This document shows positions 1-64,000 of a stretch of DNA of 64,000 nt, piece after piece. The notes under the pieces were generated by a model. It saw nothing but the letters and a program-made list of their open reading frames with translations. It did no database searches and had not been told where the DNA came from. Source of the stretch: Faecalibacterium prausnitzii. Lineage in GTDB: Bacteria; Bacillota; Clostridia; Oscillospirales; Ruminococcaceae. The stretch covers positions 2,666,001 through 2,730,000 of the forward strand of contig NZ_CP065377.1 of the NCBI RefSeq assembly GCF_019967995.1, in the 5' to 3' direction. The translations under genes and the position numbers were made by a program. Position 1 is the first letter of the stretch, and every line of letters begins with the position of its first letter.

Positions 1-535
1 CCAGCAGCATGCCCTCAGAGCCTTCGGGCAGCATGCCTTCGTAACGGGCATTCAGGTTCAGGTGGCTGGCAGCGCCCATGCCGATGGGCAGCTTGGAACC
101 CCAGATGGCGATCATGGCCAGCAGAGGGATGGTCATACGGGTGGGGGTGACTTCGCCGGAATCGCCCAGACCGACAAGGAACATCAGCATGACGACCATG
201 TTGGCGGTGGTGGGCATGAAGCAGGCCAGACCGATGACCACGACGTACAGGCCGATGACCAGCGCCATGCCGCTCTTGCCCTTCAGGCGGAGCATCTGAG
301 CCTGAATCTTATCCACGACGCTGGTCTTCTGGAATGCAGAGACCATGCCGAACATACCGACCAGCAGGATCAGGGTCTTGTTGCAGAAGCCTGCAAAGGC
401 TTCCGGGATGGTGAATACCCCGGTCAGGGCCAGCAGGACGCAGCAGGTCATGGTGGTCAGACCGAATGGCCACTTGTTCAGGAGGAAGCCGACGATCATG
501 AACGCCATGATCGCAAGCACAATATAAAGTTCCAT
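1..535 (-). CDS. SLC13/CitM-like permease (3' end beyond window)
   Basis: Reads leftward off the window edge, so only the N-terminal ~178 residues are present. The ATG at 535 follows AAGGAG at a good distance. The product is very hydrophobic, and residues 1-40 closely match the rightward permease at 1199 (both have a TTMTCC motif near residue 30). It is therefore a paralog of the same organic-anion transporter family, probably importing dicarboxylates or aldarates. The two genes are divergent and share a 663-bp upstream region. Family assignment is by resemblance; substrate is inferred from neighbouring glucarate genes. Confidence 0.8.
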   Translation of the reverse strand, partial: MELYIVLAIMAFMIVGFLLNKWPFGLTTMTCCVLLALTGVFTIPEAFAGFCNKTLILLVGMFGMVSAFQKTSVVDKIQAQMLRLKGKSGMALVIGLYVVVIGLACFMPTTANMVVMLMFLVGLGDSGEVTPTRMTIPLLAMIAIWGSKLPIGMGAASHLNLNARYEGMLPEGSEGMLL

Positions 536-970
536 ACGAAACGGCTCCTTTTCTTTTACTTACCTCTTTTACCTTCATTTACCCTGTCCGTGTTCCGCAC
601 TGACCGGCCAGAGCTGTCTCCGAAAATGTTTTCTGTGTGCACACATGCCATTTCCATATCGCTATGCTACAACTTTTCCCCTTCTTCGACAATCGGGAAA
701 TCTGCTAAAAACTTAACAAAAATTTATCCGCATCCCACAAACGTTCGGTTTTCTGAACGATTCGGCGCAGAATGTGAACTTCTGCGTTTCAAAAAATTTC
801 ATATAGGCGGAGGAGCTGAAACCGGAAGCTCCCGGAGGTTTTACAAAAAGATTCCGAAACTTTTACAAAGGAGGCAGGTTTGAGAGGGTGGATCCCCCGG
901 TGCAAGCCCGAATTTTCTCCCGTGCCACTTGTATTCCAGAAAATTGAAACGAAATGAATCGAAAAATGAA

Positions 971-1000
971 CCACAAAATTCACATTTTGCAATTTTGTGG
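971..1000. promoter_or_regulatory. Perfect 10-bp inverted repeat, candidate operator
   Basis: CCACAAAATT and AATTTTGTGG flank a 10-base spacer, about 200 bp upstream of the permease at 1199. There is no U-run on either side, so an operator fits better than a terminator. Which regulator binds is unknown; the local LysR proteins are candidates. Confidence 0.4.
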
Positions 1001-1089
1001 CGTCCGTCAAAAATCGAGAGTCAAAATCGGTCGAAAAGCGAATTGCTGTATGCAAAACTTTTGGCTAGAATGAGCAAAAAGGCTGCTGT

Positions 1090-1158
1090 GAGTGTAAGGT
1101 CCAGCTCTGTGCGAGTTGCCGGACGGTGGCGCCCCGTCCGGCAAGAGTGCTTACACTC
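1090..1158 (+). ncRNA. Structured 5' leader (two nested stems) of permease mRNA
   Basis: An outer stem (AGTGTAAG 1091-1098 with CTTACACT 1150-1157, plus a G-C pair) encloses an 11-bp hairpin (TTGCCGGACGG 1116-1126 with CCGTCCGGCAA 1134-1144). The structure ends 41 bases before the ATG at 1199 and is not followed by a U-run. It looks like a structured leader RNA. I do not recognise it as a known riboswitch class. Confidence 0.4.
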
Positions 1159-1198
1159 CGGCCCTTGGTCGTAAAAAACAAAAGGAGGCAATTCACTT

Positions 1199-2485
1199 AT
1201 GACATCCCAGTTGATTATCACGTTGGCGATCCTCGCCTTCATGATCGTAATGTTCGTGTGGCAGAAGTTCCCCATGGGCGTTACCACAATGACCTGCTGC
1301 GCACTGCTGGCAGCGTTCGGTATCCTCTCCCCCTCGGAAGCGTTCGGCGGCTTCACCAACAACAGTATCATTCTGGTCGCTCCCATGATGGCGCTGAGTT
1401 CTGCCATCACCAAGACCAGCATCGTTCCCTATATCCGTAATAAGGTCAACAGCCTGAGCGGCAAAAAGGGCATCGTCCTGATCCTGTTCTTCTATCTGAT
1501 CGTCATCGCATTCGTCCAGTTCATCCCCGCAACCGCAACCTTCTCCATCATGATCGTCTTCCTCGCATCCCTGAGCAACGACGGCGAAGTCACCCCCACC
1601 CGTCTGCTCATGCCGATGCTGGGCATCAGCTGTGCATGGAAGGGCTTCTTGCCCATCGGCATGGGTGCCACCAGCTTTGCGACCATCAACGCCATCTACG
1701 GCACCATCATCACCGATGAAGGCTACTGGCTCGGCATGTTCGACAAGTTCAGGGTCTCCATCCTGCCCGTTGTCTGCCTGACCATTTACTGCTTGGTCGC
1801 ATGGAAGCTCCTGCCCAAGCGCGGCACCGTCAACGCAGCAGAGGCAAAAGAGGTCAAGGAGACCAAGACCCTTCCCAAGGCACAGGAAACTCTGGTTTAC
1901 GTCGTCTTCATCGCTGTCATGGCTGTCCTCGTCCTGAACAAGTGGACCGGCAAGCTGATGTATGTTGCTCCCGCTCTGGGCGTTCTGGTCCTGATCTATG
2001 GCAAAGCCCTGAGCGTTCCCGAAGTGACCAAGGCTCTGACTGCGGACATGATCTTCCTGATGGCCGGCGTTCTGGGCGTGGCAACTGCCATGACCAAGTC
2101 TGGCGCAGGCGACCTGATCGGCAACGCGATCCTCGGCGTTCTGGGCGGCCATCCTTCTTCTCTGGCTGTCATGTTCCTGTTCAGCACCGTCTGCATCATC
2201 ATGACCACCCTGATGTCCAACTCCGCAACGTCCAACATCCTGTACACCGTCGGTGCTACGGTTTGTCTGGCAGGCGGCTGGGATCCCCGCGGCATCATGC
2301 TGATCGTTGCCATCGCAAACGTCATCTCTCTGGGCTTCCCCTCCGGTGCAGCCGAGACCGCTCTGATCTACGCAGCAGGCAACTACAAGCTGTCTCAGGT
2401 GGCAAAGTTCACCGTTCCGTACATTCTGATCGCGATCGTGACTATTTCACTTTCGGTCAACTTCTTCTTCCCGATCTACGGGTGA
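1199..2485 (+). CDS. SLC13/CitM-like permease, likely aldarate or dicarboxylate importer
   Basis: 428 aa, hydrophobic throughout with about 10-12 predicted membrane segments and a charged cytoplasmic stretch near residues 205-228 (KRGTVNAAEAKEVKE). Two related halves and small-residue membrane loops (e.g. MGATSFATINA, LMSNSATSNIL) are typical of the CitMHS/ArsB/DASS ion-transporter clan. AAAGGAGG precedes the ATG. It is the first gene of a rightward cluster with an MBL hydrolase, galactarate-type dehydratase and glucarate dehydratases, so import of glucarate, galactarate or a derivative is the best inference. Family is fairly certain, substrate is not. Confidence 0.82.
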   Translation: MTSQLIITLAILAFMIVMFVWQKFPMGVTTMTCCALLAAFGILSPSEAFGGFTNNSIILVAPMMALSSAITKTSIVPYIRNKVNSLSGKKGIVLILFFYLIVIAFVQFIPATATFSIMIVFLASLSNDGEVTPTRLLMPMLGISCAWKGFLPIGMGATSFATINAIYGTIITDEGYWLGMFDKFRVSILPVVCLTIYCLVAWKLLPKRGTVNAAEAKEVKETKTLPKAQETLVYVVFIAVMAVLVLNKWTGKLMYVAPALGVLVLIYGKALSVPEVTKALTADMIFLMAGVLGVATAMTKSGAGDLIGNAILGVLGGHPSSLAVMFLFSTVCIIMTTLMSNSATSNILYTVGATVCLAGGWDPRGIMLIVAIANVISLGFPSGAAETALIYAAGNYKLSQVAKFTVPYILIAIVTISLSVNFFFPIYG

Positions 2486-2517
2486 TGTGATATAGTTGTT
2501 CTAGGGAGGTTCATTTT

Positions 2518-3399
2518 ATGGAAAAGAAATTCTTCTATGCTTCGACGGCCGGACGCCTCGGCATGAGCAAAGAGGCAATGGCGACCCACTGGGAGCACGC
2601 CATCCCGGTTTACCGCAATGCACCCCACGTCTGGAACGTAGGCGGTCAGGACAACGTCGCATCCTTCCTGATCGACACCGGTGCCGGCCTGATCCTGATC
2701 GATACCGGTCTGTGCCCGGAGACGCTGTATCTGCTGATCGACCGCATCTGGCGTTCCGGCCATGACCCCAAGGACATCAAGAAGATCTTCCTGACCCACT
2801 GGCACGGCGATCATTCCAGCTGCGCACGCTACCTGCACGAGATGACCGGTGCCGAGATCTGGCTGTCCAAGGAGGACGAGGTCGAGCATCAGCGCTCCCT
2901 ACACGATGAGGAGTTCCAGAAGCACATCCCGCCGATGGAGATCCCCGATTACACCGTCACCAATTTCTATGACGACGACAAGCCCATCGTCATGGGCAAT
3001 ATGATCATCCGCACCAAGCTGTGCCCCGGCCACACGCCGGGCGTGACCAGCTTCTTCTTCGAGGATACCGACGAGAAGACCGGCAAGACCTACCGCTGCG
3101 CGTTGCACGGCGGTCTGGGCGTCAACCCCATGATGCGCCCGCAGAACCTGCAGGAGCTGGGCTACCCCGTCGAGATGGCACACCGCTTCATCAAGGATTG
3201 CTATGAGCTGGCCAAGATGCCGGTGGATATCGCACTGGCAAGCCACCTGAACCAGAACAACATCCTGCCCAACATCCCCAAGGACCCGGACGATTACACC
3301 GTCTTCGTGGCCGATTACGCATGGGCCGATGTCCTGATCAACCGCGCTGAAGCCGTCAAGAAATTCTATCCCGAAATCTACGGTACTTCCGGACAATAA
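2518..3399 (+). CDS. MBL-fold metallo-hydrolase
   Basis: 293 aa. Residues 92-99 (LTHWHGDH) give the metallo-beta-lactamase HxHxDH zinc motif (H94, H96, D98, H99), with a further metal-ligand candidate in CPGHTPG near residue 177. The fold starts after a ~35-residue N-terminal extension. GGGAGG lies before the ATG, 33 bp after the permease stop, so co-transcription is likely. Such enzymes cleave lactones, thioesters or phosphodiesters; next to aldarate genes an aldarolactonase role is attractive but is only inference. No signal peptide is seen. Confidence 0.85.
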   Translation: MEKKFFYASTAGRLGMSKEAMATHWEHAIPVYRNAPHVWNVGGQDNVASFLIDTGAGLILIDTGLCPETLYLLIDRIWRSGHDPKDIKKIFLTHWHGDHSSCARYLHEMTGAEIWLSKEDEVEHQRSLHDEEFQKHIPPMEIPDYTVTNFYDDDKPIVMGNMIIRTKLCPGHTPGVTSFFFEDTDEKTGKTYRCALHGGLGVNPMMRPQNLQELGYPVEMAHRFIKDCYELAKMPVDIALASHLNQNNILPNIPKDPDDYTVFVADYAWADVLINRAEAVKKFYPEIYGTSGQ

Positions 3400-3489
3400 C
3401 CGGCTCCGTATCACCAAGGCGCAAGTCGGTAAAGCGGCTTGCGCTTTTGGTGCTGAAAAGACCATGTATCAAAGGAGAAAAAACAGACC

Positions 3490-5010
3490 ATGCCCGAACG
3501 GATCATTGTAAAGATTAACGAAAACGATAATGTGGCCGTGGCCATCCACGACCTGCCCGCCGGGGCGGAGTTCCTGCCCGGCCTGAAAACCCGGGAGCCG
3601 ATCCCGCAGGCGCACAAGATCGCGCTGACCGATATCCCCAAAGGCGGCGAGATCATCCGCTACGGTGTCGTGCTGGGCTACGCCAAAAAGGAGATTCCGA
3701 CCGGAAGCTGGATCAACGAGTTCATGCTCGATCTGCCCGAAAGCCCCAAGCTGGACAACCTGCCCTACGGCACCAACCTGAAACCCATGGAAGCGCTGCC
3801 GATGCCGGAGCGCACCACATGGATGGGCTACCGCAACAAGGTCGGCCCCGCCGGGACCCGCAACCTGCTGGGCATCGTGACCACCGTCCAGTGCGCTGCC
3901 GGTGTCCTGAAGGTGGCCGTGGAGCGGATCCGGAAGGAGCTGCTGCCCAAGTATCCCCATGTGGACGGTGTGGTCGCCGTCACCCACCCTTACGGCTGCG
4001 GTGTGGCCATCAACGCGCCGGAGGCCAAAGTGCCCATCCGGGCCGTCACCAACCTGATCCGCCACCCCAATTTCGGCGGCGAGATCATGGTCGTGGGTCT
4101 GGGCTGCGAAAAGCTGACCTATGACCGTGTCCTGCCTCCGGAGGACATCACCCCCGAAAACGTCCTGACTCTGCAGGATTACGCCGGACACGATGCCATG
4201 ATGCAGGCCATCCTCGATATGGCCGACAAAAAGCTGCAGAAACTGGAACAGCGCCGCCGGGAAGAGCTGCCCGTCAGCGAATTGCTGATCGGGATGCAGT
4301 GCGGCGGCAGCGATGCCTTCAGCGGCATCACCGCCAATCCCAGCGCCGGTTACGCCGCCGATATGATCGTCCGCTGCGGCGGCACCGTGATGTTCAGCGA
4401 GGTCACCGAAGTCCGGGACGGCGTGCAGCTTCTGGCCGCCCGCTGTGTAGATGCCCACGTCCGCGACCGTCTGGCCGAGGAGATGAAGTGGTACGACGAT
4501 TACCTCGCCGCAGGCGGTGTCGGCCGCGACGCCAACCCCACCCCCGGCAATAAGGCGGGCGGTCTGGCCAACATTGTGGAAAAGGCCATGGGTTCCATCG
4601 CCAAGAGCGGTACCAGCCCCATCGTCGAAGTGCTCAGCCCGGCCGAAAAGCCCACCAAGCACGGCCTGATCTATGCCGCCACCCCGGCTTCCGATATCGT
4701 CTGCGGCCCGTCTCAGGTCGCCTCCGGCATCGGTCTGCAGGTCTTCATGACCGGCCGCGGCACCCCCTACGGGCTGGACGTCTCCCCCGTCATCAAGGTG
4801 TGCAGCCGGAACGAGATGAAGGAGCACTGGTTCGACCTGATCGACATCTCCGCAGGCGAGGTCGCCACCGGGGAAAAGACCATCGCCGAGGTCGGCACCG
4901 AGATCTACAACTTCATCTTGGATGTGGCCAGCGGAACGAAACAGCCGTACAGCGATCAGTACGGCTTCCACAACGACATGTGCATCTTCAACCCCGCACC
5001 CATTACCTGA
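3490..5010 (+). CDS. garD: UxaA/GarD-family sugar-acid dehydratase (galactarate dehydratase-like)
   Basis: 506 aa, the normal length for GarD/UxaA fusion proteins. An N-terminal SAF-like domain (about 1-95) is followed by the large UxaA/GarD dehydratase domain, with conserved-looking stretches THPYGCG, NFGGEIMVVGLGCE, MQCGGSDAFSG and PTPGNKAGG. This family dehydrates galactarate to 5-keto-4-deoxyglucarate, or altronate to KDG, using a metal. AAAGGAG precedes the ATG. Direct adjacency to glucarate dehydratase favours galactarate as substrate over altronate, though sequence alone does not settle it. Confidence 0.75.
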   Translation: MPERIIVKINENDNVAVAIHDLPAGAEFLPGLKTREPIPQAHKIALTDIPKGGEIIRYGVVLGYAKKEIPTGSWINEFMLDLPESPKLDNLPYGTNLKPMEALPMPERTTWMGYRNKVGPAGTRNLLGIVTTVQCAAGVLKVAVERIRKELLPKYPHVDGVVAVTHPYGCGVAINAPEAKVPIRAVTNLIRHPNFGGEIMVVGLGCEKLTYDRVLPPEDITPENVLTLQDYAGHDAMMQAILDMADKKLQKLEQRRREELPVSELLIGMQCGGSDAFSGITANPSAGYAADMIVRCGGTVMFSEVTEVRDGVQLLAARCVDAHVRDRLAEEMKWYDDYLAAGGVGRDANPTPGNKAGGLANIVEKAMGSIAKSGTSPIVEVLSPAEKPTKHGLIYAATPASDIVCGPSQVASGIGLQVFMTGRGTPYGLDVSPVIKVCSRNEMKEHWFDLIDISAGEVATGEKTIAEVGTEIYNFILDVASGTKQPYSDQYGFHNDMCIFNPAPIT

Positions 5011-5045
5011 TCTTATAAAATTCAAACTCACAGGAGGAAACCTTT

Positions 5046-6374
5046 ATGTCCCCGATCGTAGAAAAAATGGAAATTTTCCCCGTAGCCGGTACCGACTGCA
5101 TGGAGCTGAACCTGTCCGGTGCGCACGCACCGTACTTCACCCGCAACATTGTCATCCTGACCGATTCCAACGGCGTTGAGGGCGTGGGCGAAGTGCCCGG
5201 CGGCCAGAAGATTACGGCGGCACTGGAATCCGTGAAGGATCTGGTGGTCGGCACCCGCATCGTGGATTACAAGCAGACCCTGAACAAAGTCCGCGCATGG
5301 CTGAACGCCAACATCAAGGACGATGTCCGCGGCCTGCAGACCTTTGACCTGCGCACCGGCGTCCATGTGGTCACTGCCGTCGAGGCTCCGCTGCTGGACC
5401 TGATGGGCAAATTCTTGGACGTCCCCGCCGCCGCTCTGCTGGGCGACGGCATCCAGCGGGAGCGGGTGCGGTTCCTGTCTTACCTGTTCTATGTGGGCGA
5501 TCAGAAAAAGACCGACCTGCCCTATACCGATGAGTCGAACTCCGACTGCGAGTGGTACCGCATCCGCCACAACGAGGCACTGACCCCGGAGGCCATCGTG
5601 GCGCAGGCAAAGGCGACCCACGAGAAGTACGGCTTCGAGGACTTCAAGCTCAAGGGCGGCGTTCTGGAGCCGGAAGAGGAGCTGAAGGCGGTGCAGGCCC
5701 TGAAGGCCGCCTTCCCCGATGCCCGGATCGATCTGGACCCGAACGGCTGCTGGAGCCTTGAAAAGTCGCTGGAGCTGGCACCGGAGCTGAAGAAAGTGCT
5801 GGCTTACTGCGAGGATCCCTGCGGCGCCGAGAACGGCTTCTCCGGCCGCGAGACCATGGCCGAGTTCAAGCGGGACAGCGGCATGCCCACTGCCACCAAC
5901 ATGATCGATACCGACTGGCGGCAGATGTGCCACTGCATCTCCCTGCGCAGCGTGGATATCCCTCTGGCAGACCCCCATTTCTGGACCATGAACGGCTCGG
6001 TCCGGGTCGGCCAGATGTGCAATGATTTCGGCCTGATGTGGGGCTGCCACTCCAACAACCACTTCGACATCTCTCTGGCCATGGTCGTGCAGTGCGCTGC
6101 CGCCGTGCCCGGCAAGATGAACGGCATCGATACCCACTGGATCTGGCAGGAGGGCCGCGAGCGCCTGACCAAACAGCCCATGCAGATCGTGGACGGCTGC
6201 ATCGACCTGCCCAAGGCTCCCGGCCTCGGCATCGAGATCGACCGCGAGCAGATTCTCAAGGCCAACAAGCTGTACGTAGAAAACTGCCTTGGTGCCCGCA
6301 ACGACGCCATCGGCATGCAGTATCTGATCCCCGGCTGGAAGTTTGACAACAAGCGTCCCTGTCTGGTGCGCTGA
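5046..6374 (+). CDS. gudD: D-glucarate dehydratase
   Basis: 442 aa, same length as known GudD. Enolase-superfamily capping domain (about 1-130) and barrel. Catalytic pieces are visible: K201xK203 (FKLKGG), metal ligands in DPNG (D231) and EDPCG (E256), N285 region, and the His of CHSNNHFD (H335). The C-terminus matches the family signature [16 protein letters not shown]. It removes water from D-glucarate (or L-idarate) to give 5-keto-4-deoxyglucarate. CAGGAGG precedes the ATG, 35 bp after the dehydratase gene. Followed by a strong hairpin terminator at 6402. Confidence 0.93.
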
Positions 6375-6401
6375 GCTGCAAAAAGAACCGTTTTGATGCA
6401 G

Positions 6402-6436
6402 GAGCCGGCACCGCAGGGTGCCGGCTCTGTTTTTTT
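6402..6436 (+). terminator. Rho-independent terminator between the two glucarate dehydratase genes
   Basis: GAGCCGGCACC and GGTGCCGGCTC form an 11-bp stem with a GCAG tetraloop, then TGTTTTTTT. It lies inside an apparently continuous cluster, so gudD is probably expressed more strongly than the downstream paralog, which would depend on read-through. Confidence 0.85.
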
Positions 6437-6450
6437 AAGGAGGCCCTGAA

Positions 6451-7797
6451 ATGGAACATCCCGTCATTACCAAGATGCAGGTCATCCCCGTGGCCGGTTA
6501 CGACAGCATGCTGATGACCCTGTCGGGCGCGCACGCGCCCTGTTTTACCCGCAACCTCGTGATTCTGACCGACAGTCTGAACCACACCGGCATCGGCGAG
6601 ATCCATGGCGGCGACTATACCTGCGACTGCCTGAACTTTGTCCGCCCGCTGGTGGAGGGGCAGCCCATTGCCGCCTACCGGCAGATCTTGCAGAAGATCC
6701 ACAAACTGGCCCGGCACGAGCCGACCGACGACGGCGAGGGCATCCAGACGCTGGACATCTCCAAGCTGAAGTTCGTGGTCAAGAGCGAATGGGCCATCGA
6801 GTGCGCCATGCTGGACCTGATAGGCCAGTATCTGGGCGTTCCCATGTGCCAGCTTCTGGGTGAGGGGCAGCAGCGCAGGGAGGTGGAGATGCTGGGCTAC
6901 CTCTTCTACGTCTCCGACAAGGCAAAGACCCCCGCCGGGGAGATGCAGTATCTGGACGAATCCGGCAACCCGGACCCGTGGTTCCGCCTGCGGCGGGAGG
7001 AGATCCTGACTCCGGAGCGGATCGTGGAGGAAGCACAGGCCGTGCAGGAAAAATACGGCTTCCGCAATTTCAAGCTCAAGGGCGGCGTCCTGACCGGGCA
7101 GGAGGAGATGGACGCGCTCCGGGCGCTGAAAAAGGCGTTCCCCGATGCACGGATCAACATCGACCCCAACGGGGCGTGGAGCCTTGCCGAGGCGGTGGAG
7201 CTGTGCAAAGGGATGCACGACGTCATCACCTATGTGGAGGATCCCTGCGGCCCGGAGGCCGGGTTCTCCGGCCGTGAGATCATGCGGGAATTCAAGAATG
7301 CCACCCAGTTCCAAGTTGCCACCAACATGATCGCGACCGACTGGCGGCAGTTCTACCACACCGTCAGCCTGAACGCCTGCGATATCATCCTTGCCGACCC
7401 GCATTTCTGGGGCTTTGACGGCACCATCCGGATGAGCCAGCTGTTGGATAGCTGGGGGCTGACGTGGGGCGTGCATTCCAACAACCACTTCGATATCACG
7501 CTGGCTGCCTTTGCGCAGGTGGGGGCCGCCGCCGTGGGCACCCCCGCCCCGCTGGACACCCACTGGATCTGGCAGGACGGCCAGAACCTTCTGGACGACA
7601 CGCCGCAGATCCGGAACGGACGTCTTCAGGTGCCGGATGCTCCCGGTCTGGGCGTCCACCTGAACATGGACCGCGTTATGGCCGCCAACGCACTGTATCG
7701 GAAGCTGCCCTCCCATGACCGGGATGACGCAAAGGCCATGCAGTACCTGATCCCCGGCTGGAAATACGACCACAAGAAGCCCTGCCTCGTCCGCTGA
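6451..7797 (+). CDS. Glucarate dehydratase paralog (GudX-like)
   Basis: 448 aa, clearly homologous along its length to the preceding gudD but distinct. It keeps K208xK210 (FKLKGG), [37 protein letters not shown] and the [16 protein letters not shown] tail, so catalysis looks possible. Differences cluster in the N-terminal capping domain (e.g. GGDYTCDCLN versus [10 protein letters not shown]), which sets substrate choice in this superfamily. It parallels the E. coli gudX-gudD pair, where one paralog has weak activity. RBS AAGGAGG overlaps the end of the upstream terminator. Confidence 0.85.
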   Translation: MEHPVITKMQVIPVAGYDSMLMTLSGAHAPCFTRNLVILTDSLNHTGIGEIHGGDYTCDCLNFVRPLVEGQPIAAYRQILQKIHKLARHEPTDDGEGIQTLDISKLKFVVKSEWAIECAMLDLIGQYLGVPMCQLLGEGQQRREVEMLGYLFYVSDKAKTPAGEMQYLDESGNPDPWFRLRREEILTPERIVEEAQAVQEKYGFRNFKLKGGVLTGQEEMDALRALKKAFPDARINIDPNGAWSLAEAVELCKGMHDVITYVEDPCGPEAGFSGREIMREFKNATQFQVATNMIATDWRQFYHTVSLNACDIILADPHFWGFDGTIRMSQLLDSWGLTWGVHSNNHFDITLAAFAQVGAAAVGTPAPLDTHWIWQDGQNLLDDTPQIRNGRLQVPDAPGLGVHLNMDRVMAANALYRKLPSHDRDDAKAMQYLIPGWKYDHKKPCLVR

Positions 7798-7810
7798 AGC
7801 AGCACAAAAG

Positions 7811-7857
7811 AACCAGAACGCCCCCGGCAGCCGTGTCTGTCGGGGGCGTTCTGGTTT
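7811..7857 (+). terminator. Terminator of the glucarate cluster
   Basis: A 16-bp stem (AACCAGAACGCCCCCG with CGGGGGCGTTCTGGTT) around a 14-base loop, ending in TTTT. It closes the 1199-7797 rightward cluster. The ~215 bp to the next gene contains no supported CDS. Confidence 0.88.
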
Positions 7858-8072
7858 TAGAAGGATTGTCTGGTGAGAGAAAATAGCTAGGTTTGATGAA
7901 ATATAAGGAGAAATGGGTCAATACGATGAAATTTTTGTGGCAGGACCGTTTTTCGTCGGCCTCTGACAATAAGATACCGCAGGTGCGCTTTTTTTACAAT
8001 TGACGAATTGCTACAAAAACACAGGCCGGAATCGGCATTCTGGCACTGCTTTCAGAAAGTGAAATCATTGTT

Positions 8073-8951
8073 TCATCCATGGGTTGCAAAGTGCTTCCGG
8101 GCCAGCTCGATCAGGGCCATGCAGGCGGGGGAAGGCTCAGCATAGCGCGGAACCGCGCAGACAAAATCGAACGAAGGGGCATTTTCCAGCGGGAGGACTT
8201 CGCAATGTTCCAGCCGGGCGGCGCTCCGTTCGGGCAGGATCGCTGCGCCGTAGCCCTCGTCTGCCAGCCGGACAAGGTCCTTCCAACCGGCGGCGGTGTA
8301 TAGGGAAATGGGGTACAGGTGCTCCCGCCGGAACAGGCGGTCCACCAGTTCCCGCCCGAACTGCTGCTCGTCCGGCAGGACAAAGGGCAGACAGCCGCAG
8401 GCCGCCAGACCTCCGGCACGGATCTCCGCGCTGATCATACTCTCCGGAACGGCAAGGCAGAGGGTGTCGTGGAGCAGGGGAACGTATTCCAACAGGCTGC
8501 TAGGCTTGACGGCACAGAGGAAGGAGAGGTCGGCCAGCCCGTTGGTCAGATACTGCTTGGCCGTGTGGGTCGTTGTGACCATCCGCTCCACCTTCAGCTG
8601 CGGGAACTGCAGATACAGCTTCGGCAGCAGTTTTTCCTCCAACAGGTAGCAGATATCCGCCGACCCGGTGACCCGGAGCTGTCCCTGCTGCCGCCGGAGC
8701 TGCTCGATGCTCTGATAGGTCTCCTCCTTGATCTGCACCATCTCGCGGGCACCCTTGAGGTAGATCTGCCCGGCCCGTGTGGGCACCAGCTTCCGGTTTA
8801 CCCGGTTGAAGAGCGGCCACCCGGCTTCCCGTTCCAGCTTGGCCAGACACTGCGTCATGGCCGGCTGGCTCAGATGGGCCTTTTCGGCCGCTTCCGACAG
8901 GCTGCCCGTCTCGGCGATGAGCAGCAGATATTCCAATGCGTGAACGTCCAT
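8073..8951 (-). CDS. LysR-family transcriptional regulator
   Basis: 292 aa. The N-terminal winged helix (about 1-60: LIAETGSLSEAAEKAHLSQP) is followed by a type-2 periplasmic-binding-like effector domain. GGGAGAA precedes the ATG. It is the second of two leftward LysR genes, 15 bp after the first, so they are probably co-transcribed. It sits between the glucarate genes and a second permease operon, so control of one or both is likely. The effector is unknown, though an aldarate or pathway keto-acid is plausible. Confidence 0.9.
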   Translation of the reverse strand: MDVHALEYLLLIAETGSLSEAAEKAHLSQPAMTQCLAKLEREAGWPLFNRVNRKLVPTRAGQIYLKGAREMVQIKEETYQSIEQLRRQQGQLRVTGSADICYLLEEKLLPKLYLQFPQLKVERMVTTTHTAKQYLTNGLADLSFLCAVKPSSLLEYVPLLHDTLCLAVPESMISAEIRAGGLAACGCLPFVLPDEQQFGRELVDRLFRREHLYPISLYTAAGWKDLVRLADEGYGAAILPERSAARLEHCEVLPLENAPSFDFVCAVPRYAEPSPACMALIELARKHFATHG

Positions 8952-8966
8952 GATTTCTCCCTTTTC

Positions 8967-9863
8967 TCAGATCGAAAGCAATTCCAGAAGATAATTCCAC
9001 GCGGCGGTCTTTTCCGCTCCGCTGCGGAAGACAAGGCAGGCGTAATTATAGAGCCTCGGCCGCAGCGAGAAGGGGGACACCGGATCCCGCGGCGAAAAGC
9101 ATCTCCGCGGGACGATAGCGGCACCGTATCCGTTGCAGACCATCTGGTACAGGATGTTGGTGTTGGAGCTTTGGAAGATGACCTTCGGGTGGACGCCCGC
9201 GTGCTGGAACAGTTGTTGCAGCACCGGGTAATAGGACATCTCCTCGCTCGGCATCATAAAGGGCAGGTCGTCCAGCCGCCGCAGCGGCAGGCCGGGCAGC
9301 TCGGCTCCCGCCGTCAGGGCGGAGGCGTCGTACCCCAGCGGGTACTGGTCCGGCAGCACGACGATCAGCTCTGAGCTTCGCTTGACGATGTGCTCTGCCG
9401 GGCAGGCGTCCGGATCCGGCAGGCTGCAAAGGGCAAAATCCACGTTGCCTTCCTGCACGAGACGGAGCGCCTCCTGATTGTAGCTCTCCACGAACTGAAG
9501 CTGCACCGCCGGGAACCGGCCGGTGAAGGCCCCGAAGAGCCGGGCAAAGATCTGCGCGCCGCCGCCGGGCGTTCCCGCCACCCGTAGGCAGGGCACCTCG
9601 CCGCCGCCCAGATTCGCCAGCGCCGCTGCCGTGCGCTGCTGTACCGACAGCATCCGGCGGGAGCCGTTCAGATAGATCTGCCCTGCGGGGGTCAGGGTGA
9701 TGCCTTTGCGGCTGCGGAGGACCAGCCGGGTGCCCAACTGCTCTTCCAGATTGTCCAGCCAGCCGCAAAGCCCCGGCTGCGACACCCCCAGCCGCCGGGC
9801 CGCCCCGGTAAAGGAACCCTCCTGCGCCAGCGCGATGATATACTGCTGTGATGTGAGGTTCAA
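8967..9863 (-). CDS. LysR-family transcriptional regulator (TTG start)
   Basis: 298 aa from a TTG at 9863, preceded by AGGAGG at 9-base spacing. No in-frame ATG lies close upstream, and a longer reading would add an unrelated leader. The HTH (about residues 3-60: IALAQEGSFTGAARRLGVSQP) and effector domain are typical of LysR. It is divergent from the permease at 10048 with a 184-bp shared promoter region, the classic arrangement for a LysR regulator of that neighbour. It is related only distantly to the adjacent LysR gene. Confidence 0.85.
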   Translation of the reverse strand: MNLTSQQYIIALAQEGSFTGAARRLGVSQPGLCGWLDNLEEQLGTRLVLRSRKGITLTPAGQIYLNGSRRMLSVQQRTAAALANLGGGEVPCLRVAGTPGGGAQIFARLFGAFTGRFPAVQLQFVESYNQEALRLVQEGNVDFALCSLPDPDACPAEHIVKRSSELIVVLPDQYPLGYDASALTAGAELPGLPLRRLDDLPFMMPSEEMSYYPVLQQLFQHAGVHPKVIFQSSNTNILYQMVCNGYGAAIVPRRCFSPRDPVSPFSLRPRLYNYACLVFRSGAEKTAAWNYLLELLSI

Positions 9864-10047
9864 GGCTGCATTCCTCCTGTTATAATTTCTGCTTATAGTA
9901 TACATCGCTTTTTCCGGCTTGAAAAGAGTCGGAAGATAAAATACACTAATGTTACCAACAGTTGCATGCAAAAATGAGTCGAAAATCCCAAGCAAACTCC
10001 GGAGAAGAATAACCAAAACCGATGAATGTCAAAGGAGTGAATCTGTT

Positions 10048-11328
10048 ATGAGTATCCATCTGATCCTGACCCTTGTCACATTGCTTGTGGTCGTGATCAT
10101 GTTCCTGAGCGGCAAGTTCAATTTCGGCTGGATCGGCATGTTCTGTGCCACGTTCCTGTGCGCCACCGGTGTGCTGAGCTTCAAGGACGCATACGCCAAC
10201 TTCGCCAGCACCAACGTTGTCATGGTCGGTGCCATGTTCATTCTGGCCGGTGCGCTGGGCAAGACCACCTTGGTCGATCATGTCCGCAACTGGATCATGA
10301 GCAAGGGCACCAGCGGCCGTTCCATCGTCTTCCTGTACCTGCTGGGTTCCATCCTGCTGACCCAGCTCGTCAGCCCCTTGGGCGTCATCGCCATGCTGCT
10401 GCCCCTGACCGCAGCCTTGGACGAGAACTCCCCCGTGCAGCCTTCCCAGCTTCTGTACCCCGGCGCTGTCTGCTCCCACGCTTCTCAGGCGATGCTGCCG
10501 GTCGGCGCCGGCCTGACCTACTTCGTCACGGCCAACGCCCTGATGGAGGCCAACGGTGCCGAGCAGCGCTTTACCATGTTCGATAAGTCCGCCGTGGTCT
10601 TCGTTCCCGCTCTGGTGGCGTTCCTGTACATGGCTTTTATCGGCTGGAAGCACTTCCCCGTCATCAAGATCGACGCGGCCAAGATCGACGAGAGCCGCGC
10701 CGGTAAGGCGAAGAAGATCGACCCCAAGACGGAAAAGGTCATCTACATCGTCTTCATCCTGACCATGATCGCCATCTGCTTCAACAGCTATCTGCCCTTC
10801 CCCATGTACATCATCCCCATCATCGCGGACCTGATCCTCGGTGCGCTTGGCTGCATCAACATGAAGGAAGCCAAACAGTATGTCAACTTTGAAACCATCC
10901 TGATGCTGGCGGGCCTGCTCTGCTTGGCGACTGCGATGCAGCAGACCGGTGCAGCCGATCTGGTGGCAGAGTTCATCGTCAAGGCACTGGGCGGCAACCC
11001 CTCGCCGCTGGCCATCATGATCGCCTTCTATGTCGTCGGCGCGACCCTGACCCAGATCATGAGCAACACGGCGACCTACAACGTCCTGATCCCGCTGGCC
11101 ATCATCACCTGTGTGAGCCGTGGTGTGGATCCCCGCGGTGTCGTCCTTGCCATCTCCTGCGGTACCACCGGCGCAATGCTGACCCCCATGTCTTCTCCCT
11201 CGATCGCCATCGCCTTCGGCGCGGGCGGTTACAAGATCAAGGACGTCTTCCTTGCCTGCCTGCCGCTGTGGTTCCTGTATGGCATCACCGTCATCATTAT
11301 GGCAAATTTCCGCTTCCCCATGGTATAA
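10048..11328 (+). CDS. SLC13/CitM-like permease
   Basis: 426 aa from the ATG at 10048, which has AAAGGAG at 10031-10037; the upstream in-frame extension (to 9949) is charged and not membrane-like. About 10-12 membrane segments, with a basic cytoplasmic loop near residues 205-232. Same transporter clan as the genes at 1 and 1199 but more diverged. It pairs with the enolase-superfamily enzyme 33 bp downstream and faces a LysR gene, so it likely imports that enzyme's sugar-acid substrate. Confidence 0.82.
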   Translation: MSIHLILTLVTLLVVVIMFLSGKFNFGWIGMFCATFLCATGVLSFKDAYANFASTNVVMVGAMFILAGALGKTTLVDHVRNWIMSKGTSGRSIVFLYLLGSILLTQLVSPLGVIAMLLPLTAALDENSPVQPSQLLYPGAVCSHASQAMLPVGAGLTYFVTANALMEANGAEQRFTMFDKSAVVFVPALVAFLYMAFIGWKHFPVIKIDAAKIDESRAGKAKKIDPKTEKVIYIVFILTMIAICFNSYLPFPMYIIPIIADLILGALGCINMKEAKQYVNFETILMLAGLLCLATAMQQTGAADLVAEFIVKALGGNPSPLAIMIAFYVVGATLTQIMSNTATYNVLIPLAIITCVSRGVDPRGVVLAISCGTTGAMLTPMSSPSIAIAFGAGGYKIKDVFLACLPLWFLYGITVIIMANFRFPMV

Positions 11329-11361
11329 TCCCTGTATGACACTGTAGAAGAGGTACATCAC

Positions 11362-12513
11362 ATGAAGATCACTGAAGTCACGACGTATTCCGTTCATACC
11401 ACCCAGTTCCGTAATTTCAACTTTGTCCGGATCGACACCGACGAGGGCGTCCACGGCGTGGGCGAGCTGTTCTGCATCGGTGCCGACAAGGCCACGGCCG
11501 AGATGGTCAAGTATGTCTCCGAGTGGGTCGTCGGCATGGACCCGCTGGACCGGGAGCGGATCCAGAAGCGGATCCTGAACTACTCTCGCTTTCCCGGCGG
11601 CAGCATCCTTTATACGGCGGCCAGCGCCATCGATCTGGCGCTGTGGGACATTGCCGGAAAGATCGCCAACCTGCCGGTGTACAAGATGGTGGGCGCTGTG
11701 CGGGACCGCGTGCCCGTTTACTGCCACACCATGGGCAAGGACAGCAAGGCCGCGCTGGAAATGTTGCAGCCCAAGATCGAGAAGTATGGCTACAAGGCCT
11801 GCAAGGTCGGCGTGAAGGGCCTCGGCTACTTCCCCAACGGTTCCGCCGAAGCACGCCTCGTGGAGATGTTTGAGGGGATGCGGAACGCCCTTGGTCCCGA
11901 TTTTGAGATCGGCATCGACATGCAGAGCAAGATCTATGAGCCGCGGGAGGGCCGCCGAGTGGCGAACCTGATCGAACCCTACCGTCCCTTCTTTGTGGAG
12001 GAGCCGATCCGCCCGGACAATCTGGAAGCATGGACCGAAATGGCGCAGGGCCTGAACGTTCCGCTGGCCACCGGCGAGCAGATCTTCGACCCCTATACGT
12101 GGGAGCGCCTGCTGGCGCTGCACGCCGTGGATCTGCTGCAGCCGGACATCCTGCTCTGCGGCGGCTTCACCGGGATGCGGAAGATCGCCGCCATGGCAGA
12201 ACCCAGTTTCCGCAAGCTCAGCCCCCACAACCCGCTCAGCACGCTGGCAAACTGCATCAACGTCCACTTCTGCATGTGCACCTACAACACCACCTTCCTT
12301 GAGAACGAGCCGCGGGAAGAGGGGCTGGACGCCGAGCTGGTCACCGATGTGCTGAAGGTGAAGGACGGTTTCATCACCCCCAACGACAAGCCGGGCTGGG
12401 GCATGGATCTGGACTACGACTTCATCGAAAAGCACGAGCCGATCGTCTGGAGCCGCGTCAAGCTGGATTCTCCCACGGCCTACACGCTGGGCGGCGCACC
12501 CCACATCATGTAA
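11362..12513 (+). CDS. Mandelate racemase/muconate lactonizing enzyme family sugar-acid dehydratase
   Basis: 383 aa. Capping domain about 1-115, then the barrel with metal ligands at D186 (IGIDMQ), E213/E214 (FFVEEP) and E239 (TGEQ), and a candidate base at H289 (SPHNPLS). This pattern resembles the galactonate/mannonate dehydratase branch. The position after the first metal ligand carries Gln (DMQSK) rather than the His of DgoD-like enzymes, so the exact substrate is open. Operon partner of the permease at 10048. Family certain, reaction (acid-sugar dehydration) probable. Confidence 0.85.
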   Translation: MKITEVTTYSVHTTQFRNFNFVRIDTDEGVHGVGELFCIGADKATAEMVKYVSEWVVGMDPLDRERIQKRILNYSRFPGGSILYTAASAIDLALWDIAGKIANLPVYKMVGAVRDRVPVYCHTMGKDSKAALEMLQPKIEKYGYKACKVGVKGLGYFPNGSAEARLVEMFEGMRNALGPDFEIGIDMQSKIYEPREGRRVANLIEPYRPFFVEEPIRPDNLEAWTEMAQGLNVPLATGEQIFDPYTWERLLALHAVDLLQPDILLCGGFTGMRKIAAMAEPSFRKLSPHNPLSTLANCINVHFCMCTYNTTFLENEPREEGLDAELVTDVLKVKDGFITPNDKPGWGMDLDYDFIEKHEPIVWSRVKLDSPTAYTLGGAPHIM

Positions 12514-12561
12514 CCATTTCCCCGCGATCGCTTTTCTGAAACGAACGGCAGATTGTCTCCA

Positions 12562-12617
12562 AACAACAAAATCCGGGAGGTCCTCTCGCACAGGATCCTC
12601 CCGGATTTTGTTGTTTT
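12562..12617. terminator. Bidirectional terminator between convergent genes
   Basis: A long stem of AACAACAAAATCCGGGAG against CTCCCGGATTTTGTTGTT. Sequence on both sides is A/T-rich, so it can end transcription of the dehydratase (rightward) and of the PrpR-like gene (leftward). Confidence 0.88.
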
Positions 12618-12622
12618 CAGGT

Positions 12623-14527
12623 TCAGCAGTTGTATTCCGGCTTGATGTCGAACTTCTTCAGATACCGCCAGAGGGTGGTCTTGCTGACCCCCAGCTCGTC
12701 GGCGATCTTCTGCCGGTTGCCGTGGTATTTTTTGAGCAGGGCGGCGATCTCCACCGCCTTCTGATCCTTGTAGAGGACGATCTGCTCGGTGCCCGGCAGC
12801 ATCCGGGGCGTCACCTGCTCCAACTGCTGCCGGAGGAAGACCTCGTCGATGTTCCGCTTCCGGGTCAGGAGGACCAGACGCTCACAGACGCTGCACAACT
12901 GGTCCAAGTTGCCCGGCCACTCGTAGTCCAGCAGGTAGTCTCTGGCTCCCTGCGTCAGGTGGACGTAGCGCTTGTATTTTTCCTGCCAGTCGTCCAGATA
13001 AAGCTCGGTCCAGCCGAGGATATCGGCCCGGCGGCGGCGCAGCGGCAGCACCTCCAGACTCAGGACGCTGAGCGCATAGTAGAGGTCGCTGCGGAACTCC
13101 CCCTTCTCCACACGGGAGATCAGGTTCACGGCGCTGGATGCAATGACCCGGACGTTGGCCGCCACCGGTCGGGACGGGCCGTTGTGGAGGAAGCGGCCCC
13201 GGATCAGGCAGAGCAGCTTGTACTGGGTCTCCGGCGGCAGCATTTCCACATGGCTGAGATAAAGGGTGCCGTCCTGCGCCATTTCGGCGTAGCTGTCCAC
13301 TGTGGAGTCCTTCCGGACGGTGTAGTTGCCGAACAGCATATTGTCCAGCGTTTCCGGCAGCCATGCGCTGCAGTCGATGGTCACGAAGGCGTTGTTGTGC
13401 ACAAGGCTTTCGTTGTGGATGCACTGGGCAAGGATGTTCTTGCCGCTGCCGGTCTCGCCGGTCAGGAGGACGGGCGCGGAGAATTTGCTGATCCGCTTGG
13501 CCAGATCCAGCATGCTGCGGGTCTCCGGGGACTCACAGATCATATTCTCGAAGCTGTACCGGGCCACGAAGCCCCGCTGATACAGCTCCCGGCGCATCTC
13601 GCTGTCCATTTCGATCAAGCGCTGGCCTTCCTGAAACGTCAGGACAGCGCCCTCGATCTGGCTGTCCACCAGAATGGGGGCGATGTTGACCACCACCGCC
13701 TTGTGGTTGATGTCCAGCACGAAGGCGTAAGCCTCCTGCCCCCCGATCAGAGCGTTGTCCAGCACGTTCTGGTTCAGGTTGGGCAGGATCTCGGAGATCG
13801 GCCGGCCCAGCAGCGTGTCAGCGGGGTGTTCCAGCAGGTTGTAGCTGATCCGGTTCACCCGGCGGATGATTCCTTCCCGGTCCACCTGCACGATGCCGCT
13901 GAAGGTGTAGTTCAGCAGGGCGTTGATCTCGGCGCTGTTCCGCTTTTCCAAATCGATGGCGTAGGCCACGCGGGCCGCCACGGTCAGGGCGTTGCGCAGG
14001 CTTTCCACGCCGGAAGGAATGAACTTATAGGGCAGTTTTTCCCGCCGAGCATTCTCGCAGACGATATCGCCGCCGATGACGGCATTGCATCCGTCGGAAA
14101 AGGCACGCACGGCGGCAGCGGCCAGCTCATCGTTCTGCTCCACCATATACAGGTCCAGATCGATGCCGAACAGCCGGTCGAACTGGGAAGTGTCGCTGAA
14201 CATATTGGAAAGCCCGATCAGCCCGATGCGGGGGCAGGGAAGCCCCAGCTCCTCCTTGAGTTCCAGTACCACACTGGCCAGCTCCTGCTGGGACACGCTG
14301 ATCTCCACCAGCGGCAGCTTGACGCTCCGCTTGATGGCGCGGGCCTGCACGCCGCGCGCCACGATCAGATCGCACCCCTGCTGTTCCAGCTCGCCGGCCC
14401 GCCGGACGGCCTGATCGGTCTGGATGGATTCGATCGCCATCAGGGAGATGGAGGGAAATTCACCGGTCAGGGATTTTGCAATGGTGCTCATCTCCTGATT
14501 CGGAACCAAAACTGCAACCTTTGCCAT
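12623..14527 (-). CDS. PrpR-like regulator with degenerate AAA+ domain
   Basis: 634 aa. Order: PrpR_N effector domain (about 5-185), PAS (about 200-300), AAA+ (about 325-555), Fis-type HTH (about 590-630: NRQKIADELGVSKTTLW). Walker A is intact (GETGSGK, 357-363). The sigma-54-contacting GAFTGA loop is absent, replaced by FGNYTVRKDSTVD around 399-411. Walker B reads TLYLSHVE (421-428) in place of the usual LFLDE. It therefore probably does not drive sigma-54 promoters and may act as a ligand-responsive activator or repressor. Position beside garR suggests control of aldarate genes. Confidence 0.85.
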   Translation of the reverse strand: MAKVAVLVPNQEMSTIAKSLTGEFPSISLMAIESIQTDQAVRRAGELEQQGCDLIVARGVQARAIKRSVKLPLVEISVSQQELASVVLELKEELGLPCPRIGLIGLSNMFSDTSQFDRLFGIDLDLYMVEQNDELAAAAVRAFSDGCNAVIGGDIVCENARREKLPYKFIPSGVESLRNALTVAARVAYAIDLEKRNSAEINALLNYTFSGIVQVDREGIIRRVNRISYNLLEHPADTLLGRPISEILPNLNQNVLDNALIGGQEAYAFVLDINHKAVVVNIAPILVDSQIEGAVLTFQEGQRLIEMDSEMRRELYQRGFVARYSFENMICESPETRSMLDLAKRISKFSAPVLLTGETGSGKNILAQCIHNESLVHNNAFVTIDCSAWLPETLDNMLFGNYTVRKDSTVDSYAEMAQDGTLYLSHVEMLPPETQYKLLCLIRGRFLHNGPSRPVAANVRVIASSAVNLISRVEKGEFRSDLYYALSVLSLEVLPLRRRRADILGWTELYLDDWQEKYKRYVHLTQGARDYLLDYEWPGNLDQLCSVCERLVLLTRKRNIDEVFLRQQLEQVTPRMLPGTEQIVLYKDQKAVEIAALLKKYHGNRQKIADELGVSKTTLWRYLKKFDIKPEYNC

Positions 14528-14570
14528 GAAAGCATCTCCTTCTTATCATGATGCTGTGAAAACAAAGATC

Positions 14571-14596
14571 GGCGGCCCGTAAGACCGGGCCGCCGA
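14571..14596 (-). terminator. Terminator of garR
   Basis: A 10-bp GC stem (CGGCGGCCCG with CGGGCCGCCG) with a 6-base loop. Read leftward it is followed by ATCTTTGTTTT. It separates garR from the PrpR-like gene on the same strand. Confidence 0.75.
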
Positions 14597-14674
14597 CCGC
14601 GACTCTGCCGTTTTCCGGGATCGGTCCGATCCCAGAAATATCATAGCAGAAATTCATTCAAAAGAAAAGAGGGA

Positions 14675-15562
14675 TCAACGGCCGATCTGGATGCCGGTCA
14701 GAGCCTCGTAATACTGTGCGATGGCGCTGTGGTCGGCCTGACCCTTGCCGTGGTTGTGCAGCCACTGCAGGATCTCCTGAACCTCAGCCGTCATGGGGAC
14801 GGGTGCGCCCACGGAGTGTGCGCAGTCCAGAGCGTTGTTCAGATCCTTGATGTGCAGGTCGATCTTGAAGCCGGGCTTGTCGTTGCCTTCGATCATCATG
14901 GGAGCCTTTGCATTCATGACGGTGGAGCCTGCCAGACCGCCCTTGATGGCTTGGAACACCAGCTCAGGGTCCACACCGGCCTTGTGAGCCAGAGTCAGAG
15001 CCTCGGCCAGAGCCTGAATGTTGCAGGCCACGATGATCTGGTTGGCCAGCTTGGTGGTGTTGCCTGCGCCCACATCGCCGCAGCGGACGACCGATGCGCC
15101 CATGGTCTCCAGCAGAGGCTTGTATGCGTCAAAGACTTCCTGCTTGCCGCCGACCATGAAGCTCAGGGTGCCGTCGATGGCCTTGGGCTCGCCGCCGGAA
15201 ACGGGAGCGTCCAGCATCTCAACGCCCTTCTCGGCCAGAGCGGAGGAGATCTCCTTGGAAGCAACGGGGTTGATGGAGCTCATATCGATAAAGACCTGAC
15301 CCTTGTGCATGAAGTTTGCAACACCGGTCTCAGGAGTCAGCATGACGCTCTTGACATGGGGGGAGTTGGGCAGCATGGTCAGCACGACATCGCACTGCTC
15401 GCCGATCTCCTGATTGGTGGCAGCCTTTGCGCCGCAGGCCACAACCTCGTCCACAGCAACCTTGTTGAGGTCGCTGACCAGCAGATCGGGGTAACCCTTC
15501 TTCAGAATGTTCTTTGCCATGGGCTTGCCCATGATACCCAGACCGATCAGACCGATTTTCAT
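14675..15562 (-). CDS. garR: 2-hydroxy-3-oxopropionate (tartronate semialdehyde) reductase
   Basis: 295 aa from the ATG at 15562, with GGAGG upstream. Rossmann start GLIGLGIMGKPMAKN, then the beta-hydroxyacid dehydrogenase signature DAPVSGGEPKAIDGTLS and the catalytic Lys in GNTTKLANQ. This reduces tartronate semialdehyde to D-glycerate with NAD(P)H, the third pathway step after dehydration and aldol cleavage. The open frame continues upstream to 15859, but that stretch is promoter sequence. Divergent from the aldo/keto reductase, sharing a 296-bp control region. Confidence 0.92.
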   Translation of the reverse strand: MKIGLIGLGIMGKPMAKNILKKGYPDLLVSDLNKVAVDEVVACGAKAATNQEIGEQCDVVLTMLPNSPHVKSVMLTPETGVANFMHKGQVFIDMSSINPVASKEISSALAEKGVEMLDAPVSGGEPKAIDGTLSFMVGGKQEVFDAYKPLLETMGASVVRCGDVGAGNTTKLANQIIVACNIQALAEALTLAHKAGVDPELVFQAIKGGLAGSTVMNAKAPMMIEGNDKPGFKIDLHIKDLNNALDCAHSVGAPVPMTAEVQEILQWLHNHGKGQADHSAIAQYYEALTGIQIGR

Positions 15563-15858
15563 AAAACAGTACCTCCGTATTTGATAGTTGATCAATATTT
15601 TCAGAATCCGGCCTGTTGCGGATTCTATTCGACTGGGTACAGTATACCGGGAAATCCGTCCCGGAACAAGGAACAAAACGCCGAATCCGAGTGCTGCGCT
15701 TTGTGCGTTTTGCAAAAAGGTTCGTTTCTTGAAAAAGAATACGGAATTTTTTGAAATCCAAGTTTCAGATTCTTTCACCTGAGGCTTCGCGGCAATTTGC
15801 CCGCGCGGGTGCTTCGTGCTACAATAAGACCAACAGCCGGAACAGGAGGTTCGATGCA
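15563..15858. promoter_or_regulatory. Divergent promoter region garR / aldo-keto reductase
   Basis: 296 bp without a gene, AT-rich near 15710-15770. A TTTTTTGAAAT motif here recurs near 17192-17203 upstream of the DapA-family gene, so a shared regulator is possible, but two occurrences are weak evidence. Confidence 0.45.
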
Positions 15859-16707
15859 ATGATTTTTACGACGCAAAGCGGCCAGTCGGTCGGCCCCATC
15901 GGTCAGGGAACATGGTATCTGGGGGAGGACCCTAGTCTGTTCCCGGAAGAATACAAGGCGCTGCGCACCGGTGTGGAGGCGGGGATGAACCTGATCGATA
16001 CCGCCGAAATGTACGGTGACGGCGCAGCCGAGGAGCTGGTCGGCTTCTCCATTCAGGGAATGGACCGCAGCAAGCTCTTCCTTGTCAGCAAGGTGTACCC
16101 GTTCAATGCGGGGCAGCGGCATATCTTCACCAGTTGTGAGGACTCGCTGCGCCGGATGAAGACGGATTATCTGGATCTATATCTGCTGCACTGGCGCGGC
16201 AGCATCCCCCTGCGGGAGACCGTCGAATGCATGGAAGAGCTGAAAGCGAAAGGCCGCATCCGGGAATGGGGCGTTTCCAATCTGGACACGGCCGATATGC
16301 AGGAGCTGTTCGCTAAGCCGGACGGCACGCACTGTGCCGCCGAGCAGGTCCTTTATAATGTGAGCAGCCGGGGCATCGAGTACGATCTGCTGCCCCTGAT
16401 GCAGCAGCATCAGATCCCTGTCATGGCCTACTGCCCGCTGGCGCAGGCCGGGCAGCTGCGCCGGGGCCTGATGCGTCACCCTACCCTGCAGGCCCTTGCC
16501 GGGCAGCACCATGCCACCGTGCCGCAGATCATGCTGGCCTTCCTGCTGGCCCGTCCGGGGGTGATCCCCATCCCCCGCACCGGCCGTGCCGAGCACACGC
16601 TGCAGAACGCCCGCGCCGCAGAGATCCGTCTGTCCGCCGAAGAGCTTGCCCTGCTGGACAAGGCCTTTGCTCCGCCGCAGCGGAAGGTCCGTCTCGAAAT
16701 CGTCTGA
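15859..16707 (+). CDS. Aldo/keto reductase
   Basis: 282 aa (the family is usually 280-330) from the ATG at 15859 behind AGGAGG. The catalytic tetrad can be read: D and Y in LIDTAEMYG, K in LVSKVYP, H in LLHWRG. The C-terminal NADP(H)-binding piece is IPIPRTGRAEH. It reduces an aldehyde or ketone with NADPH. In this cluster it could reduce a uronate or sugar-acid semialdehyde, but the substrate is not determinable. First gene of a rightward cluster running to the glycerate kinase. Confidence 0.88.
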   Translation: MIFTTQSGQSVGPIGQGTWYLGEDPSLFPEEYKALRTGVEAGMNLIDTAEMYGDGAAEELVGFSIQGMDRSKLFLVSKVYPFNAGQRHIFTSCEDSLRRMKTDYLDLYLLHWRGSIPLRETVECMEELKAKGRIREWGVSNLDTADMQELFAKPDGTHCAAEQVLYNVSSRGIEYDLLPLMQQHQIPVMAYCPLAQAGQLRRGLMRHPTLQALAGQHHATVPQIMLAFLLARPGVIPIPRTGRAEHTLQNARAAEIRLSAEELALLDKAFAPPQRKVRLEIV

Positions 16708-16723
16708 TACAGGAGGTTTTATT

Positions 16724-17152
16724 ATGGAGTATCGCAAATTCGGTTCCACTTACATTCTGCGCATCGACCGCGGCGAGGAGATCCTTGCCTCCATCACCAC
16801 CCTGTGCAACGCCGAAAAGATCCGGCTGGGCAGCGTCAGCGGCATCGGTGCCGTCGGCGAGGTGACCCTCGGCGTCTTCAACCGGGAAAAGTTTGCTTAC
16901 GAGTCCACCACCTATACCGGCGACTACGAGATCGCATCCTGCTCCGGCACCATCACCACCAAGGAGGGGGAGACGTACCTCCACATCCATATGGCGGTCG
17001 GAAATGCCGTGAAGGACGAGTGCCACGGCGGACACCTGAACCGCGCCGTTGTCAGCCTGACCGGTGAGTTCGTCATCCAGCAGCTGGACGGCACCGTCGA
17101 GCGGGAGTATTCCCCGGAAGTCGGGCTGAATCTGTTCAAGTTTTCGGAATGA
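16724..17152 (+). CDS. PPC/DUF296-domain protein
   Basis: 142 aa, a single PPC (DUF296) domain: LRIDRGEEI start, SVSGIGAVGEVTLG centre and the metal-site-like HIHMAVG with GGHL after it. Bacterial single-domain members are trimeric and of unsettled function, sometimes tied to DNA binding by analogy with plant AT-hook proteins. RBS AGGAGG, 16 bp after the aldo/keto reductase, so likely the same transcript. Role in the aldarate pathway unknown. Confidence 0.85.
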   Translation: MEYRKFGSTYILRIDRGEEILASITTLCNAEKIRLGSVSGIGAVGEVTLGVFNREKFAYESTTYTGDYEIASCSGTITTKEGETYLHIHMAVGNAVKDECHGGHLNRAVVSLTGEFVIQQLDGTVEREYSPEVGLNLFKFSE

Positions 17153-17368
17153 CCCGGCGAACGAATCGTTTCAGACATTTCAAACCAAAGATTTCATTTT
17201 TTGAAATTTTTATCTTTCTTCCAGATTCGCCCCGGTTGTTTTGGCTGAATGTCCATTGCAACTCGTTCCGATGCCCGGTAGAATAAAACTGATAAGACCC
17301 TCTTTTTTCTGAAACCCGTCAGCCGCGGGGTCGGCTGATAAAAATATGACCAAACAGGAGTGAATATT

Positions 17369-18286
17369 ATGTACAAGCCTTACGGTATCATCCCTCCCAT
17401 CATCACCCCCTTCGACGAGGAAGGAAAGGTGAACTATGATTCCCTTGCCAAAATGTCGGTCTATCTGGTCGAGAACGGCGTGCACGGCCTGTTCCCGTTC
17501 GGCACCACCGGCGAGTTCTATGCCGTCAGCGACGAAGAATACGTCAAGGCGCTGGAGACGGTCCGCGACGCAGTGAAGGGAATGACCAACTGCTACGGCA
17601 AGCCGATCCAGTTGATGGCCGGCTGCAGCCACATCACCACCCGCGGCGTCATCCGGCTGATCCATCTGGTGGAGCAGGTGGGCGGCTATGATGCCGTCAG
17701 CGTGCTGACCCCCATGTTCGTCAGCCAGACGCAGGATGAGCTGTACCAGTACTACAAGACCATCGCCGAAAGCACGAAGATGCCCGTGCTCATGTACAAC
17801 AATAAGCCCAAGACCAACGTGACCATTGCCCCCGCAACCGTGGCACGTCTGGCAAAGGACTGCCCCAACATCATCGGTGTCAAGGATTCCACCGGCGATA
17901 TGACCAACTGCGAGGAGTATCTTCGCCTGACCGCAGATCAGCGCGACCACTTCAACGTCATGATGGGCCGCGATACCATGATCCACGCCGCCCTTGCCTA
18001 TGGCTGCTCCGGCGCTGTGGCAAGCTGCGCCAACGTGGCCCCCCGCGTGGTGGCCGATATCTACGACAAGTATGTGGCCGGTGATCTGGCCGGTTCTCTG
18101 GAAGCACAGTACCGGCTGGCTCCCCTGCGCATTGCCACCAATATGGGCACCTTCCCCGAAGTCATCAAGGAGAGCCTGAACCTTCTGGGCATCCCGGTGG
18201 GCAAGTGTCTGGACCCCATCCAAGAGCTGAAGCCTGAGGAAAAGGAAAAGCTGCGTCAGGTCCTTGTGGACATGAAGCTGATCTGA
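17369..18286 (+). CDS. DapA-family Schiff-base lyase, probable 5-keto-4-deoxyglucarate aldolase or dehydratase
   Basis: 305 aa from the ATG at 17369, eight bases after CAGGAG. Family marks: GTTGE (about 46-50), active-site Tyr in MYNNKP, Schiff-base Lys in GVKDSTGD. DapA relatives include KDG aldolase and 5-dehydro-4-deoxyglucarate dehydratase. Here garR and glycerate kinase flank it and no GarL gene of the HpcH type is present. Cleavage to pyruvate and tartronate semialdehyde therefore fits the pathway better than the alpha-ketoglutarate route. Family certain, exact reaction inferred. Confidence 0.85.
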   Translation: MYKPYGIIPPIITPFDEEGKVNYDSLAKMSVYLVENGVHGLFPFGTTGEFYAVSDEEYVKALETVRDAVKGMTNCYGKPIQLMAGCSHITTRGVIRLIHLVEQVGGYDAVSVLTPMFVSQTQDELYQYYKTIAESTKMPVLMYNNKPKTNVTIAPATVARLAKDCPNIIGVKDSTGDMTNCEEYLRLTADQRDHFNVMMGRDTMIHAALAYGCSGAVASCANVAPRVVADIYDKYVAGDLAGSLEAQYRLAPLRIATNMGTFPEVIKESLNLLGIPVGKCLDPIQELKPEEKEKLRQVLVDMKLI

Positions 18287-18305
18287 TATCCTGAGACTGT
18301 ATCCG

Positions 18306-18341
18306 GGCGGCGTACGGCGAAAAAGGTCGTCCGCCGCCTTT
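18306..18341 (+). terminator. Hairpin terminator after the DapA-family gene
   Basis: GGCGGCG (306-312) pairs with CGCCGCC (332-338), with further ACG/CGT pairing inside, then TTTTGTTGTTT. It lies between the aldolase and glycerate kinase genes and would reduce, not abolish, transcription into the kinase. Confidence 0.7.
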
Positions 18342-18384
18342 TGTTGTTTGTCTGGCCCGGAGCCGGGCCTGTAAAGGAGCCGCT

Positions 18385-19629
18385 ATGAATACAACCCTGC
18401 GAAAAGATGCCGACCAGATCATCGCTGCAAGCCTGAAGGCCGTTCTGCCGGACGAGGCCGTTTTCCGCGCCCTGAAGAGCTTCCGCCCCGGAACGGGCCG
18501 GACCCTTCTGGTGGCTGCCGGAAAAGCTGCATGGCAGATGGCAAATGCCGCCGTAAAGGCACTGGGCCGGGTGGATGACGGTGTCGTCGTTACAAAATAC
18601 GGTCACGTCAAAGGGGAGATCCCCGGCGTGACGTGCTATGAAGCCGGACATCCCGTCCCGGATGAAAACAGCTTTTCCGCCACCCGGAAGGCAGTGGAAC
18701 TGGTACAGGGACTGACGGCAGAGGACCGGGTCCTGTTCCTGCTGTCGGGCGGAGGCAGCGCGCTGTTTGAGCTGCCGCTGGTGCCCGGCCCGGAGCTGCA
18801 GGACATCACCGGCCAACTGCTGGCCTGCGGCGCAGACATCGTGGAAATGAATACCCTGCGCAAGCGGCTGTCCGGCGTCAAGGGCGGCCGGTTCGCGCAG
18901 CTCTGTGCCCCGGCTCAGGTGTTCAGCATCGTCCTAAGCGATATTCTGGGCGACCCGCTGGATATGATCGCCAGCGGCCCGGCCGTTCCGGATACTTCCA
19001 CCTGTGCCGAGGCGCTGGCCATCGCCGAAAAATATCAGCTGAAACTTTCGGCGGAAGCCCGGCATCTGCTGACGCAGGAGACCCCCAAAACGCTGGATAA
19101 CGTGACCACACAGATCACCGGCAGCGTCCGGGAACTGTGCGCCGCCGCAGAGACCGAATGCCGCGCGTTGGGCTACGAGCCGATGATCCTGTCCGACCAG
19201 CTCTGCTGCGAGGCACGGGAAGCCGGAAGCTTTCTGGCCAGTATCCTGCGGACCTACGCAGGCAGCAAGAAGCCGCTGGCCTTCCTTGCCGGAGGAGAGA
19301 CGGTGGTCCACCTGACCGGCAAGGGTCTGGGCGGACGGAATCAGGAACTTGCGCTGGCTGCCGCCCCCGGCATTGCCGGGCTGGACGCCTGTGTCTTTTC
19401 CGTGGGCAGTGACGGCACCGACGGCCCCACGGATGCGGCCGGCGGTTATGTGGACGGTGCTTCCGCTGCTGCCCTGAAGGAGAAAGGGCTGGACGTGTTC
19501 GAGGTCCTGCAGAACAACGATGCCTACCATGCGCTTCAGGCGATCGATGCCCTTATCGTCACCGGCCCCACCGGCACCAACGTCAATGACGTCGCCGTGG
19601 CGCTGCTTATCCCGTCGGAGGTGCGCTGA
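18385..19629 (+). CDS. Glycerate 2-kinase, MOFRL family
   Basis: 414 aa, the usual length. N-terminal DUF4147 domain with the AAGKAAWQM and SGGGSALFELP loops; C-terminal MOFRL domain with GGRNQELALAAA and GSDGTDGPTDAAGG. It phosphorylates D-glycerate with ATP, giving 2-phosphoglycerate, which closes the route from glucarate/galactarate to glycolysis. AAAGGAG precedes the ATG. Last gene of the aldarate region; followed by a hairpin terminator at 19716. Confidence 0.92.
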   Translation: MNTTLRKDADQIIAASLKAVLPDEAVFRALKSFRPGTGRTLLVAAGKAAWQMANAAVKALGRVDDGVVVTKYGHVKGEIPGVTCYEAGHPVPDENSFSATRKAVELVQGLTAEDRVLFLLSGGGSALFELPLVPGPELQDITGQLLACGADIVEMNTLRKRLSGVKGGRFAQLCAPAQVFSIVLSDILGDPLDMIASGPAVPDTSTCAEALAIAEKYQLKLSAEARHLLTQETPKTLDNVTTQITGSVRELCAAAETECRALGYEPMILSDQLCCEAREAGSFLASILRTYAGSKKPLAFLAGGETVVHLTGKGLGGRNQELALAAAPGIAGLDACVFSVGSDGTDGPTDAAGGYVDGASAAALKEKGLDVFEVLQNNDAYHALQAIDALIVTGPTGTNVNDVAVALLIPSEVR

Positions 19630-19715
19630 GTCCCGGCAGGGGGCTTGTCATGCCGGGGCGTCTTCTGAGCGGTACGGGGGCCTGCGCCCTGTATCCGTTC
19701 CGTGAATAAATAACC

Positions 19716-19750
19716 AAGGCTCACCGCCAGATGGACGGTGAGCCTTTTTT
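19716..19750 (+). terminator. Terminator of glycerate kinase gene
   Basis: AAGGCTCACCG and CGGTGAGCCTT form an 11-bp stem followed by TTTTTT. Confidence 0.9.
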
Positions 19751-19830
19751 GGGTGCGCTTCTTTGCTTGGCCTAGGATATTCAGCCGAAACGGAAGGTTT
19801 ATTCCGTTTTGCGGCATCAAAACAAGACGC

Positions 19831-19873
19831 AAAAACTCCCGCCAGCTTCCGGTTGCGGAAGCTGGCGGGAGTT
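19831..19873 (-). terminator. Leftward terminator, probably the original ppdK terminator
   Basis: A perfect 17-bp stem, AACTCCCGCCAGCTTCC (834-850) with GGAAGCTGGCGGGAGTT (857-873), and on the minus strand a U-run after it. Just upstream in that direction is the ppdK-like tail QAAIKNPRK-stop at att site 4. The hairpin therefore looks like the native end of ppdK, now 27 kb from the gene. The rest of the 19,630-20,162 gap holds the terminator above, att site 4 and the PTS-operon terminator. Confidence 0.75.
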
Positions 19874-19902
19874 GATCGTTTATTGGTGCTTTCTCAAGCC
19901 CT

Positions 19903-19965
19903 CACGCAATTACTTGCGGGGGTTCTTGATCGCAGCCTGAGTGGGTGCCAAAATCGCAGAGCGTT
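19903..19965 (-). repeat. att-like site 4: ppdK 3'-end fragment
   Basis: On the minus strand this reads SAILAPTQAAIKNPRK then stop, matching the C-terminus of PPDK (LAAAQAAIKKPRA). The 8-bp core GCAGCCTG is at 19932-19939. Left of the core it resembles site 3 (same stop-proximal sequence and following terminator); right of the core it resembles sites 2 and 3 (GTGCCAAAAT). Interpreted as the outer (chromosomal) end of the island inserted in ppdK. Confidence 0.7.
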
Positions 19966-20100
19966 GGGAATCATTCTTCTCCCTCCGGGTGCTGCTCAAC
20001 GCTTCCTTTTGAACTGAGCATCATCGGCTTGCGATGTCTTTTTACTTCTTCTATGGGAGCAGGAGGCCGCGAGCTTGAGTCTCGCCACTCTGACCGCAAG

Positions 20101-20147
20101 AAAAGCCACGATGAAACGTCACAATATGAACATTTGTCGTGGCTTTT
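20101..20147 (-). terminator. Terminator of the PTS/MATE operon
   Basis: AAAAGCCACGA (20101-20111) pairs with TCGTGGCTTTT (20137-20147). It ends the leftward operon 16 bp after the EIIA stop. Confidence 0.85.
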
Positions 20148-20162
20148 CCTACTGCTTTTTCC

Positions 20163-20570
20163 TTAGAAGAAGGATTCATCCTCTGTCTCATTGGTTTCCA
20201 GATTTACCCTGCGCAGATAGCTGCGGCTTTCCTCCAGAATCTCCTCCAGTCGCTCATCGGACAATTCTTCCTCACACAAGACGTTCATCATGAATGTCAT
20301 GTTGACGCCGCTGACCAGACGCGTGTTCGGCTTCTGGAGATATGGATACATTGACTGATTGACGCTGCCTCCATACAGATCGCTGCAAAGCAGGACTTGA
20401 TCCTCAGCAGAAACGGTTTTGTAGAAATCATCCAGATGCTCCTGCACGGTATCGTTGTCTACATAGGCATCAAAAACCGTCAGATTTTGTTGCGCTCCCA
20501 GAAGGATCTCGCAGGAACTCCTGATGCCGCTGGCAAAGCGGCCATGAGAGGACAGAAAAATCTTTAACAT
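20163..20570 (-). CDS. PTS mannose-family EIIA component
   Basis: 135 aa from the ATG at 20570, whose start overlaps the MATE gene stop by 7 bp. The N-terminus LKIFLSSHGRFASGI has the phospho-acceptor His (about residue 9) of the EIIA-Man fold; the LLCSDLYGGSVNQ loop is also typical. It receives phosphate from HPr and passes it to EIIB. It completes the IIB-IIC-IID set located upstream in the same leftward run, although the MATE and two deacetylase-like genes lie between. Confidence 0.88.
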   Translation of the reverse strand: MLKIFLSSHGRFASGIRSSCEILLGAQQNLTVFDAYVDNDTVQEHLDDFYKTVSAEDQVLLCSDLYGGSVNQSMYPYLQKPNTRLVSGVNMTFMMNVLCEEELSDERLEEILEESRSYLRRVNLETNETEDESFF

Positions 20571-21955
20571 GAATCGGCATTCCTTTCTTCCGTACTGTCG
20601 GAGACGATCCGAAAGCATTTTTTACTTTTGAAACGGAACAGACACACAAAAACCTTGATGATCCAGTCCAGTTTCATGCAGACATATACGACAAATGCCG
20701 GCAACTTCAAGACAACACCGGTGAGCCATCCAAGTGGAATGGAAATCAGCCAAAGAAATGTGGCATCAATCATCATGCAGAACCGTGTGTCTCCACCGCC
20801 CCGCAGGATACCCTTTGTCAGCACGGACTGCAGTGCCTGAAATACAATGATAAAGCTGATCGCGTCCAGGAGCTGCATGGCAATGTCATGTGTTTCAACG
20901 GAAAGGTTGTAGGCATTGACCACAAACGGCCCGATGATCATTAAAATGAGGCTGGTTCCCAGGCTAAACAACACGGTCAAGATGATCATGGTTGTGCTTT
21001 CCCGGTAAGCCTTGTCCAATTTGCCGCTTCCCACATTGTTTCCGGTGATCACGGCCGCGGCCTGTCCGATGCCTTGTGTCATGACTGTGCAAAGGCGCTG
21101 GATCATGGCAACGATGGAATTGGCCGCTACAAACGATGTTCCGATGTGGCCGATGATGACCGAGACCATGCTGTTGCCGATACCCAGAAGCATGTCAGAG
21201 CACAGAACCGGAATGCAGTATTTGCAGTATGTACCCAGCAGATCTCCGACCGGCATCCAAAGATCCCGGATGCGGAAGCGCAACTGCTTTTCCTGGAAGA
21301 AGAAGTGTCCGCCGATCACGATCAGCTCAAACAGACGGGCAAGAACGGTTCCGATTGCGGCACCGGCAATCTGCATCTGTGGCACACCAAAGTGACCAAA
21401 AATAAAGACCCAGTTAAAAAAGATGTTGACGAAGAAACTGCCAATCGATGTGTAGAGCGGGATCTTTACATCATGAATAGACCGCAGAATCAAGGTCAGG
21501 GTCATTGTGATGGCCATCATTACAAAAGAAGCTGTGCTGTACCGGAGATAAATTGCACCCTTTTCGATCACAGCAGTGTCGGCTGTATAGATCCGGAGAA
21601 GCTCCTCCGGGAAAAACAACGAGATCACCATGCAGACGACGGCCACAGAGAGAATTACACGCAGCATGATCGCAACCGTCTTTTTCACATTGTTGTAGTC
21701 GCCTTTGCCATAAAACTGCGCACTGAGAACGGATGCACCGCCACCGACGCCCATACAGGCGATCTGGAACAGGTTGATAAAATCATTTGCCAGCGAAGAA
21801 CCGGAAAGCTGTATCTCACCAAAGCTGCCCAGCATCACAGTGTCCATAATGTTCACGCCCACCGTGATCATATTCTGGATGATCACAGGAAGTGCAAGCA
21901 TCAGCATCAGCCTGTAAAAGCCTGGTTCCTTTACCAATAGTGTCTTTTTTTCCAT
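20564..21955 (-). CDS. MATE-family efflux transporter
   Basis: 463 aa, about 12 membrane segments in two MatE repeats. The start (MLALPVIIQNMITVGVNIMDTVMLG) and IGQAAAVITGNNVGSGK are family-typical. It should export cationic or polyspecific compounds using a Na+ or H+ gradient. Embedded between PTS and ChbG-like genes on one strand, so it may export a product or competitor linked to the sugar the PTS imports; that is speculation. Confidence 0.9.
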   Translation of the reverse strand: MEKKTLLVKEPGFYRLMLMLALPVIIQNMITVGVNIMDTVMLGSFGEIQLSGSSLANDFINLFQIACMGVGGGASVLSAQFYGKGDYNNVKKTVAIMLRVILSVAVVCMVISLFFPEELLRIYTADTAVIEKGAIYLRYSTASFVMMAITMTLTLILRSIHDVKIPLYTSIGSFFVNIFFNWVFIFGHFGVPQMQIAGAAIGTVLARLFELIVIGGHFFFQEKQLRFRIRDLWMPVGDLLGTYCKYCIPVLCSDMLLGIGNSMVSVIIGHIGTSFVAANSIVAMIQRLCTVMTQGIGQAAAVITGNNVGSGKLDKAYRESTTMIILTVLFSLGTSLILMIIGPFVVNAYNLSVETHDIAMQLLDAISFIIVFQALQSVLTKGILRGGGDTRFCMMIDATFLWLISIPLGWLTGVVLKLPAFVVYVCMKLDWIIKVFVCLFRFKSKKCFRIVSDSTEERNADSC

Positions 21956-22029
21956 TTTGTCATCATATGCTCCATTTTTTCCAGTGGCGCATATCCCTTT
22001 ATGCGTTTTAAGCGCAGATGCGCGGTGGT

Positions 22030-22833
22030 TTATTTCGCGTGCTCTGCCAGATACTGATCAAAGCTGATCAGCTCAATGCCGTTTGCCTTGACCCATTCCT
22101 TGATCTTCGGCGAGCAGAGCGCTTCGAGTTCTCTGCCGCGGATGACGGAAAAAGTCGACATATTTTGCAATTCACCATCGCAGTAACCGCAGTGGGTTGC
22201 AAGCATCGCATACGGTGCATTGAAGTCGAACTCACAGCCGCCAGAAAGAATATGCCCGATGACATCCGTTGCACCCTGTTCAGCCAGACCGTAAGATGGC
22301 TTGCGGTCATTCGGGTCGACCTTCATGTTTTTATAGTACCAGCGTGTGCCGACCGGCAGATCCTTCAGACCAAAGCAGTTCAGCAGTACGCCATATTCCT
22401 CTGCAATATCCACCATGGCCTGCTCGACTTCCGGTGTGGAAAGCGAATGCCCTGCAAAGTAGCACGGCTTGCGGCCCACAATTTCGATGAAATTTTCGAC
22501 CTGCTGTTTCATTTCACGGTAGATCTGGTCGTAAGGAATCTCATACAGATTTTCCAGTTTGCGGCGGGTCGAAGAAATAAAAATGCCGTTTTCATCCACC
22601 AGTGCAGGGATGTCCTTCGGGTCGCTGGCGGGCAGCCCGGACACAAGATTCAGGTCCTGACCAACCGAAACATGCGGATACTTTTTCAACTCGTTCACCG
22701 CATAGCGGGCCTGTGCAGCATTGTTTGTCATCAGGCCCACATCAGTCAGAATCCCGCAGCGGGCTGCGCGCAGGCAGCCGTCGGTGATGCTGTCGGTCAT
22801 GGCATAATCGGCGCCTCGTACAATCAGTTTCAT
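22030..22833 (-). CDS. ChbG/HpnK (YdjC)-family carbohydrate deacetylase-like protein, altered metal site
   Basis: 267 aa. Start MKLIVRGADYAMTDSI aligns with the family motif ADDFG, but the first Asp of the pair is Ala and the following Gly is Ala. The usual GxHLNL metal-binding His is Asp (VGQDLNLVSG). A late His remains in FAGHSLSTPE. Family members remove N-acetyl groups from chitooligosaccharides; this one may have altered metal use or be non-catalytic. Fifteen bp downstream of a second copy in the PTS operon. Confidence 0.8.
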   Translation of the reverse strand: MKLIVRGADYAMTDSITDGCLRAARCGILTDVGLMTNNAAQARYAVNELKKYPHVSVGQDLNLVSGLPASDPKDIPALVDENGIFISSTRRKLENLYEIPYDQIYREMKQQVENFIEIVGRKPCYFAGHSLSTPEVEQAMVDIAEEYGVLLNCFGLKDLPVGTRWYYKNMKVDPNDRKPSYGLAEQGATDVIGHILSGGCEFDFNAPYAMLATHCGYCDGELQNMSTFSVIRGRELEALCSPKIKEWVKANGIELISFDQYLAEHAK

Positions 22834-22847
22834 CTGTTTCTCCTTTC

Positions 22848-23624
22848 TTATTTCAGGTCACGGTATGTGATCAGCTCAACGTTGTTGCGGAGGATCCAGT
22901 TCTTCACAAAGTCCGAGGTGAATACTTCGTGATCTTTGCAGCGGATGACCGAATAGGTTGTGTAACGGAACAGATCTGCATCCACAAAGCCGACATGACC
23001 GCCCAAAAGGACGTATTCGTGCCCCATTGCCTCATCCAGATGTTCCCGGACATACGCCAGTGCATCGGTTTCCAGCTGCTTTTCCACCGTGAAAGGCTTG
23101 GTATTGTAACCGTTGGCAGCCCAGTACATATTCACCTTTTTGTGGCAGTCTGCGCTGTACGGAACGCCGCTTTCTTCCGACAGGGTCCGGATCGCCCGGA
23201 TATAGGCCGGGCTGCTGCGGCTGATGGAGTGTCCGTGCAGATATTCCGGCGGCTGCCCTGCAAGACGGACAAAGTGCTTCAGCTGTGCCCGCAGTTCGGT
23301 CAGCACCTGTTCGTAGGGCCACAACTCTTCCTTACCAAAGCGCGGATCTGCCATTTTGACGGTGGAACGGATAAAATGTCCGTCCTGATCCACCAGGTCC
23401 GGGAGCAGTTCCGGGTCAGAGACCGGATCTCCGGAGACAATATTGAAGTCGATGCCAAAGCACACCTGCGGATAATCTTGGATAAAGGATGCGGCGTGCT
23501 CGCTTTCCGGCATATTTACAAACAACCCGGTATTCCGGACGACACCGTTTTCAATTGCATCCAGAATGCCACAGGTCACACCACGGGTAAATCCGTAGTC
23601 GTCCGATTGCGTCAGCAGTTTCAT
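22848..23624 (-). CDS. ChbG/HpnK (YdjC)-family carbohydrate deacetylase-like protein
   Basis: 258 aa. The family motif is intact here (QSDDYGF, residues 6-12), but the GxHLNL His is again Asp (FGIDFNIVSG). The C-terminal half has HGHSISRSSP and GGHVGFVDADL. Homologous to its downstream neighbour at roughly 30-35% by eye. It probably acts on an amino sugar or acetylated oligosaccharide brought in by the adjacent PTS. RBS GAGAGG before the ATG. Confidence 0.82.
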   Translation of the reverse strand: MKLLTQSDDYGFTRGVTCGILDAIENGVVRNTGLFVNMPESEHAASFIQDYPQVCFGIDFNIVSGDPVSDPELLPDLVDQDGHFIRSTVKMADPRFGKEELWPYEQVLTELRAQLKHFVRLAGQPPEYLHGHSISRSSPAYIRAIRTLSEESGVPYSADCHKKVNMYWAANGYNTKPFTVEKQLETDALAYVREHLDEAMGHEYVLLGGHVGFVDADLFRYTTYSVIRCKDHEVFTSDFVKNWILRNNVELITYRDLK

Positions 23625-23644
23625 TTCGACCTCTCCCTTCTCAA

Positions 23645-23688
23645 CATAAAAACCAGGGAAGGAAGGTGCTTTGCGAGCCTTCCTTCCC
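23645..23688 (-). terminator. Hairpin between PTS EIID and deacetylase genes
   Basis: GGGAAGGAAGG and CCTTCCTTCCC (23656-23688), with TGGTTTTTATG following on the minus strand. It likely sets higher PTS expression than that of the distal deacetylase/MATE/EIIA genes. Confidence 0.65.
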
Positions 23689-23698
23689 CGTCACAATT

Positions 23699-24523
23699 TT
23701 ACAGAATACCAACCAGCGAGAGCAAAATGCATCCACCCATAATGATGAAGATCAGTTTGACTGGGGTCAGGCCCTTCTGCAGAGCCTTATAGCTACCCCA
23801 CCAGAGAACAAGGCTGAGCAGACCAGGCATCACATTGTCCAGAATGCCCTGAATGTTGATTTCTGCGCCGTTGACCACCGGTGCCAGAGCAATGTTGATC
23901 TTGATATTGGAAGCAATCAGAACACCGACCATCATGGCACCCAGAATGCCGGCAACTTCCATCAGCATAGAAATAATGCCGGATTCCGAAGCCTGATCGA
24001 TCAAAGAGGTGCCGGTGCGGTAACCGGTCATGAACAGCACATACTTGAGTGCAAGAAGACCGAAGCCGAACATTGCTACAAACAGCAGTGGTCCAAGAAG
24101 ATTGCCGTCGGCTGCAATTCCGATGGCGATGCCGGCTACGATAACACGGACACAGTTGAAGAAGAACGAGTCACCAATACCGGCCAGGGGGCCCATCAGG
24201 GATGCAATGACACTGGTGATCGTGCCGGGTTCCACGTTGCCCTTTTCTGCGCGTTCCTTTTCCATTGCACAGGCAATGCCTGCCAACAGACCATACATGG
24301 TCTGGTTTGTGTTGATGTACTCTGAAGCGTGGCGGGTAAGCGCTTCTTTTTTGGCTTCGTCATCCTGATAATATTTTTCAATAACCGGTGCCGTGGACAG
24401 CACCATGGCACGTCCCTGACCAACCACATTGCTGGTGGTGCGCATGCAGGACAGAGAGCCCCAATAGCATTTGTTCAGGATCTTTTTTTCTTCCGGCGAA
24501 ATCGTATTCTGCTTATTAGGCAT
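23699..24523 (-). CDS. PTS mannose-family EIID component
   Basis: 274 aa from the ATG at 24523 behind GGAGG; it overlaps the EIIC stop by 8 bp. The cytoplasmic N-terminal part has the family stretch FGSMSCMRTTSN-like CYWGSLSCMRTTSN, then MGPLAGIGDSFFF, and membrane segments in the C-terminal half. With EIIC it forms the sugar channel of a mannose/fructose/sorbose-type PTS. Confidence 0.92.
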   Translation of the reverse strand: MPNKQNTISPEEKKILNKCYWGSLSCMRTTSNVVGQGRAMVLSTAPVIEKYYQDDEAKKEALTRHASEYINTNQTMYGLLAGIACAMEKERAEKGNVEPGTITSVIASLMGPLAGIGDSFFFNCVRVIVAGIAIGIAADGNLLGPLLFVAMFGFGLLALKYVLFMTGYRTGTSLIDQASESGIISMLMEVAGILGAMMVGVLIASNIKINIALAPVVNGAEINIQGILDNVMPGLLSLVLWWGSYKALQKGLTPVKLIFIIMGGCILLSLVGIL

Positions 24524-25289
24524 AGAAATCGTCACCTCCAACCGTATTTTCAACCTGCTTCAGAGCACGAGAACGATCAAAGACCATGTAGGCACAGACA
24601 AAGCCGAGGATTGCCACGGAGAGCACCGGCATTGCCAGATATTTGGTCAGAACAAAGCCAACCAGAACGAACGGTACGGTGTACTTCGAGAAAATGGCCT
24701 GGGTCGTCAGCGCCAGGCCGACGACCACCAGCATGCCGCCGGATGCCGACAGACCATTCATCAGCCAGGCGGGGATCGCATCGAATGTGGTCGTGATCAC
24801 GGTGGATCCGAAGTAGCAGCACAGGAAGATGACGGCAGTATCCAGCAGGTGCTGGAGCACGATGGCCTGGAACCAGACCAGACGGTTGTACTTTTTGACA
24901 TCGCCCTGCTTGGCGGCGTTCATCAGGGGCACTTCCATCAGGTTGCCAACCATTGTGGTGACCGGCATCAGGCCAAGGCACAGAGCACCGATCGGAACTG
25001 CGATTGCAATGCCCTCCTCCATGGAGATCCCGGACAGGATCGCGAGGCCCACGCCAACTGCCGTACCCGAACGATAATCGGCTGCGAGAGAGCCGCCGAT
25101 GCCGGAAATGCCCATATAAACAGCTTCCAGCGAGGCACCCATTATAACGCCGGTCTTCAGATCACCGCAGAGCCAACCGATCACTGTGCCCAGCACGATC
25201 GGGCGGGTCATGGTCTGCCATCCCAAAATGCCGTCAATCAGCCATGTGATCCAGTAAGCAAACGCTACAAGCAATGCAGGAACTAACAT
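24516..25289 (-). CDS. PTS mannose/sorbose-family EIIC component
   Basis: 257 aa, about 7-8 membrane segments. The N-terminus includes PIVLGTVIGWLCGDLKTG, GASLEAVYMGISGIGG and AADYRSGTAVG, all typical of the sorbose-specific IIC family. RBS AAAGGAGG. It sits 18 bp after EIIB. The sugar is unknown; linkage to ChbG-like proteins suggests an amino sugar or N-acetylated disaccharide. Confidence 0.92.
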   Translation of the reverse strand: MLVPALLVAFAYWITWLIDGILGWQTMTRPIVLGTVIGWLCGDLKTGVIMGASLEAVYMGISGIGGSLAADYRSGTAVGVGLAILSGISMEEGIAIAVPIGALCLGLMPVTTMVGNLMEVPLMNAAKQGDVKKYNRLVWFQAIVLQHLLDTAVIFLCCYFGSTVITTTFDAIPAWLMNGLSASGGMLVVVGLALTTQAIFSKYTVPFVLVGFVLTKYLAMPVLSVAILGFVCAYMVFDRSRALKQVENTVGGDDFYA

Positions 25290-25307
25290 ACTGTGTTTCC
25301 TCCTTTT

Positions 25308-25808
25308 TTATTTCCAATCAGCCTTTTCCGCTGCTGCAACAAAGGCCTTCAGGGACGTTTTTTCAGTCGAGGGCAGGCTTTGGACATAAGCGTCCGCAAC
25401 ACGTTCGCTGATCTCCTTCAATGCACCAAGATCGTCCCGATCCAACTGCACATACATAGAAACGCTTGCGGTATGTTCTGCCTTGCGGTTGTGGTAATTA
25501 CCCAAGTTGACATTTTTCAGTCCCAGCGCCGAAACCAGTTTCAGCGCATCCTTGGGGTTGTCCGTCAGCAAAAAAATCTTCATGCGTTCTGCGCGCGGAT
25601 CCTGCAGAAGTCCGATCACCTCGTCCACGCTGCGAACATGGGTCTTTTTGCCCGGCGGCGCTGCAATCAGCAGCATTTTCTTTTTGAGCGGGTTCTGGGC
25701 CGCTTCGTCGCTTGCACATACGATGGTGTCGATGTCCAATGCCTTTGACCAGCTGGTTGCAACCTGACCATGGATCAGACGTTCATCAATTCTGAGCAAA
25801 GCAATCAT
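25308..25808 (-). CDS. PTS mannose-family EIIB component
   Basis: 166 aa from the ATG at 25808 behind GGAGGACACACA. The signature RIDERLIHGQVATSW carries the phosphorylated His (about residue 13). First gene of the leftward operon EIIB-EIIC-EIID-deacetylase-deacetylase-MATE-EIIA. The ~250-bp upstream region to the PRD regulator includes that gene's terminator and AT-rich promoter sequence. Confidence 0.92.
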   Translation of the reverse strand: MIALLRIDERLIHGQVATSWSKALDIDTIVCASDEAAQNPLKKKMLLIAAPPGKKTHVRSVDEVIGLLQDPRAERMKIFLLTDNPKDALKLVSALGLKNVNLGNYHNRKAEHTASVSMYVQLDRDDLGALKEISERVADAYVQSLPSTEKTSLKAFVAAAEKADWK

Positions 25809-25982
25809 TGTGTGTCCTCCTTTTTTGATGTGGATCACTTTCCGGAAAAGTTTCTGAGTGTATTATAACAAGTCTGCCACAGACTTTCCTTGTCTGATTT
25901 TTTCGAGCACTTTACATAAAAAATTGCATCATTGTACAAATTTGACAAGCTCATATGCTTGCTTTTGACAAAGTGCACAAAA

Positions 25983-26038
25983 AACACCACACAGGATCCC
26001 ACGCTCCCTCAGAGAGCGCAGGAATTCTATGCGGTGTT
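25983..26038 (-). terminator. Terminator of the PRD-type regulator gene
   Basis: A long imperfect stem between AACACCACACAGGATCC (983 onward) and the region ending GCGGTGTT (26038). Leftward reading ends in TTTTTTGTGC. Confidence 0.8.
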
Positions 26039-26061
26039 GTCGTTTTTTCAAAAGGGCAGCA

Positions 26062-27999
26062 TCATTTGAGCAGCCGGTTGATCTGATTGTTCAGCGTTTC
26101 CGGGCAGGGGCAGCTGGTAAGCGTAGCCCAGAACAGCGGGTCCTGTATCAGCTCGTAGAGCAGCAAATTGATGATCCGGATGTTTTGGGCATTTACACGT
26201 CCGGAAAGCAGCAGATAACGGGAGACTCGCTTGTCACCGACCCGGAGCCGACTTTTCAATTTCCCGAACTGCAGCAGACTGTGTGGCGCCGTCTGTTGCG
26301 TGAGAAGCAGAACCAGACAGTCATTCACACAGATCGTTTTCTTCTGGATTTCTTCCACCGTGAAAGCAGCAACGGGAAAGGCACAGCTCTCTGCCAGAAG
26401 CTCTTCGGCCCACCCATCACTCAGCTTCAGCTCCTGGGTGCGGATATCTTCTTTTTTCAGGTCATTTCCAAACAGGTCCCGCAGCATCTGAAGATAGGCA
26501 TTGATGTTGTTGAGATCGTTCCGGATCTCTGCATATGAAAAAAACAGCGGATCGTTGGACAGGCGTTCATCGCACAGGATCAGATCATACTTTTTCCGAG
26601 CCTCCGGGATGTTTTCCAGCATGTCAACATAGGTACAGCATTCCACCGAGCTGTAATACCGCGGGTTCAGCTTTGCAAGGAGAAGGTTCCGGATCATTTC
26701 GGGAGCATAAATGTCGGAACGGGCGGTGATCCCGATGCGGAGCCGCGGCGCAGCATAATCCATCCCCTGAATATAAAAGGCAATCAGTTCACACAGCGGA
26801 GCACAGCAGATTCCGGCCGCCTCGTTTCCATAGCGTTCCGCAAGGAGCTGCTGGATGTTCTGGTAGAGAAGCATCACCAGCGGATAGTCCGAGATCATCT
26901 GTGCCCGGCTTTCAGAGTGCCCTGCATGTTCGGACAGCAAACCCATCTGATGGTGAATGATCAGGCGGTAGAGCGTTGTCCGGAGAATGGAACTGTACAG
27001 GCCGGTGATGGAGAAGCCGTAACTTCGCAGCAGATAGCCATCCACCATGCGGTACAGGTCGTTGGCTTCCTCGGGAAAGGTTGCTTCCACAAAGGCGCAG
27101 AACTCCTCCGGTTCGTCATACATTTCAAACAACATCATGGCAACCGATAAAATCTCCTGTTCGGAAAATGCTTCCCCGCCAAAACAGGACCGGGTAATGT
27201 CCGCACTGATCTTCATCAGCCGTTCGGAGCTGCGGACATAGCCGATGATGGCCGGATGGATGTTTTCAAAACCGGAAAATATCCTTCCCTGCCGGATGCG
27301 CAGGTGCTGGAAGAAGATATAATACGTCAGCCGCCGGACCTGTGCCTGGGAATAATTGCAGCTATTATGCAGCAGCGCTTCATACACTTTCTCCCGAAGC
27401 ACGGGGTAGTGCGGATTGCTGAGCCCTTCCGCGATCTCAGGATAATCTTCTTCCGGAATAACGTTCACGTCCAGCAGACTATAGATCGCCATCAGACAGC
27501 GCCGGATGTTCCATTCGTTGCCCATAGGGTACACTCCGTAATGGGGCGCGTTTTCCAGCCGGATGTTATAACTTTGCAAAAAGGTGCGGCAAAGTTTGAT
27601 TGCATTGCGCAGATTGCTGCGGGAAAATCCCATTGTTTCTGACACAGCATCCAAATCCGTATGGTCATTGGCAAGAAGAATCTTTCTGGCAATATAAAGC
27701 CCTCTGACCAGTTCGCTCCGGTTTGTAAGGTTTCTGCGGTGGCGATTGTAGAAGGACCACATCCCCTTATAGTGCTGCTGAAACTGTTTCTCATCGGTGA
27801 CGGTCCAATGGATCCGGTTTTCTTCAAAATGATACTCGATCCCATAGAACTTTTGCAGTTCTTTCAGACGCTGCTGACAGATGCTGTACTCATAGCGGCT
27901 CATTCCAAAATGCCGGATAAAGTATTCCGGAGTTAGATCTGGCCGCAGGATGATATAACATGCCTTTTTGTAATCGTCAATCGAATAATCCTGAAACAT
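26062..27999 (-). CDS. BglG/Mga-like PRD-domain transcriptional regulator
   Basis: 645 aa from the ATG at 27999, with AAGGGG nine bases upstream; two earlier in-frame Met codons have worse spacing. Two HTH-like segments lie in the N-terminal 160 residues (e.g. MSRYEYSICQQRLKEL and MGFSRSNLRNAIKL). PRD-like helical regions follow (about 200-430), with an EIIB-like C-terminal part (IGITARSDIYAPEM). Such proteins are switched by PTS phosphorylation. Directly upstream of the mannose-type PTS on the same strand, so it most likely regulates that operon. Confidence 0.75.
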   Translation of the reverse strand: MFQDYSIDDYKKACYIILRPDLTPEYFIRHFGMSRYEYSICQQRLKELQKFYGIEYHFEENRIHWTVTDEKQFQQHYKGMWSFYNRHRRNLTNRSELVRGLYIARKILLANDHTDLDAVSETMGFSRSNLRNAIKLCRTFLQSYNIRLENAPHYGVYPMGNEWNIRRCLMAIYSLLDVNVIPEEDYPEIAEGLSNPHYPVLREKVYEALLHNSCNYSQAQVRRLTYYIFFQHLRIRQGRIFSGFENIHPAIIGYVRSSERLMKISADITRSCFGGEAFSEQEILSVAMMLFEMYDEPEEFCAFVEATFPEEANDLYRMVDGYLLRSYGFSITGLYSSILRTTLYRLIIHHQMGLLSEHAGHSESRAQMISDYPLVMLLYQNIQQLLAERYGNEAAGICCAPLCELIAFYIQGMDYAAPRLRIGITARSDIYAPEMIRNLLLAKLNPRYYSSVECCTYVDMLENIPEARKKYDLILCDERLSNDPLFFSYAEIRNDLNNINAYLQMLRDLFGNDLKKEDIRTQELKLSDGWAEELLAESCAFPVAAFTVEEIQKKTICVNDCLVLLLTQQTAPHSLLQFGKLKSRLRVGDKRVSRYLLLSGRVNAQNIRIINLLLYELIQDPLFWATLTSCPCPETLNNQINRLLK

Positions 28000-28353
28000 A
28001 TTGCGCATCCCCTTTTGCCCGAACACCGTAAAGATTCCCTGTGCCTGACACCCACTGAATTTCCGGTTCTGCTGTGTAGCTTGTCGGCAGTTGTCATAAG
28101 TGTACTACATCGTTTTGCACTTTACAAGAACTGCCCGGTGTGATTTTCTCAGATGCATGGATTCTGGAGCACTTACGCCGCCATGCTTTCAATAAAAAGT
28201 CAAGAAATATGAAATAACATTGGCTCGACAAATTATGAACAATCATCCGCGAAAGAAGCACTTGGGAAAAAGAAGGTCGACATACGACAAAAGCCGCCCG
28301 GAAGCGTCTGAGAACGTTTCCGGGCGGCTTTCTGTTTGTTTTAAAGGACGGAG
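28000..28353. other. Intergenic region with one terminator
   Basis: About 350 bp without a supported gene. It carries the promoter of the PRD regulator and, at 28291-28330, a strong hairpin (AAGCCGCCCGGAAGCG with CGTTTCCGGGCGGCTT) that ends the truncated SDR reading frame on the minus strand. Confidence 0.6.
28291..28330 (-). terminator. Terminator of the truncated SDR gene
   Basis: Stem AAGCCGCCCGGAAGCG / CGTTTCCGGGCGGCTT with one mismatch, loop of eight bases, T-rich on the minus-strand exit. Confidence 0.8.
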
Positions 28354-28590
28354 TTACTTGGGCTGACGGCCGCTGTAAGCCAGGATGCCGCCATCGGCGT
28401 ACAGGATCTGGCCGTTGACGAAGTCAGAAGCATAGCTGGCTAGGAACACGCAGGGGCCCACCATGTCCTCGGGGTCGCCCCAGCGGCCGGACGGGGTCTT
28501 AGCGCAGATGAAGGTGTCGAAGGGGTGACGGCTGCCGTCCGGCTGGGTCTCGCGCAGGGGAGCGGTCTGGAGCGCATGGCAAAGGTCGTT
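28354..28590 (-). pseudogene. 3' remnant of an SDR (gluconate 5-dehydrogenase-like) gene
   Basis: Only the C-terminal ~75 residues are recognisable: QTAPLRETQPDGSRHPFDTF, SGRWGDPEDMVGPCVFLASY and DFVNGQILYADGGILAYSG, which match gluconate 5-dehydrogenase-type short-chain dehydrogenases. The Rossmann and catalytic parts are missing. The frame breaks into unrelated sequence around 28,580-28,620, where the recombinase fragment on the other strand starts. Evidence of a deletion joining two genes. Confidence 0.75.
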
Positions 28591-28600
28591 ACTACCATTC

Positions 28601-29854
28601 ATGACCTGGTGGGTGATTAAGGTCAACCGTACATACGTTATCAACGAGGAACAGGCTGCTACCATACGAATGGTTTTCACGCTCTATTCTCAGGGCTACG
28701 GGGAAAAGGCGATTGTCAATGAACTTTCCCGGCTGGGTCGTAAGGATGGGCACGGAAACGTCAGTTGGTCCTGTACAAAAATCAGCCGCATCCTTCGTAA
28801 CGCAACGTATATGGGCTATGTCTGCTACAACAAGTCCAAGGTCAACAACTATCTTGAAAAGAAACGCATCAACAATCTGGACGAAACTTCCTTCGTCTAT
28901 GTAAAAGGCAACTTTGAGCCGATCGTATCAGAAAGCCTTTGGCATGAATGTGAGCGCATCCGCAAGTCCCGTATTTCCAGCCTGCGCCTTCCTGATGGAG
29001 AAACAAGGCGTAAAGGAGCCAGAACTACCAAGAATCTGTGGGTGTCAAAACTTCGCTGCCGCTGCGGTTCTTCCTACCGCATTTTCAACTGGCGTAAACT
29101 GAAGGACGGAACGCCGGTCTTTGGCTACCAGTGCAATATGCGAACCGTCAACCCGACCCGTTCCTTCGTTCTGGAACACAACATGACCCAGCAGCTCAGT
29201 TGTGATGCCATCTCCATCCCGGAGTGGAAGCTGGAGCTGATGGCGAAGAAGATCTTTGAAAAGGTCTGGGGCAATCAGAACAAAGCCATCCTTCGAGCCT
29301 GTAAGATGATCGAAAGCTGCCAGAACGGAAAAGCCATCACACGAATGTCTGCTGCACCGATTCGGAGCCAGATTGAAAAAATCAAAAAGCGCAAGCTGAA
29401 CTACGCTGCCATGCGTGCAGACGGCGAACTGCCACGAGAAGAATATCAAGCCCTTTGCAAACAGGCAGATGACGAGATTGCCTGCTTAGAGCAGGAGTTG
29501 AAAGCCCTCTCCCCTGCGCCCGAACTGCAGACGGTTTCTTCGGACATGAAAGCGATCTACGATTTTCTCTCTCAGAAGGTCGATGTACACGGTGCCTGTC
29601 TTGCGCCCGAATTGATTGAGCAGTTCGTTGAAGTCGTCACCCCTATTGCCGATTACTCCTACCGCTGGAAGCTGAACACCGGCTGCAAGAAGTCCAAAGA
29701 GGAGCGCACCGATCTGATGGCTGTATCGGAAAAGCCCATCCTCACCTTCACCATCGACTTTGAAACCGCCAAGCGTTACCGGGAAGCCAACAAGATGCCC
29801 CACCAGTTCCGCCGTGCAGCGTGGACCGACCTGACTGTGGAGGTGTATCTGTGA
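28601..29854 (+). pseudogene. Large serine recombinase lacking its catalytic domain
   Basis: 417 codons open, but the N-terminal resolvase domain with the nucleophile Ser (YARVS region) is gone. What remains is the Recombinase domain (INEEQAATIRMVFTLYSQG, ISRILRNATYMG), a zinc ribbon (CRCGSS...CNMRT), a coiled-coil and the tail FTIDFETAKRYRE...WTDLTVEV. It cannot recombine DNA by itself. From 28868 on it is near-identical to the fragment at 46178, and its 3' end leads directly to att site 2. Confidence 0.85.
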
Positions 29855-30017
29855 TGCTTCTGGGAAGCGCCCCCGTGTTAAACGCAATTCACCTCATACA
29901 TGAGCAAACAAATAAGGCCAACCGCTAAAATTGGCGGTGAGCCTTATTTGTTTGCTTGATTTTTAACGATAATTCGTCATAAAGTCCTTATGCTCTTGGG
30001 TTTTTAATAGCAGCCTG
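28868..30017 (+). repeat. Direct repeat copy 1 (recombinase 3' part plus att arm)
   Basis: About 1.15 kb shared with 46178-47326, roughly 97-98% identical in the coding part and less in the ~160 bp between stop codon and att core. Both copies have a hairpin near the end of the shared tract (here AATAAGGC...GCCTTATT, 29,911-29,948). The shared tract ends at the GCAGCCTG core. Confidence 0.85.
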
Positions 30018-30045
30018 AGCAAGTGCCAAAATTACAGAGTTCTCC
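29985..30045 (-). repeat. att-like site 2: ppdK 3'-end fragment
   Basis: Minus strand reads SVILALAQAAIKNPRA then stop. Core GCAGCCTG at 30010-30017. Its stop-proximal side matches site 1 (element side, AT-rich, next to a recombinase gene); its other side matches sites 3 and 4 (GTGCCAAAATTACAGAG). It thus looks like a junction between two tandem elements. The CRISPR array begins 75 bp away. Confidence 0.7.
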
Positions 30046-30092
30046 TTTCCAGAAACATCATTTCATTTTTAGTTTAGCCTGTGGCTGTTTTT

Positions 30093-30487
30093 TCGTAAGC
30101 CCCGCGTATGCGGGGAAAAACCGTTGCTCACGCTGTTGTCTGCGGCGTTGTTGGGGTCACCCCCGCGTATGCGGGGAAAAGCATGAGCCAGCGCAGCTTG
30201 CCGTTGTTGTACTTGGGATCACCCCCGCGTATGCGGGGAAAAGTACGACTGCTCCGGCCAGAAGTTCACGAACTGGGGATCACCCCCGCGTATGCGGGGA
30301 AAAGGGACACTTCCGAACTGAAGTATGTGCGTGATGAGGATCACCCCCGCGTATGCGGGGAAAAGCGGCTGTACAGCTTGCCCTGCCACCAGAAGTGGGG
30401 ATCACCCCCGCATATGCGGGGAAAAGTCAATCTCCGCGCCCAGGTCTGGCCCCTCGACGGGATCACCCCCGCGTATGCGGGGAAAAG
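30093..30487 (-). CRISPR. Type I-E CRISPR array, 7 repeats and 6 spacers
   Basis: Repeat period 61-62 bp. Plus-strand repeat (28 bp) starts GGATCACCCCCGCG and ends TATGCGGGGAAAAG. Starts: 30093 (degenerate first 7 bases), 30154, 30216, 30277, 30338, 30399 (one change, CATATG), 30460. Spacers are 33-34 bp and all different. The stem and GTGATCC-like 3' handle place the crRNA on the minus strand, the same strand as the cas genes. The degenerate repeat is then the distal end, as expected. No leader is present: the proximal repeat abuts a cas1 fragment. Confidence 0.96.
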
Positions 30488-30615
30488 TCTGTAACGGTGA
30501 TCGCGCCGTCCTGTCGGCCAAGGGTGCAGTGTTCCAGATACAGAAACGTCATCCGGTCTTTCACCTGTGGCAGCGCCTGTAGGCCCGGCCGAATCATGCC
30601 CGGCATCTCGTCCAT
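30463..30615 (-). pseudogene. cas1: cas1 fragment (first 43 codons) fused to the CRISPR array
   Basis: ATG at 30615, one base after the cas6e stop, with GGAGG upstream. Translation begins MDEMPGMIRPGLQALPQVKD and continues RMTFLYLEHCTLGRQDGAIT-VTD, the hallmark N-terminus of type I-E Cas1. At codon 43 (D) the sequence enters the first CRISPR repeat and stops within it after seven more codons. Full Cas1 is ~300 aa, so all metal-binding catalytic residues are lost. No cas2 follows. Confidence 0.92.
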
Positions 30616-30616
30616 C

Positions 30617-31249
30617 TCAGTTTCCTCCGCGCATAATGGTCATCAGCCCAAGGCCATAGGCCTTGCCGCGCCCCATGCCCTGACACAGCAGTGCCCGGAA
30701 CTGTTCCGCATCGGTCACCTGTAAAATGCCCTCATAGGTCACTGCCAGCAGGGTCACCGGCCGGGTGCCGTGCTTGGCAAAGTGCTGCCACTGCACCCTG
30801 GTCACGGTAAATCCCTCGTCCCGCAGAGCAAAGCCGTGCTTTGCAGCGCGCTCCAACAGCCACTGCTTCTGGTACTGTGTCGTGCAATGTGCGGCCACAG
30901 TTCCCCGCGCTGCGGGGTTTTTGGTGTCTTTGCAGCTTTTGGTGGGGTTTGCAGTCAGCCGGAACTGCCAGCAACTGCCCGGCTCCACCCGCTGCAAAAG
31001 CGGGTCGTAGCTGCGGGTCTCCGCAGCCGCTCCGGTGCCAAACTGCTCCACCACGCCGGATAGCTCCGGTGCATCCTCGCTGAGCAGCAGCAGATACAGC
31101 TGCTCTCCCAGACGATCCAACCGCCACAGCCTGCGACAGCGCTCCCCTCCAAAAGCGCTTTCCACTGCACCATGCAATTTTTGCGGTGCCGCCAGCGCAG
31201 CCATGGTGCTGCGGCGAGTGGGATCGAGTTCTACCCGTGATAAATACAT
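30617..31249 (-). CDS. cas6e: Cas6e crRNA endonuclease (CasE/Cse3)
   Basis: 210 aa. Begins MYLSRVELDPTRRS as in CasE proteins and ends with the Gly-rich MGRGKAYGLGLMTI loop typical of the Cas6 RAMP fold. It cuts the repeat RNA and stays bound as a Cascade subunit. Its gene is 15 bp after cas5e and 1 bp before the cas1 remnant. The candidate catalytic His is in the N-terminal half (ALAAPQKLHGAVESAF, about residue 26). Confidence 0.95.
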   Translation of the reverse strand: MYLSRVELDPTRRSTMAALAAPQKLHGAVESAFGGERCRRLWRLDRLGEQLYLLLLSEDAPELSGVVEQFGTGAAAETRSYDPLLQRVEPGSCWQFRLTANPTKSCKDTKNPAARGTVAAHCTTQYQKQWLLERAAKHGFALRDEGFTVTRVQWQHFAKHGTRPVTLLAVTYEGILQVTDAEQFRALLCQGMGRGKAYGLGLMTIMRGGN

Positions 31250-31264
31250 TCTCTCGCCCCCTTT

Positions 31265-31927
31265 TTACAATTCCCGGAACGGGTCGTGCTCCGTAGTCTC
31301 CGGCCTGTCCGGCACTTTCTGCCAAAGCTCCCGTACCGAGCGGTAGCCGTACTGCCGGTGATGTGGGTCAAAGCTCACCGGCACATCCCGCTGCGGAGCT
31401 GTGCCCGGCTCCAGCGGGTCGGCGTCCAACAGGATCCGGCTCTGTCGTCCCGGACACAGAGGCGGTTCCGCTTGCAGCACCTCCTGCAAGCTGTCCGGGC
31501 GTACTCCCAGACAGAGCGGCAGAGTGGGCGGACAGGAGCGGTGGCCGAGATACAGCGGGAATGCCGGGTGCAGCAGCGCCTGCTGCAGCTGCTGCAAAAG
31601 GGCGGCATCCTCGCTTTCAATACCGGCCAGAAACACAGCGTCCTGCAAATAATGGCGGTAGGTCACATAAGAGGTCTTTTCATCTTGCGTCTTTGCCGTG
31701 TGGTAGTCCACCAGCAGCTGCCCTTCCCGCTCCACGCGGACGCCGAACCGCAGCCCGGTCAGCCGGGCCAGTGCTTCGCGCTCGTCACGCCGCAGCCCCA
31801 GAGCTGCCGCCAGCAGGCCGATCACGCCGCTCTTGGTGGGTTCCCGGTTGGTCTTGCGGGTCTCAAATTTAGAGTCCGCGCCCCACGCCTGCAAAGGCGC
31901 TGCCAGCCGAAGCAACAGCGTTGCCAT
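31265..31927 (-). CDS. cas5e: Cas5e Cascade subunit (CasD)
   Basis: 220 aa. The N-terminus LLLRLAAPLQAWGADSKFETR and KSGVIGLLAAALGLRR are characteristic of CasD. It caps the 5' handle of crRNA in Cascade. The start codon shares one base with the cas7e stop (TAATG), showing tight operon coupling. Normal length, no damage seen. Confidence 0.95.
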   Translation of the reverse strand: MATLLLRLAAPLQAWGADSKFETRKTNREPTKSGVIGLLAAALGLRRDEREALARLTGLRFGVRVEREGQLLVDYHTAKTQDEKTSYVTYRHYLQDAVFLAGIESEDAALLQQLQQALLHPAFPLYLGHRSCPPTLPLCLGVRPDSLQEVLQAEPPLCPGRQSRILLDADPLEPGTAPQRDVPVSFDPHHRQYGYRSVRELWQKVPDRPETTEHDPFREL

Positions 31928-32985
31928 TACCCCACCTCATTTCCGGCAAGCGCATCCCGGACAGCCTTTTCCAGTGCGTCCAGCATAGCCTTTGCCGTCT
32001 GCGCCGGAGCCAGAACCTCCAGTCCGCTGCCCACAGTAAAGCTTTGCGCCGGGGCCTCCGCAAAGCTGCCGTACATCTGCTGCGCATACTGCGCCAGTGC
32101 CGCCTTGGAAGGCGCGGCGTAACCCCGCGCACTGCGGGGCACAGCCTGCTCAAATGCGCCGCACAGGTTCACCGGCTGATCTTCCCGCAGGGTCACATAT
32201 ACCGCGTCCGGCAGAGTGCGGTTTGCAAAGGTGTTCTGCTTGCCGGTGGGCATGGAGAAGAGGAACGCCTCACCAAAGGCCCGCACCGTTTCCGCGGCCT
32301 GCGCTGCACCCAGCTGCCCGGCCAGCTCCATCACGTTCACCGTGGCATAGCGGTACAGAGTGGAGGAGTTGTACTCCACCGTGCCCAGATGGCCTGCACC
32401 GGCGTTGTCCTCTGCCTGACAGTCATCCACGGCAGTAAAGTAATCGTACTCGTTCTGCACAGCATGGGTGGAGATGCTGTGCGCCACCTGTGCAGCAGCG
32501 TCATAATTCAGAGAAGGGTCATCTGCCACCATGCGGCCAAACAGCGCCATGTCCATCGAGGGGGCTGCTTTCAGAGCATCCCGATACTGCTTTTTATCCG
32601 CAGAGCCCTCCACAGCCAGTTCTGCCAATGCCTTTGCCTGTGCAGTGCTCATGAAGAACAGAGCCTTGGTGCCCTTGTCGTCGCTCTTGATGCCCGCATT
32701 CTCCAGCGCTTTCTTTGCCAGCTTGTCTGCATCCAGTTCCGGGGCCAGTGCAAGGATCTGCTCCTTCACCAGTTCTGCTGCCTTTTTGGTGCGCTTGCCC
32801 ACATCCAGCTGAGCATTCTCCGCAAAGGCTGCGCGCATGGCGTGCTTCCATGCCTGCGAGGAAACTCTGGCGCGGAGCACACCGCCGTACACAGCCGTTT
32901 TGGGGCTGCCGGTATCGTCCCGGTTGATGCAGCTGGGCGGGACGGTCTGCAAAATGTGGAAATCAACATACAGGCGCTTATTCAT
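31927..32985 (-). CDS. cas7e: Cas7e Cascade backbone subunit (CasC/Cse4)
   Basis: 352 aa from the ATG at 32985 behind AAAGGAG; the longer open frame upstream lies in cse2. Start MNKRLYVDFHILQTVPPSC-INRDD and GGVLRARVSSQAWKHAMR match the Cas7e family, as does LPTGKQNTF-like SMPTGKQNTFANRTLP. Six copies normally form the crRNA-binding filament. ATGA overlap with cse2. Confidence 0.96.
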   Translation of the reverse strand: MNKRLYVDFHILQTVPPSCINRDDTGSPKTAVYGGVLRARVSSQAWKHAMRAAFAENAQLDVGKRTKKAAELVKEQILALAPELDADKLAKKALENAGIKSDDKGTKALFFMSTAQAKALAELAVEGSADKKQYRDALKAAPSMDMALFGRMVADDPSLNYDAAAQVAHSISTHAVQNEYDYFTAVDDCQAEDNAGAGHLGTVEYNSSTLYRYATVNVMELAGQLGAAQAAETVRAFGEAFLFSMPTGKQNTFANRTLPDAVYVTLREDQPVNLCGAFEQAVPRSARGYAAPSKAALAQYAQQMYGSFAEAPAQSFTVGSGLEVLAPAQTAKAMLDALEKAVRDALAGNEVG

Positions 32986-33598
32986 AATCCGTTCTCCTTT
33001 TCTTTCTTTTCCGGTGCAGGCTTCGGGTCGCGGTACAGGTCCTGTCCCCACCGCAGACGGACATTGGCGGGGGTCTGCGCATACCGCGGGTCGGTGCATT
33101 GCAATTCATACAGATCTGCCGCAAGCTGCGGATAGTCCAGCGGGATGCCGCCATCCTTTGCCGCGCTCAGCAGCTGGATCATGCCCCGCAGATGGTGGCT
33201 GATCTCGGTGATTTCTTCTGCGGTGGCCAGTGCATTGAAGCGCCGGAGCACACTGGCCTCGGTCCAGTCCTGTCCGGCACTGTTCCGCTCTGCCAGCTGC
33301 CGCACCGCACGCCCCAGCGTGTTGCCGGGGCAGTTCATGGGGCGGTCGTTCCCCTGCTGATGCACAGCATACAGGGTCAGGGCAAGGTAGACCGCCCACT
33401 CTGCCGCCGAGGGCGCACTACGGCTCTGAAAGCTTTCCGGCATTTCCAGCAAAAAACTTCCCCACAGCTCCGGCAGCTCGCCGGGCGCATGGCCGATGCC
33501 GCGCCGCAGCTTTGCCAGTTCTGCCCGCCGCTGGTTGTCCGGCAGAGCCTGAAGCCTGTGCAGCTGCTGCGCCGCATACATTTTGACGTCCTGTGTTT

Positions 33599-33602
<4 letters not shown>
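32982..33602 (-). CDS. casB: Cse2 small Cascade subunit (CasB)
   Basis: 206 aa from the ATG at 33602, which overlaps the cse1 stop as ATGA. Helical protein with the family stretch AELAKLRRGIG near residue 30 and VLRRFNALATA near 130. Dimer in Cascade that steadies the displaced DNA strand and the R-loop. Length is normal for Cse2 (150-210). Confidence 0.93.
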
Positions 33603-37973
<4,371 letters not shown>

Positions 37974-38202
37974 TCATGTATCCCATAATCAGTACTTTTT
38001 GTATTTTATCTCCGTAAATGAAAAAACGGCACACCGGGTCGTGCCTCATCAAAACGAATGTGTCCTTGCAAGGTAGAGAAACCTGCTATTCATAGCCCGG
38101 TTCCATCTTCTGTTCCAAAGATACGCTTCTGCCCTTCTGCTGTCAACGGCTCTGCGCAAATTCATCAAAGCCACAAAAAAAGATTTCTTTTTTGGTATAA
38201 AA

Positions 38203-38240
38203 AACCGCCCCGGCTTCCTCTTTCGGAAACCGAGGCGGTT
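38203..38240 (-). terminator. Leftward terminator behind att site 3
   Basis: AACCGCC...GGCGGTT outer pairing with CGG/CCG and TTCC/GGAA inside; on the minus strand it exits into TTTTTTATACC. Its position relative to the ppdK-like stop mirrors the terminator at 19831, though the stem sequence differs. Confidence 0.75.
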
Positions 38241-38255
38241 CATTATGCTTTATTC

Positions 38256-38332
38256 GTGCTTTCTCAAGCGCTCACGCAATTACTTGCGGGGGTTCTTGAT
38301 CGCAGCCTGGGCGGGTGCCAAAATTACAGAGC
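38256..38332 (-). repeat. att-like site 3: ppdK 3'-end fragment
   Basis: Minus strand reads SVILAPAQAAIKNPRK then stop; core GCAGCCTG at 38302-38309. Sequence past the stop (TTGCGTGAG, GCTTGAGAAAGCAC) is shared with site 4, and the upstream arm (ATTTTGGCACC) with sites 2 and 4. Confidence 0.72.
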
Positions 38333-38367
38333 GTTCGGATTTACGATAATACGTCATTTGAAAATTT

Positions 38368-38562
38368 TCAGTTGATTCCAAGCTCTTTCATCAACTCCGC
38401 ACGGCTCTTTTCATCTTCGGAAGCCCTCTTTACATCGTCAATGCGATTCTGGTCAAGGAGCTTCTTTACCAGTAAAGCCATTTTGTTTTCTCCGCGGCTC
38501 TCGCCTTTCACGATGCCTTTTTCGATGCCTCTGTTTTCCACTTTATCAAGCACATCACACAT
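38368..38562 (-). pseudogene. C-terminal remnant of an Rpn/PD-(D/E)XK-type transposase-like protein
   Basis: 64 aa: MCDVLDKVENRGIEKGIVKG then a charged tail. The repeated (E/K)KG(I/E) pattern after VLDKVENRG is the usual C-terminus of Rpn-family recombination-promoting nucleases, which are ~280-300 aa. The nuclease domain is absent. It is either a decayed gene or an internal-start small product; remnant is more likely. Confidence 0.6.
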
Positions 38563-38592
38563 ATTGCGTGGGCCTCCTTTCCAGCGTCAAAG

Positions 38593-39276
38593 TCACTGCG
38601 TGTCCAAAAGATAAGGTCTCAACATCTCAACCAGTTCGTAAACTTTCGTTCCGGGTGCTGACTCAGAGGGCTTCCGTCCTTCATTTTGCTTGTCCAATCG
38701 CTTTGCGTTGGCAATCGCAATGTCCATGTAAGGTCGCAGCACTTCATACATATCCGGGCGGTTCTTCTCGTAACTCCCTGCGCCAATGTTTTTCAGCCAA
38801 TCGCTTAGCTTCGGCCAGTAACGAGATCTATCAATATCAGTATCCATATACATAAAATGCAGCAAATACCACAGTTCTACGCACTGGTTCGACCATACAG
38901 CATGGTAAATCGTCTCACCTTGTGTACTGTATTCTTCGCACAGCTGTGCGACCATGTCAATATTTTCTGCCGGAAAATCATCTGTGTCATAGACAATCCA
39001 GACGTGCTTAAACACAATGCCGTTATTCTGAACGTATTGACGAGCTTTCATCAACAGATTCACCGTATTGTCGCCAATGCCCTCTACCTTTAGCTGGATT
39101 CTATCACGGTACTTAGAATTGATAATCCGTTGAATTGCGCCAAAATACTGCGGCTCGGTTTCTGTACCTTCAGATGCAATCAAGTGGTATTCCGGCTGAA
39201 TCATCCTCGCCTTATCACGGCGATTCTTCATCCAGCTTTTTCCAAGGTCACTCTTTTTCGGAGGTTTCAGACTCAT
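38593..39276 (-). CDS. RloB-family protein
   Basis: 227 aa from the ATG at 39276 (ATGA overlap with the upstream ATPase; GGGAGG before it). Residues 25-45 (EYHLIASEGTETEPQYF) and VWIVYDTDDFP, then SNQCVELWYLLHF, fit the RloB family, seen beside restriction loci and next to RloA/AbiL-type ATPases. The acidic EGTETE and DTDD motifs suggest a Toprim-like nuclease centre. Proposed effector of a two-gene phage-defence unit; function inferred from family and pairing. Confidence 0.8.
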   Translation of the reverse strand: MSLKPPKKSDLGKSWMKNRRDKARMIQPEYHLIASEGTETEPQYFGAIQRIINSKYRDRIQLKVEGIGDNTVNLLMKARQYVQNNGIVFKHVWIVYDTDDFPAENIDMVAQLCEEYSTQGETIYHAVWSNQCVELWYLLHFMYMDTDIDRSRYWPKLSDWLKNIGAGSYEKNRPDMYEVLRPYMDIAIANAKRLDKQNEGRKPSESAPGTKVYELVEMLRPYLLDTQ

Positions 39277-40478
39277 GCCCAATCCCTCCCTGTCAGCATA
39301 TTAGAAAGGTAGGGGTCTGCACCATATCGGCCTTCCAGATACTGCTTGTCAAAGGCTGCCGTACTCTTGACGCGGGTGTTATCCTCCTGTCGGAACTCAT
39401 AAAGCGAATAAATTTCGCTCTCATGATTATCATTCATTGCTGCAAACCAGATTTCATCGCGGCGGAAAACAGTATTCTTCATCGTAGTCAGGTCGTGAGA
39501 ACTGAACAGCAACTGTGCGCCCTTCTTGTTCAGTTCCGGGTTCTTGAACATCTGAATCACATACCGGAGCAGCTTCGGATGCAGCTTGGCATCCAGCTCG
39601 TCCACAACGACTGTGCGGCCTTCCTGCAATGCTACCATCAGAACCGGCAAAGCCGCTATCATCTTCTTGGTTCCATCCGACTCTGCTTCAAAGGGAAGCT
39701 CGTAGACCTTGCCTTTGATCGTTCTTTGCGTGAACAGGTGCTTGCTATCTTCATCATAGCGATAACCGGACAAATCAATGCCTACATCATTTAGTGCATG
39801 AATCAAGCTTTCCTTGGTCGCTTCATTCTTGGACACCAGCACAATGTTTTCCGCTCTAGGGTTTGCGTAGCTCTGCGTAATGCAAGATTCAAACCAATTC
39901 TGCACTTCTGCAATCACAGGGATATTATAGTTGATTGCCAAAAAAGAAAGATACGGCATCTTCGGGTTGACGTCCAGATTGATGCTCGCCTTACTGATGC
40001 TTGCACCCAATTCAATTTTCTGACCATCTCGCTCAAAAATCAAACCTGTCTTCTTGCCGCCCAGTGTGCGCCACAAGAGGGACTCAAAGACAATTTCTTC
40101 CTTGAGCGAAATGTAATACTGGTATTCCTTCTCGCCTACACGGAAGAACACCTGAAAAATCGTAGGCTCATTTGCAGAGCTTTCATCCAGCATAAAGGGA
40201 GCCACACTGCTGCCCTGCTGGAAAATCATTGGCTGCCGATTCTTCTCCAATGCATGAATCGGCTTCACAACAAGGTTAATCAGGCAAAAGAATGCCTGAA
40301 GCAGATTCGTCTTACCGCCACCATTGGGGCCGTAGACTGCACTGACCGGAAGCAAATCTTCCGCTTTCTCCTGCCGAATCAAGGCATCCTGAAACTCCGG
40401 AATCGTCATTGCACGGAAATCAAATGTTGTTTCATCCTTATAAGACTTAAAATTCTGAAAAGAAAACTGGCAAAGCAT
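39273..40478 (-). CDS. AAA/ABC-type ATPase, RloA-like
   Basis: 401 aa. Walker A at 50-57 (GPNGGGKT), ABC-type Walker B VVVDELDAKLHP, and a switch His in LFSSHDL. The N-terminus MLCQFSFQNFKSY is typical of the AAA_15/AAA_21 class related to OLD and RloA. RBS AAAGGAG. It should sense or respond to phage infection and act with the overlapping RloB gene. Translational coupling (ATGA) supports a fixed-ratio pair, as in AbiL/RloAB-like systems. Confidence 0.85.
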   Translation of the reverse strand: MLCQFSFQNFKSYKDETTFDFRAMTIPEFQDALIRQEKAEDLLPVSAVYGPNGGGKTNLLQAFFCLINLVVKPIHALEKNRQPMIFQQGSSVAPFMLDESSANEPTIFQVFFRVGEKEYQYYISLKEEIVFESLLWRTLGGKKTGLIFERDGQKIELGASISKASINLDVNPKMPYLSFLAINYNIPVIAEVQNWFESCITQSYANPRAENIVLVSKNEATKESLIHALNDVGIDLSGYRYDEDSKHLFTQRTIKGKVYELPFEAESDGTKKMIAALPVLMVALQEGRTVVVDELDAKLHPKLLRYVIQMFKNPELNKKGAQLLFSSHDLTTMKNTVFRRDEIWFAAMNDNHESEIYSLYEFRQEDNTRVKSTAAFDKQYLEGRYGADPYLSNMLTGRDWA

Positions 40479-40584
40479 TCTTTCAACTCCTTTCTGTTAT
40501 TATTATAGCTCATTTTCAGTTTTTATTCCAGCATTTAAGAGAATTTCATTCTTATAATTAATTTATAGGCATTTTTCTGAAAGT

Positions 40585-40629
40585 AAAAGACCTCCGCTCT
40601 CTATCGCAAACGAAAGCGGAGGTCTTTTT
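40585..40629. terminator. Hairpin terminator upstream of the RloA/B pair
   Basis: AAAAGACCTCCGCT (585-598) with AGCGGAGGTCTTTT (615-628). It ends the leftward transcript of the 40696/40998 genes. Confidence 0.85.
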
Positions 40630-40695
40630 ACAGCTTACTGTGCTACCCAAATTATCCTGCTCTTCTTTGTATCTCCAAACCTCTTCCAATGTAAA

Positions 40696-40977
40696 TTATT
40701 GGAATTGCTCAAAAAATGCAGCGATTTCTGCGGTTGTCAGTTTTTTCTTATGATGGCAGTCATAAATCTGCATTTCCCAATCCGCATAGCAGCCTTTCTT
40801 GCCACAGGGAGATGTGTAAATCGGAATAAGTCCGCTGCTCTTAGTCCACCCCTTGTTTCTCACAAGATAGTCAAGATACTGTCTAATGCTGTGCTCATTC
40901 GTGATTTCAGCCCCTGCTTTCTTAAAATCATGAACTACCCAAACGATGAAAAGAATTGCAATAACAACTATAAGCAT
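40696..40977 (-). CDS. Small membrane-anchored protein of unknown function
   Basis: 93 aa: one N-terminal membrane helix (LIVVIAILFIVWVV) and a soluble part with three Cys (SPCGKKGC, YDCHH) that could bind metal. Ends FFEQFQ. No family recognised. It lies 20 bp after the 388-aa membrane protein and is probably in one operon with it. Confidence 0.6.
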   Translation of the reverse strand: MLIVVIAILFIVWVVHDFKKAGAEITNEHSIRQYLDYLVRNKGWTKSSGLIPIYTSPCGKKGCYADWEMQIYDCHHKKKLTTAEIAAFFEQFQ

Positions 40978-40997
40978 ACCATTTTCCTCTTATATTT

Positions 40998-42164
40998 TCA
41001 CTCTACAAGTCCAAAATTGTTTAGAATACGCTCGTAAGTGTCGTACAAAGCTTGCTCTGCCCTGAACATCTTCTGAAGGTTTTCATTGTATGTATCCTCA
41101 TCTACAACAAAATAGACCGATGCCTCCCAGCGGAATCCCTGGTCGTTAACAAGCTCTGTTGTCTTTCCAGTATCAACATAAGTTAATTTATACGCTCCCT
41201 GCTTCGAGAAAGTATATTCATCTTCCGTAATCAAAACATAGGCCGTTTCACCCGGATAAGCTTCGCCCATCAAATAATCCACATCATAGGCAAGCCATTC
41301 AATCGCCTTGCTCGTATTAAAGGAGTCCAACTCTTTCTGAAGGCTTCCAAGCAACGTATCATCATAATGGGTTTCCATTCTCTTATAGATGTAGAATTTA
41401 CCCTCATACAGCTCAGCATCTTCAACGGAGTAACCGAGGTCACTCGTCTTTGCTTCTTCCATTTCGCTACTTGCACTGTCAATACTCTCAAGAATCCCTT
41501 TTTCAGTGTTAATCAGTGTACTATCTGGATAAATTTTCTTATAAAAGTCGACCATCTGCTCGAATGTTATGCGAACAAGGTCCTCCGCATTATTTCCTTG
41601 ATTTTTTTCGGCAATTTTTTCTGCTGCAGCTTCTTTCCATGCAGCATAGAAATTTTTCTCATCTGCATTTGCCATTTGGTTCTTATCATCACGAGGAATA
41701 TCGCTCAAATTGCAGTCTTTAAGAATCATAGCTTTCATCGAAGCAATTTCATTTTCAGTAGCAACCGCTGCTTCAGATTCCGCTTTTTCTTGAGCTGCTT
41801 TGGATGCCGCTTCTTCTTCCGCTGCACGAGATGCGCTCTCAGCGGCTTCCTGAGCTTCTAAGGCAGCTTGAGAGGCCGCCGCAGCCTCTGATTCTGCTTT
41901 TCTTTTCGCTAATACTTCTGGTGAAAGATTAGTTTCTCCAAGCTGAATACCCGCTATCATTACAATAGAAGATAATAGTATCAGTGCAATTTTCTTAAAC
42001 TTAAATGCCGGAATCCTCTTCGTAATTGGCGGAAGAATTATCACGCCGCCCAATATAATAAGGATAATGGCGGGCATCGTATACTCTCCAATATACGCTA
42101 GTCCACTTAATATATAGCATCCGCCAATAAACCACTGGAGTATTCTTTTAACTTTATTCAACAT
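40998..42164 (-). CDS. Membrane protein with Ala/Glu-rich coiled coil, unknown function
   Basis: 388 aa. Two or three membrane helices lie in residues 1-75, then an Ala/Glu/Ser-rich helical stalk (about 85-140, AAAASQAALEAQEAAESAS) and a soluble C-terminal domain of ~240 residues. The stalk is low complexity. It resembles membrane-anchored proteins common in mobile elements and phages, but no named family is clear. In front of the RloA/B pair, so a sensor or accessory role in defence is conceivable. Confidence 0.65.
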   Translation of the reverse strand: MLNKVKRILQWFIGGCYILSGLAYIGEYTMPAIILIILGGVIILPPITKRIPAFKFKKIALILLSSIVMIAGIQLGETNLSPEVLAKRKAESEAAAASQAALEAQEAAESASRAAEEEAASKAAQEKAESEAAVATENEIASMKAMILKDCNLSDIPRDDKNQMANADEKNFYAAWKEAAAEKIAEKNQGNNAEDLVRITFEQMVDFYKKIYPDSTLINTEKGILESIDSASSEMEEAKTSDLGYSVEDAELYEGKFYIYKRMETHYDDTLLGSLQKELDSFNTSKAIEWLAYDVDYLMGEAYPGETAYVLITEDEYTFSKQGAYKLTYVDTGKTTELVNDQGFRWEASVYFVVDEDTYNENLQKMFRAEQALYDTYERILNNFGLVE

Positions 42165-42439
42165 ATTGCCGCCTCTCTTACCTTTCGATTGTTTTGTATA
42201 TATGCCAAGTCAAAGTGCCAATCGCCTTTTCCATTCTTATCCGTCCAAGAAATTTGGCCTACCATTGCCGCCGGAAGCGCTATACGCCAGCTTGACCTGT
42301 GCCAACTTTCGTTTTTATGAGATCAAATTTCCCAAGCAGAAAGTCTGTAAAGAAGATTTCGCAGACGCTCACATATTCTTCAATACTTTATGACCAATCA
42401 CGCGTATAGAAGTTCCACACTTTTGACAGTGGATATGCA

Positions 42440-42625
42440 TTAGTAGTGATTATTGATTTCTGCAATTTGACTTTCTGTCAATGTGTCAGCGTCTGCAATC
42501 TCACGCACCTTTGCAGTTGTCAAATCAGAGTTTCCAAGCCAATCTGTTTGAGCTGAAGCAGGCAAAGCTATTACGCTAAGCAGCATCACCGTTGCTGCCA
42601 GCATTGACGCAATTCTGTTTTTCAT
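42440..42625 (-). CDS. Small secreted peptide
   Basis: 61 aa. A clear signal peptide (MKNRIASMLAATVMLLSVI then ALPASA-Q) leaves a ~36-residue mature part, acidic and ending EINNHY, with no Cys. AGGAAAAG lies before the ATG. Function unknown; candidates are a signalling peptide or a small surface factor. The 275 bp downstream to the 388-aa gene contains no supported CDS. Confidence 0.55.
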   Translation of the reverse strand: MKNRIASMLAATVMLLSVIALPASAQTDWLGNSDLTTAKVREIADADTLTESQIAEINNHY

Positions 42626-42715
42626 TTGACTTTTCCTTTCATCTTTTCTTTACGACCTTAAATCGCATGAAGCTTTTCATTGGTTTCAATTATCAAACAA
42701 GACAAATAAACCGCC

Positions 42716-42807
42716 TCGTATTACGATTTATCTTGTTAAAATTATACGACTTATAGAATTACCTGTCAAGGCATCCACACTTAAAATCGTAAGTAGCACT
42801 ACGATTT
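42716..42807. promoter_or_regulatory. Operator palindromes upstream of the XRE gene
   Basis: AAATCGTA-N8-TACGATTT at 42784-42807 is a perfect dyad 20 bp before the XRE start. TCGTATTACGA at 42716-42726 is a second palindrome with the same TACGA half-site. Placed between divergent genes (XRE rightward, secreted peptide leftward), they fit autoregulation and control of the divergent gene. Confidence 0.65.
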
Positions 42808-42826
42808 ATCCAAGGAGGACAATGAC

Positions 42827-43159
42827 ATGGAACGCGAGAAGCCGAACTTTGACATTCTGGGAAGAATTGACCGGGAGCGGTTAGCTCGTGGATGGTCTGA
42901 ATACACCCTTGCCGAAAACTCTGGCCTGACGCAATCGACCTTATCAACATGGCGCAGAAGAAATCTTCAGCCCAACGTAACCTCGATTGAAAAAATTTGT
43001 CATGGCCTTGGCATCACCCTCTCGCAGTTTTTTGAAGAGGACACTGCCATTCACCATCTAACAGAAGAGCAGAAATCTCTTTTGACCACATGGGATAGAC
43101 TTTCTCCATCACAAAGAACTGCTATCTTGGATTTGATTCAAGCATTTTTACCTGAATAA
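42827..43159 (+). CDS. XRE-family HTH repressor
   Basis: 110 aa. The HTH spans about residues 10-65 (YTLAENSGLTQSTLSTWRRR) and is followed by a short C-terminal segment, LSPSQRTAILDLIQAF. RBS AAGGAGG. Palindromes sit at its promoter. Likely a small element-encoded repressor. Its C-terminal motif is echoed in the 46-aa protein at 43223. Confidence 0.88.
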   Translation: MEREKPNFDILGRIDRERLARGWSEYTLAENSGLTQSTLSTWRRRNLQPNVTSIEKICHGLGITLSQFFEEDTAIHHLTEEQKSLLTTWDRLSPSQRTAILDLIQAFLPE

Positions 43160-43171
43160 TGCGCACATTTA

Positions 43172-43220
43172 CAAAAAAGAAGGATGTCGAGCAACCATTG
43201 TGTCACCCGGCATCCTTCTT
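43172..43220. terminator. Terminator between XRE and the resolvase remnant operon
   Basis: AAGAAGGATG (177-186) and CATCCTTCTT (211-220). Leftward it exits into TTTTTTGT, so it mainly serves the minus-strand genes. Confidence 0.75.
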
Positions 43221-43222
43221 CA

Positions 43223-43363
43223 TTAAGTAAAGGACTTCAGAACTTTTTTCAGTGCTTCACGCTGCTCTGGGGTTATTCGACCCAGCAAATTCAAAAATTC
43301 CTCTTGTTCCTCTTTTGTAAATTCGCTATGGGATTCATCTTTTACACATTTTTCGTTCTTCAT
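43223..43363 (-). CDS. 46-aa protein with TPEQREALKKVL motif
   Basis: ATG at 43363 with AAGGAAAAG upstream. Product starts MKNEKCVKDESHSEFTKEEQ and ends KKVLKSFT. The helix ITPEQREALKKVL resembles the C-terminal tail of XRE proteins such as the neighbour at 42827. It starts 15 bp after the resolvase remnant, consistent with one transcript. Possibly an antirepressor-like or dimerisation partner; that is a guess. Confidence 0.5.
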   Translation of the reverse strand: MKNEKCVKDESHSEFTKEEQEEFLNLLGRITPEQREALKKVLKSFT

Positions 43364-43378
43364 AACAACTTTTCCTTC

Positions 43379-43984
43379 TTAAGTTTTTCCCTCGTTAGCC
43401 AATCCAGCCCGAATCTGCCGCTTATACTTATAATAGGTATTCCGGGCAAGCCCTGTCAGCTTCATGCACTCCACATCGTCCAATGTACCACCAAAAGCCT
43501 TACAATGGATGCGGATTTTCTCTTTGGCCGCTTTAGACTTCTTGGTTTCAAATCCAGTGCCTTTTTTACGTCCAACCTGTTTTCCATTCAGCTTTGCTGT
43601 TACAAGACCCTCACGAGTACGCTGGTGTAAATCGGCCACTTCTTTTTCAGACTGCTCAAAGGCCAGCTTGATTTGCTCTTTTGCCAATGCCATCAGATAC
43701 TCGTTGATACCTTTTAAGATAAAATCCACATTGGTTCCTGTCATGGCAATGCTGCCGGACAGGGCCTTTTTGTAAGTTTTGGTATCAATGTGATGCTCTT
43801 TCAGAAATATCAGCCGGATGCCCTTATGGTAGAGATCCTCATACAATGAAAATCCCTCTTCTGCGTTTCTGGACATTCGGGAGACGGAATCGAACACCAC
43901 AGTATCGCCCTCTTTCAGAATCCGATACAGCTTGCTCCATTCTGGCCGAAGGATGGAAGTTCCCGTATTGTTTTTCCTCCATTT
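43379..43984 (-). pseudogene. Serine resolvase lacking its N-terminus
   Basis: Open from 43984 (stop at 43985-43987) without a good ATG. Reads RPEWSKLYRILKEGDTVVFD and SVSRMSRNAEEGFSLYEDL, the middle of a resolvase catalytic domain, then QRTREGLVTAKLNGKQVGR and an HTH (MKLTGLARNTYYKYKRQI). The first ~45 residues, including the catalytic Ser, are missing. Inactive as a recombinase. Confidence 0.8.
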
Positions 43985-43997
43985 TTAAGTAAAAAGT

Positions 43998-44036
43998 AAA
44001 GACCTGTGGACAGAATCAAACTGCTCACAGGTCTTT
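43998..44036. terminator. Hairpin terminator
   Basis: AAAGACCTGTG pairs with CACAGGTCTTT. It stands exactly where the missing 5' end of the resolvase should be, marking a rearrangement point. The ~230 bp beyond it (to 44268) is AT-rich and has no supported gene. Confidence 0.75.
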
Positions 44037-44268
44037 CTATAAAGATAATATATAACTGTATTTTTTTCAGATACGCTTTGCCTTGTGTCGGGTGTGTCAA
44101 ATGTGTCAGGTTTTTATGAAACTCTCTATATATTTCTTTATTTTTATCCCTTCCACTCTATTTTTTCTCTTAGATAAAGCGATAGGGATAATAGATAATA
44201 GATAATATATAATAAAGGTTTCTCGAAAATTCTGACACATCCGGCACAGTTGGCACAGTACTTTACGG

Positions 44269-44965
44269 TCAAGTTTTTGTGCGGATACCCACGGCTACCG
44301 TGAGGTCATGCCACTCATTTTTACGAATTCCCTGATTTCGGGAAGCCTTAAAAGCCTTTGCTTCTTCAAATGAAATCGTAAAACGAGCCATCTCCATTTT
44401 CTCCGGTAGAATACATTTGGAAAATCAGCCTTACTGTTTCAGCTTGGTCAGGGTCAGGAACATAGGTTCCATTCTCTCTGCGGTATCCTAAGATGTTTCC
44501 GCTGCCATACAGAACGTGCTTTTCTCTGCTGATTTTCTGCCCAGCCTTTACGCGCTCTGAAATTTTGCGGCTCTCATCCTGTGCCATAGAAGACATGATC
44601 GTTAACCGAAGTTCGCCATCGTTGGTTGCCGTGTTGATACCATCGTTGATGAAAAACACATCCACCCCACGTGTCTTCAACTCACGTGTATAGGATAGCG
44701 TATCAACCGTATTTCGTGCAAAGCGGCTCACTTCGCGAGTAATGATTAGGTCAAATTTGCCCTTCTGAGCATCTTCCATCATGCGCAAAAACTCTGGCCG
44801 CTTCTGTGCTTGTGTTCCGGTGATGCCTTGGTCTACGTAGACCTCCACGATTTCCCAGTCCGAATGCCTGGAACATTCGATTTTATACCACTCCAACTGA
44901 TTTTCTAGTGCGTTGATTTGCGCTTCATGTTCGGTTGAAACACGAGCGTACACAGCTACTCTCAT
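44269..44965 (-). pseudogene. Large serine recombinase with internal deletion and frameshift
   Basis: N-terminal 199-codon part (44366-44965) has the full catalytic domain: MRVAVYARVSTEHEAQ with nucleophile S10, ITREVSRFARN, and the start of the Recombinase domain. It then runs out of frame. In another frame, 44269-44397 encodes RFTISFEEAKAFKASRNQG and NEWHDLTVAV, the recombinase C-terminus (compare FTIDFETAKRYRE...WTDLTVEV at 29,750). About 300 codons in between are deleted. Confidence 0.85.
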
Positions 44966-45008
44966 AAATTTTAACCTCCACTGTCTCTGACTCTTTTCTG
45001 CGGCAAAA

Positions 45009-45048
45009 AGAAAGGCTCTGGCAGAATCCCCTCCACCAGAGCCTTTCT
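45009..45048 (-). terminator. Hairpin terminator
   Basis: AGAAAGGCTCTGG and CCAGAGCCTTTCT form a 13-bp stem. It ends the leftward small-ORF/primase transcript. Confidence 0.8.
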
Positions 45049-45055
45049 CTGTTGT

Positions 45056-45175
45056 TTACGAAGCCCTTGCAGGAGGTTCTTCCTCCTGTTCACGCTTCAT
45101 CCGAAGGAAGTTCTGATAGGTCGGCAGGTTGATTACCCCTGCCGCAAAGAGAGCTTCCATCAGACAATAAGCCAT
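45056..45175 (-). pseudogene. Small element ORF, probably frameshifted at its 5' end
   Basis: 39 aa from an internal ATG (MAYCLMEALFAAGVINLPTY then ending EEPPARAS). A better start exists at 45200 (GGGAGG before ATG, encoding MLEINEK), but a run of five A on the coding strand near 45180 puts it out of frame by one base. A one-base insertion would explain this. Small proteins of this type accompany serine-recombinase elements of Clostridia. Confidence 0.4.
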
Positions 45176-45272
45176 CGCCTTTTCGTTAATTTCTAGCATC
45201 GTGATACCTCCCTTGGTTATCGTTTATGGTGCTTAGAGTCAGAGGTATAACGTATCATCGAAGAATCAGAAG

Positions 45273-46178
45273 TTACGGACGGAGCTTGATTCCTTGGAAA
45301 GCAGATACCGGATTCTTTCGGACAATCATATCCTCTCCTGTACACCGGGAACGAGTATGATTCAGCCCCATTTGGGTAAGTCCTTTTGTGAACACTGTTT
45401 GGCTACACGCCCACATATCCTTCTCCTTGCAGTAGTCCAAGTAGGCATTATACAGGTCTTCTGTAGCAGTCACCGCTTTCGGCTCGCTCATATCACAGCT
45501 TTCCTGTACAAATTTTCCTACGGTCTTCGCAATAGAGTCTCTGACAATGCACTTTGCATCGTCCACCTGCGGAATTTCTGGGAACTTGTAGTTAAGTTTC
45601 ACCAGTTTTCGTGCATAATGCAGGGACTTGGTAACAACGGCATCTCGCTCGTCCCAGATTTTATCCTCCAAGTAGGGGTCCTGCTGGTCATCCGGAATTG
45701 ATTCATCGAAAGGAAGAAATACGATCCGTTTTTGAAGCGCATCGTCCTCACCGTCAATACAAAGCGGGTAATTTCCGGCAAAAACAAACTTAATTCGCCT
45801 TGTTAATGTTACTGGGCTGAGATATTTGCGTTGCACCGTAATAGAGTCTCCTCCTGTAATCTGTTTAAGCCGTGAAGCTACTTCTGCATTGAGCTTCGCA
45901 TTTGGCATATCCAACTCAAGATTGATTACCGCATTAAGAAAAGACATTGATGAAAACGTTCCTTTCATTTCTTGAAGTCGTAGATTACCGACACTTTCCT
46001 TCGGATATAACCGTTGGACAAAATTGCCCAGTACGCTCTTGCCGCTGTCTCTGGCATAGCCCATAACAATGAAGAACTTGCCTCGTGCCGGATAAATCAT
46101 CAGGTATCCAATCGCCATCCAAAAACGCTCCTCCAGTTGAGGATTTCCATGCGTAATCTGCTTTAAGAAGCTATCGAA
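45273..46178 (-). pseudogene. Phage/plasmid primase P4-type helicase domain, 5' truncated
   Basis: The frame is open from 46178 and reads FDSFLKQITHGNPQLEERFW before the Met at 46118, matching the D5/P4 helicase start. RDSGKSVLGNF is a Walker A variant and KFVFAGNYPL a sensor region. The primase N-terminus is missing because the gene is cut at 46178 by the recombinase fragment. The remaining 302 codons are intact but probably non-functional alone. Confidence 0.75.
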
Positions 46179-47164
46179 TCAACAATCTGGACGAAACCTC
46201 CTTCGTCTATGTAAAAGGCAACTTTGAGCCGATCGTATCAGAAAGCCTTTGGCATGAATGTGAGCGCATCCGCAAGTCCCGTATTTCCAGCCTGCGCCTT
46301 CCTGATGGAGAAACAAGGCGTAAAGGAGCCAGAACTACCAAGAATCTGTGGGTGTCAAAACTTCGCTGCCGCTGCGGTTCTTCCTACCGCATTTTCAACT
46401 GGCGTAAACTGAAGGACGGAACGCCGGTCTTTGGCTACCAGTGCAATATGCGAACCGTCAACCCGACCCGTTCCTTCGTTCTGGAACACAACATGACCCA
46501 GCAGCTCAGTTGTGATGCCATCTCCATCCCGGAGTGGAAGCTGGAGCTGATGGCGAAGAAGATCTTTGAAAAGGTCTGGGGCAATCAGAACAAAGCCATC
46601 CTTCGAGCCTGTAAGATGATCGAAAGCTGCCAGAACGGAAAAGCCATCACACGAATGTCTGCTGCACCGATTCGGAGCCAGATTGAAAAAATCAAAAAGC
46701 GCAAGCTGAACTACGCTGCCATGCGTGCAGACGGCGAACTGCCACGAGAAGAATATCAAGCCCTTTGCAAACAGGCAGATGACGAGATTGCCTGCTTAGA
46801 GCAGGAGTTGAAAGCCCTCTCCCCTGCGCCCGAACCGCAGACGGTTTCTTCGGACATGAAAGCGATCTACGATTTTCTCTCTCAGAAGGTCGATGTGCAC
46901 GGTGCCCGTCTTGCTCCCGAATTGATCGACCAGTTCGTTGAGGTAGTCACCCCCATTGCCGATTACTCCTACCGCTGGAAGCTGAATACCGGCTGCAAGA
47001 AGTCCAAAGAGGAGCGCACCAATCTGATGGCTGTATCAGAAAAGCCCATCCTTACCTTCACCATCGACTTTGAAACCGCCAAGCGTTACCGGGAAGCCAA
47101 CAAGATGCCCCACCAGTTCCGCCGTGCAGCGTGGACCGACCTGACCGTGGAGGTGTATCTGTGA
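46178..47164 (+). pseudogene. Second copy of the large serine recombinase C-terminal part
   Basis: Begins abruptly at codon INNLDETSF, joined to the primase remnant, and ends in FTIDFETAKRYREANKMPHQ and WTDLTVEVYL. It is ~97-98% identical to 28868-29854. No start codon or catalytic domain. Its 3' flank runs straight into the end of ppdK (att site 1). Confidence 0.88.
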
Positions 47165-47296
47165 TGCTTCCGAAAAGCAGCCCTGCGTTAAACGCAATTC
47201 ACCTCATACATGAGCAAACAAATAAGGCTCACCGCCAAAATTGACAGTGAGCCTTATTTTATGCTCTATTTTTAACGATAATTCGCTATAAAAGCC

Positions 47297-47326
47297 TTAT
47301 GCTCTCGGTTTTTTAATAGCAGCCTG
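47297..47326 (-). repeat. att-like site 1: junction at the 3' end of intact ppdK
   Basis: Core GCAGCCTG at 47319-47326 inside codons for QAA of PPDK. Past the core the stop-proximal codons use AT-rich synonyms (ATTAAAAAACCGAGAGCATAA), shared with site 2, unlike the GC-rich codons of the rest of ppdK and of sites 3 and 4. This marks element DNA replacing the native gene end. Confidence 0.75.
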
Positions 47327-49963
47327 TGCAGCAGCCAGACGTGCGATCGGCACACGGAAGGGAGAGCAGCTGACGTAGTCGAGGCCAACGTTGTGGCAGA
47401 ACTCGACGCTCGTGGGGTCGCCGCCGTGCTCGCCGCAGATGCCCAGGCCCAGGTCGGGGCGGGTCTCGCGGCCGTCGTGTGCAGCCATCTTGACCAGCTT
47501 GCCGACGCCGATCTGATCCAGGTGCTGGAACGGATCGCTCTCGTAGATCTTGTTCTCGTAGTAAGCACCCAGGAACTTGGCAGCGTCATCACGGCTGAAG
47601 CCGAAGGTCATCTGGGTCAGGTCGTTGGTGCCGAAGCTGAAGAACTCAGCTTCCTTGGCGATCTCGCCTGCGGTCAGAGCAGCGCGCGGGATCTCGATCA
47701 TGGTACCGACCTGGTACTTCATGTCAACACCGGCAGCAGCGATCAGCTCGTCTGCGACCTTGACGACGACGTCCTTGACGAACTTCAGCTCCTTGACCTC
47801 GCCGACCAGCGGGATCATGATGTGCGGGGTGATCACGAAACCGGTCTCAGCCGAGACGTTCAGAGCTGCCTTGATGACAGCGCGGGTCTGCATGGCTGCG
47901 ATCTCCGGATAGGTGACAGCCAGACGGCAGCCACGGTGGCCCATCATGGGGTTGAACTCGTGCAGGGAAGCAACGACATTCTTCAGGTCATCGAAGGTCA
48001 TGCCCATATCGGCGGCCAGCTCCTTGATGTCCTCGTCCTTGCTGGGCAGGAACTCGTGCAGAGGCGGGTCCAGATAACGGATGGTCATCGGGCGCTCACC
48101 CATGATGCGGTACATCGCCTCGAAGTCGCCCTGCTGGAACGGCTCGACCTTGGCCAGAGCAGCTTCGCGCTCTTCCACGGTACGTGCGCAGATCATCTCA
48201 CGGACGGCCTTGATGCGGTCTTCTGCGAAGAACATGTGCTCGGTACGGCACAGGCCGATGCCCTCAGCACCCAGGTCAACGGCCTGCTGTGCGTCACGGG
48301 GGTTATCCGCATTGGTCATGACCAGCAGCTGACGTGCAGCGTCTGCCCAGCCCATGAAGCGATTGAAGTTCTTGTTGCCGGTAGCGGCGACGGTCGCGAC
48401 CTGCTCGCCGTAGATGTTGCCGGTGGAGCCGTCGATGGAGATCCAGTCGCCCTCGACGAACTTGTGGCCGTTGATCTCGAAGGTCTTTGCCTCTTCATCG
48501 ATCTTCACGTCGTTGTCATTGCCGCAGCCGGAGACGCAGCAGGTGCCCATGCCGCGGGCAACAACAGCTGCGTGGCTGGTCATGCCGCCGCGGACCGTCA
48601 GGATGCCCTGAGAGACCTGCATACCGACGATGTCTTCGGGAGAGGTCTCCAGACGGACCAGAACGACCTTCTTCATCTCGCCGGACTTGACCTTCTCCTC
48701 TGCCTCTTCCGCAGTGAAGACGATCTGGCCGCAGGCGGAACCGGGAGAAGCTGCCAGGCCCTTGCCGACGACCTCAGCTGCCTTCAGAGCAGCGGCGTCG
48801 AACTGGGGATGCAGCAGGGTATCCAGCTGCTTGGGCTCCACGCGCAGGACAGCCTCCTGCTCGGTGATCATGCCCTCGTCCACCAGGTCGCATGCGATCT
48901 GCAGAGCAGCCTGCGCGGTGCGCTTGCCGTTGCGGGTCTGCAGCATGTACAGGTGGCCGTCCTCGATGGTGAACTCCATATCCTGCATGTCGCGGAAGTA
49001 GTTCTCCAGACGGGTCGCGATCTCAACGAACTGATCGTACACCTCAGGCATCTGATCCTTCAGGTGGCTGATGGGAGAAGGAGTGCGCACACCTGCGACG
49101 ACGTCCTCGCCCTGTGCATTGATCAGGTACTCGCCCATCAGCTTCTTCGCGCCGGTGGCGGGGTCACGGGTGAATGCGACGCCGGTGCCGGAACGGTCGC
49201 CGGAGTTGCCGAATGCCATCTGCTGCACGTTGACCGCAGTGCCCCACTCGTAGGGGATCTCGTTCATCTTGCGGTACACGTTTGCACGGGGGTTGTCCCA
49301 GCTGCGGAAGACAGCCTTGACAGCCTCGATCAGCTGATCGCGGGGATCCTGGGGGAACGGCTTGCCCTCGTTCTCCTCATAGATCTTCTTGAAGACGCCG
49401 ACCAGTTCCTTCAGGTCGTCTGCCGTCAGGTCCACGTCGTTCTTGACGCCCTTGGCTTCCTTCATCTTATCGATCTCGACTTCGAACAGGCTCTTCGGGA
49501 CCATCATGACGACGTCTGCGAACATCTGCACGAAGCGGCGGTAGCAGTCGTATGCAAAGCGGGCGTTGTTGGTCTTCTTGGCCAGACCCTCAACAGCCTC
49601 ATCGTTCAGGCCCAGGTTCAGGATGGTGTCCATCATGCCGGGCATGGACTGACGTGCGCCGGAGCGGACGGAGACCAGCAGGGGGTTGGTGTTGTCGCCA
49701 AAGGTCTTGCCGGTGATCTTCTCCAGGCCCTTGACGTGCTCGAAGATGTCAGCGGTGATCTCGTCGTTGATCTGGCGGCCGTCGGCGTAGTACTGGGTGC
49801 AGGCCTCGGTGGTGATGGTGAAGCCCTGCGGCACCGGCATACCGGCTGCGGTCATCTCAGCCAGGCCGGCACCCTTGCCGCCCAGCGTGTTCTTCATGGT
49901 GACTTTGTCGCCACCGAAGGCGTCGTTGCCCTCGCTGAAGTAGTACAGATACTTTTTGCTCAT
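47297..49963 (-). CDS. ppdK: Pyruvate, phosphate dikinase
   Basis: 888 aa, normal length, from the ATG at 49963 behind GGGAGG. N-terminal ATP-grasp domain (TLGGKGAGLAEM), central phosphohistidine domain (GGMTSHAAVVARGMGTCC), C-terminal PEP/pyruvate barrel (FSFGTNDLTQM, CGEHGGDP). It interconverts pyruvate and PEP with ATP and Pi, central in PPi-based glycolysis of anaerobes. The last 8-9 codons come from an inserted element (see att site 1), yet the protein end AAIKKPRA is preserved. Confidence 0.97.
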   Translation of the reverse strand: MSKKYLYYFSEGNDAFGGDKVTMKNTLGGKGAGLAEMTAAGMPVPQGFTITTEACTQYYADGRQINDEITADIFEHVKGLEKITGKTFGDNTNPLLVSVRSGARQSMPGMMDTILNLGLNDEAVEGLAKKTNNARFAYDCYRRFVQMFADVVMMVPKSLFEVEIDKMKEAKGVKNDVDLTADDLKELVGVFKKIYEENEGKPFPQDPRDQLIEAVKAVFRSWDNPRANVYRKMNEIPYEWGTAVNVQQMAFGNSGDRSGTGVAFTRDPATGAKKLMGEYLINAQGEDVVAGVRTPSPISHLKDQMPEVYDQFVEIATRLENYFRDMQDMEFTIEDGHLYMLQTRNGKRTAQAALQIACDLVDEGMITEQEAVLRVEPKQLDTLLHPQFDAAALKAAEVVGKGLAASPGSACGQIVFTAEEAEEKVKSGEMKKVVLVRLETSPEDIVGMQVSQGILTVRGGMTSHAAVVARGMGTCCVSGCGNDNDVKIDEEAKTFEINGHKFVEGDWISIDGSTGNIYGEQVATVAATGNKNFNRFMGWADAARQLLVMTNADNPRDAQQAVDLGAEGIGLCRTEHMFFAEDRIKAVREMICARTVEEREAALAKVEPFQQGDFEAMYRIMGERPMTIRYLDPPLHEFLPSKDEDIKELAADMGMTFDDLKNVVASLHEFNPMMGHRGCRLAVTYPEIAAMQTRAVIKAALNVSAETGFVITPHIMIPLVGEVKELKFVKDVVVKVADELIAAAGVDMKYQVGTMIEIPRAALTAGEIAKEAEFFSFGTNDLTQMTFGFSRDDAAKFLGAYYENKIYESDPFQHLDQIGVGKLVKMAAHDGRETRPDLGLGICGEHGGDPTSVEFCHNVGLDYVSCSPFRVPIARLAAAQAAIKKPRA

Positions 49964-50337
49964 GCGTTGTTTACCTCCCAATCGTGGCCCCCGGTCCAGA
50001 TGTCCCGGCGGTCTCATCGTTTGCTCACAATTACTGATACGATGAACATTGTCATGTGAATGCTCAATTATTATACCAGAAAATCACTTCCTTGCCACCA
50101 TGCAAAACACCGAATTTGTTTGATAATTTTTGTGCAATCCCTTGCATTTTACTGAGTTTTTGAGTAATATAGAATGGGAAAGATTTCGAGAGGTTTTTGT
50201 TATATGGAGCCATTTTTCCGCCTGTTGGATACATCTTTCTATCCAATGAGCTTTGTTGCGGACAGCCCTCCGGGGATCTGCCGCAATTTCTCCTCTCCCC
50301 CAATCAATTTCGATCCAGTTCCAAGGAGGGATCATTC
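49964..50337. promoter_or_regulatory. Divergent promoter region ppdK / acetyltransferase
   Basis: 374 bp between divergent genes, AT-rich at 50050-50200, so it holds both promoters. No hairpin with a U-run and no convincing short gene were seen. Confidence 0.5.
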
Positions 50338-51093
50338 ATGGAATCCAGTTCCAATCCTGCACGTGAGGCCGCCCGCGCCAGGCTGGCCGCCGCTGAGGCA
50401 AAGCGGGAGGATATCCTGCTGTACCACATCGCCAACGGCGTGAACATCGAGAGCCGCACTGTAGAGATCGACGAGGGCGTCGTCATCGCGCCGGGTGCCA
50501 CCATCCTGTCCGGCACCATCCTGCGCGGCAAGACCGTCATCGGCGCGGGCTGTGTCATCGGCCCGAACAGCCTCATCGAAGACAGCACCGTGGACGAAGG
50601 CACCACCGTCAACGCCAGCCAGGTCTACGGCTCCCATCTGGGCCCCCACAACAACATCGGCCCCTTCACCCATGTGCGGGTGAACACCGTCACCGACTAC
50701 GGCGTCCATCTGGGCGCCTATGTGGAGACCAAGAACTCCAACTTCGCCCGCGGCAACACGGTCAGCCACCTGACCTACATCGGCGACAGCGATGTGGGCA
50801 AGTGCTGCAACTTCGGCTGCGGCACCGTCACCTGCAACTACGACGGTAAGGACAAGTTCCGCACCACGATCGGTGACTACTGCTTCATCGGCTGCAACAC
50901 CAACCTCGTGGCTCCGGTCAAGGTCGGCGACGGTGCCTACACCGCCGCAGGCAGCACCATCACCAAGGATGTGCCCGCGCAGGCCCTCGGCATCGCGCGT
51001 GACCGCCAGACCAACCTCGAAGGCTGGGCCGCCCCCAAGATGGAAGCTTACATCGCCAAAAAGAAGAAGCTGGAGGATGAGCAGGGCAAGTAA
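50338..51093 (+). CDS. GlmU C-terminal-type N-acetyltransferase (left-handed beta helix), no uridylyltransferase domain
   Basis: 251 aa from the ATG at 50338 behind AAGGAGG. Hexapeptide repeats run from about residue 30 to 225. CNYDGKDKFRTTIGDYCFIG and APVKVGDGAYTAAGSTITKD closely follow the GlmU acetyltransferase domain. GlmU is ~450 aa, so the N-terminal nucleotidyltransferase half is absent. It may acetylate glucosamine-1-phosphate, working with a separate uridylyltransferase as in split systems. Confidence 0.85.
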   Translation: MESSSNPAREAARARLAAAEAKREDILLYHIANGVNIESRTVEIDEGVVIAPGATILSGTILRGKTVIGAGCVIGPNSLIEDSTVDEGTTVNASQVYGSHLGPHNNIGPFTHVRVNTVTDYGVHLGAYVETKNSNFARGNTVSHLTYIGDSDVGKCCNFGCGTVTCNYDGKDKFRTTIGDYCFIGCNTNLVAPVKVGDGAYTAAGSTITKDVPAQALGIARDRQTNLEGWAAPKMEAYIAKKKKLEDEQGK

Positions 51094-51106
51094 GCCCCTG
51101 CACACC

Positions 51107-51238
51107 TTCATCGGGCTGCGAAGAACTCCCCCTGGCACGACATTGCCGTGCCAGCCCCCTCGGAGAGGGGGCCAAAGCCTCCCTCCCAGAGGGAGGCGGC
51201 ATCGCGCAGGCGATGACGGAAGGAGTTTCCCGCAGCCT
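51107..51238. repeat. Palindrome-rich intergenic repeat element
   Basis: About 130 bp bounded by GGCTGCGAAGAACTCC and its near complement (GGAGTTTCCCGCAGCC), enclosing hairpins GGCACG...CGTGCC, CCCCCTC-GGA-GAGGGGG, GCCTCCCTC-CCA-GAGGGAGGC and ATCGCGCAGGCGAT. It has no ORF. It looks like a REP/MITE-type element of the kind scattered in Faecalibacterium-like genomes. Confidence 0.6.
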
Positions 51239-51353
51239 TTTTTGCGCACCGTGCAGCTTTTCGATTCAAAATGTATATCTTTTTACGCGCACGTATGTTA
51301 TACTAAGAACTTGCTTTCAGAGCAAAAATAAAACAGGAAAAGGCAAATCATCT

Positions 51354-51932
51354 ATGAATGCAAATGACATCTGGCTGATCGCCGGTCTGGGCAACCCGGA
51401 GTCCAAGTACGACGGCACCCGCCACAATGCCGGTTTTGCCGCGCTGGATCATCTGGCGGGCAAGTGGGGCATCGCGGTCAGCAAAACCAAATTCCAGGGC
51501 CTGTGGGGCCAGGGCGAGGTGGACGGTCACAAGGTCGTGCTGCTCAAGCCCCTGACCTACATGAACCTTTCGGGCGACTCCATCGCCCCGCTGGCCGGCT
51601 TCTTCAAGATCCCGGCCGACCACGTCATCGTCCTGTGCGACGACATCACTCAAGCCCCCGGCAAGCTGCGCATCCGGCCCTCCGGCTCGGCAGGCGGCCA
51701 CAACGGCCTGAAGAGCATCATCGCCCGGCTGGGCGGCGAGAACTTTCCCCGCATCCGCATCGGTGTGGGTGCCAAGCCCCGCCCCGACTACGATCTGGCC
51801 GACTGGGTGCTGGGTAAGTTCCCGCCCGACGACGTCAAGGCCATGACCGACCGCTACCCCGATCTGGAAGCTGCCGCCAGGCTCATCATGGACGGCAAGC
51901 TTGGGCTGGCACAGAGCCGCTACAACGGGTAA
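51354..51932 (+). CDS. pth: Peptidyl-tRNA hydrolase
   Basis: 192 aa from the ATG at 51354. Family marks are LIAGLGNPESKYDGTRHNAG (catalytic His in TRHN), PLTYMNLSG and RPSGSAGGHNGLKSI. It frees tRNA from stalled peptidyl-tRNA and is essential. It lies 30 bp before mfd, the common pth-mfd order in Firmicutes. The frame opens earlier at 51213, but that part is not conserved-looking. Confidence 0.96.
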   Translation: MNANDIWLIAGLGNPESKYDGTRHNAGFAALDHLAGKWGIAVSKTKFQGLWGQGEVDGHKVVLLKPLTYMNLSGDSIAPLAGFFKIPADHVIVLCDDITQAPGKLRIRPSGSAGGHNGLKSIIARLGGENFPRIRIGVGAKPRPDYDLADWVLGKFPPDDVKAMTDRYPDLEAAARLIMDGKLGLAQSRYNG

Positions 51933-51962
51933 TCGGATGCTGTAACCGAGAGGAGGTCCACG

Positions 51963-54900
51963 ATGTACGAATCCCTGCTGAAGCATACGGCAGAGTACCA
52001 GAAGATTTCTGCGAGCCTTGCCACGCCCGGCCCGGCGGCACTGTTCGGCCTGCCCCCGGCGGGCCGCGCCCTGCTGTACGCAGCCCTGCAAAAAGACCTG
52101 GGCCGGGTGCTCTGCATCGTGACGCCCGGCGAGGCCGAGGCCACCCACTTCGCCGATGACCTCAAGGCGCTGGGCCTGACGGCGGCGGTCTTCCCGCCCC
52201 GCGACTTTATGCTCCGCCCGGTGGAGGGTGCCGGCCGTGAGTACGAGTACCGGCGGCTGTCGGTGCTGGGTGCACTGGCCGGCGGGCGGCTGAACGCCGT
52301 CTGCGTCCCGGCAGAAGCCCTGCTGCAATACACCGTCCCCCGCGCGGAGTTCCAGAAGAACACCCTCACCCTCAAGCCCGGCATGGTCTACAACCGGGAG
52401 GCGCTGGTGGAGCGGCTCTTCTCCGCCGGCTATGTCCGCCGCAGCCAGGTGGACGGCCCCGGCCAGTTCAGTGTGCGCGGCGACATCGTGGACATCTATG
52501 CGCCCGACATGCACCAGCCCGCCCGCATCGAATACTGGGACGACGAGATCGACTCGCTGGCCTCCTTTGACCTGCTGACCCAGCGGCGGGACGGCTCGCT
52601 GGAAAAGATCTATCTCTCCCCCGCCCGCGAAGTGCTGTTCGGCAGCACCGCCGACACCGCCGAGGCCCTGCGCGCGGCCCAGAAAAAGGCGCGCGGCAAA
52701 CACCGCACGGCGCTGGAAAAGGCCATGGAGGCCGACCTGTCTCAGCTGGACTCCGGCCTGATGCCCGAAGCCATGGACAAATACTACGGCCTGCGGTATC
52801 CCGCCCCGGCCACCCTGCTGGACCACCTCGATTCTCCCCTCTTCGTGCTGGACGAGGTGGGCGGCATCCGGGACGCCCAGAAGGCCACCGAGTTCCGGCG
52901 CGGCGAAGAGCTGACCGGCCTGCTCGAAGAGGGTGTGCTCTGCCCCGGCCTGGATGTGCTGTACCAGACCATGGACGACCTCGTTTTCGCGGCGCAGAAG
53001 CAGAGCACCCTGCTGTGTGAGAACTTCCTGCGCGGGATGAACGAGTTCCAGCTGAAAGACCTCATCAACGCAGAGGCCTTTGCGGCCCCCAACTGGGGCG
53101 GCGACCTGGCCTCCCTGCGGGAGGATCTCGACCCGCTCATCGCCCAGGACTATGCCGTCACCCTCTTTGCCGGTACGCCCAAGGGCGTAGCGGCCCTGAC
53201 CCGCGATCTGGCCGACAAGGGCTACTCCGTCAGCATGAGCCGGGACGTCCGCCCCGCCAAAGGGCTGGTGCAGGTGCTGCCCGGCCACCTGACCGCCGGG
53301 TGCACCTTCCCGTTCGCCCGGATGGCGGTCATCTCGTCCCGGCGGCATGGTCTGGACGAAACCGCCGAGGCCAAAAAACGCAAAAAGAACAAGAACGCCC
53401 TGTCCAGCCTGTCGGACATCAAGCCCGGCGACTATGTGGTCCACCAGAGCCACGGCATCGGCATGTATGCGGGCATCCAGCGGCTGGAAGTGCAGGGTGC
53501 CATCAAGGATTATCTGAAGATCCAGTATTCCGGCTCGGATGTGCTGTATGTGCCCGTCACCCAGCTGGACCTGCTGAGCCGTTACACCGCCCCCGGCGAC
53601 GAGGAAAAGGTCAAGCTGGCCAAGCTCGGCGGCACCGAGTGGCAGCGCACCCGCGCCAAAGTCAAAAAGGCCACCGAGGAGATGGCGCAGGAGCTGATCG
53701 AGCTGTATGCCCGGCGGCGGCAGGCCCCCGGCTATGCCTTCCCGCCGGACGGCGACTGGCAAAGCGATTTTGAGGCCCGCTTCGAGTACGATGAGACCGA
53801 CGACCAGCTCAACGCCACCTCCGAGATCAAAAAGGACATGGAGCGCAGCTACCCGATGGACCGCCTGCTCTGCGGCGACGTGGGCGTCGGCAAGACCGAA
53901 GTGGCCCTGCGGGCCGCGTTCAAGTGCGTCATGGGCGGCAAGCAGTGCGCTATCCTGGCCCCCACCACCCTGCTGGCCTGGCAGCACTACAATACGATCC
54001 TCTCCCGCATGGAGGCGTTCCCGGTCAAGGTCGGGATGCTCTCCCGCTTCCGCACCGCCAAACAGCAGAAGGAGACCCTGCGCGGCCTGCAGGCAGGCAG
54101 CGTGGACATCGTGGTGGGCACCCACCGCCTGCTGTCCAAAGACGTCCGCTTCCATGACCTGGGCCTTGTCATCATCGACGAGGAGCAGCGGTTCGGCGTC
54201 AAGCACAAGGAAAAGCTCAAGGAGAACTTCATCGGGGTGGACATGCTGACCCTGTCGGCCACCCCCATCCCCCGCACCCTGAACATGGCCATGAGCGGCA
54301 TCCGGGACCTGTCCACCATCGAGCAGCCGCCCATTGAGCGCCAGCCCGTGGAGACCTTCGTCCTCGAATACAACGACGTCATCCTGGCCGAAGCCATGAA
54401 GAAAGAGCTTGCGCGCGGCGGGCAGGTCTACTACCTGCACAACCGGGTGGACAACATCGAGTCCACCGCCGCCCACGTCAGTCAGATGGTGCCCGGTGCC
54501 CGCGTCGGCATCGCCCACGGCAAGATGACCGAGGAGGAGCTGAACCCCGTCTGGCAGCACCTGCTCAACGGCGAGATCGACATCCTCGTCTGCACCACCC
54601 TCATCGAGACCGGCATCGACGTGCGCAACTGCAACACCCTCATCATCGAAGACGCCGACCGGATGGGTCTGGCCCAGCTGTACCAGATCCGGGGCCGCGT
54701 GGGCCGCAGCGGCCGCAAAGCCTATGCCTACTTCACCTTCCGGCGGGACAAGACCCTCTCCGACATCGCGCAGAAGCGGCTGTCCGCCATCCGGGAGTTC
54801 ACGGCCTTCGGCTCTGGCTTCCGCATCGCCATGCGCGATCTGCAGATCCGCGGCGCGGGCAGTCTGCTGGGCCACAGCCAGCACGGCCACATGGAGGCCG

Positions 54901-55421
54901 TCGGCTACGACCTGTACGTGAAGATGCTGGGGCAGGCCATCGCACAGGCCAAGGGCGAGCCCATCCAGCGCGACAAGAGCGAGTGCCTTGTGGACCTGCG
55001 GGTGGACGCCTACATCCCCGAATCCTACATCGCCGACGGCCCCGGCCGCATCGAAGCCTACAAGCGCATCGCGGCCATCCAGACCCCCGAAGACGCCGCC
55101 GACGTGCTGGATGAACTCATCGACCGCTACGGCGACCCGCCGCCCTCGGTCAGCGACCTGGTCAACGTCTCGCTGGTCCGGGTGCAGGCCACCGCCGTGG
55201 GCGTGTACGAAGTCACCCAGAAAAAGGACACCCTCGTCCTGCAGGTCGAGACGCTGGATGTCCCGATGATCCGCGGCCTGCTCGTGGCCTTCAATGGCCG
55301 CGTCACCGCCGGTGCCGGCAGCAAACCCTATCTTTCCGTCACCCTGCAGCCCGACGAAAAGCCGCTGGACCTGCTGCAAAGCATCCTCAAGGCGATGGCC
55401 GAGATTTTAGGAACAAAATAA
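51963..55421 (+). CDS. mfd: Transcription-repair coupling factor
   Basis: 1152 aa, normal length. UvrB-homology domain at the N-terminus (about 25-350), RNA polymerase interaction domain around 480-560 (KPGDYVVHQSHGIGMYAG), translocase with Walker A GDVGVGKTEVA and DEEQRFGVKHKE, RecG-like TRG region, and a D7 C-terminal domain. It removes stalled RNA polymerase and recruits UvrA. AGGAGG before the ATG. Confidence 0.97.
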   Translation: MYESLLKHTAEYQKISASLATPGPAALFGLPPAGRALLYAALQKDLGRVLCIVTPGEAEATHFADDLKALGLTAAVFPPRDFMLRPVEGAGREYEYRRLSVLGALAGGRLNAVCVPAEALLQYTVPRAEFQKNTLTLKPGMVYNREALVERLFSAGYVRRSQVDGPGQFSVRGDIVDIYAPDMHQPARIEYWDDEIDSLASFDLLTQRRDGSLEKIYLSPAREVLFGSTADTAEALRAAQKKARGKHRTALEKAMEADLSQLDSGLMPEAMDKYYGLRYPAPATLLDHLDSPLFVLDEVGGIRDAQKATEFRRGEELTGLLEEGVLCPGLDVLYQTMDDLVFAAQKQSTLLCENFLRGMNEFQLKDLINAEAFAAPNWGGDLASLREDLDPLIAQDYAVTLFAGTPKGVAALTRDLADKGYSVSMSRDVRPAKGLVQVLPGHLTAGCTFPFARMAVISSRRHGLDETAEAKKRKKNKNALSSLSDIKPGDYVVHQSHGIGMYAGIQRLEVQGAIKDYLKIQYSGSDVLYVPVTQLDLLSRYTAPGDEEKVKLAKLGGTEWQRTRAKVKKATEEMAQELIELYARRRQAPGYAFPPDGDWQSDFEARFEYDETDDQLNATSEIKKDMERSYPMDRLLCGDVGVGKTEVALRAAFKCVMGGKQCAILAPTTLLAWQHYNTILSRMEAFPVKVGMLSRFRTAKQQKETLRGLQAGSVDIVVGTHRLLSKDVRFHDLGLVIIDEEQRFGVKHKEKLKENFIGVDMLTLSATPIPRTLNMAMSGIRDLSTIEQPPIERQPVETFVLEYNDVILAEAMKKELARGGQVYYLHNRVDNIESTAAHVSQMVPGARVGIAHGKMTEEELNPVWQHLLNGEIDILVCTTLIETGIDVRNCNTLIIEDADRMGLAQLYQIRGRVGRSGRKAYAYFTFRRDKTLSDIAQKRLSAIREFTAFGSGFRIAMRDLQIRGAGSLLGHSQHGHMEAVGYDLYVKMLGQAIAQAKGEPIQRDKSECLVDLRVDAYIPESYIADGPGRIEAYKRIAAIQTPEDAADVLDELIDRYGDPPPSVSDLVNVSLVRVQATAVGVYEVTQKKDTLVLQVETLDVPMIRGLLVAFNGRVTAGAGSKPYLSVTLQPDEKPLDLLQSILKAMAEILGTK

Positions 55422-55475
55422 ACCCCTCCGCGATGCCGGAGCGGTCGTAACACAAAACATCAGGAGTACACTTTT

Positions 55476-56594
55476 ATGAAACACAAACTTCTTGCCCTTC
55501 TCTGCGCGGCGGCACTGGCCTTCGGTCTGGCTGGCTGCGTCCTTTCCACGCCGGACACGGTCGGTTCCATCGGCAACGTGGAGATCTCCTCCGGCCTCTA
55601 TCTGCTGGCGCAGTACAACGCCTACCAGTCCGCCGCAAAGCTCGCTTCCTCTGACCAGGATTCCACCAACGTCAAGAGCTTCCTGAAGGAGACCATCACC
55701 ACCGACGCGGACTCCGGCGAGACCGCAGCCGTCAGCGACTATGTCGCCCAGAAGACCCAGGAGAATCTGGAGCTGTACGCCGCCGTCGAGGCCCGCTTCG
55801 ACGCGCTGGGCGGCCAGCTGACCGAAGCCGAGGAGGCCCAGGCCGACAGCTACGCTTCCCAGCTGATGGACCAGTATGGCGACACCTACAAGGCCAACGG
55901 CATCGGTTTGGAGACGCTGCAGCGCTTCGAGCGCATCCTGCTCAAGAGCACCGACCTGCTCGACCTCGTGTACGGCACCAACGGCGAGACCCCGGTTTCC
56001 GACGCCGACCTGACCAGCCATCTGGAGAACCAGATGTACAAGCTGGCCTATTACAGCATCCCGCTCTACAACTCCAGCACCTACGCCTTCGCCGATGACG
56101 ACCAGAAGGACACGATGCTCCGCCTGGCACAGGCCGCTGCGGACAGCTACAACGCCTCCGCTCCGGCAGATGCGGTCCGCCAGTTCACCGCCTTCCATGA
56201 GGTGTCCTCTGCGGCTCTGAGCGGCATCTACGCCGTGCTGGACTCCACCGTCCCCACCGACGACACCGCTTCCCTGCAGACCGAGCTGCTGAGCAGCAGT
56301 ACCCTCGACTCGGCGTTCTCCACCGAAGGCTCTGCCGACACCATCCGCAGCCTGTCCTTCGGCCAGGCCGCTGCCGTGCAGTATTCCTCCCTCTCCATGA
56401 TGCTGGCCGTCCGTCTCGACCCGCTGGACGGGGCAGCGCTGGACGACGTCCGCGCACAGGTCCTGGCCGACATGAAGAGCGACGAGCTGCAGGATGCGCT
56501 GGCTGCCTATGGTGCCTCCATGGAGCACAGCCTGGACAGCTCCGCCATGGGGAAGCTCCCGGCCCGGAAGATCGCGGCCGCAAGCTCGAACTGA
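55476..56594 (+). CDS. Lipoprotein, SurA/PrsA-like foldase candidate
   Basis: 372 aa. Signal peptide with lipobox LAGC (Cys21), then a helical body: SIGNVEISSGLYLLAQYNAY is reminiscent of the SurA/PrsA N-terminal chaperone domain (G-x-V-x-I-S). No parvulin PPIase domain is obvious. Downstream of mfd, where a foldase gene is often found in Clostridia. It should be surface-anchored and aid folding of exported proteins; the assignment is tentative. Confidence 0.65.
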   Translation: MKHKLLALLCAAALAFGLAGCVLSTPDTVGSIGNVEISSGLYLLAQYNAYQSAAKLASSDQDSTNVKSFLKETITTDADSGETAAVSDYVAQKTQENLELYAAVEARFDALGGQLTEAEEAQADSYASQLMDQYGDTYKANGIGLETLQRFERILLKSTDLLDLVYGTNGETPVSDADLTSHLENQMYKLAYYSIPLYNSSTYAFADDDQKDTMLRLAQAAADSYNASAPADAVRQFTAFHEVSSAALSGIYAVLDSTVPTDDTASLQTELLSSSTLDSAFSTEGSADTIRSLSFGQAAAVQYSSLSMMLAVRLDPLDGAALDDVRAQVLADMKSDELQDALAAYGASMEHSLDSSAMGKLPARKIAAASSN

Positions 56595-56610
56595 CCATCC
56601 CCTGAAACGA

Positions 56611-56653
56611 ACAAAGGCGTCTGCACCCGGTCGATGCAGACGCCTTTGTTTTA
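56611..56653. terminator. Bidirectional terminator
   Basis: ACAAAGGCGTCTGCA with TGCAGACGCCTTTGT, 15-bp stem and T-rich exit. It separates the pth-mfd-lipoprotein run from the convergent flippase gene. Confidence 0.9.
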
Positions 56654-56670
56654 TGCTTTTTTACCGGCGG

Positions 56671-58161
56671 TCACTTGCGATGACCGGCCCAGCCGTCCAC
56701 GGCGTTCACGAGCGCCCGGCCGCGGCGGCCGAAGAGCTTGGGCAGCAGCATGCGGGCCATGGCCCAGACCCCTGCAAAGTTGTACAGGATGACCGCTGCC
56801 GTGATGAGCCCGGTCCACAGGCCGTAGAGCGGGACATCCGCCAGCAGGACGAAGGCTTCCGCCGCCAACGCGCCGAAGTTGACCGCCACCCGCACCGGAT
56901 GGATGGACATCCCGATCATGTGGTGAGCATCCAGCGCGCGGAGAGTGAACACCAGGCCCAGCCCCAGGAAGGACGCATACGTCGCGCCGATGGGGCCCCA
57001 CCACTTGATGAAGAAGTAGTTCATGATGCAGTTGCTCACTGCACCGGAGAGCATGGTCCACAGGCTGTGGCTGGATTTCTTGTTGACGACATAGACGCTG
57101 TTCAAAAACTGGTTGTAGCAGCTGCAGGTGGATGCCAGCGTCAGGAAGGGCACGAAGTGCCAGGCGTAATAATAGTTCGCCTTCATGATGTGCATGACCG
57201 GGCGGCAGAGCCAGATGATGCCCGCCGCACAGCAAAACAGCACACTGGAATAGGTGCGGAAGATCTTGGTGAAGAACCGGGCGCGTCCGTCCTCTTCCGT
57301 CACGGCGGAGAGCTGCCAGGCATCGTAGAAGATGAGGCCCAGCGTCGTGAGGATGGTGGGCAGGAAGTAGCCGGTGGAGAGCAGGCCGCTCCAGGCGTCG
57401 CCGCTGTGGCCGTCCAGCCCGTTGCACATCTCACGCACGAAGAACAGGTCCGACGCATTGATGACCCAGAAGCTGATCTGGGCCGGGATCATGGGCAGCG
57501 AGAAGCGGAGCATCTGCTTCCACAGGTCTTTGTTCAGGCCCTTCAGCTCCACAAAGTTCCAGAGCTTTCCGGTCAGGCAGAGGAAGAGCACACTGACCAG
57601 GTCGCCGCTGATGATGGCCAGCAGGTAGCCGTTGGCCCCCCAGTGGAACCCCACCAGATACAGCGCGTAGAACGCCATGGTCGCCACCGTGCAGAGCACA
57701 CCGTCCACGGCCACCAGCTTGTTCCACTGGCGGCTGCGCACGAACTGGGTGCACAGGGTGCGCAGGCAGCTCATGAGGACATAGATGTAGATGAGCAGGC
57801 CGTACTGAGCCATATCGGGCAAAAACTGCGCGATGGGCCAGCAGAGCACCAGGATGCCGAAACCGCCCAGAATGGTCAGCAGGCCGTTGGTGAACACCTG
57901 CTTTTCACTGTTGCCCCTGTCCAGGCCGAACCGGATGATGGCGTTGGACATGCCCATCGACACGAACGGGATGAGCAGGTTGGCGTACTGGCTCAGGATC
58001 TTCGAAAGGCCAAGGTCGGAGATCTCCGCCATGGCATAGGTCAGAAACGGCTGGACCAGCAGGGTCAGCAGCTTCGACGAAAAACTTGAGATCGCAAAGA
58101 TGATGGTATTTCCGGCCAGCTTGGAATACTTGTCGCCGCCGGAGCTTTTTTCGTTTGCCAC
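56671..58161 (-). CDS. Oligosaccharide flippase-family (Wzx/MOP) membrane protein
   Basis: 496 aa from a GTG at 58161, which has AGGAG seven bases upstream; the frame continues to 58251 but there the sequence is not conserved-looking. About 14 membrane helices. Start KYSKLAGNTIIFAISSFSSK and PFLTYAMAEISDLG are typical of polysaccharide biosynthesis flippases. It probably moves lipid-linked cell-surface saccharide units. Last gene of a leftward cluster. Confidence 0.85.
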   Translation of the reverse strand: MANEKSSGGDKYSKLAGNTIIFAISSFSSKLLTLLVQPFLTYAMAEISDLGLSKILSQYANLLIPFVSMGMSNAIIRFGLDRGNSEKQVFTNGLLTILGGFGILVLCWPIAQFLPDMAQYGLLIYIYVLMSCLRTLCTQFVRSRQWNKLVAVDGVLCTVATMAFYALYLVGFHWGANGYLLAIISGDLVSVLFLCLTGKLWNFVELKGLNKDLWKQMLRFSLPMIPAQISFWVINASDLFFVREMCNGLDGHSGDAWSGLLSTGYFLPTILTTLGLIFYDAWQLSAVTEEDGRARFFTKIFRTYSSVLFCCAAGIIWLCRPVMHIMKANYYYAWHFVPFLTLASTCSCYNQFLNSVYVVNKKSSHSLWTMLSGAVSNCIMNYFFIKWWGPIGATYASFLGLGLVFTLRALDAHHMIGMSIHPVRVAVNFGALAAEAFVLLADVPLYGLWTGLITAAVILYNFAGVWAMARMLLPKLFGRRGRALVNAVDGWAGHRK

Positions 58162-58270
58162 GTTTTTCAACTCCTGTACTATCCGCCCCTGTGCGCAGGG
58201 CCCGCTTGTTCTGGAGCCCGCAGGGCGATTCTCTGATACGTTCCCCTCCACTCATACGAAACGGAGCGGG

Positions 58271-58828
58271 CTATTTCAGCAGCTCCCGCCGGGCCTTCCA
58301 GTCCGGGAGGATCTTTTCCACTTCCGCCCAGAACTTCGGGCTGTGGTCCAGCACAAGAAAGTGGCAGTACTCATGTACTACCACATAGATCTGTGCCGCT
58401 TCGGGCATGTTGTAGAGCTCCAATGCCAGCGTGATCTGCCGCTTGCCCGGTGTGCAGACGCCCCAGCGGCTCGTCATGCTCCGCACCTTCAGGATGGGCT
58501 TCTGCCCGCCCAGTACCCCGGCAAAGGCCGGGTAGACCTTGTCGCTCATGGCTGCAAAGTGGGCCAGCGCCACGTCCTTTTCGGGCAGGGGCCGCCAGTA
58601 GGTGCGGGCCTCGCGGTCGGCCAGGTCCCTCTGCGCCTCCTGCACCCAGTCCCGATGCCGCAGCACAAAGCGGTCGGCCTCCTCCCACGAGGAGCGGAAC
58701 GGGATGCTGACGGCCACGGTGCCGTCCGGATGCACCCGGATGTTCAGGTTCTTCACCTTCCGGCGGGTGGCCTTGTAGAGGATGCCGCCCGCCGTGCGCA
58801 GGGTCACTTCCGGCTTGCGCTTCGGCAT
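58271..58828 (-). CDS. YgjP/WLM-type metallopeptidase-like protein
   Basis: 185 aa from the ATG at 58828, overlapping the transporter gene stop by 25 bp. The zinc motif VVHEYCHFLVLDHSPKFW (HExxH with a downstream His) and SRWGVCTPGKRQITLALEL define the YgjP-like (DUF45) family, related to SprT. Function uncertain: peptidase or, by one report for E. coli YgjP, nucleotide pyrophosphatase. Cytoplasmic. Confidence 0.88.
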   Translation of the reverse strand: MPKRKPEVTLRTAGGILYKATRRKVKNLNIRVHPDGTVAVSIPFRSSWEEADRFVLRHRDWVQEAQRDLADREARTYWRPLPEKDVALAHFAAMSDKVYPAFAGVLGGQKPILKVRSMTSRWGVCTPGKRQITLALELYNMPEAAQIYVVVHEYCHFLVLDHSPKFWAEVEKILPDWKARRELLK

Positions 58829-59733
58829 TTCCGCCACTCCTCCACCGGCAGCTGGGCCAGCACCACCGCTGCAAAGATGAGCACACAGCCGGAGGCCTCC
58901 CGCACCGAGAGGTTCTGGTGCAGGATGAGCCAGCCGCCCAGAGCGCTGAACACGCTTTCCAGGCACATGATGAGGCTCGCGACGGCGGGGTTCAGCTCTT
59001 TCTGCCCCAGAATCTGCAGCGTATAGCCGACGCCGCTGGACAGCACACCGCAGTAGACGATGGGCAGCCAGTTGGTGCCGAACTCGGCGAGGGTGGGCGT
59101 CTCAAACAGGAAGGCGGCGGCGGTGCTCTCCACCGCCACCACAACGAACTGCACCAGACTCAGCCGGACGCCGTCCACCAACGGGGAGAAGTGGTCGATG
59201 GACATGATCTGGAAGCTGAAGAGCACGGCACAGCTGAGCAGGACCCAGTCGCTGGATTCGATGCCGCCAAAGCCGTTCTTCATGCAGAGCAGATACAGCC
59301 CGCCCACGGCGATGACCATGCTCAGCCAAAGCCGGGCACTGCCCCGCCGCCCCACGAACAGCCCGAACACCGGCACCATCACGACGTACATCGCCGTCAG
59401 GAACGCGGCCTTGGCCGTGGAAGGGTTCAGCGTAATGCCGATCTGCTGGGCCGCGCTGGCCGCCAACAGAAAGGTGCCGCAGACAAAGCCCGCTGTTCCC
59501 AGCGTTTTGCGGTCGGCAGCGGTCTGCGGCCTGCCGGTGGGTTCGCCCCGGCGGCGGCGAAGGGCGTCAAAGGCGTAAACGGTGGGCAGGAGCACCAGCA
59601 CGGCCAGCCAGCTCCGCCCGGCCAGAAAGGAATAGGCCCCCATGCCGGAGCCTGCGCTCTGGGCCACAAAGGCCGTGCCCCAGATCATGGCGCAGAGCAT
59701 CAGCATCAGGGAATGCCGGGTCTGTGGATTCAT
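58804..59733 (-). CDS. EamA/DMT-superfamily transporter
   Basis: 309 aa with ten predicted helices in two EamA repeats. MLCAMIWGTAFVAQSAG and KAAFLTAMYVVMVPVFG are typical, as is LIMCLESVFSALGGWL. Likely exporter of metabolites or amino acids. Its ATG overlaps the upstream lipoprotein stop (ATGA). Confidence 0.9.
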   Translation of the reverse strand: MNPQTRHSLMLMLCAMIWGTAFVAQSAGSGMGAYSFLAGRSWLAVLVLLPTVYAFDALRRRRGEPTGRPQTAADRKTLGTAGFVCGTFLLAASAAQQIGITLNPSTAKAAFLTAMYVVMVPVFGLFVGRRGSARLWLSMVIAVGGLYLLCMKNGFGGIESSDWVLLSCAVLFSFQIMSIDHFSPLVDGVRLSLVQFVVVAVESTAAAFLFETPTLAEFGTNWLPIVYCGVLSSGVGYTLQILGQKELNPAVASLIMCLESVFSALGGWLILHQNLSVREASGCVLIFAAVVLAQLPVEEWRKCRSASRK

Positions 59734-60275
59734 CCGCCGATTCCCTCCACCTTGAGCAGTCCGTAGAGGTAATACTTGCTCGAATCATAGGAGATGGTCA
59801 GCCGATAGCTGGCGTTGGGGTCCAGATTGCCGATGTCGCAGTGGTAGTTCTGGCCGTCAGTGACGAAGTAGTAGGTGGTGTTGTCCACATACTGTGCGCC
59901 GCCATCGACCTTCTTCCACAGCGAGATCTTGAACTTCTGCACGCCCTCCGCCGTGCCGCAGCCGTAGACGGAGAGCAGCCCGTTCGGCGCGGTGAAATAG
60001 TCGGTCTGGCGGCTCCAGATGCCGTTGAAGACGATGTTCAGCGAGCCGTTGGCCACAGCCGTGGCGTATTTGGCGGAGGTGTCGGCAATGCCATCGATCA
60101 TCAGCGGGTCGCTGCTGGGGGCCGCCCACTGGGTGGTGTCCTCCTCCTGTACCTCGTCCGACGCGCCGGTCAGCTTGTGGGCGATGGACGTCAGTGTGCT
60201 TTTGCAGCCGGTGAGCATCAGCGCAGCCAGAAGCAGCGCCAGCGCAAAGGCAAAGATCCGTTTTGTTTTCTTCAT
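59730..60275 (-). CDS. Small lipoprotein, unknown function
   Basis: 181 aa. Signal peptide with lipobox LTGC (Cys24), then an acidic linker and a compact beta-rich domain (LNIVFNGIWSRQTDYFTAPN, YRLTISYDSSKYYLYG). No family recognised. Translationally coupled to the DMT transporter, and in a cluster with a GH10-like secreted enzyme, pointing to the cell envelope. Confidence 0.7.
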   Translation of the reverse strand: MKKTKRIFAFALALLLAALMLTGCKSTLTSIAHKLTGASDEVQEEDTTQWAAPSSDPLMIDGIADTSAKYATAVANGSLNIVFNGIWSRQTDYFTAPNGLLSVYGCGTAEGVQKFKISLWKKVDGGAQYVDNTTYYFVTDGQNYHCDIGNLDPNASYRLTISYDSSKYYLYGLLKVEGIGG

Positions 60276-60369
60276 GGTTTTTTATCCTCAAAAATCGCAG
60301 AAAAGTGTACTTTTGCAAGGCATGATACGAGTATAGTATACCGCATTTTTTTCCTGCATACAAGACACT

Positions 60370-61653
60370 TCAGCGCGTTTTGCCATTCTGTGCCGTCAGG
60401 GCCGCGCATTCGGCGGCGGCAAGGTCGTTCCGGGCCGGGCCGAAGAGCGAATCGTACCGGTAGAGCGCCCAGCCCTGCGCGCCCCGGCTGCGCAGATCGG
60501 CCGTCTGCCGGGCCAGCGCGGAACCGGTGGCCCACTGGCTCGTGCTGTCGGCGTTGGCCCCGCCGTCACCCACGCCGATGCGGTAGGCCCCCAGCCCGAA
60601 ATACAGCGCCACATCCCCGGCGCGGGCCATGCCCAGCCACTCCGGCACGATGTTCTCAAAGGCAAAGCGGGTGCTGCCTGATTGCAGCTGGTATCCATAG
60701 CCCCAGTACACCTGCGGGCAGAGGTAATCCACCACGGCGTCGGCCCCGCTGGCCGTCAGCCAGGTGTAGATGTCGCTGTACTGGGTGGCAAGATCGTTCT
60801 CCGGATTCCCCTGCGGACTGACGCCGAACCGCAGGGTCGGGTCTGCTGCCTTCACGGCATCGTGCGCAGCCTTGACCAGGCTCGTCACGTTCTGCTGCCG
60901 CCAGGATGCCAGATCCTTCTCACCGCTGGCCGCGAACTGCGCCGCGTCGAGAGAGGCTTCGGTCGTGGGATAAAAATAATCGTCGAAGTGGATGCCGTCC
61001 ACGGCGTAGCGCTCCACAAGCTCGGCCACCCCCTGCACCACATACGCAGCGGCCTCCGGGATGGCTGGATTCAGGTAGACCCCCTCGCCCACCGTGCAGC
61101 ACCACTCCGGATGGGTGTGCATCAGATTCGTCTCCCCGATGCTGGGCGGCATGGCCGCAGAGCTTTTCAGCCGGTATGGGTTGATCCAGGCTTCCAGCGA
61201 AAGCCCCCGCGCGTGTGCCTCGGTGATGAGCACATCCAGCGGGTCGAAGTCGGGTGCCTGCCCCTGCGCACCGGTGCAGAGATGGCTCCACGGGAACAGG
61301 CTGCTCTCGTACAGCGCATCCCCGAAGGGCCGCACCTGCGCGAGGACGGTGTTCAGCCCCAGAGCGACGCAGTTGTCCATCAGCGCGGCGATGTCCGCCC
61401 GGAACGCTGCCTCGGACGAAAAGTCCATCCGCGCCCATTCCAGATAGCTCACCCAGACCGCCCGCCACTCACCGGAGGGCAGGGCCGGGTTCGGCGTCTC
61501 ATCCGGCTGCAGCACTGCGGGCGGGTCTGTTTTTTCTACGTTCCGGACAGAACGGTACAGAAAATACGCTCCGGCGGCACAGCCCAGCCCCGCCAGGAAC
61601 CGTCGGCGGCCGATCTTTTTCTTCCTGCGCGGTGCGCGCCGCTGCGGGCTCAT
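60370..61653 (-). CDS. GHL10-type (DUF187) family 10-like glycoside hydrolase, exported
   Basis: 427 aa from the ATG at 61653 behind AGGAGG; the longer frame upstream lies in the next gene. N-terminal RRRFLAGLGCAAGAYFL is a membrane or twin-arginine-like signal. The domain begins EWRAVWVSYLEW and has NTVLAQVRPFGDALYES and VDGIHFDDYFYP, typical of the GHL10 barrel. Acts on envelope or host glycans outside the cell; no verified substrate. Confidence 0.88.
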   Translation of the reverse strand: MSPQRRAPRRKKKIGRRRFLAGLGCAAGAYFLYRSVRNVEKTDPPAVLQPDETPNPALPSGEWRAVWVSYLEWARMDFSSEAAFRADIAALMDNCVALGLNTVLAQVRPFGDALYESSLFPWSHLCTGAQGQAPDFDPLDVLITEAHARGLSLEAWINPYRLKSSAAMPPSIGETNLMHTHPEWCCTVGEGVYLNPAIPEAAAYVVQGVAELVERYAVDGIHFDDYFYPTTEASLDAAQFAASGEKDLASWRQQNVTSLVKAAHDAVKAADPTLRFGVSPQGNPENDLATQYSDIYTWLTASGADAVVDYLCPQVYWGYGYQLQSGSTRFAFENIVPEWLGMARAGDVALYFGLGAYRIGVGDGGANADSTSQWATGSALARQTADLRSRGAQGWALYRYDSLFGPARNDLAAAECAALTAQNGKTR

Positions 61654-62144
61654 GCGTCCTCCTGCATCTTGTACAGGCTCAATGCGGCCCAGCCGCGGGC
61701 GCAGGCCAGCAGCACCCAGAGCAGGTTCGCCCAGAAGCTCAGGCCCGCCATGCCGCCGTAGACCGTCAGCAGAACAAAGAGCAGATGGAGCACCTCTGCC
61801 GCGCCTACCAGCTGCAGCTGCCGCTGAATGGGTCTGCCCTTCTGGTATTCGTAGCCCAGCAGGCCGGGCCAGACCAGCGCCGAGCAGATGTATGCCGCCC
61901 AGCCCCGGCCCATATAGCTGAGCATCAGCACCACGAAGAGACCGAAGTAATTGCGCTTGTCTTTGGCCGGGCTTCCTTTTTCCGCTGCCAGAAACAGCAG
62001 GGTGATGCCGGTGATGCAGAATGCCGCCATCTCCAAAAAGGAGAAGTCCATCCCGCCCAGCACGGCAAAGCCGTTCAGCATGGATGCCGCCGCTGCGCAC
62101 AGCAGGAAAAAGTACCAGGTCTTGTGGGTGAATTTCAGTTTCAT
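61650..62144 (-). CDS. Multi-spanning membrane protein, unknown function
   Basis: 164 aa from the ATG at 62144 behind GGGGAGG. Five membrane helices predicted; KGRPIQRQLQLVG is a basic loop. The stop overlaps the GH10-like start (ATGA). First gene of the leftward six-gene envelope cluster. Family not recognised. Confidence 0.7.
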   Translation of the reverse strand: MKLKFTHKTWYFFLLCAAAASMLNGFAVLGGMDFSFLEMAAFCITGITLLFLAAEKGSPAKDKRNYFGLFVVLMLSYMGRGWAAYICSALVWPGLLGYEYQKGRPIQRQLQLVGAAEVLHLLFVLLTVYGGMAGLSFWANLLWVLLACARGWAALSLYKMQEDA

Positions 62145-62278
62145 TATGAGCCTCCCCGCCCATGAGACGGCATGGGCGACCGCAAATTTTAGAATTTTTC
62201 CAATATTATAACACAATTTCCTGCGGGTTGTGTTACAATAAGGAAAACTCTGATCAAAAAACCATTCAGGAGGGCTCC

Positions 62279-62698
62279 ATGAACGCTGTCATTTCCATCA
62301 TCCTGCTGGCGGTGGCGCTGGGCGTCATCGTTGTGCTGCTCACCCGGCGCGAGAACACCCGCCGCAGCCAGTACGGCCCCGCCGGCCTGAGCGAGTTCCG
62401 CACCGACCTGCCGCTGGACGAGTGCTTCGACCGGCTCGACCTCCACAGCGAGACCGACGAGTTCGCTTACGAGTGCCGCCGCGAGAACGACGGCGGCTTC
62501 CTGCTCCACCTCACGCTCCATCAGCCCACCCAGCAGCCGCTGGATACCCTCTACACCCTCCGCCTCGACCCCGGCCGTCAGACCATCGTGACCCTCATCT
62601 TCATCCGGGAATCCTTCGGCTACAAAGAGCCGCTTTTCCCGCAGGAAATGCTGGACACCTTTATGATGCAGAAGCTCCAGGCCCACCGCACAAAATAA
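62279..62698 (+). CDS. Single-pass membrane protein, unknown function
   Basis: 139 aa from the ATG at 62279 behind CAGGAGGG. One N-terminal helix (ISIILLAVALGVIVVLL), then a soluble domain LPLDECFDRLDLHSETDEF and LFPQEMLDTFMMQKL. No family recognised. Monocistronic, followed by the tRNA promoter. Confidence 0.7.
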   Translation: MNAVISIILLAVALGVIVVLLTRRENTRRSQYGPAGLSEFRTDLPLDECFDRLDLHSETDEFAYECRRENDGGFLLHLTLHQPTQQPLDTLYTLRLDPGRQTIVTLIFIRESFGYKEPLFPQEMLDTFMMQKLQAHRTK

Positions 62699-62714
62699 TT
62701 TTGGCCGAAAACAC

Positions 62715-62743
62715 TTTTCATTTTCGCAGTTTTTTGCTATACT
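62715..62743 (+). promoter_or_regulatory. Promoter of the tRNA gene
   Basis: TTTTCA (62715-62720), 17-base spacer, TATACT (62738-62743); the tRNA starts 37 bases later. Confidence 0.65.
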
Positions 62744-62780
62744 ATCTGTTGCACCCTGCTTTTTCGCCGGGTGCCTCTGC

Positions 62781-62857
62781 GGGCCAGTAGCTCAGCTGGT
62801 CAGAGCTGGCGGCTCATAACCGCTTGGTCGCGGGTTCAAGTCCTGCCTGGCCCACCA
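62781..62857 (+). tRNA. tRNA with CAT anticodon (elongator Met, or Ile2)
   Basis: 77 nt cloverleaf including encoded CCA. Acceptor GGGCCAG pairs with CTGGCCC, D-arm AGCTCAGCTGGTCAGAGCT, anticodon CAT at 62815-62817, T-arm GCGGGTTCAAGTCCTGC. The anticodon stem lacks the three G-C pairs of initiator tRNA, so this is an elongator Met or a lysidine-modified Ile tRNA. Confidence 0.93.
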
Positions 62858-62864
62858 AACAGTT

Positions 62865-62911
62865 CGTACTCGAACCCAATTCTCTATGAGAAAGGGTTCG
62901 GGTACGTTTTT
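62865..62911 (+). terminator. Terminator after the tRNA
   Basis: CGTACTCGAACCC with GGGTTCGGGTACG, then TTTTTT. Confidence 0.88.
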
Positions 62912-63294
62912 TGTTTATCGGAAATTCTGCGGAAGGACTACACAGAGCGTTAAACGAGCAAAGGCAGGGTATCACTATGACGGTGGTATCCTGCCTTTTG
63001 CTTTGAGGAATCAAGTTCGCTTTGTGCGAACTTGATCGCCATCTATATGGCGCATTGATGGCAATTGCTGCGTACGTGCGTACCGGGAGCCTGTACACCT
63101 CTGGCAAGGTGTAACACACTAGACTTTGTTCCAAAGTCCGTGTGCTAAGGGGTCAAGCCCCTTAGAATCCCTGCGGATTGTGTACGCACGTACGCAGAAA
63201 AATGGCAAAATTTCACTATATCGGGCTGTTCTTTCATGGTGGAGTGTGGTATACTCGGCTTAGCCCAGTAAATCGGAAGTTATGGAGGTACTTT
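62912..63294. other. Hairpin-rich region, candidate mobile-element end or oriT
   Basis: No gene. It contains GCAAAGGCAGG...CCTGCCTTTTGC (62,949-62,992), TCAAGTTCGC-N5-GCGAACTTGA (63011-63035), and a perfect 16-bp inverted pair CTGCGTACGTGCGTAC (63068-63083) / GTACGCACGTACGCAG (63182-63197). The latter encloses ACACCT/AGGTGT, GACTTTG/CAAAGTC and CTAAGGGG/CCCCTTAG hairpins. Such clustered dyads suit a transfer origin or element terminus; proof is lacking. Confidence 0.45.
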
Positions 63295-63714
63295 ATGAAC
63301 GAGAGAGAAAAAATTATCCGATTATGGTTTGATATGTGGATTAAGAAAGCAGATTTAGGAATTGACAATATTTTTACAGATGATGTTGTATATACTGAGA
63401 GTTGGAGTCCTAAATATGAAAACCGCAAAACGGTAAAGCACTGGTTTGACGAATGGAATACACGCGGAAGTGTTCTTGTCTGGGAGATTAAGCAATTTTT
63501 TTATCAAGGCAATCAAACAATCGTGGAGTGGTATTTTAAAAGCAAAATGAATAATGGAAATGTTGAAGAATTTGACGGAATATCTTTAATTGTATGGACA
63601 CAGGATAACAAAATAAAATCATTAAAAGAGTTTGGTTGCAATCTTCATAATTACAATCCATATCGAGATAGTGATATTCCCGTATTTCGAGAAGAAAAAG
63701 CAAATTGGTTTTGA
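63295..63714 (+). CDS. NTF2/SnoaL-like protein, low-GC cargo gene
   Basis: 139 aa from the ATG at 63295 behind TGGAGG. An NTF2-like fold is suggested by EREKIIRLWFDMW, DNIFTDDVVYTESWSP and FDGISLIVW, as in SnoaL-like proteins. The gene is much more A+T-rich than the chromosome, which marks it as acquired. Substrate and role unknown. Confidence 0.7.
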   Translation: MNEREKIIRLWFDMWIKKADLGIDNIFTDDVVYTESWSPKYENRKTVKHWFDEWNTRGSVLVWEIKQFFYQGNQTIVEWYFKSKMNNGNVEEFDGISLIVWTQDNKIKSLKEFGCNLHNYNPYRDSDIPVFREEKANWF

Positions 63715-64000
63715 GAGGACTATAAATTCCAGTTTGCCGTACTCGTTCCAGCAGGGTTTGGGGCAGGCACGCCCCAACAAGAGCACTTCGGAAACTCACA
63801 TGAGTTGAAGAAGTGAAGTCCCGGATGGACAAGAAATTTTCAAGAATTGAAAATTTGTGGCCACGGGACGATTCTTGCTCTCAGCTTTTTCACTGCGTTT
63901 CGCAATTTGCACATTTCAATCTGCTCGCAGATTGTTGACAAGCTGCGCTTGACCCGATAATATAAAGGCAAGTCGAATACACGCCAAGGAGGTGCAACCA
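63715..64000. other. Intergenic region ending in a ribosome-binding site
   Basis: No gene supported. It contains a dyad AATTTTCAAGAATTGAAAATT near 63,836 and, at the very edge, AAGGAGG (63988-63994), so a rightward gene probably starts just past 64,000. Confidence 0.5.

Follow-up and report, generated by a model that had tools for sequence, protein, structure and literature searches.

Candidate large serine recombinase attachment site at the 3′ end of ppdK and stacked cargo cassettes behind it in Faecalibacterium

The ppdK end and its four att-like sites

The gene for pyruvate phosphate dikinase, ppdK, occupies 47297..50017 on the minus strand of the window, i.e., the whole 64,000-nucleotide stretch of Faecalibacterium prausnitzii DNA that was analysed. 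It is an open reading frame with PPDK domains, and its last codons form the putative attachment site that anchors a series of att-like sites on the same strand. In gene order, site 1 (core at 47319..47326) joins ppdK's own upstream half to an A-type stop-side arm and is of the attL type. Site 2 (38302..38309) consists of a P arm (38310-38345) and a T arm with a terminator; here the 9.0-kb cassette ends and the CRISPR-Cas cassette starts. Site 3 (30010..30017) pairs a P arm with an A arm, and site 4 (19932..19939) a P arm with a T arm, with the terminator around 19831-19880. These four positions (19932, 30010, 38302 and 47319) had been picked out in a sequence-only reading, and that observation is confirmed, as is its statement that the minus strand at each of them encodes the PPDK tail followed by a stop. 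The order in which it listed the peptides was wrong: 47319 encodes QAAIKKPRA, 30010 encodes QAAIKNPRA, and 38302 and 19932 both encode QAAIKNPRK, each followed by the stop.

The proposal that the two sides of the core swap holds, in that stop-side and upstream arms do assort, but the sites assigned to each arm had to be corrected along with the peptides. The stop-side arm beside a recombinase is common to 47319 and 30010, the GC-rich arm with a terminator to 38302 and 19932, and the upstream arm to 19932, 30010 and 38302, with 47319 carrying ppdK's own instead. The 8-bp core is weak evidence when taken alone and was rejected as a signal: it occurs 11 times in the window against 4.6 expected, a count reached in one of 100 shuffles, and seven of the 11 copies are not att sites. 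The extended site, comprising the upstream arm and the core, is strong evidence. In addition, a repeat ends at sites 30010 and 47319 (28865-29164 versus 46175-46474, 99% identity; 29948-30028 versus 47257-47337, 83%), and the recombinase protein of its two copies is 99% identical over 269 residues.

Contents of the cassettes

The four sites delimit three cassettes of 9,017, 8,292 and 10,078 bp, the sizes first estimated for them. Beginning at ppdK, the first cassette holds a remnant of LSR-A (46163..47164, plus strand; residues 262-594 of 594), its catalytic domain missing and its 3′ end towards the site; a Pfam search of the open part of this remnant found no domain. Next come three minus-strand remnants: a D5-type primase/helicase of a B-type element (45273..46118; DUF5906), whose relatives lie just before LSR-B in genomes G017 and G029; LSR-B itself (44272..44965; residues 1-191 followed by 536-577, the middle missing); and a small serine resolvase (43379..43900; cluster c19), common to the B-type elements of G017 and G029. 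The cassette closes with the RloA/AbiLi ATPase (39273..40478, minus; AAA_21, AbiLi at 260.9 bits) and RloB/AbiLii (38593..39282, minus; PF13707, AbiLii).

The second cassette (30100..37967, minus) carries a type I-E CRISPR-Cas system. The family search found the Cas3 and CasE families and thereby named cas3 and cas6, between which lie four genes that, by their order, are putatively cse1, cse2, cas7 and cas5; the gene order is the same in G002, G015 and G030. A CRISPR array, recognized by its repeats, spans about 30100-30487, and a cas1 remnant of 43 residues (30487-30615) lies within the cassette. The third cassette contains a second LSR-A remnant (28601..29854, plus; residues 184-594), again with the catalytic domain missing, and PTS cargo (20163..28026, minus). 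Sequence reading of these open reading frames suggests a LevR-like regulator, mannose-type PTS IIB, IIC, IID and IIA, two YdjC-like proteins and a MATE-like transporter, and the same 10,078-bp cassette is present in G003. All recombinases found in the window are truncated, either lacking the catalytic domain or otherwise broken, and the array of this genome yielded neither LSR-A nor LSR-B at full length.

The three cassettes form only part of a six-interval array: the window holds the first four of seven sites, and the array leaves it, with three further sites at genome 2660484 (the next one past 19932, at 53526 in oriented coordinates), 2658364 and 2657372. Positions 1..19931 belong to the fourth interval, which is 25.4 kb long and reaches to genome position 2660484; its genes, named by sequence reading, are for sugar-acid catabolism. 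The idea that 1-19.6 kb is fixed host flank was discarded, since a further site follows past this stretch and a glycerate-kinase-like gene, so named by sequence reading, is far from ppdK in all seven single-contig relatives that have both.

Distribution of the sites in Faecalibacterium

Comparison of genome sequences indicates that attachment at the 3′ end of ppdK occurs throughout Faecalibacterium. A 24-mer made up of the upstream arm and the core, allowing up to three mismatches, gave 32 matches in 10 of 31 congeneric genomes, and its reversed control gave none genome-wide in the 31; the other 21 genomes have no P-arm match at three mismatches. Stretches behind ppdK were read in 20 of the 26 genomes with a ppdK match, six partial matches (G005, G011, G018, G022, G024 and G026; four of them at or a few bases from a contig start) being dropped. 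These stretches measured 10-40 kb for G001, G006, G007, G008, G015, G016, G020 and G021, 48 kb for G014, and more for the remaining genomes. Eight of the 20 genomes have P-arm sites behind ppdK, and all 28 sites in these stretches, both strands having been searched, share the orientation of ppdK. Of the other four of the 32 matches, three are on another G014 contig, and the fourth is in G028, where it follows ppdK at a distance of 115 kb on the same strand. A P-arm match in another genus (G175), with neither a gene end nor an adjoining ppdK, was taken as chance.

Cassette-free genomes, which the sequence-only reading had proposed to look for, exist: in G009 and G030, ppdK is followed by the GC-rich arm with the terminator, the 59.7 kb read contain no other site, and the P arm has no match anywhere in the genome. 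G008 was rejected as an empty site, since it has a decayed P-T site at 2788. The idea that N-type arms are the ppdK end of another genus found no support, the arm being present in one of 396 family genomes, a Faecalibacterium.

Two genomes form a before/after pair. In G017, ppdK is joined to a B arm; in G014, the same B-element (96.5% identical from the core on) has P*, a new arm, on its left, and ppdK runs into an A arm accompanied by full-length LSR-A. The pair fits the gene-end replacement that had been proposed, and together with the cassette-free genomes and the other cargo described below it supports repeated site-specific integration. The attR junction of G014 is on another contig than its ppdK and can therefore only be inferred.

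Cassettes as recurring units

Other cargo does lie between the same cores in other species, and cassettes recur in different order from one species to another: mannose-type PTS (10,078 bp twice), Wadjet, type I-E CRISPR-Cas, C69 peptidase and cellobiose-type PTS. Cargo boundaries coincide with the core; the tails do not fall independently of them. When copies of a given cassette are compared between genomes, the first 32 bp inside the left core are 81-100% identical, but the 124 bp beyond the P arm are 42-55% identical in 18 of 21 comparisons, against a mean of 49.6% and a maximum of 58% for unrelated pairs. In the remaining three (72, 72 and 100%) the same neighbour cassette precedes. At the right boundary, identity in the 120 bp outside is 49-66% in 11 of 15 comparisons, and in the other four (93-100%) the cassette or the arm type that comes next is shared.

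These boundaries also bear on whether the tails could have arisen independently of the cargo, as scars left when the ppdK end underwent segmental duplication or gene conversion. The internal copies do encode PPDK-like peptides, as such scars would; yet their left arm (P or P*) is not the ppdK sequence of this genus, the cargo ends at the core, and the arms are accompanied by cognate dyads and LSR genes (see below), which together leave this explanation barely credible.

Not every interval is a clean unit, since the DUF4869/AAA cassette keeps its left end between genomes and not its right, identity over the 264 bp that lead up to the P arm being 50-53% in six of six comparisons. In addition, most cassettes end in a B-type P arm, whichever arm starts them, a pattern that simple integration would not explain without later exchanges or deletions. 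A trace of LSR-A or LSR-B is absent from 23 of 30 cassette intervals (for two G014 C8 intervals, which are without gene calls, tblastn found neither), and in the stretch read full-length LSR-A or LSR-B was not seen in six of eight array genomes. PADLOC returned no hit for LSR-A, the C69 peptidase, four GH1/YitT-cassette proteins, both DUF4869 proteins or one PRiA4_ORF3 protein; the two AAA proteins next to DUF4869 gave hits that were no more than weak (E 2e-5 to 9e-4).

The scarcity of LSR-A and LSR-B would suit a history in which a serine recombinase brought the elements in long ago and the recombinase-less cassettes are now exchanged by RecA-type recombination between repeated sites. P-T sites share long arms (roughly 100 bp for P arm, core and T arm together), the start arm of the G002 cellobiose-PTS cassette resembles an A/T hybrid, and the one-sided conservation of the DUF4869/AAA cassette points the same way. 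However, what follows the PTS cassette is a T arm in G000 and an N arm in G003, and these arms share little, so that a RecA crossover would have to take place within about 44 bp (P arm plus core). We regard such a history as possible, if on balance doubtful. Recombinase-less cassettes may move by a recombinase acting in trans or by homologous recombination.

Recombinases, arms and dyads

Resolvase catalytic and Recombinase domains are combined in one protein in LSR-A of G014, about 170 bp from the ppdK core; the same two domains occur in LSR-B of G029, which is, however, 3.9 kb away from the ppdK core. LSR-A remnants adjoin eight of nine A arms. An attP that forms an imperfect dyad around the crossover is a trait of large serine recombinases, and among 18 arm pairings the strongest dyads are those of the two cognate ones, P*-A (17/25, P=0.001) and P-B (15/25, P=0.003; P values uncorrected). 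Two related large serine recombinases, representing families with different attP sites, have contributed arms, LSR-A being putatively matched to P*-A and LSR-B to P-B. Pairing the N, T or G arm with P gives no significant dyad, and for the N-arm cassettes no recombinase was identified.

Relatives of LSR-A (E<=1e-120) are present in 13 of 91 related genomes, 10 of which have one on the same contig as ppdK and no more than 50 kb behind that gene; these linked relatives include two other genera of the same family and one genus of another family. A protein search found 5,709 relatives among 7,994 candidates scored (the nearest cluster, of 5,396 members, being 97% identical), and the matches of LSR-A to solved structures fall mainly in its catalytic part. 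A viral source was considered and rejected: viral_contigs contained no exact P-arm 24-mer, and relatives of LSR-A were found at five viral loci, the best 67% identical over part of the protein and the others 47-51%.

Short-core insertion at gene ends is typical of tyrosine integrases, and one could propose that such an enzyme drives integration here, with the serine recombinases as passengers. The PvCTn elements of Bacteroidota use the same ppdK codons, and the main text of the article describing them contains neither 'tyrosine' nor 'serine recombinase' (PMC11005914). Against this, none of the PF00589 (tyrosine integrase) matches listed for 20 genomes falls in the fetched stretches (one, G028 2710850, is inside the 115-kb interval of G028 and outside its fetched parts), LSR-A adjoins the A arms, and its relatives are tied to ppdK in other genera. 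A driving tyrosine integrase is very unlikely. The same listing shows, in the fetched stretches, no candidate for the IntI tyrosine recombinase that adjoins an integron cassette array.

Relation to known systems

The closest kinds are the SCC islands at rlmH and the Dehalococcoides ssrA islands. SCC elements encode a large serine recombinase, insert into a conserved gene at its 3′ end, have direct-repeat att sites, form tandem composites and include ccr-less members (PMC2900268), and the ppdK arrays share all these traits with SCC at rlmH/orfX and pseudo-SCC, including direct-repeat att sites at both ends and tandem composites with recombinase-less members. They differ in inserting at ppdK instead of the rlmH 3′ end, in holding up to six intervals, in their cargo, which where examined is for defence and sugar use, and in recombinases that are not CcrA, CcrB or CcrC equivalogs: LSR-A and LSR-B resemble Ccr but score far below its cut-offs (best CcrB, 139.8 and 114 bits, respectively, versus a cut-off of 900 bits). 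The Dehalococcoides islands, which have a CcrB-like DsiB, are tandem, with direct repeats and a conserved upstream motif; accretion was proposed for them, and 15 islands without an integration module stand against 16 with one (PMC3146451). The ppdK arrays are likewise tandem behind one gene, with direct repeats, a conserved upstream motif and members without a trace of LSR-A or LSR-B, whereas the Dehalococcoides islands target ssrA, use a six-gene integration module with DsiA and carry reductive dehalogenase cargo, and only the ppdK-array repeats re-encode a protein tail. Like CIMEs, which accrete in tandem at ICE attachment sites, the arrays contain att-flanked cargo without a trace of an LSR-A or LSR-B integrase; unlike in CIMEs, such segments are here the majority and common to several species.

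The sequence-only reading had called the hotspot undescribed. This holds for the genus and the recombinase class, no serine-recombinase arrays at ppdK having been found in the literature searched, but not for the gene, as PvCTn-like conjugative transposons of Bacteroidota have been reported to insert in the ppdK 3′ end, with a published 20-bp attB motif (PMC11005914). Within two mismatches, this motif fits 17 of our 20 ppdK ends, and gene, codons and regenerated stop codon are the same. The PvCTn elements belong to another phylum and are conjugative transposons, for which the text available describes no tandem cassette arrays (PMC11005914).

Proposed mechanism

We propose, with a probability of about 0.86, that serine recombinases integrate at ppdK, that the elements stack there and that they then decay to cassettes. 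The ppdK 3′ end would be the chromosomal attB for a family of large serine recombinases, with strand exchange, we infer, inside CAGGCTGC. Each integration would cut ppdK a few codons short of its stop and supply a new tail (AAIKxPRx and stop) and new downstream sequence, so that PPDK stays whole, and the element's other half-site would remain at the far end. Repeated integration at ppdK or at hybrid sites would give a head-to-tail stack in one direction. The elements would subsequently decay, most losing the recombinase and persisting as CIME-like, att-flanked cargo cassettes with defence or sugar-uptake genes, the units that are found in different species.

More tentatively, the last codons of ppdK may be a cross-phylum landing site for separate recombinase systems (serine recombinases here, PvCTn integrases in Bacteroidota), which in Faecalibacterium could have seeded an integron-like bank. 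Its small recombinase-less units (single genes, Wadjet, CRISPR-Cas, PTS operons) would be cut out and re-inserted in trans by LSR-A or LSR-B of incoming elements, swapping defence and diet genes at one address.

Faecalibacterium is an abundant gut commensal, making up as much as 15% of gut bacteria, and its genomes are described as highly plastic (PMC6295017). The ppdK array would give one concrete address and mechanism for part of this plasticity: behind ppdK, gut Faecalibacterium appear to stack interchangeable blocks for defence and sugar use, each bounded by a copy of the ppdK tail. It predicts where new defence and sugar-uptake modules may be sought. Genetic tools might be developed from the two recombinase/attP pairs, whose chromosomal target is defined, and the codons shared with the Bacteroidota elements make a cross-phylum integration hotspot directly testable.

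Sites in the window and the array around them

Each of the four cores lies in a minus-strand stretch coding for ...QAAIK(K/N)PR(A/K)*. The sequence-only reading had listed the four peptides in the wrong order; its pattern of arm sharing was correct, and its cassette sizes are borne out by intervals of 9,017, 8,292 and 10,078 bp. In gene order on the minus strand, the site at 47319 joins ppdK's own upstream half to the stop-side arm A, that at 38302 joins upstream arm P to arm T, that at 30010 joins P to A, and that at 19932 again joins P to T. The core by itself carries little information (11 copies in the window against 4.6 expected), and it is the arms that define the sites.

The window spans 2666001-2730000 of a single contig of 2.94 Mb, where three further sites past window position 1 bring the array to seven sites and six intervals. 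The first interval (9.0 kb) holds the RloAB cassette and recombinase remnants, the second type I-E CRISPR-Cas, the third a mannose-type PTS and the fourth (25.4 kb) sugar-acid genes, the last two named by reading the sequence; the fifth (2,120 bp) holds a C69-type peptidase, whose family match was made on the copy in genome G003, and the sixth (992 bp) a 202-aa protein. The sugar-acid catabolism cluster is placed at window positions 1-19629 and at genome 2660484-2685955. A glycerate-kinase-like gene, likewise named from its sequence, is matched in 20 other genomes; in the seven of them that are single contigs, it lies far from ppdK. Within the 25.4-kb interval but outside the window, near genome position 2662500 (locus L075), a T arm without a core stands just before a DUF4869 gene and is probably a decayed cassette boundary. 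All recombinases found within the window are broken: both copies of the large serine recombinase LSR-A are without the catalytic domain, its relative LSR-B consists of residues 1-191 followed by 536-577, and a small resolvase at 43379-43900 begins mid-domain.

ppdK 3' ends across Faecalibacterium

A ppdK match at E<=1e-100 was obtained in 26 of 31 genomes; six with a partial match were excluded, and the 3' end was read in 20, including the window genome (G000). The PPDK tail AQAAIK(N/K)PR(K/A/G)* is conserved in all 20, and the sequence after the stop differs by type (T with its terminator, A, B, E and others). Cassette-free genomes, which the earlier reading had proposed to look for, do exist: G009 and G030 have ppdK, the T arm and the terminator, with no other site in 59.7 kb. 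P-arm sites, every one oriented as ppdK, occur in eight of the 20 stretches (six each in G000 and G003, four each in G002, G027 and G029, two in G012, one each in G015 and G017). Across whole genomes, three additional sites lie on another contig of G014 and a single one in G028, 115 kb away. Two decayed P-T sites, in G008 and G027, add to these. An exact-match search for the 24-mer of upstream arm plus core in the collection of named genomes, from which near relatives of the window genome may be omitted, gave nine stretches, all Faecalibacterium.

Probable integration at ppdK by related recombinases

Two genomes form a before-and-after pair. Behind ppdK, G017 has the B arm and a B-type element carrying full-length LSR-B. 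In the same position G014 has the A arm and full-length LSR-A; its B-type element begins at a core on a second contig, behind a left arm, P*, that is absent from every other site in the stretches searched. Right of the core at this junction 59/60 bases match G017, whereas on the left 17/60 match G017 ppdK, which is chance level; the two B-type elements are 96.5% identical over 5,964 bp. This arrangement would be the outcome expected of an LSR-A element inserting at ppdK, with the reservation that the assembly leaves the two contigs unjoined. The genes behind LSR-A in G014 (topoisomerase, NlpC/P60, ImpB-like) fit a putative integrative conjugative element. At locus L054 of G028 (797-5947, counted in ppdK's direction), the LSR-A C-terminus lies in frame within a 1,734-codon open reading frame, probably fused there by a deletion inside the element.

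The left halves P, P* and ppdK were each tested for dyad symmetry with six right halves (two A, B, T, N and G). The P*-A pair of G014 matches at 17/25 dyad positions (P=0.001) and P-B at 15/25 (P=0.003); P* with the window A arm gives P=0.026, and the other 15 pairings 0.136 or more, all uncorrected. Given these P*-A and P-B dyads and the relatedness of LSR-A and LSR-B (43-45% identical), the two recombinases seem to have one attB in common, each with its own attP. Most cassettes terminate in the B-type P arm regardless of their starting arm, for which later exchange or deletion are both candidate causes. At loci L137 (G001), L141 (G021) and L135 (G016), recombinases 47-50% identical to LSR-A adjoin core-containing sites with a different left arm, of GCTCCCTRCCRWCRGAGCAGCTRC type, which suggests an additional cognate pair.

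Cassettes as units and their cargo

Several cassettes recur at nearly constant length: the PTS cassette (10,078 bp in G000 and G003), the C69 cassette (2,120 bp, one copy in G000 and two in G003), the Wadjet cassette (6,812-6,831 bp in G002, G003 and G029) and the GH1/YitT cassette (5,434-5,435 bp in G012 and G029). The two C69 copies of G003 lie in one array (L055 with L090), at 654 and 25978 in ppdK's direction. G014 has a 6,831-bp interval between the arm types of the Wadjet cassette, a candidate further copy by length and arms. At left boundaries, identity in 18 of 21 comparisons drops from 81-100% over the 32 bp on the inner side of the core to 42-55% over the 124 bp past the P arm, where the background has a mean of 49.6% and a maximum of 58%; in the remaining three (72, 72 and 100%) the same neighbour cassette precedes. 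Right boundaries fall to 49-66% in the 120 bp outside in 11 of 15 comparisons, the other four (93-100%) sharing the cassette or arm type that comes next. Two cassettes run counter to the unit idea. The DUF4869/AAA cassette has only its left end in common, with 50-53% identity over the final 264 bp before the P arm in 6/6 comparisons, and the CRISPR-Cas cassette drops to 55-71% identity between species just past its start arm.

Defence cargo comprises RloAB/AbiL, Wadjet (JetABCD by PADLOC, with Pfam giving JetA, JetD_C and matching domains), CRISPR-Cas I-E and perhaps the DUF4869 and AAA proteins. Metabolic cargo comprises a lactose/cellobiose-type PTS with GH1, GH1 with YitT and, as named by reading the sequence, the mannose-type PTS and sugar-acid genes. 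In the CRISPR-Cas cassette of the window, cas2 has no match and cas1 is down to 43 residues (30487-30615), so that spacer acquisition is probably lost. Both genes are retained in G002, G030 and the distant G028 stretch; in G015, cas1 is matched over 28 residues, with no cas2. Neither LSR-A nor LSR-B can be traced in 23 of 30 intervals; the other seven are G000 691 and 18000, G002 678, G003 5714, G017 513, G027 7628 and G029 629. Cassettes without a recombinase may be mobilised in trans.

Relatives and known systems

At E<=1e-120, 13 of 91 related genomes contain relatives of LSR-A, and 10 of these 13 are Faecalibacterium. In 10 of 13 a relative shares its contig with ppdK and lies no more than 50 kb behind that gene; in three draft assemblies the relatives are on other contigs, and on two of these a QAAIKN(P/S)R* site adjoins the recombinase. 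In G035, of another genus in the same family, the recombinase is located about 2.5 kb behind ppdK, and two more tail-like sites are present. This genome carries its own ppdK array (L153), with different arms and a recombinase 58% identical. In G432, of another family, the recombinase lies 100 bp behind ppdK. In G032, of a third genus, it lies 11.5 kb behind, with no peptide-coded site in the 19.9 kb read, a stretch ending 3 kb short of ppdK.

According to PMC11005914, PvCTn elements of Bacteroidota also insert in the ppdK 3' end. The attB motif given there differs from the 20 ppdK ends here by one mismatch (seven ends), two (ten) or three (three), and 33 of the 41 places that match it with two mismatches or fewer in 1.99 Mb, both strands, are sites described here. 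Searches of open-access papers turned up no account of such a ppdK hotspot, whether for Faecalibacterium or for serine recombinases; 'dikinase' does not appear once in PMC6295017, PMC5883640 or PMC11792537. In architecture, the array matches SCC islands and the ssrA islands of Dehalococcoides, as PMC2900268 and PMC3146451 respectively present them. Its recombinases are Ccr-like but not Ccr and its target differs from that of SCC, so we do not class it as SCC. The mechanism of integration at ppdK is well supported in outline, and ppdK is a real SCC-like integration hotspot, with cassettes common to several species.
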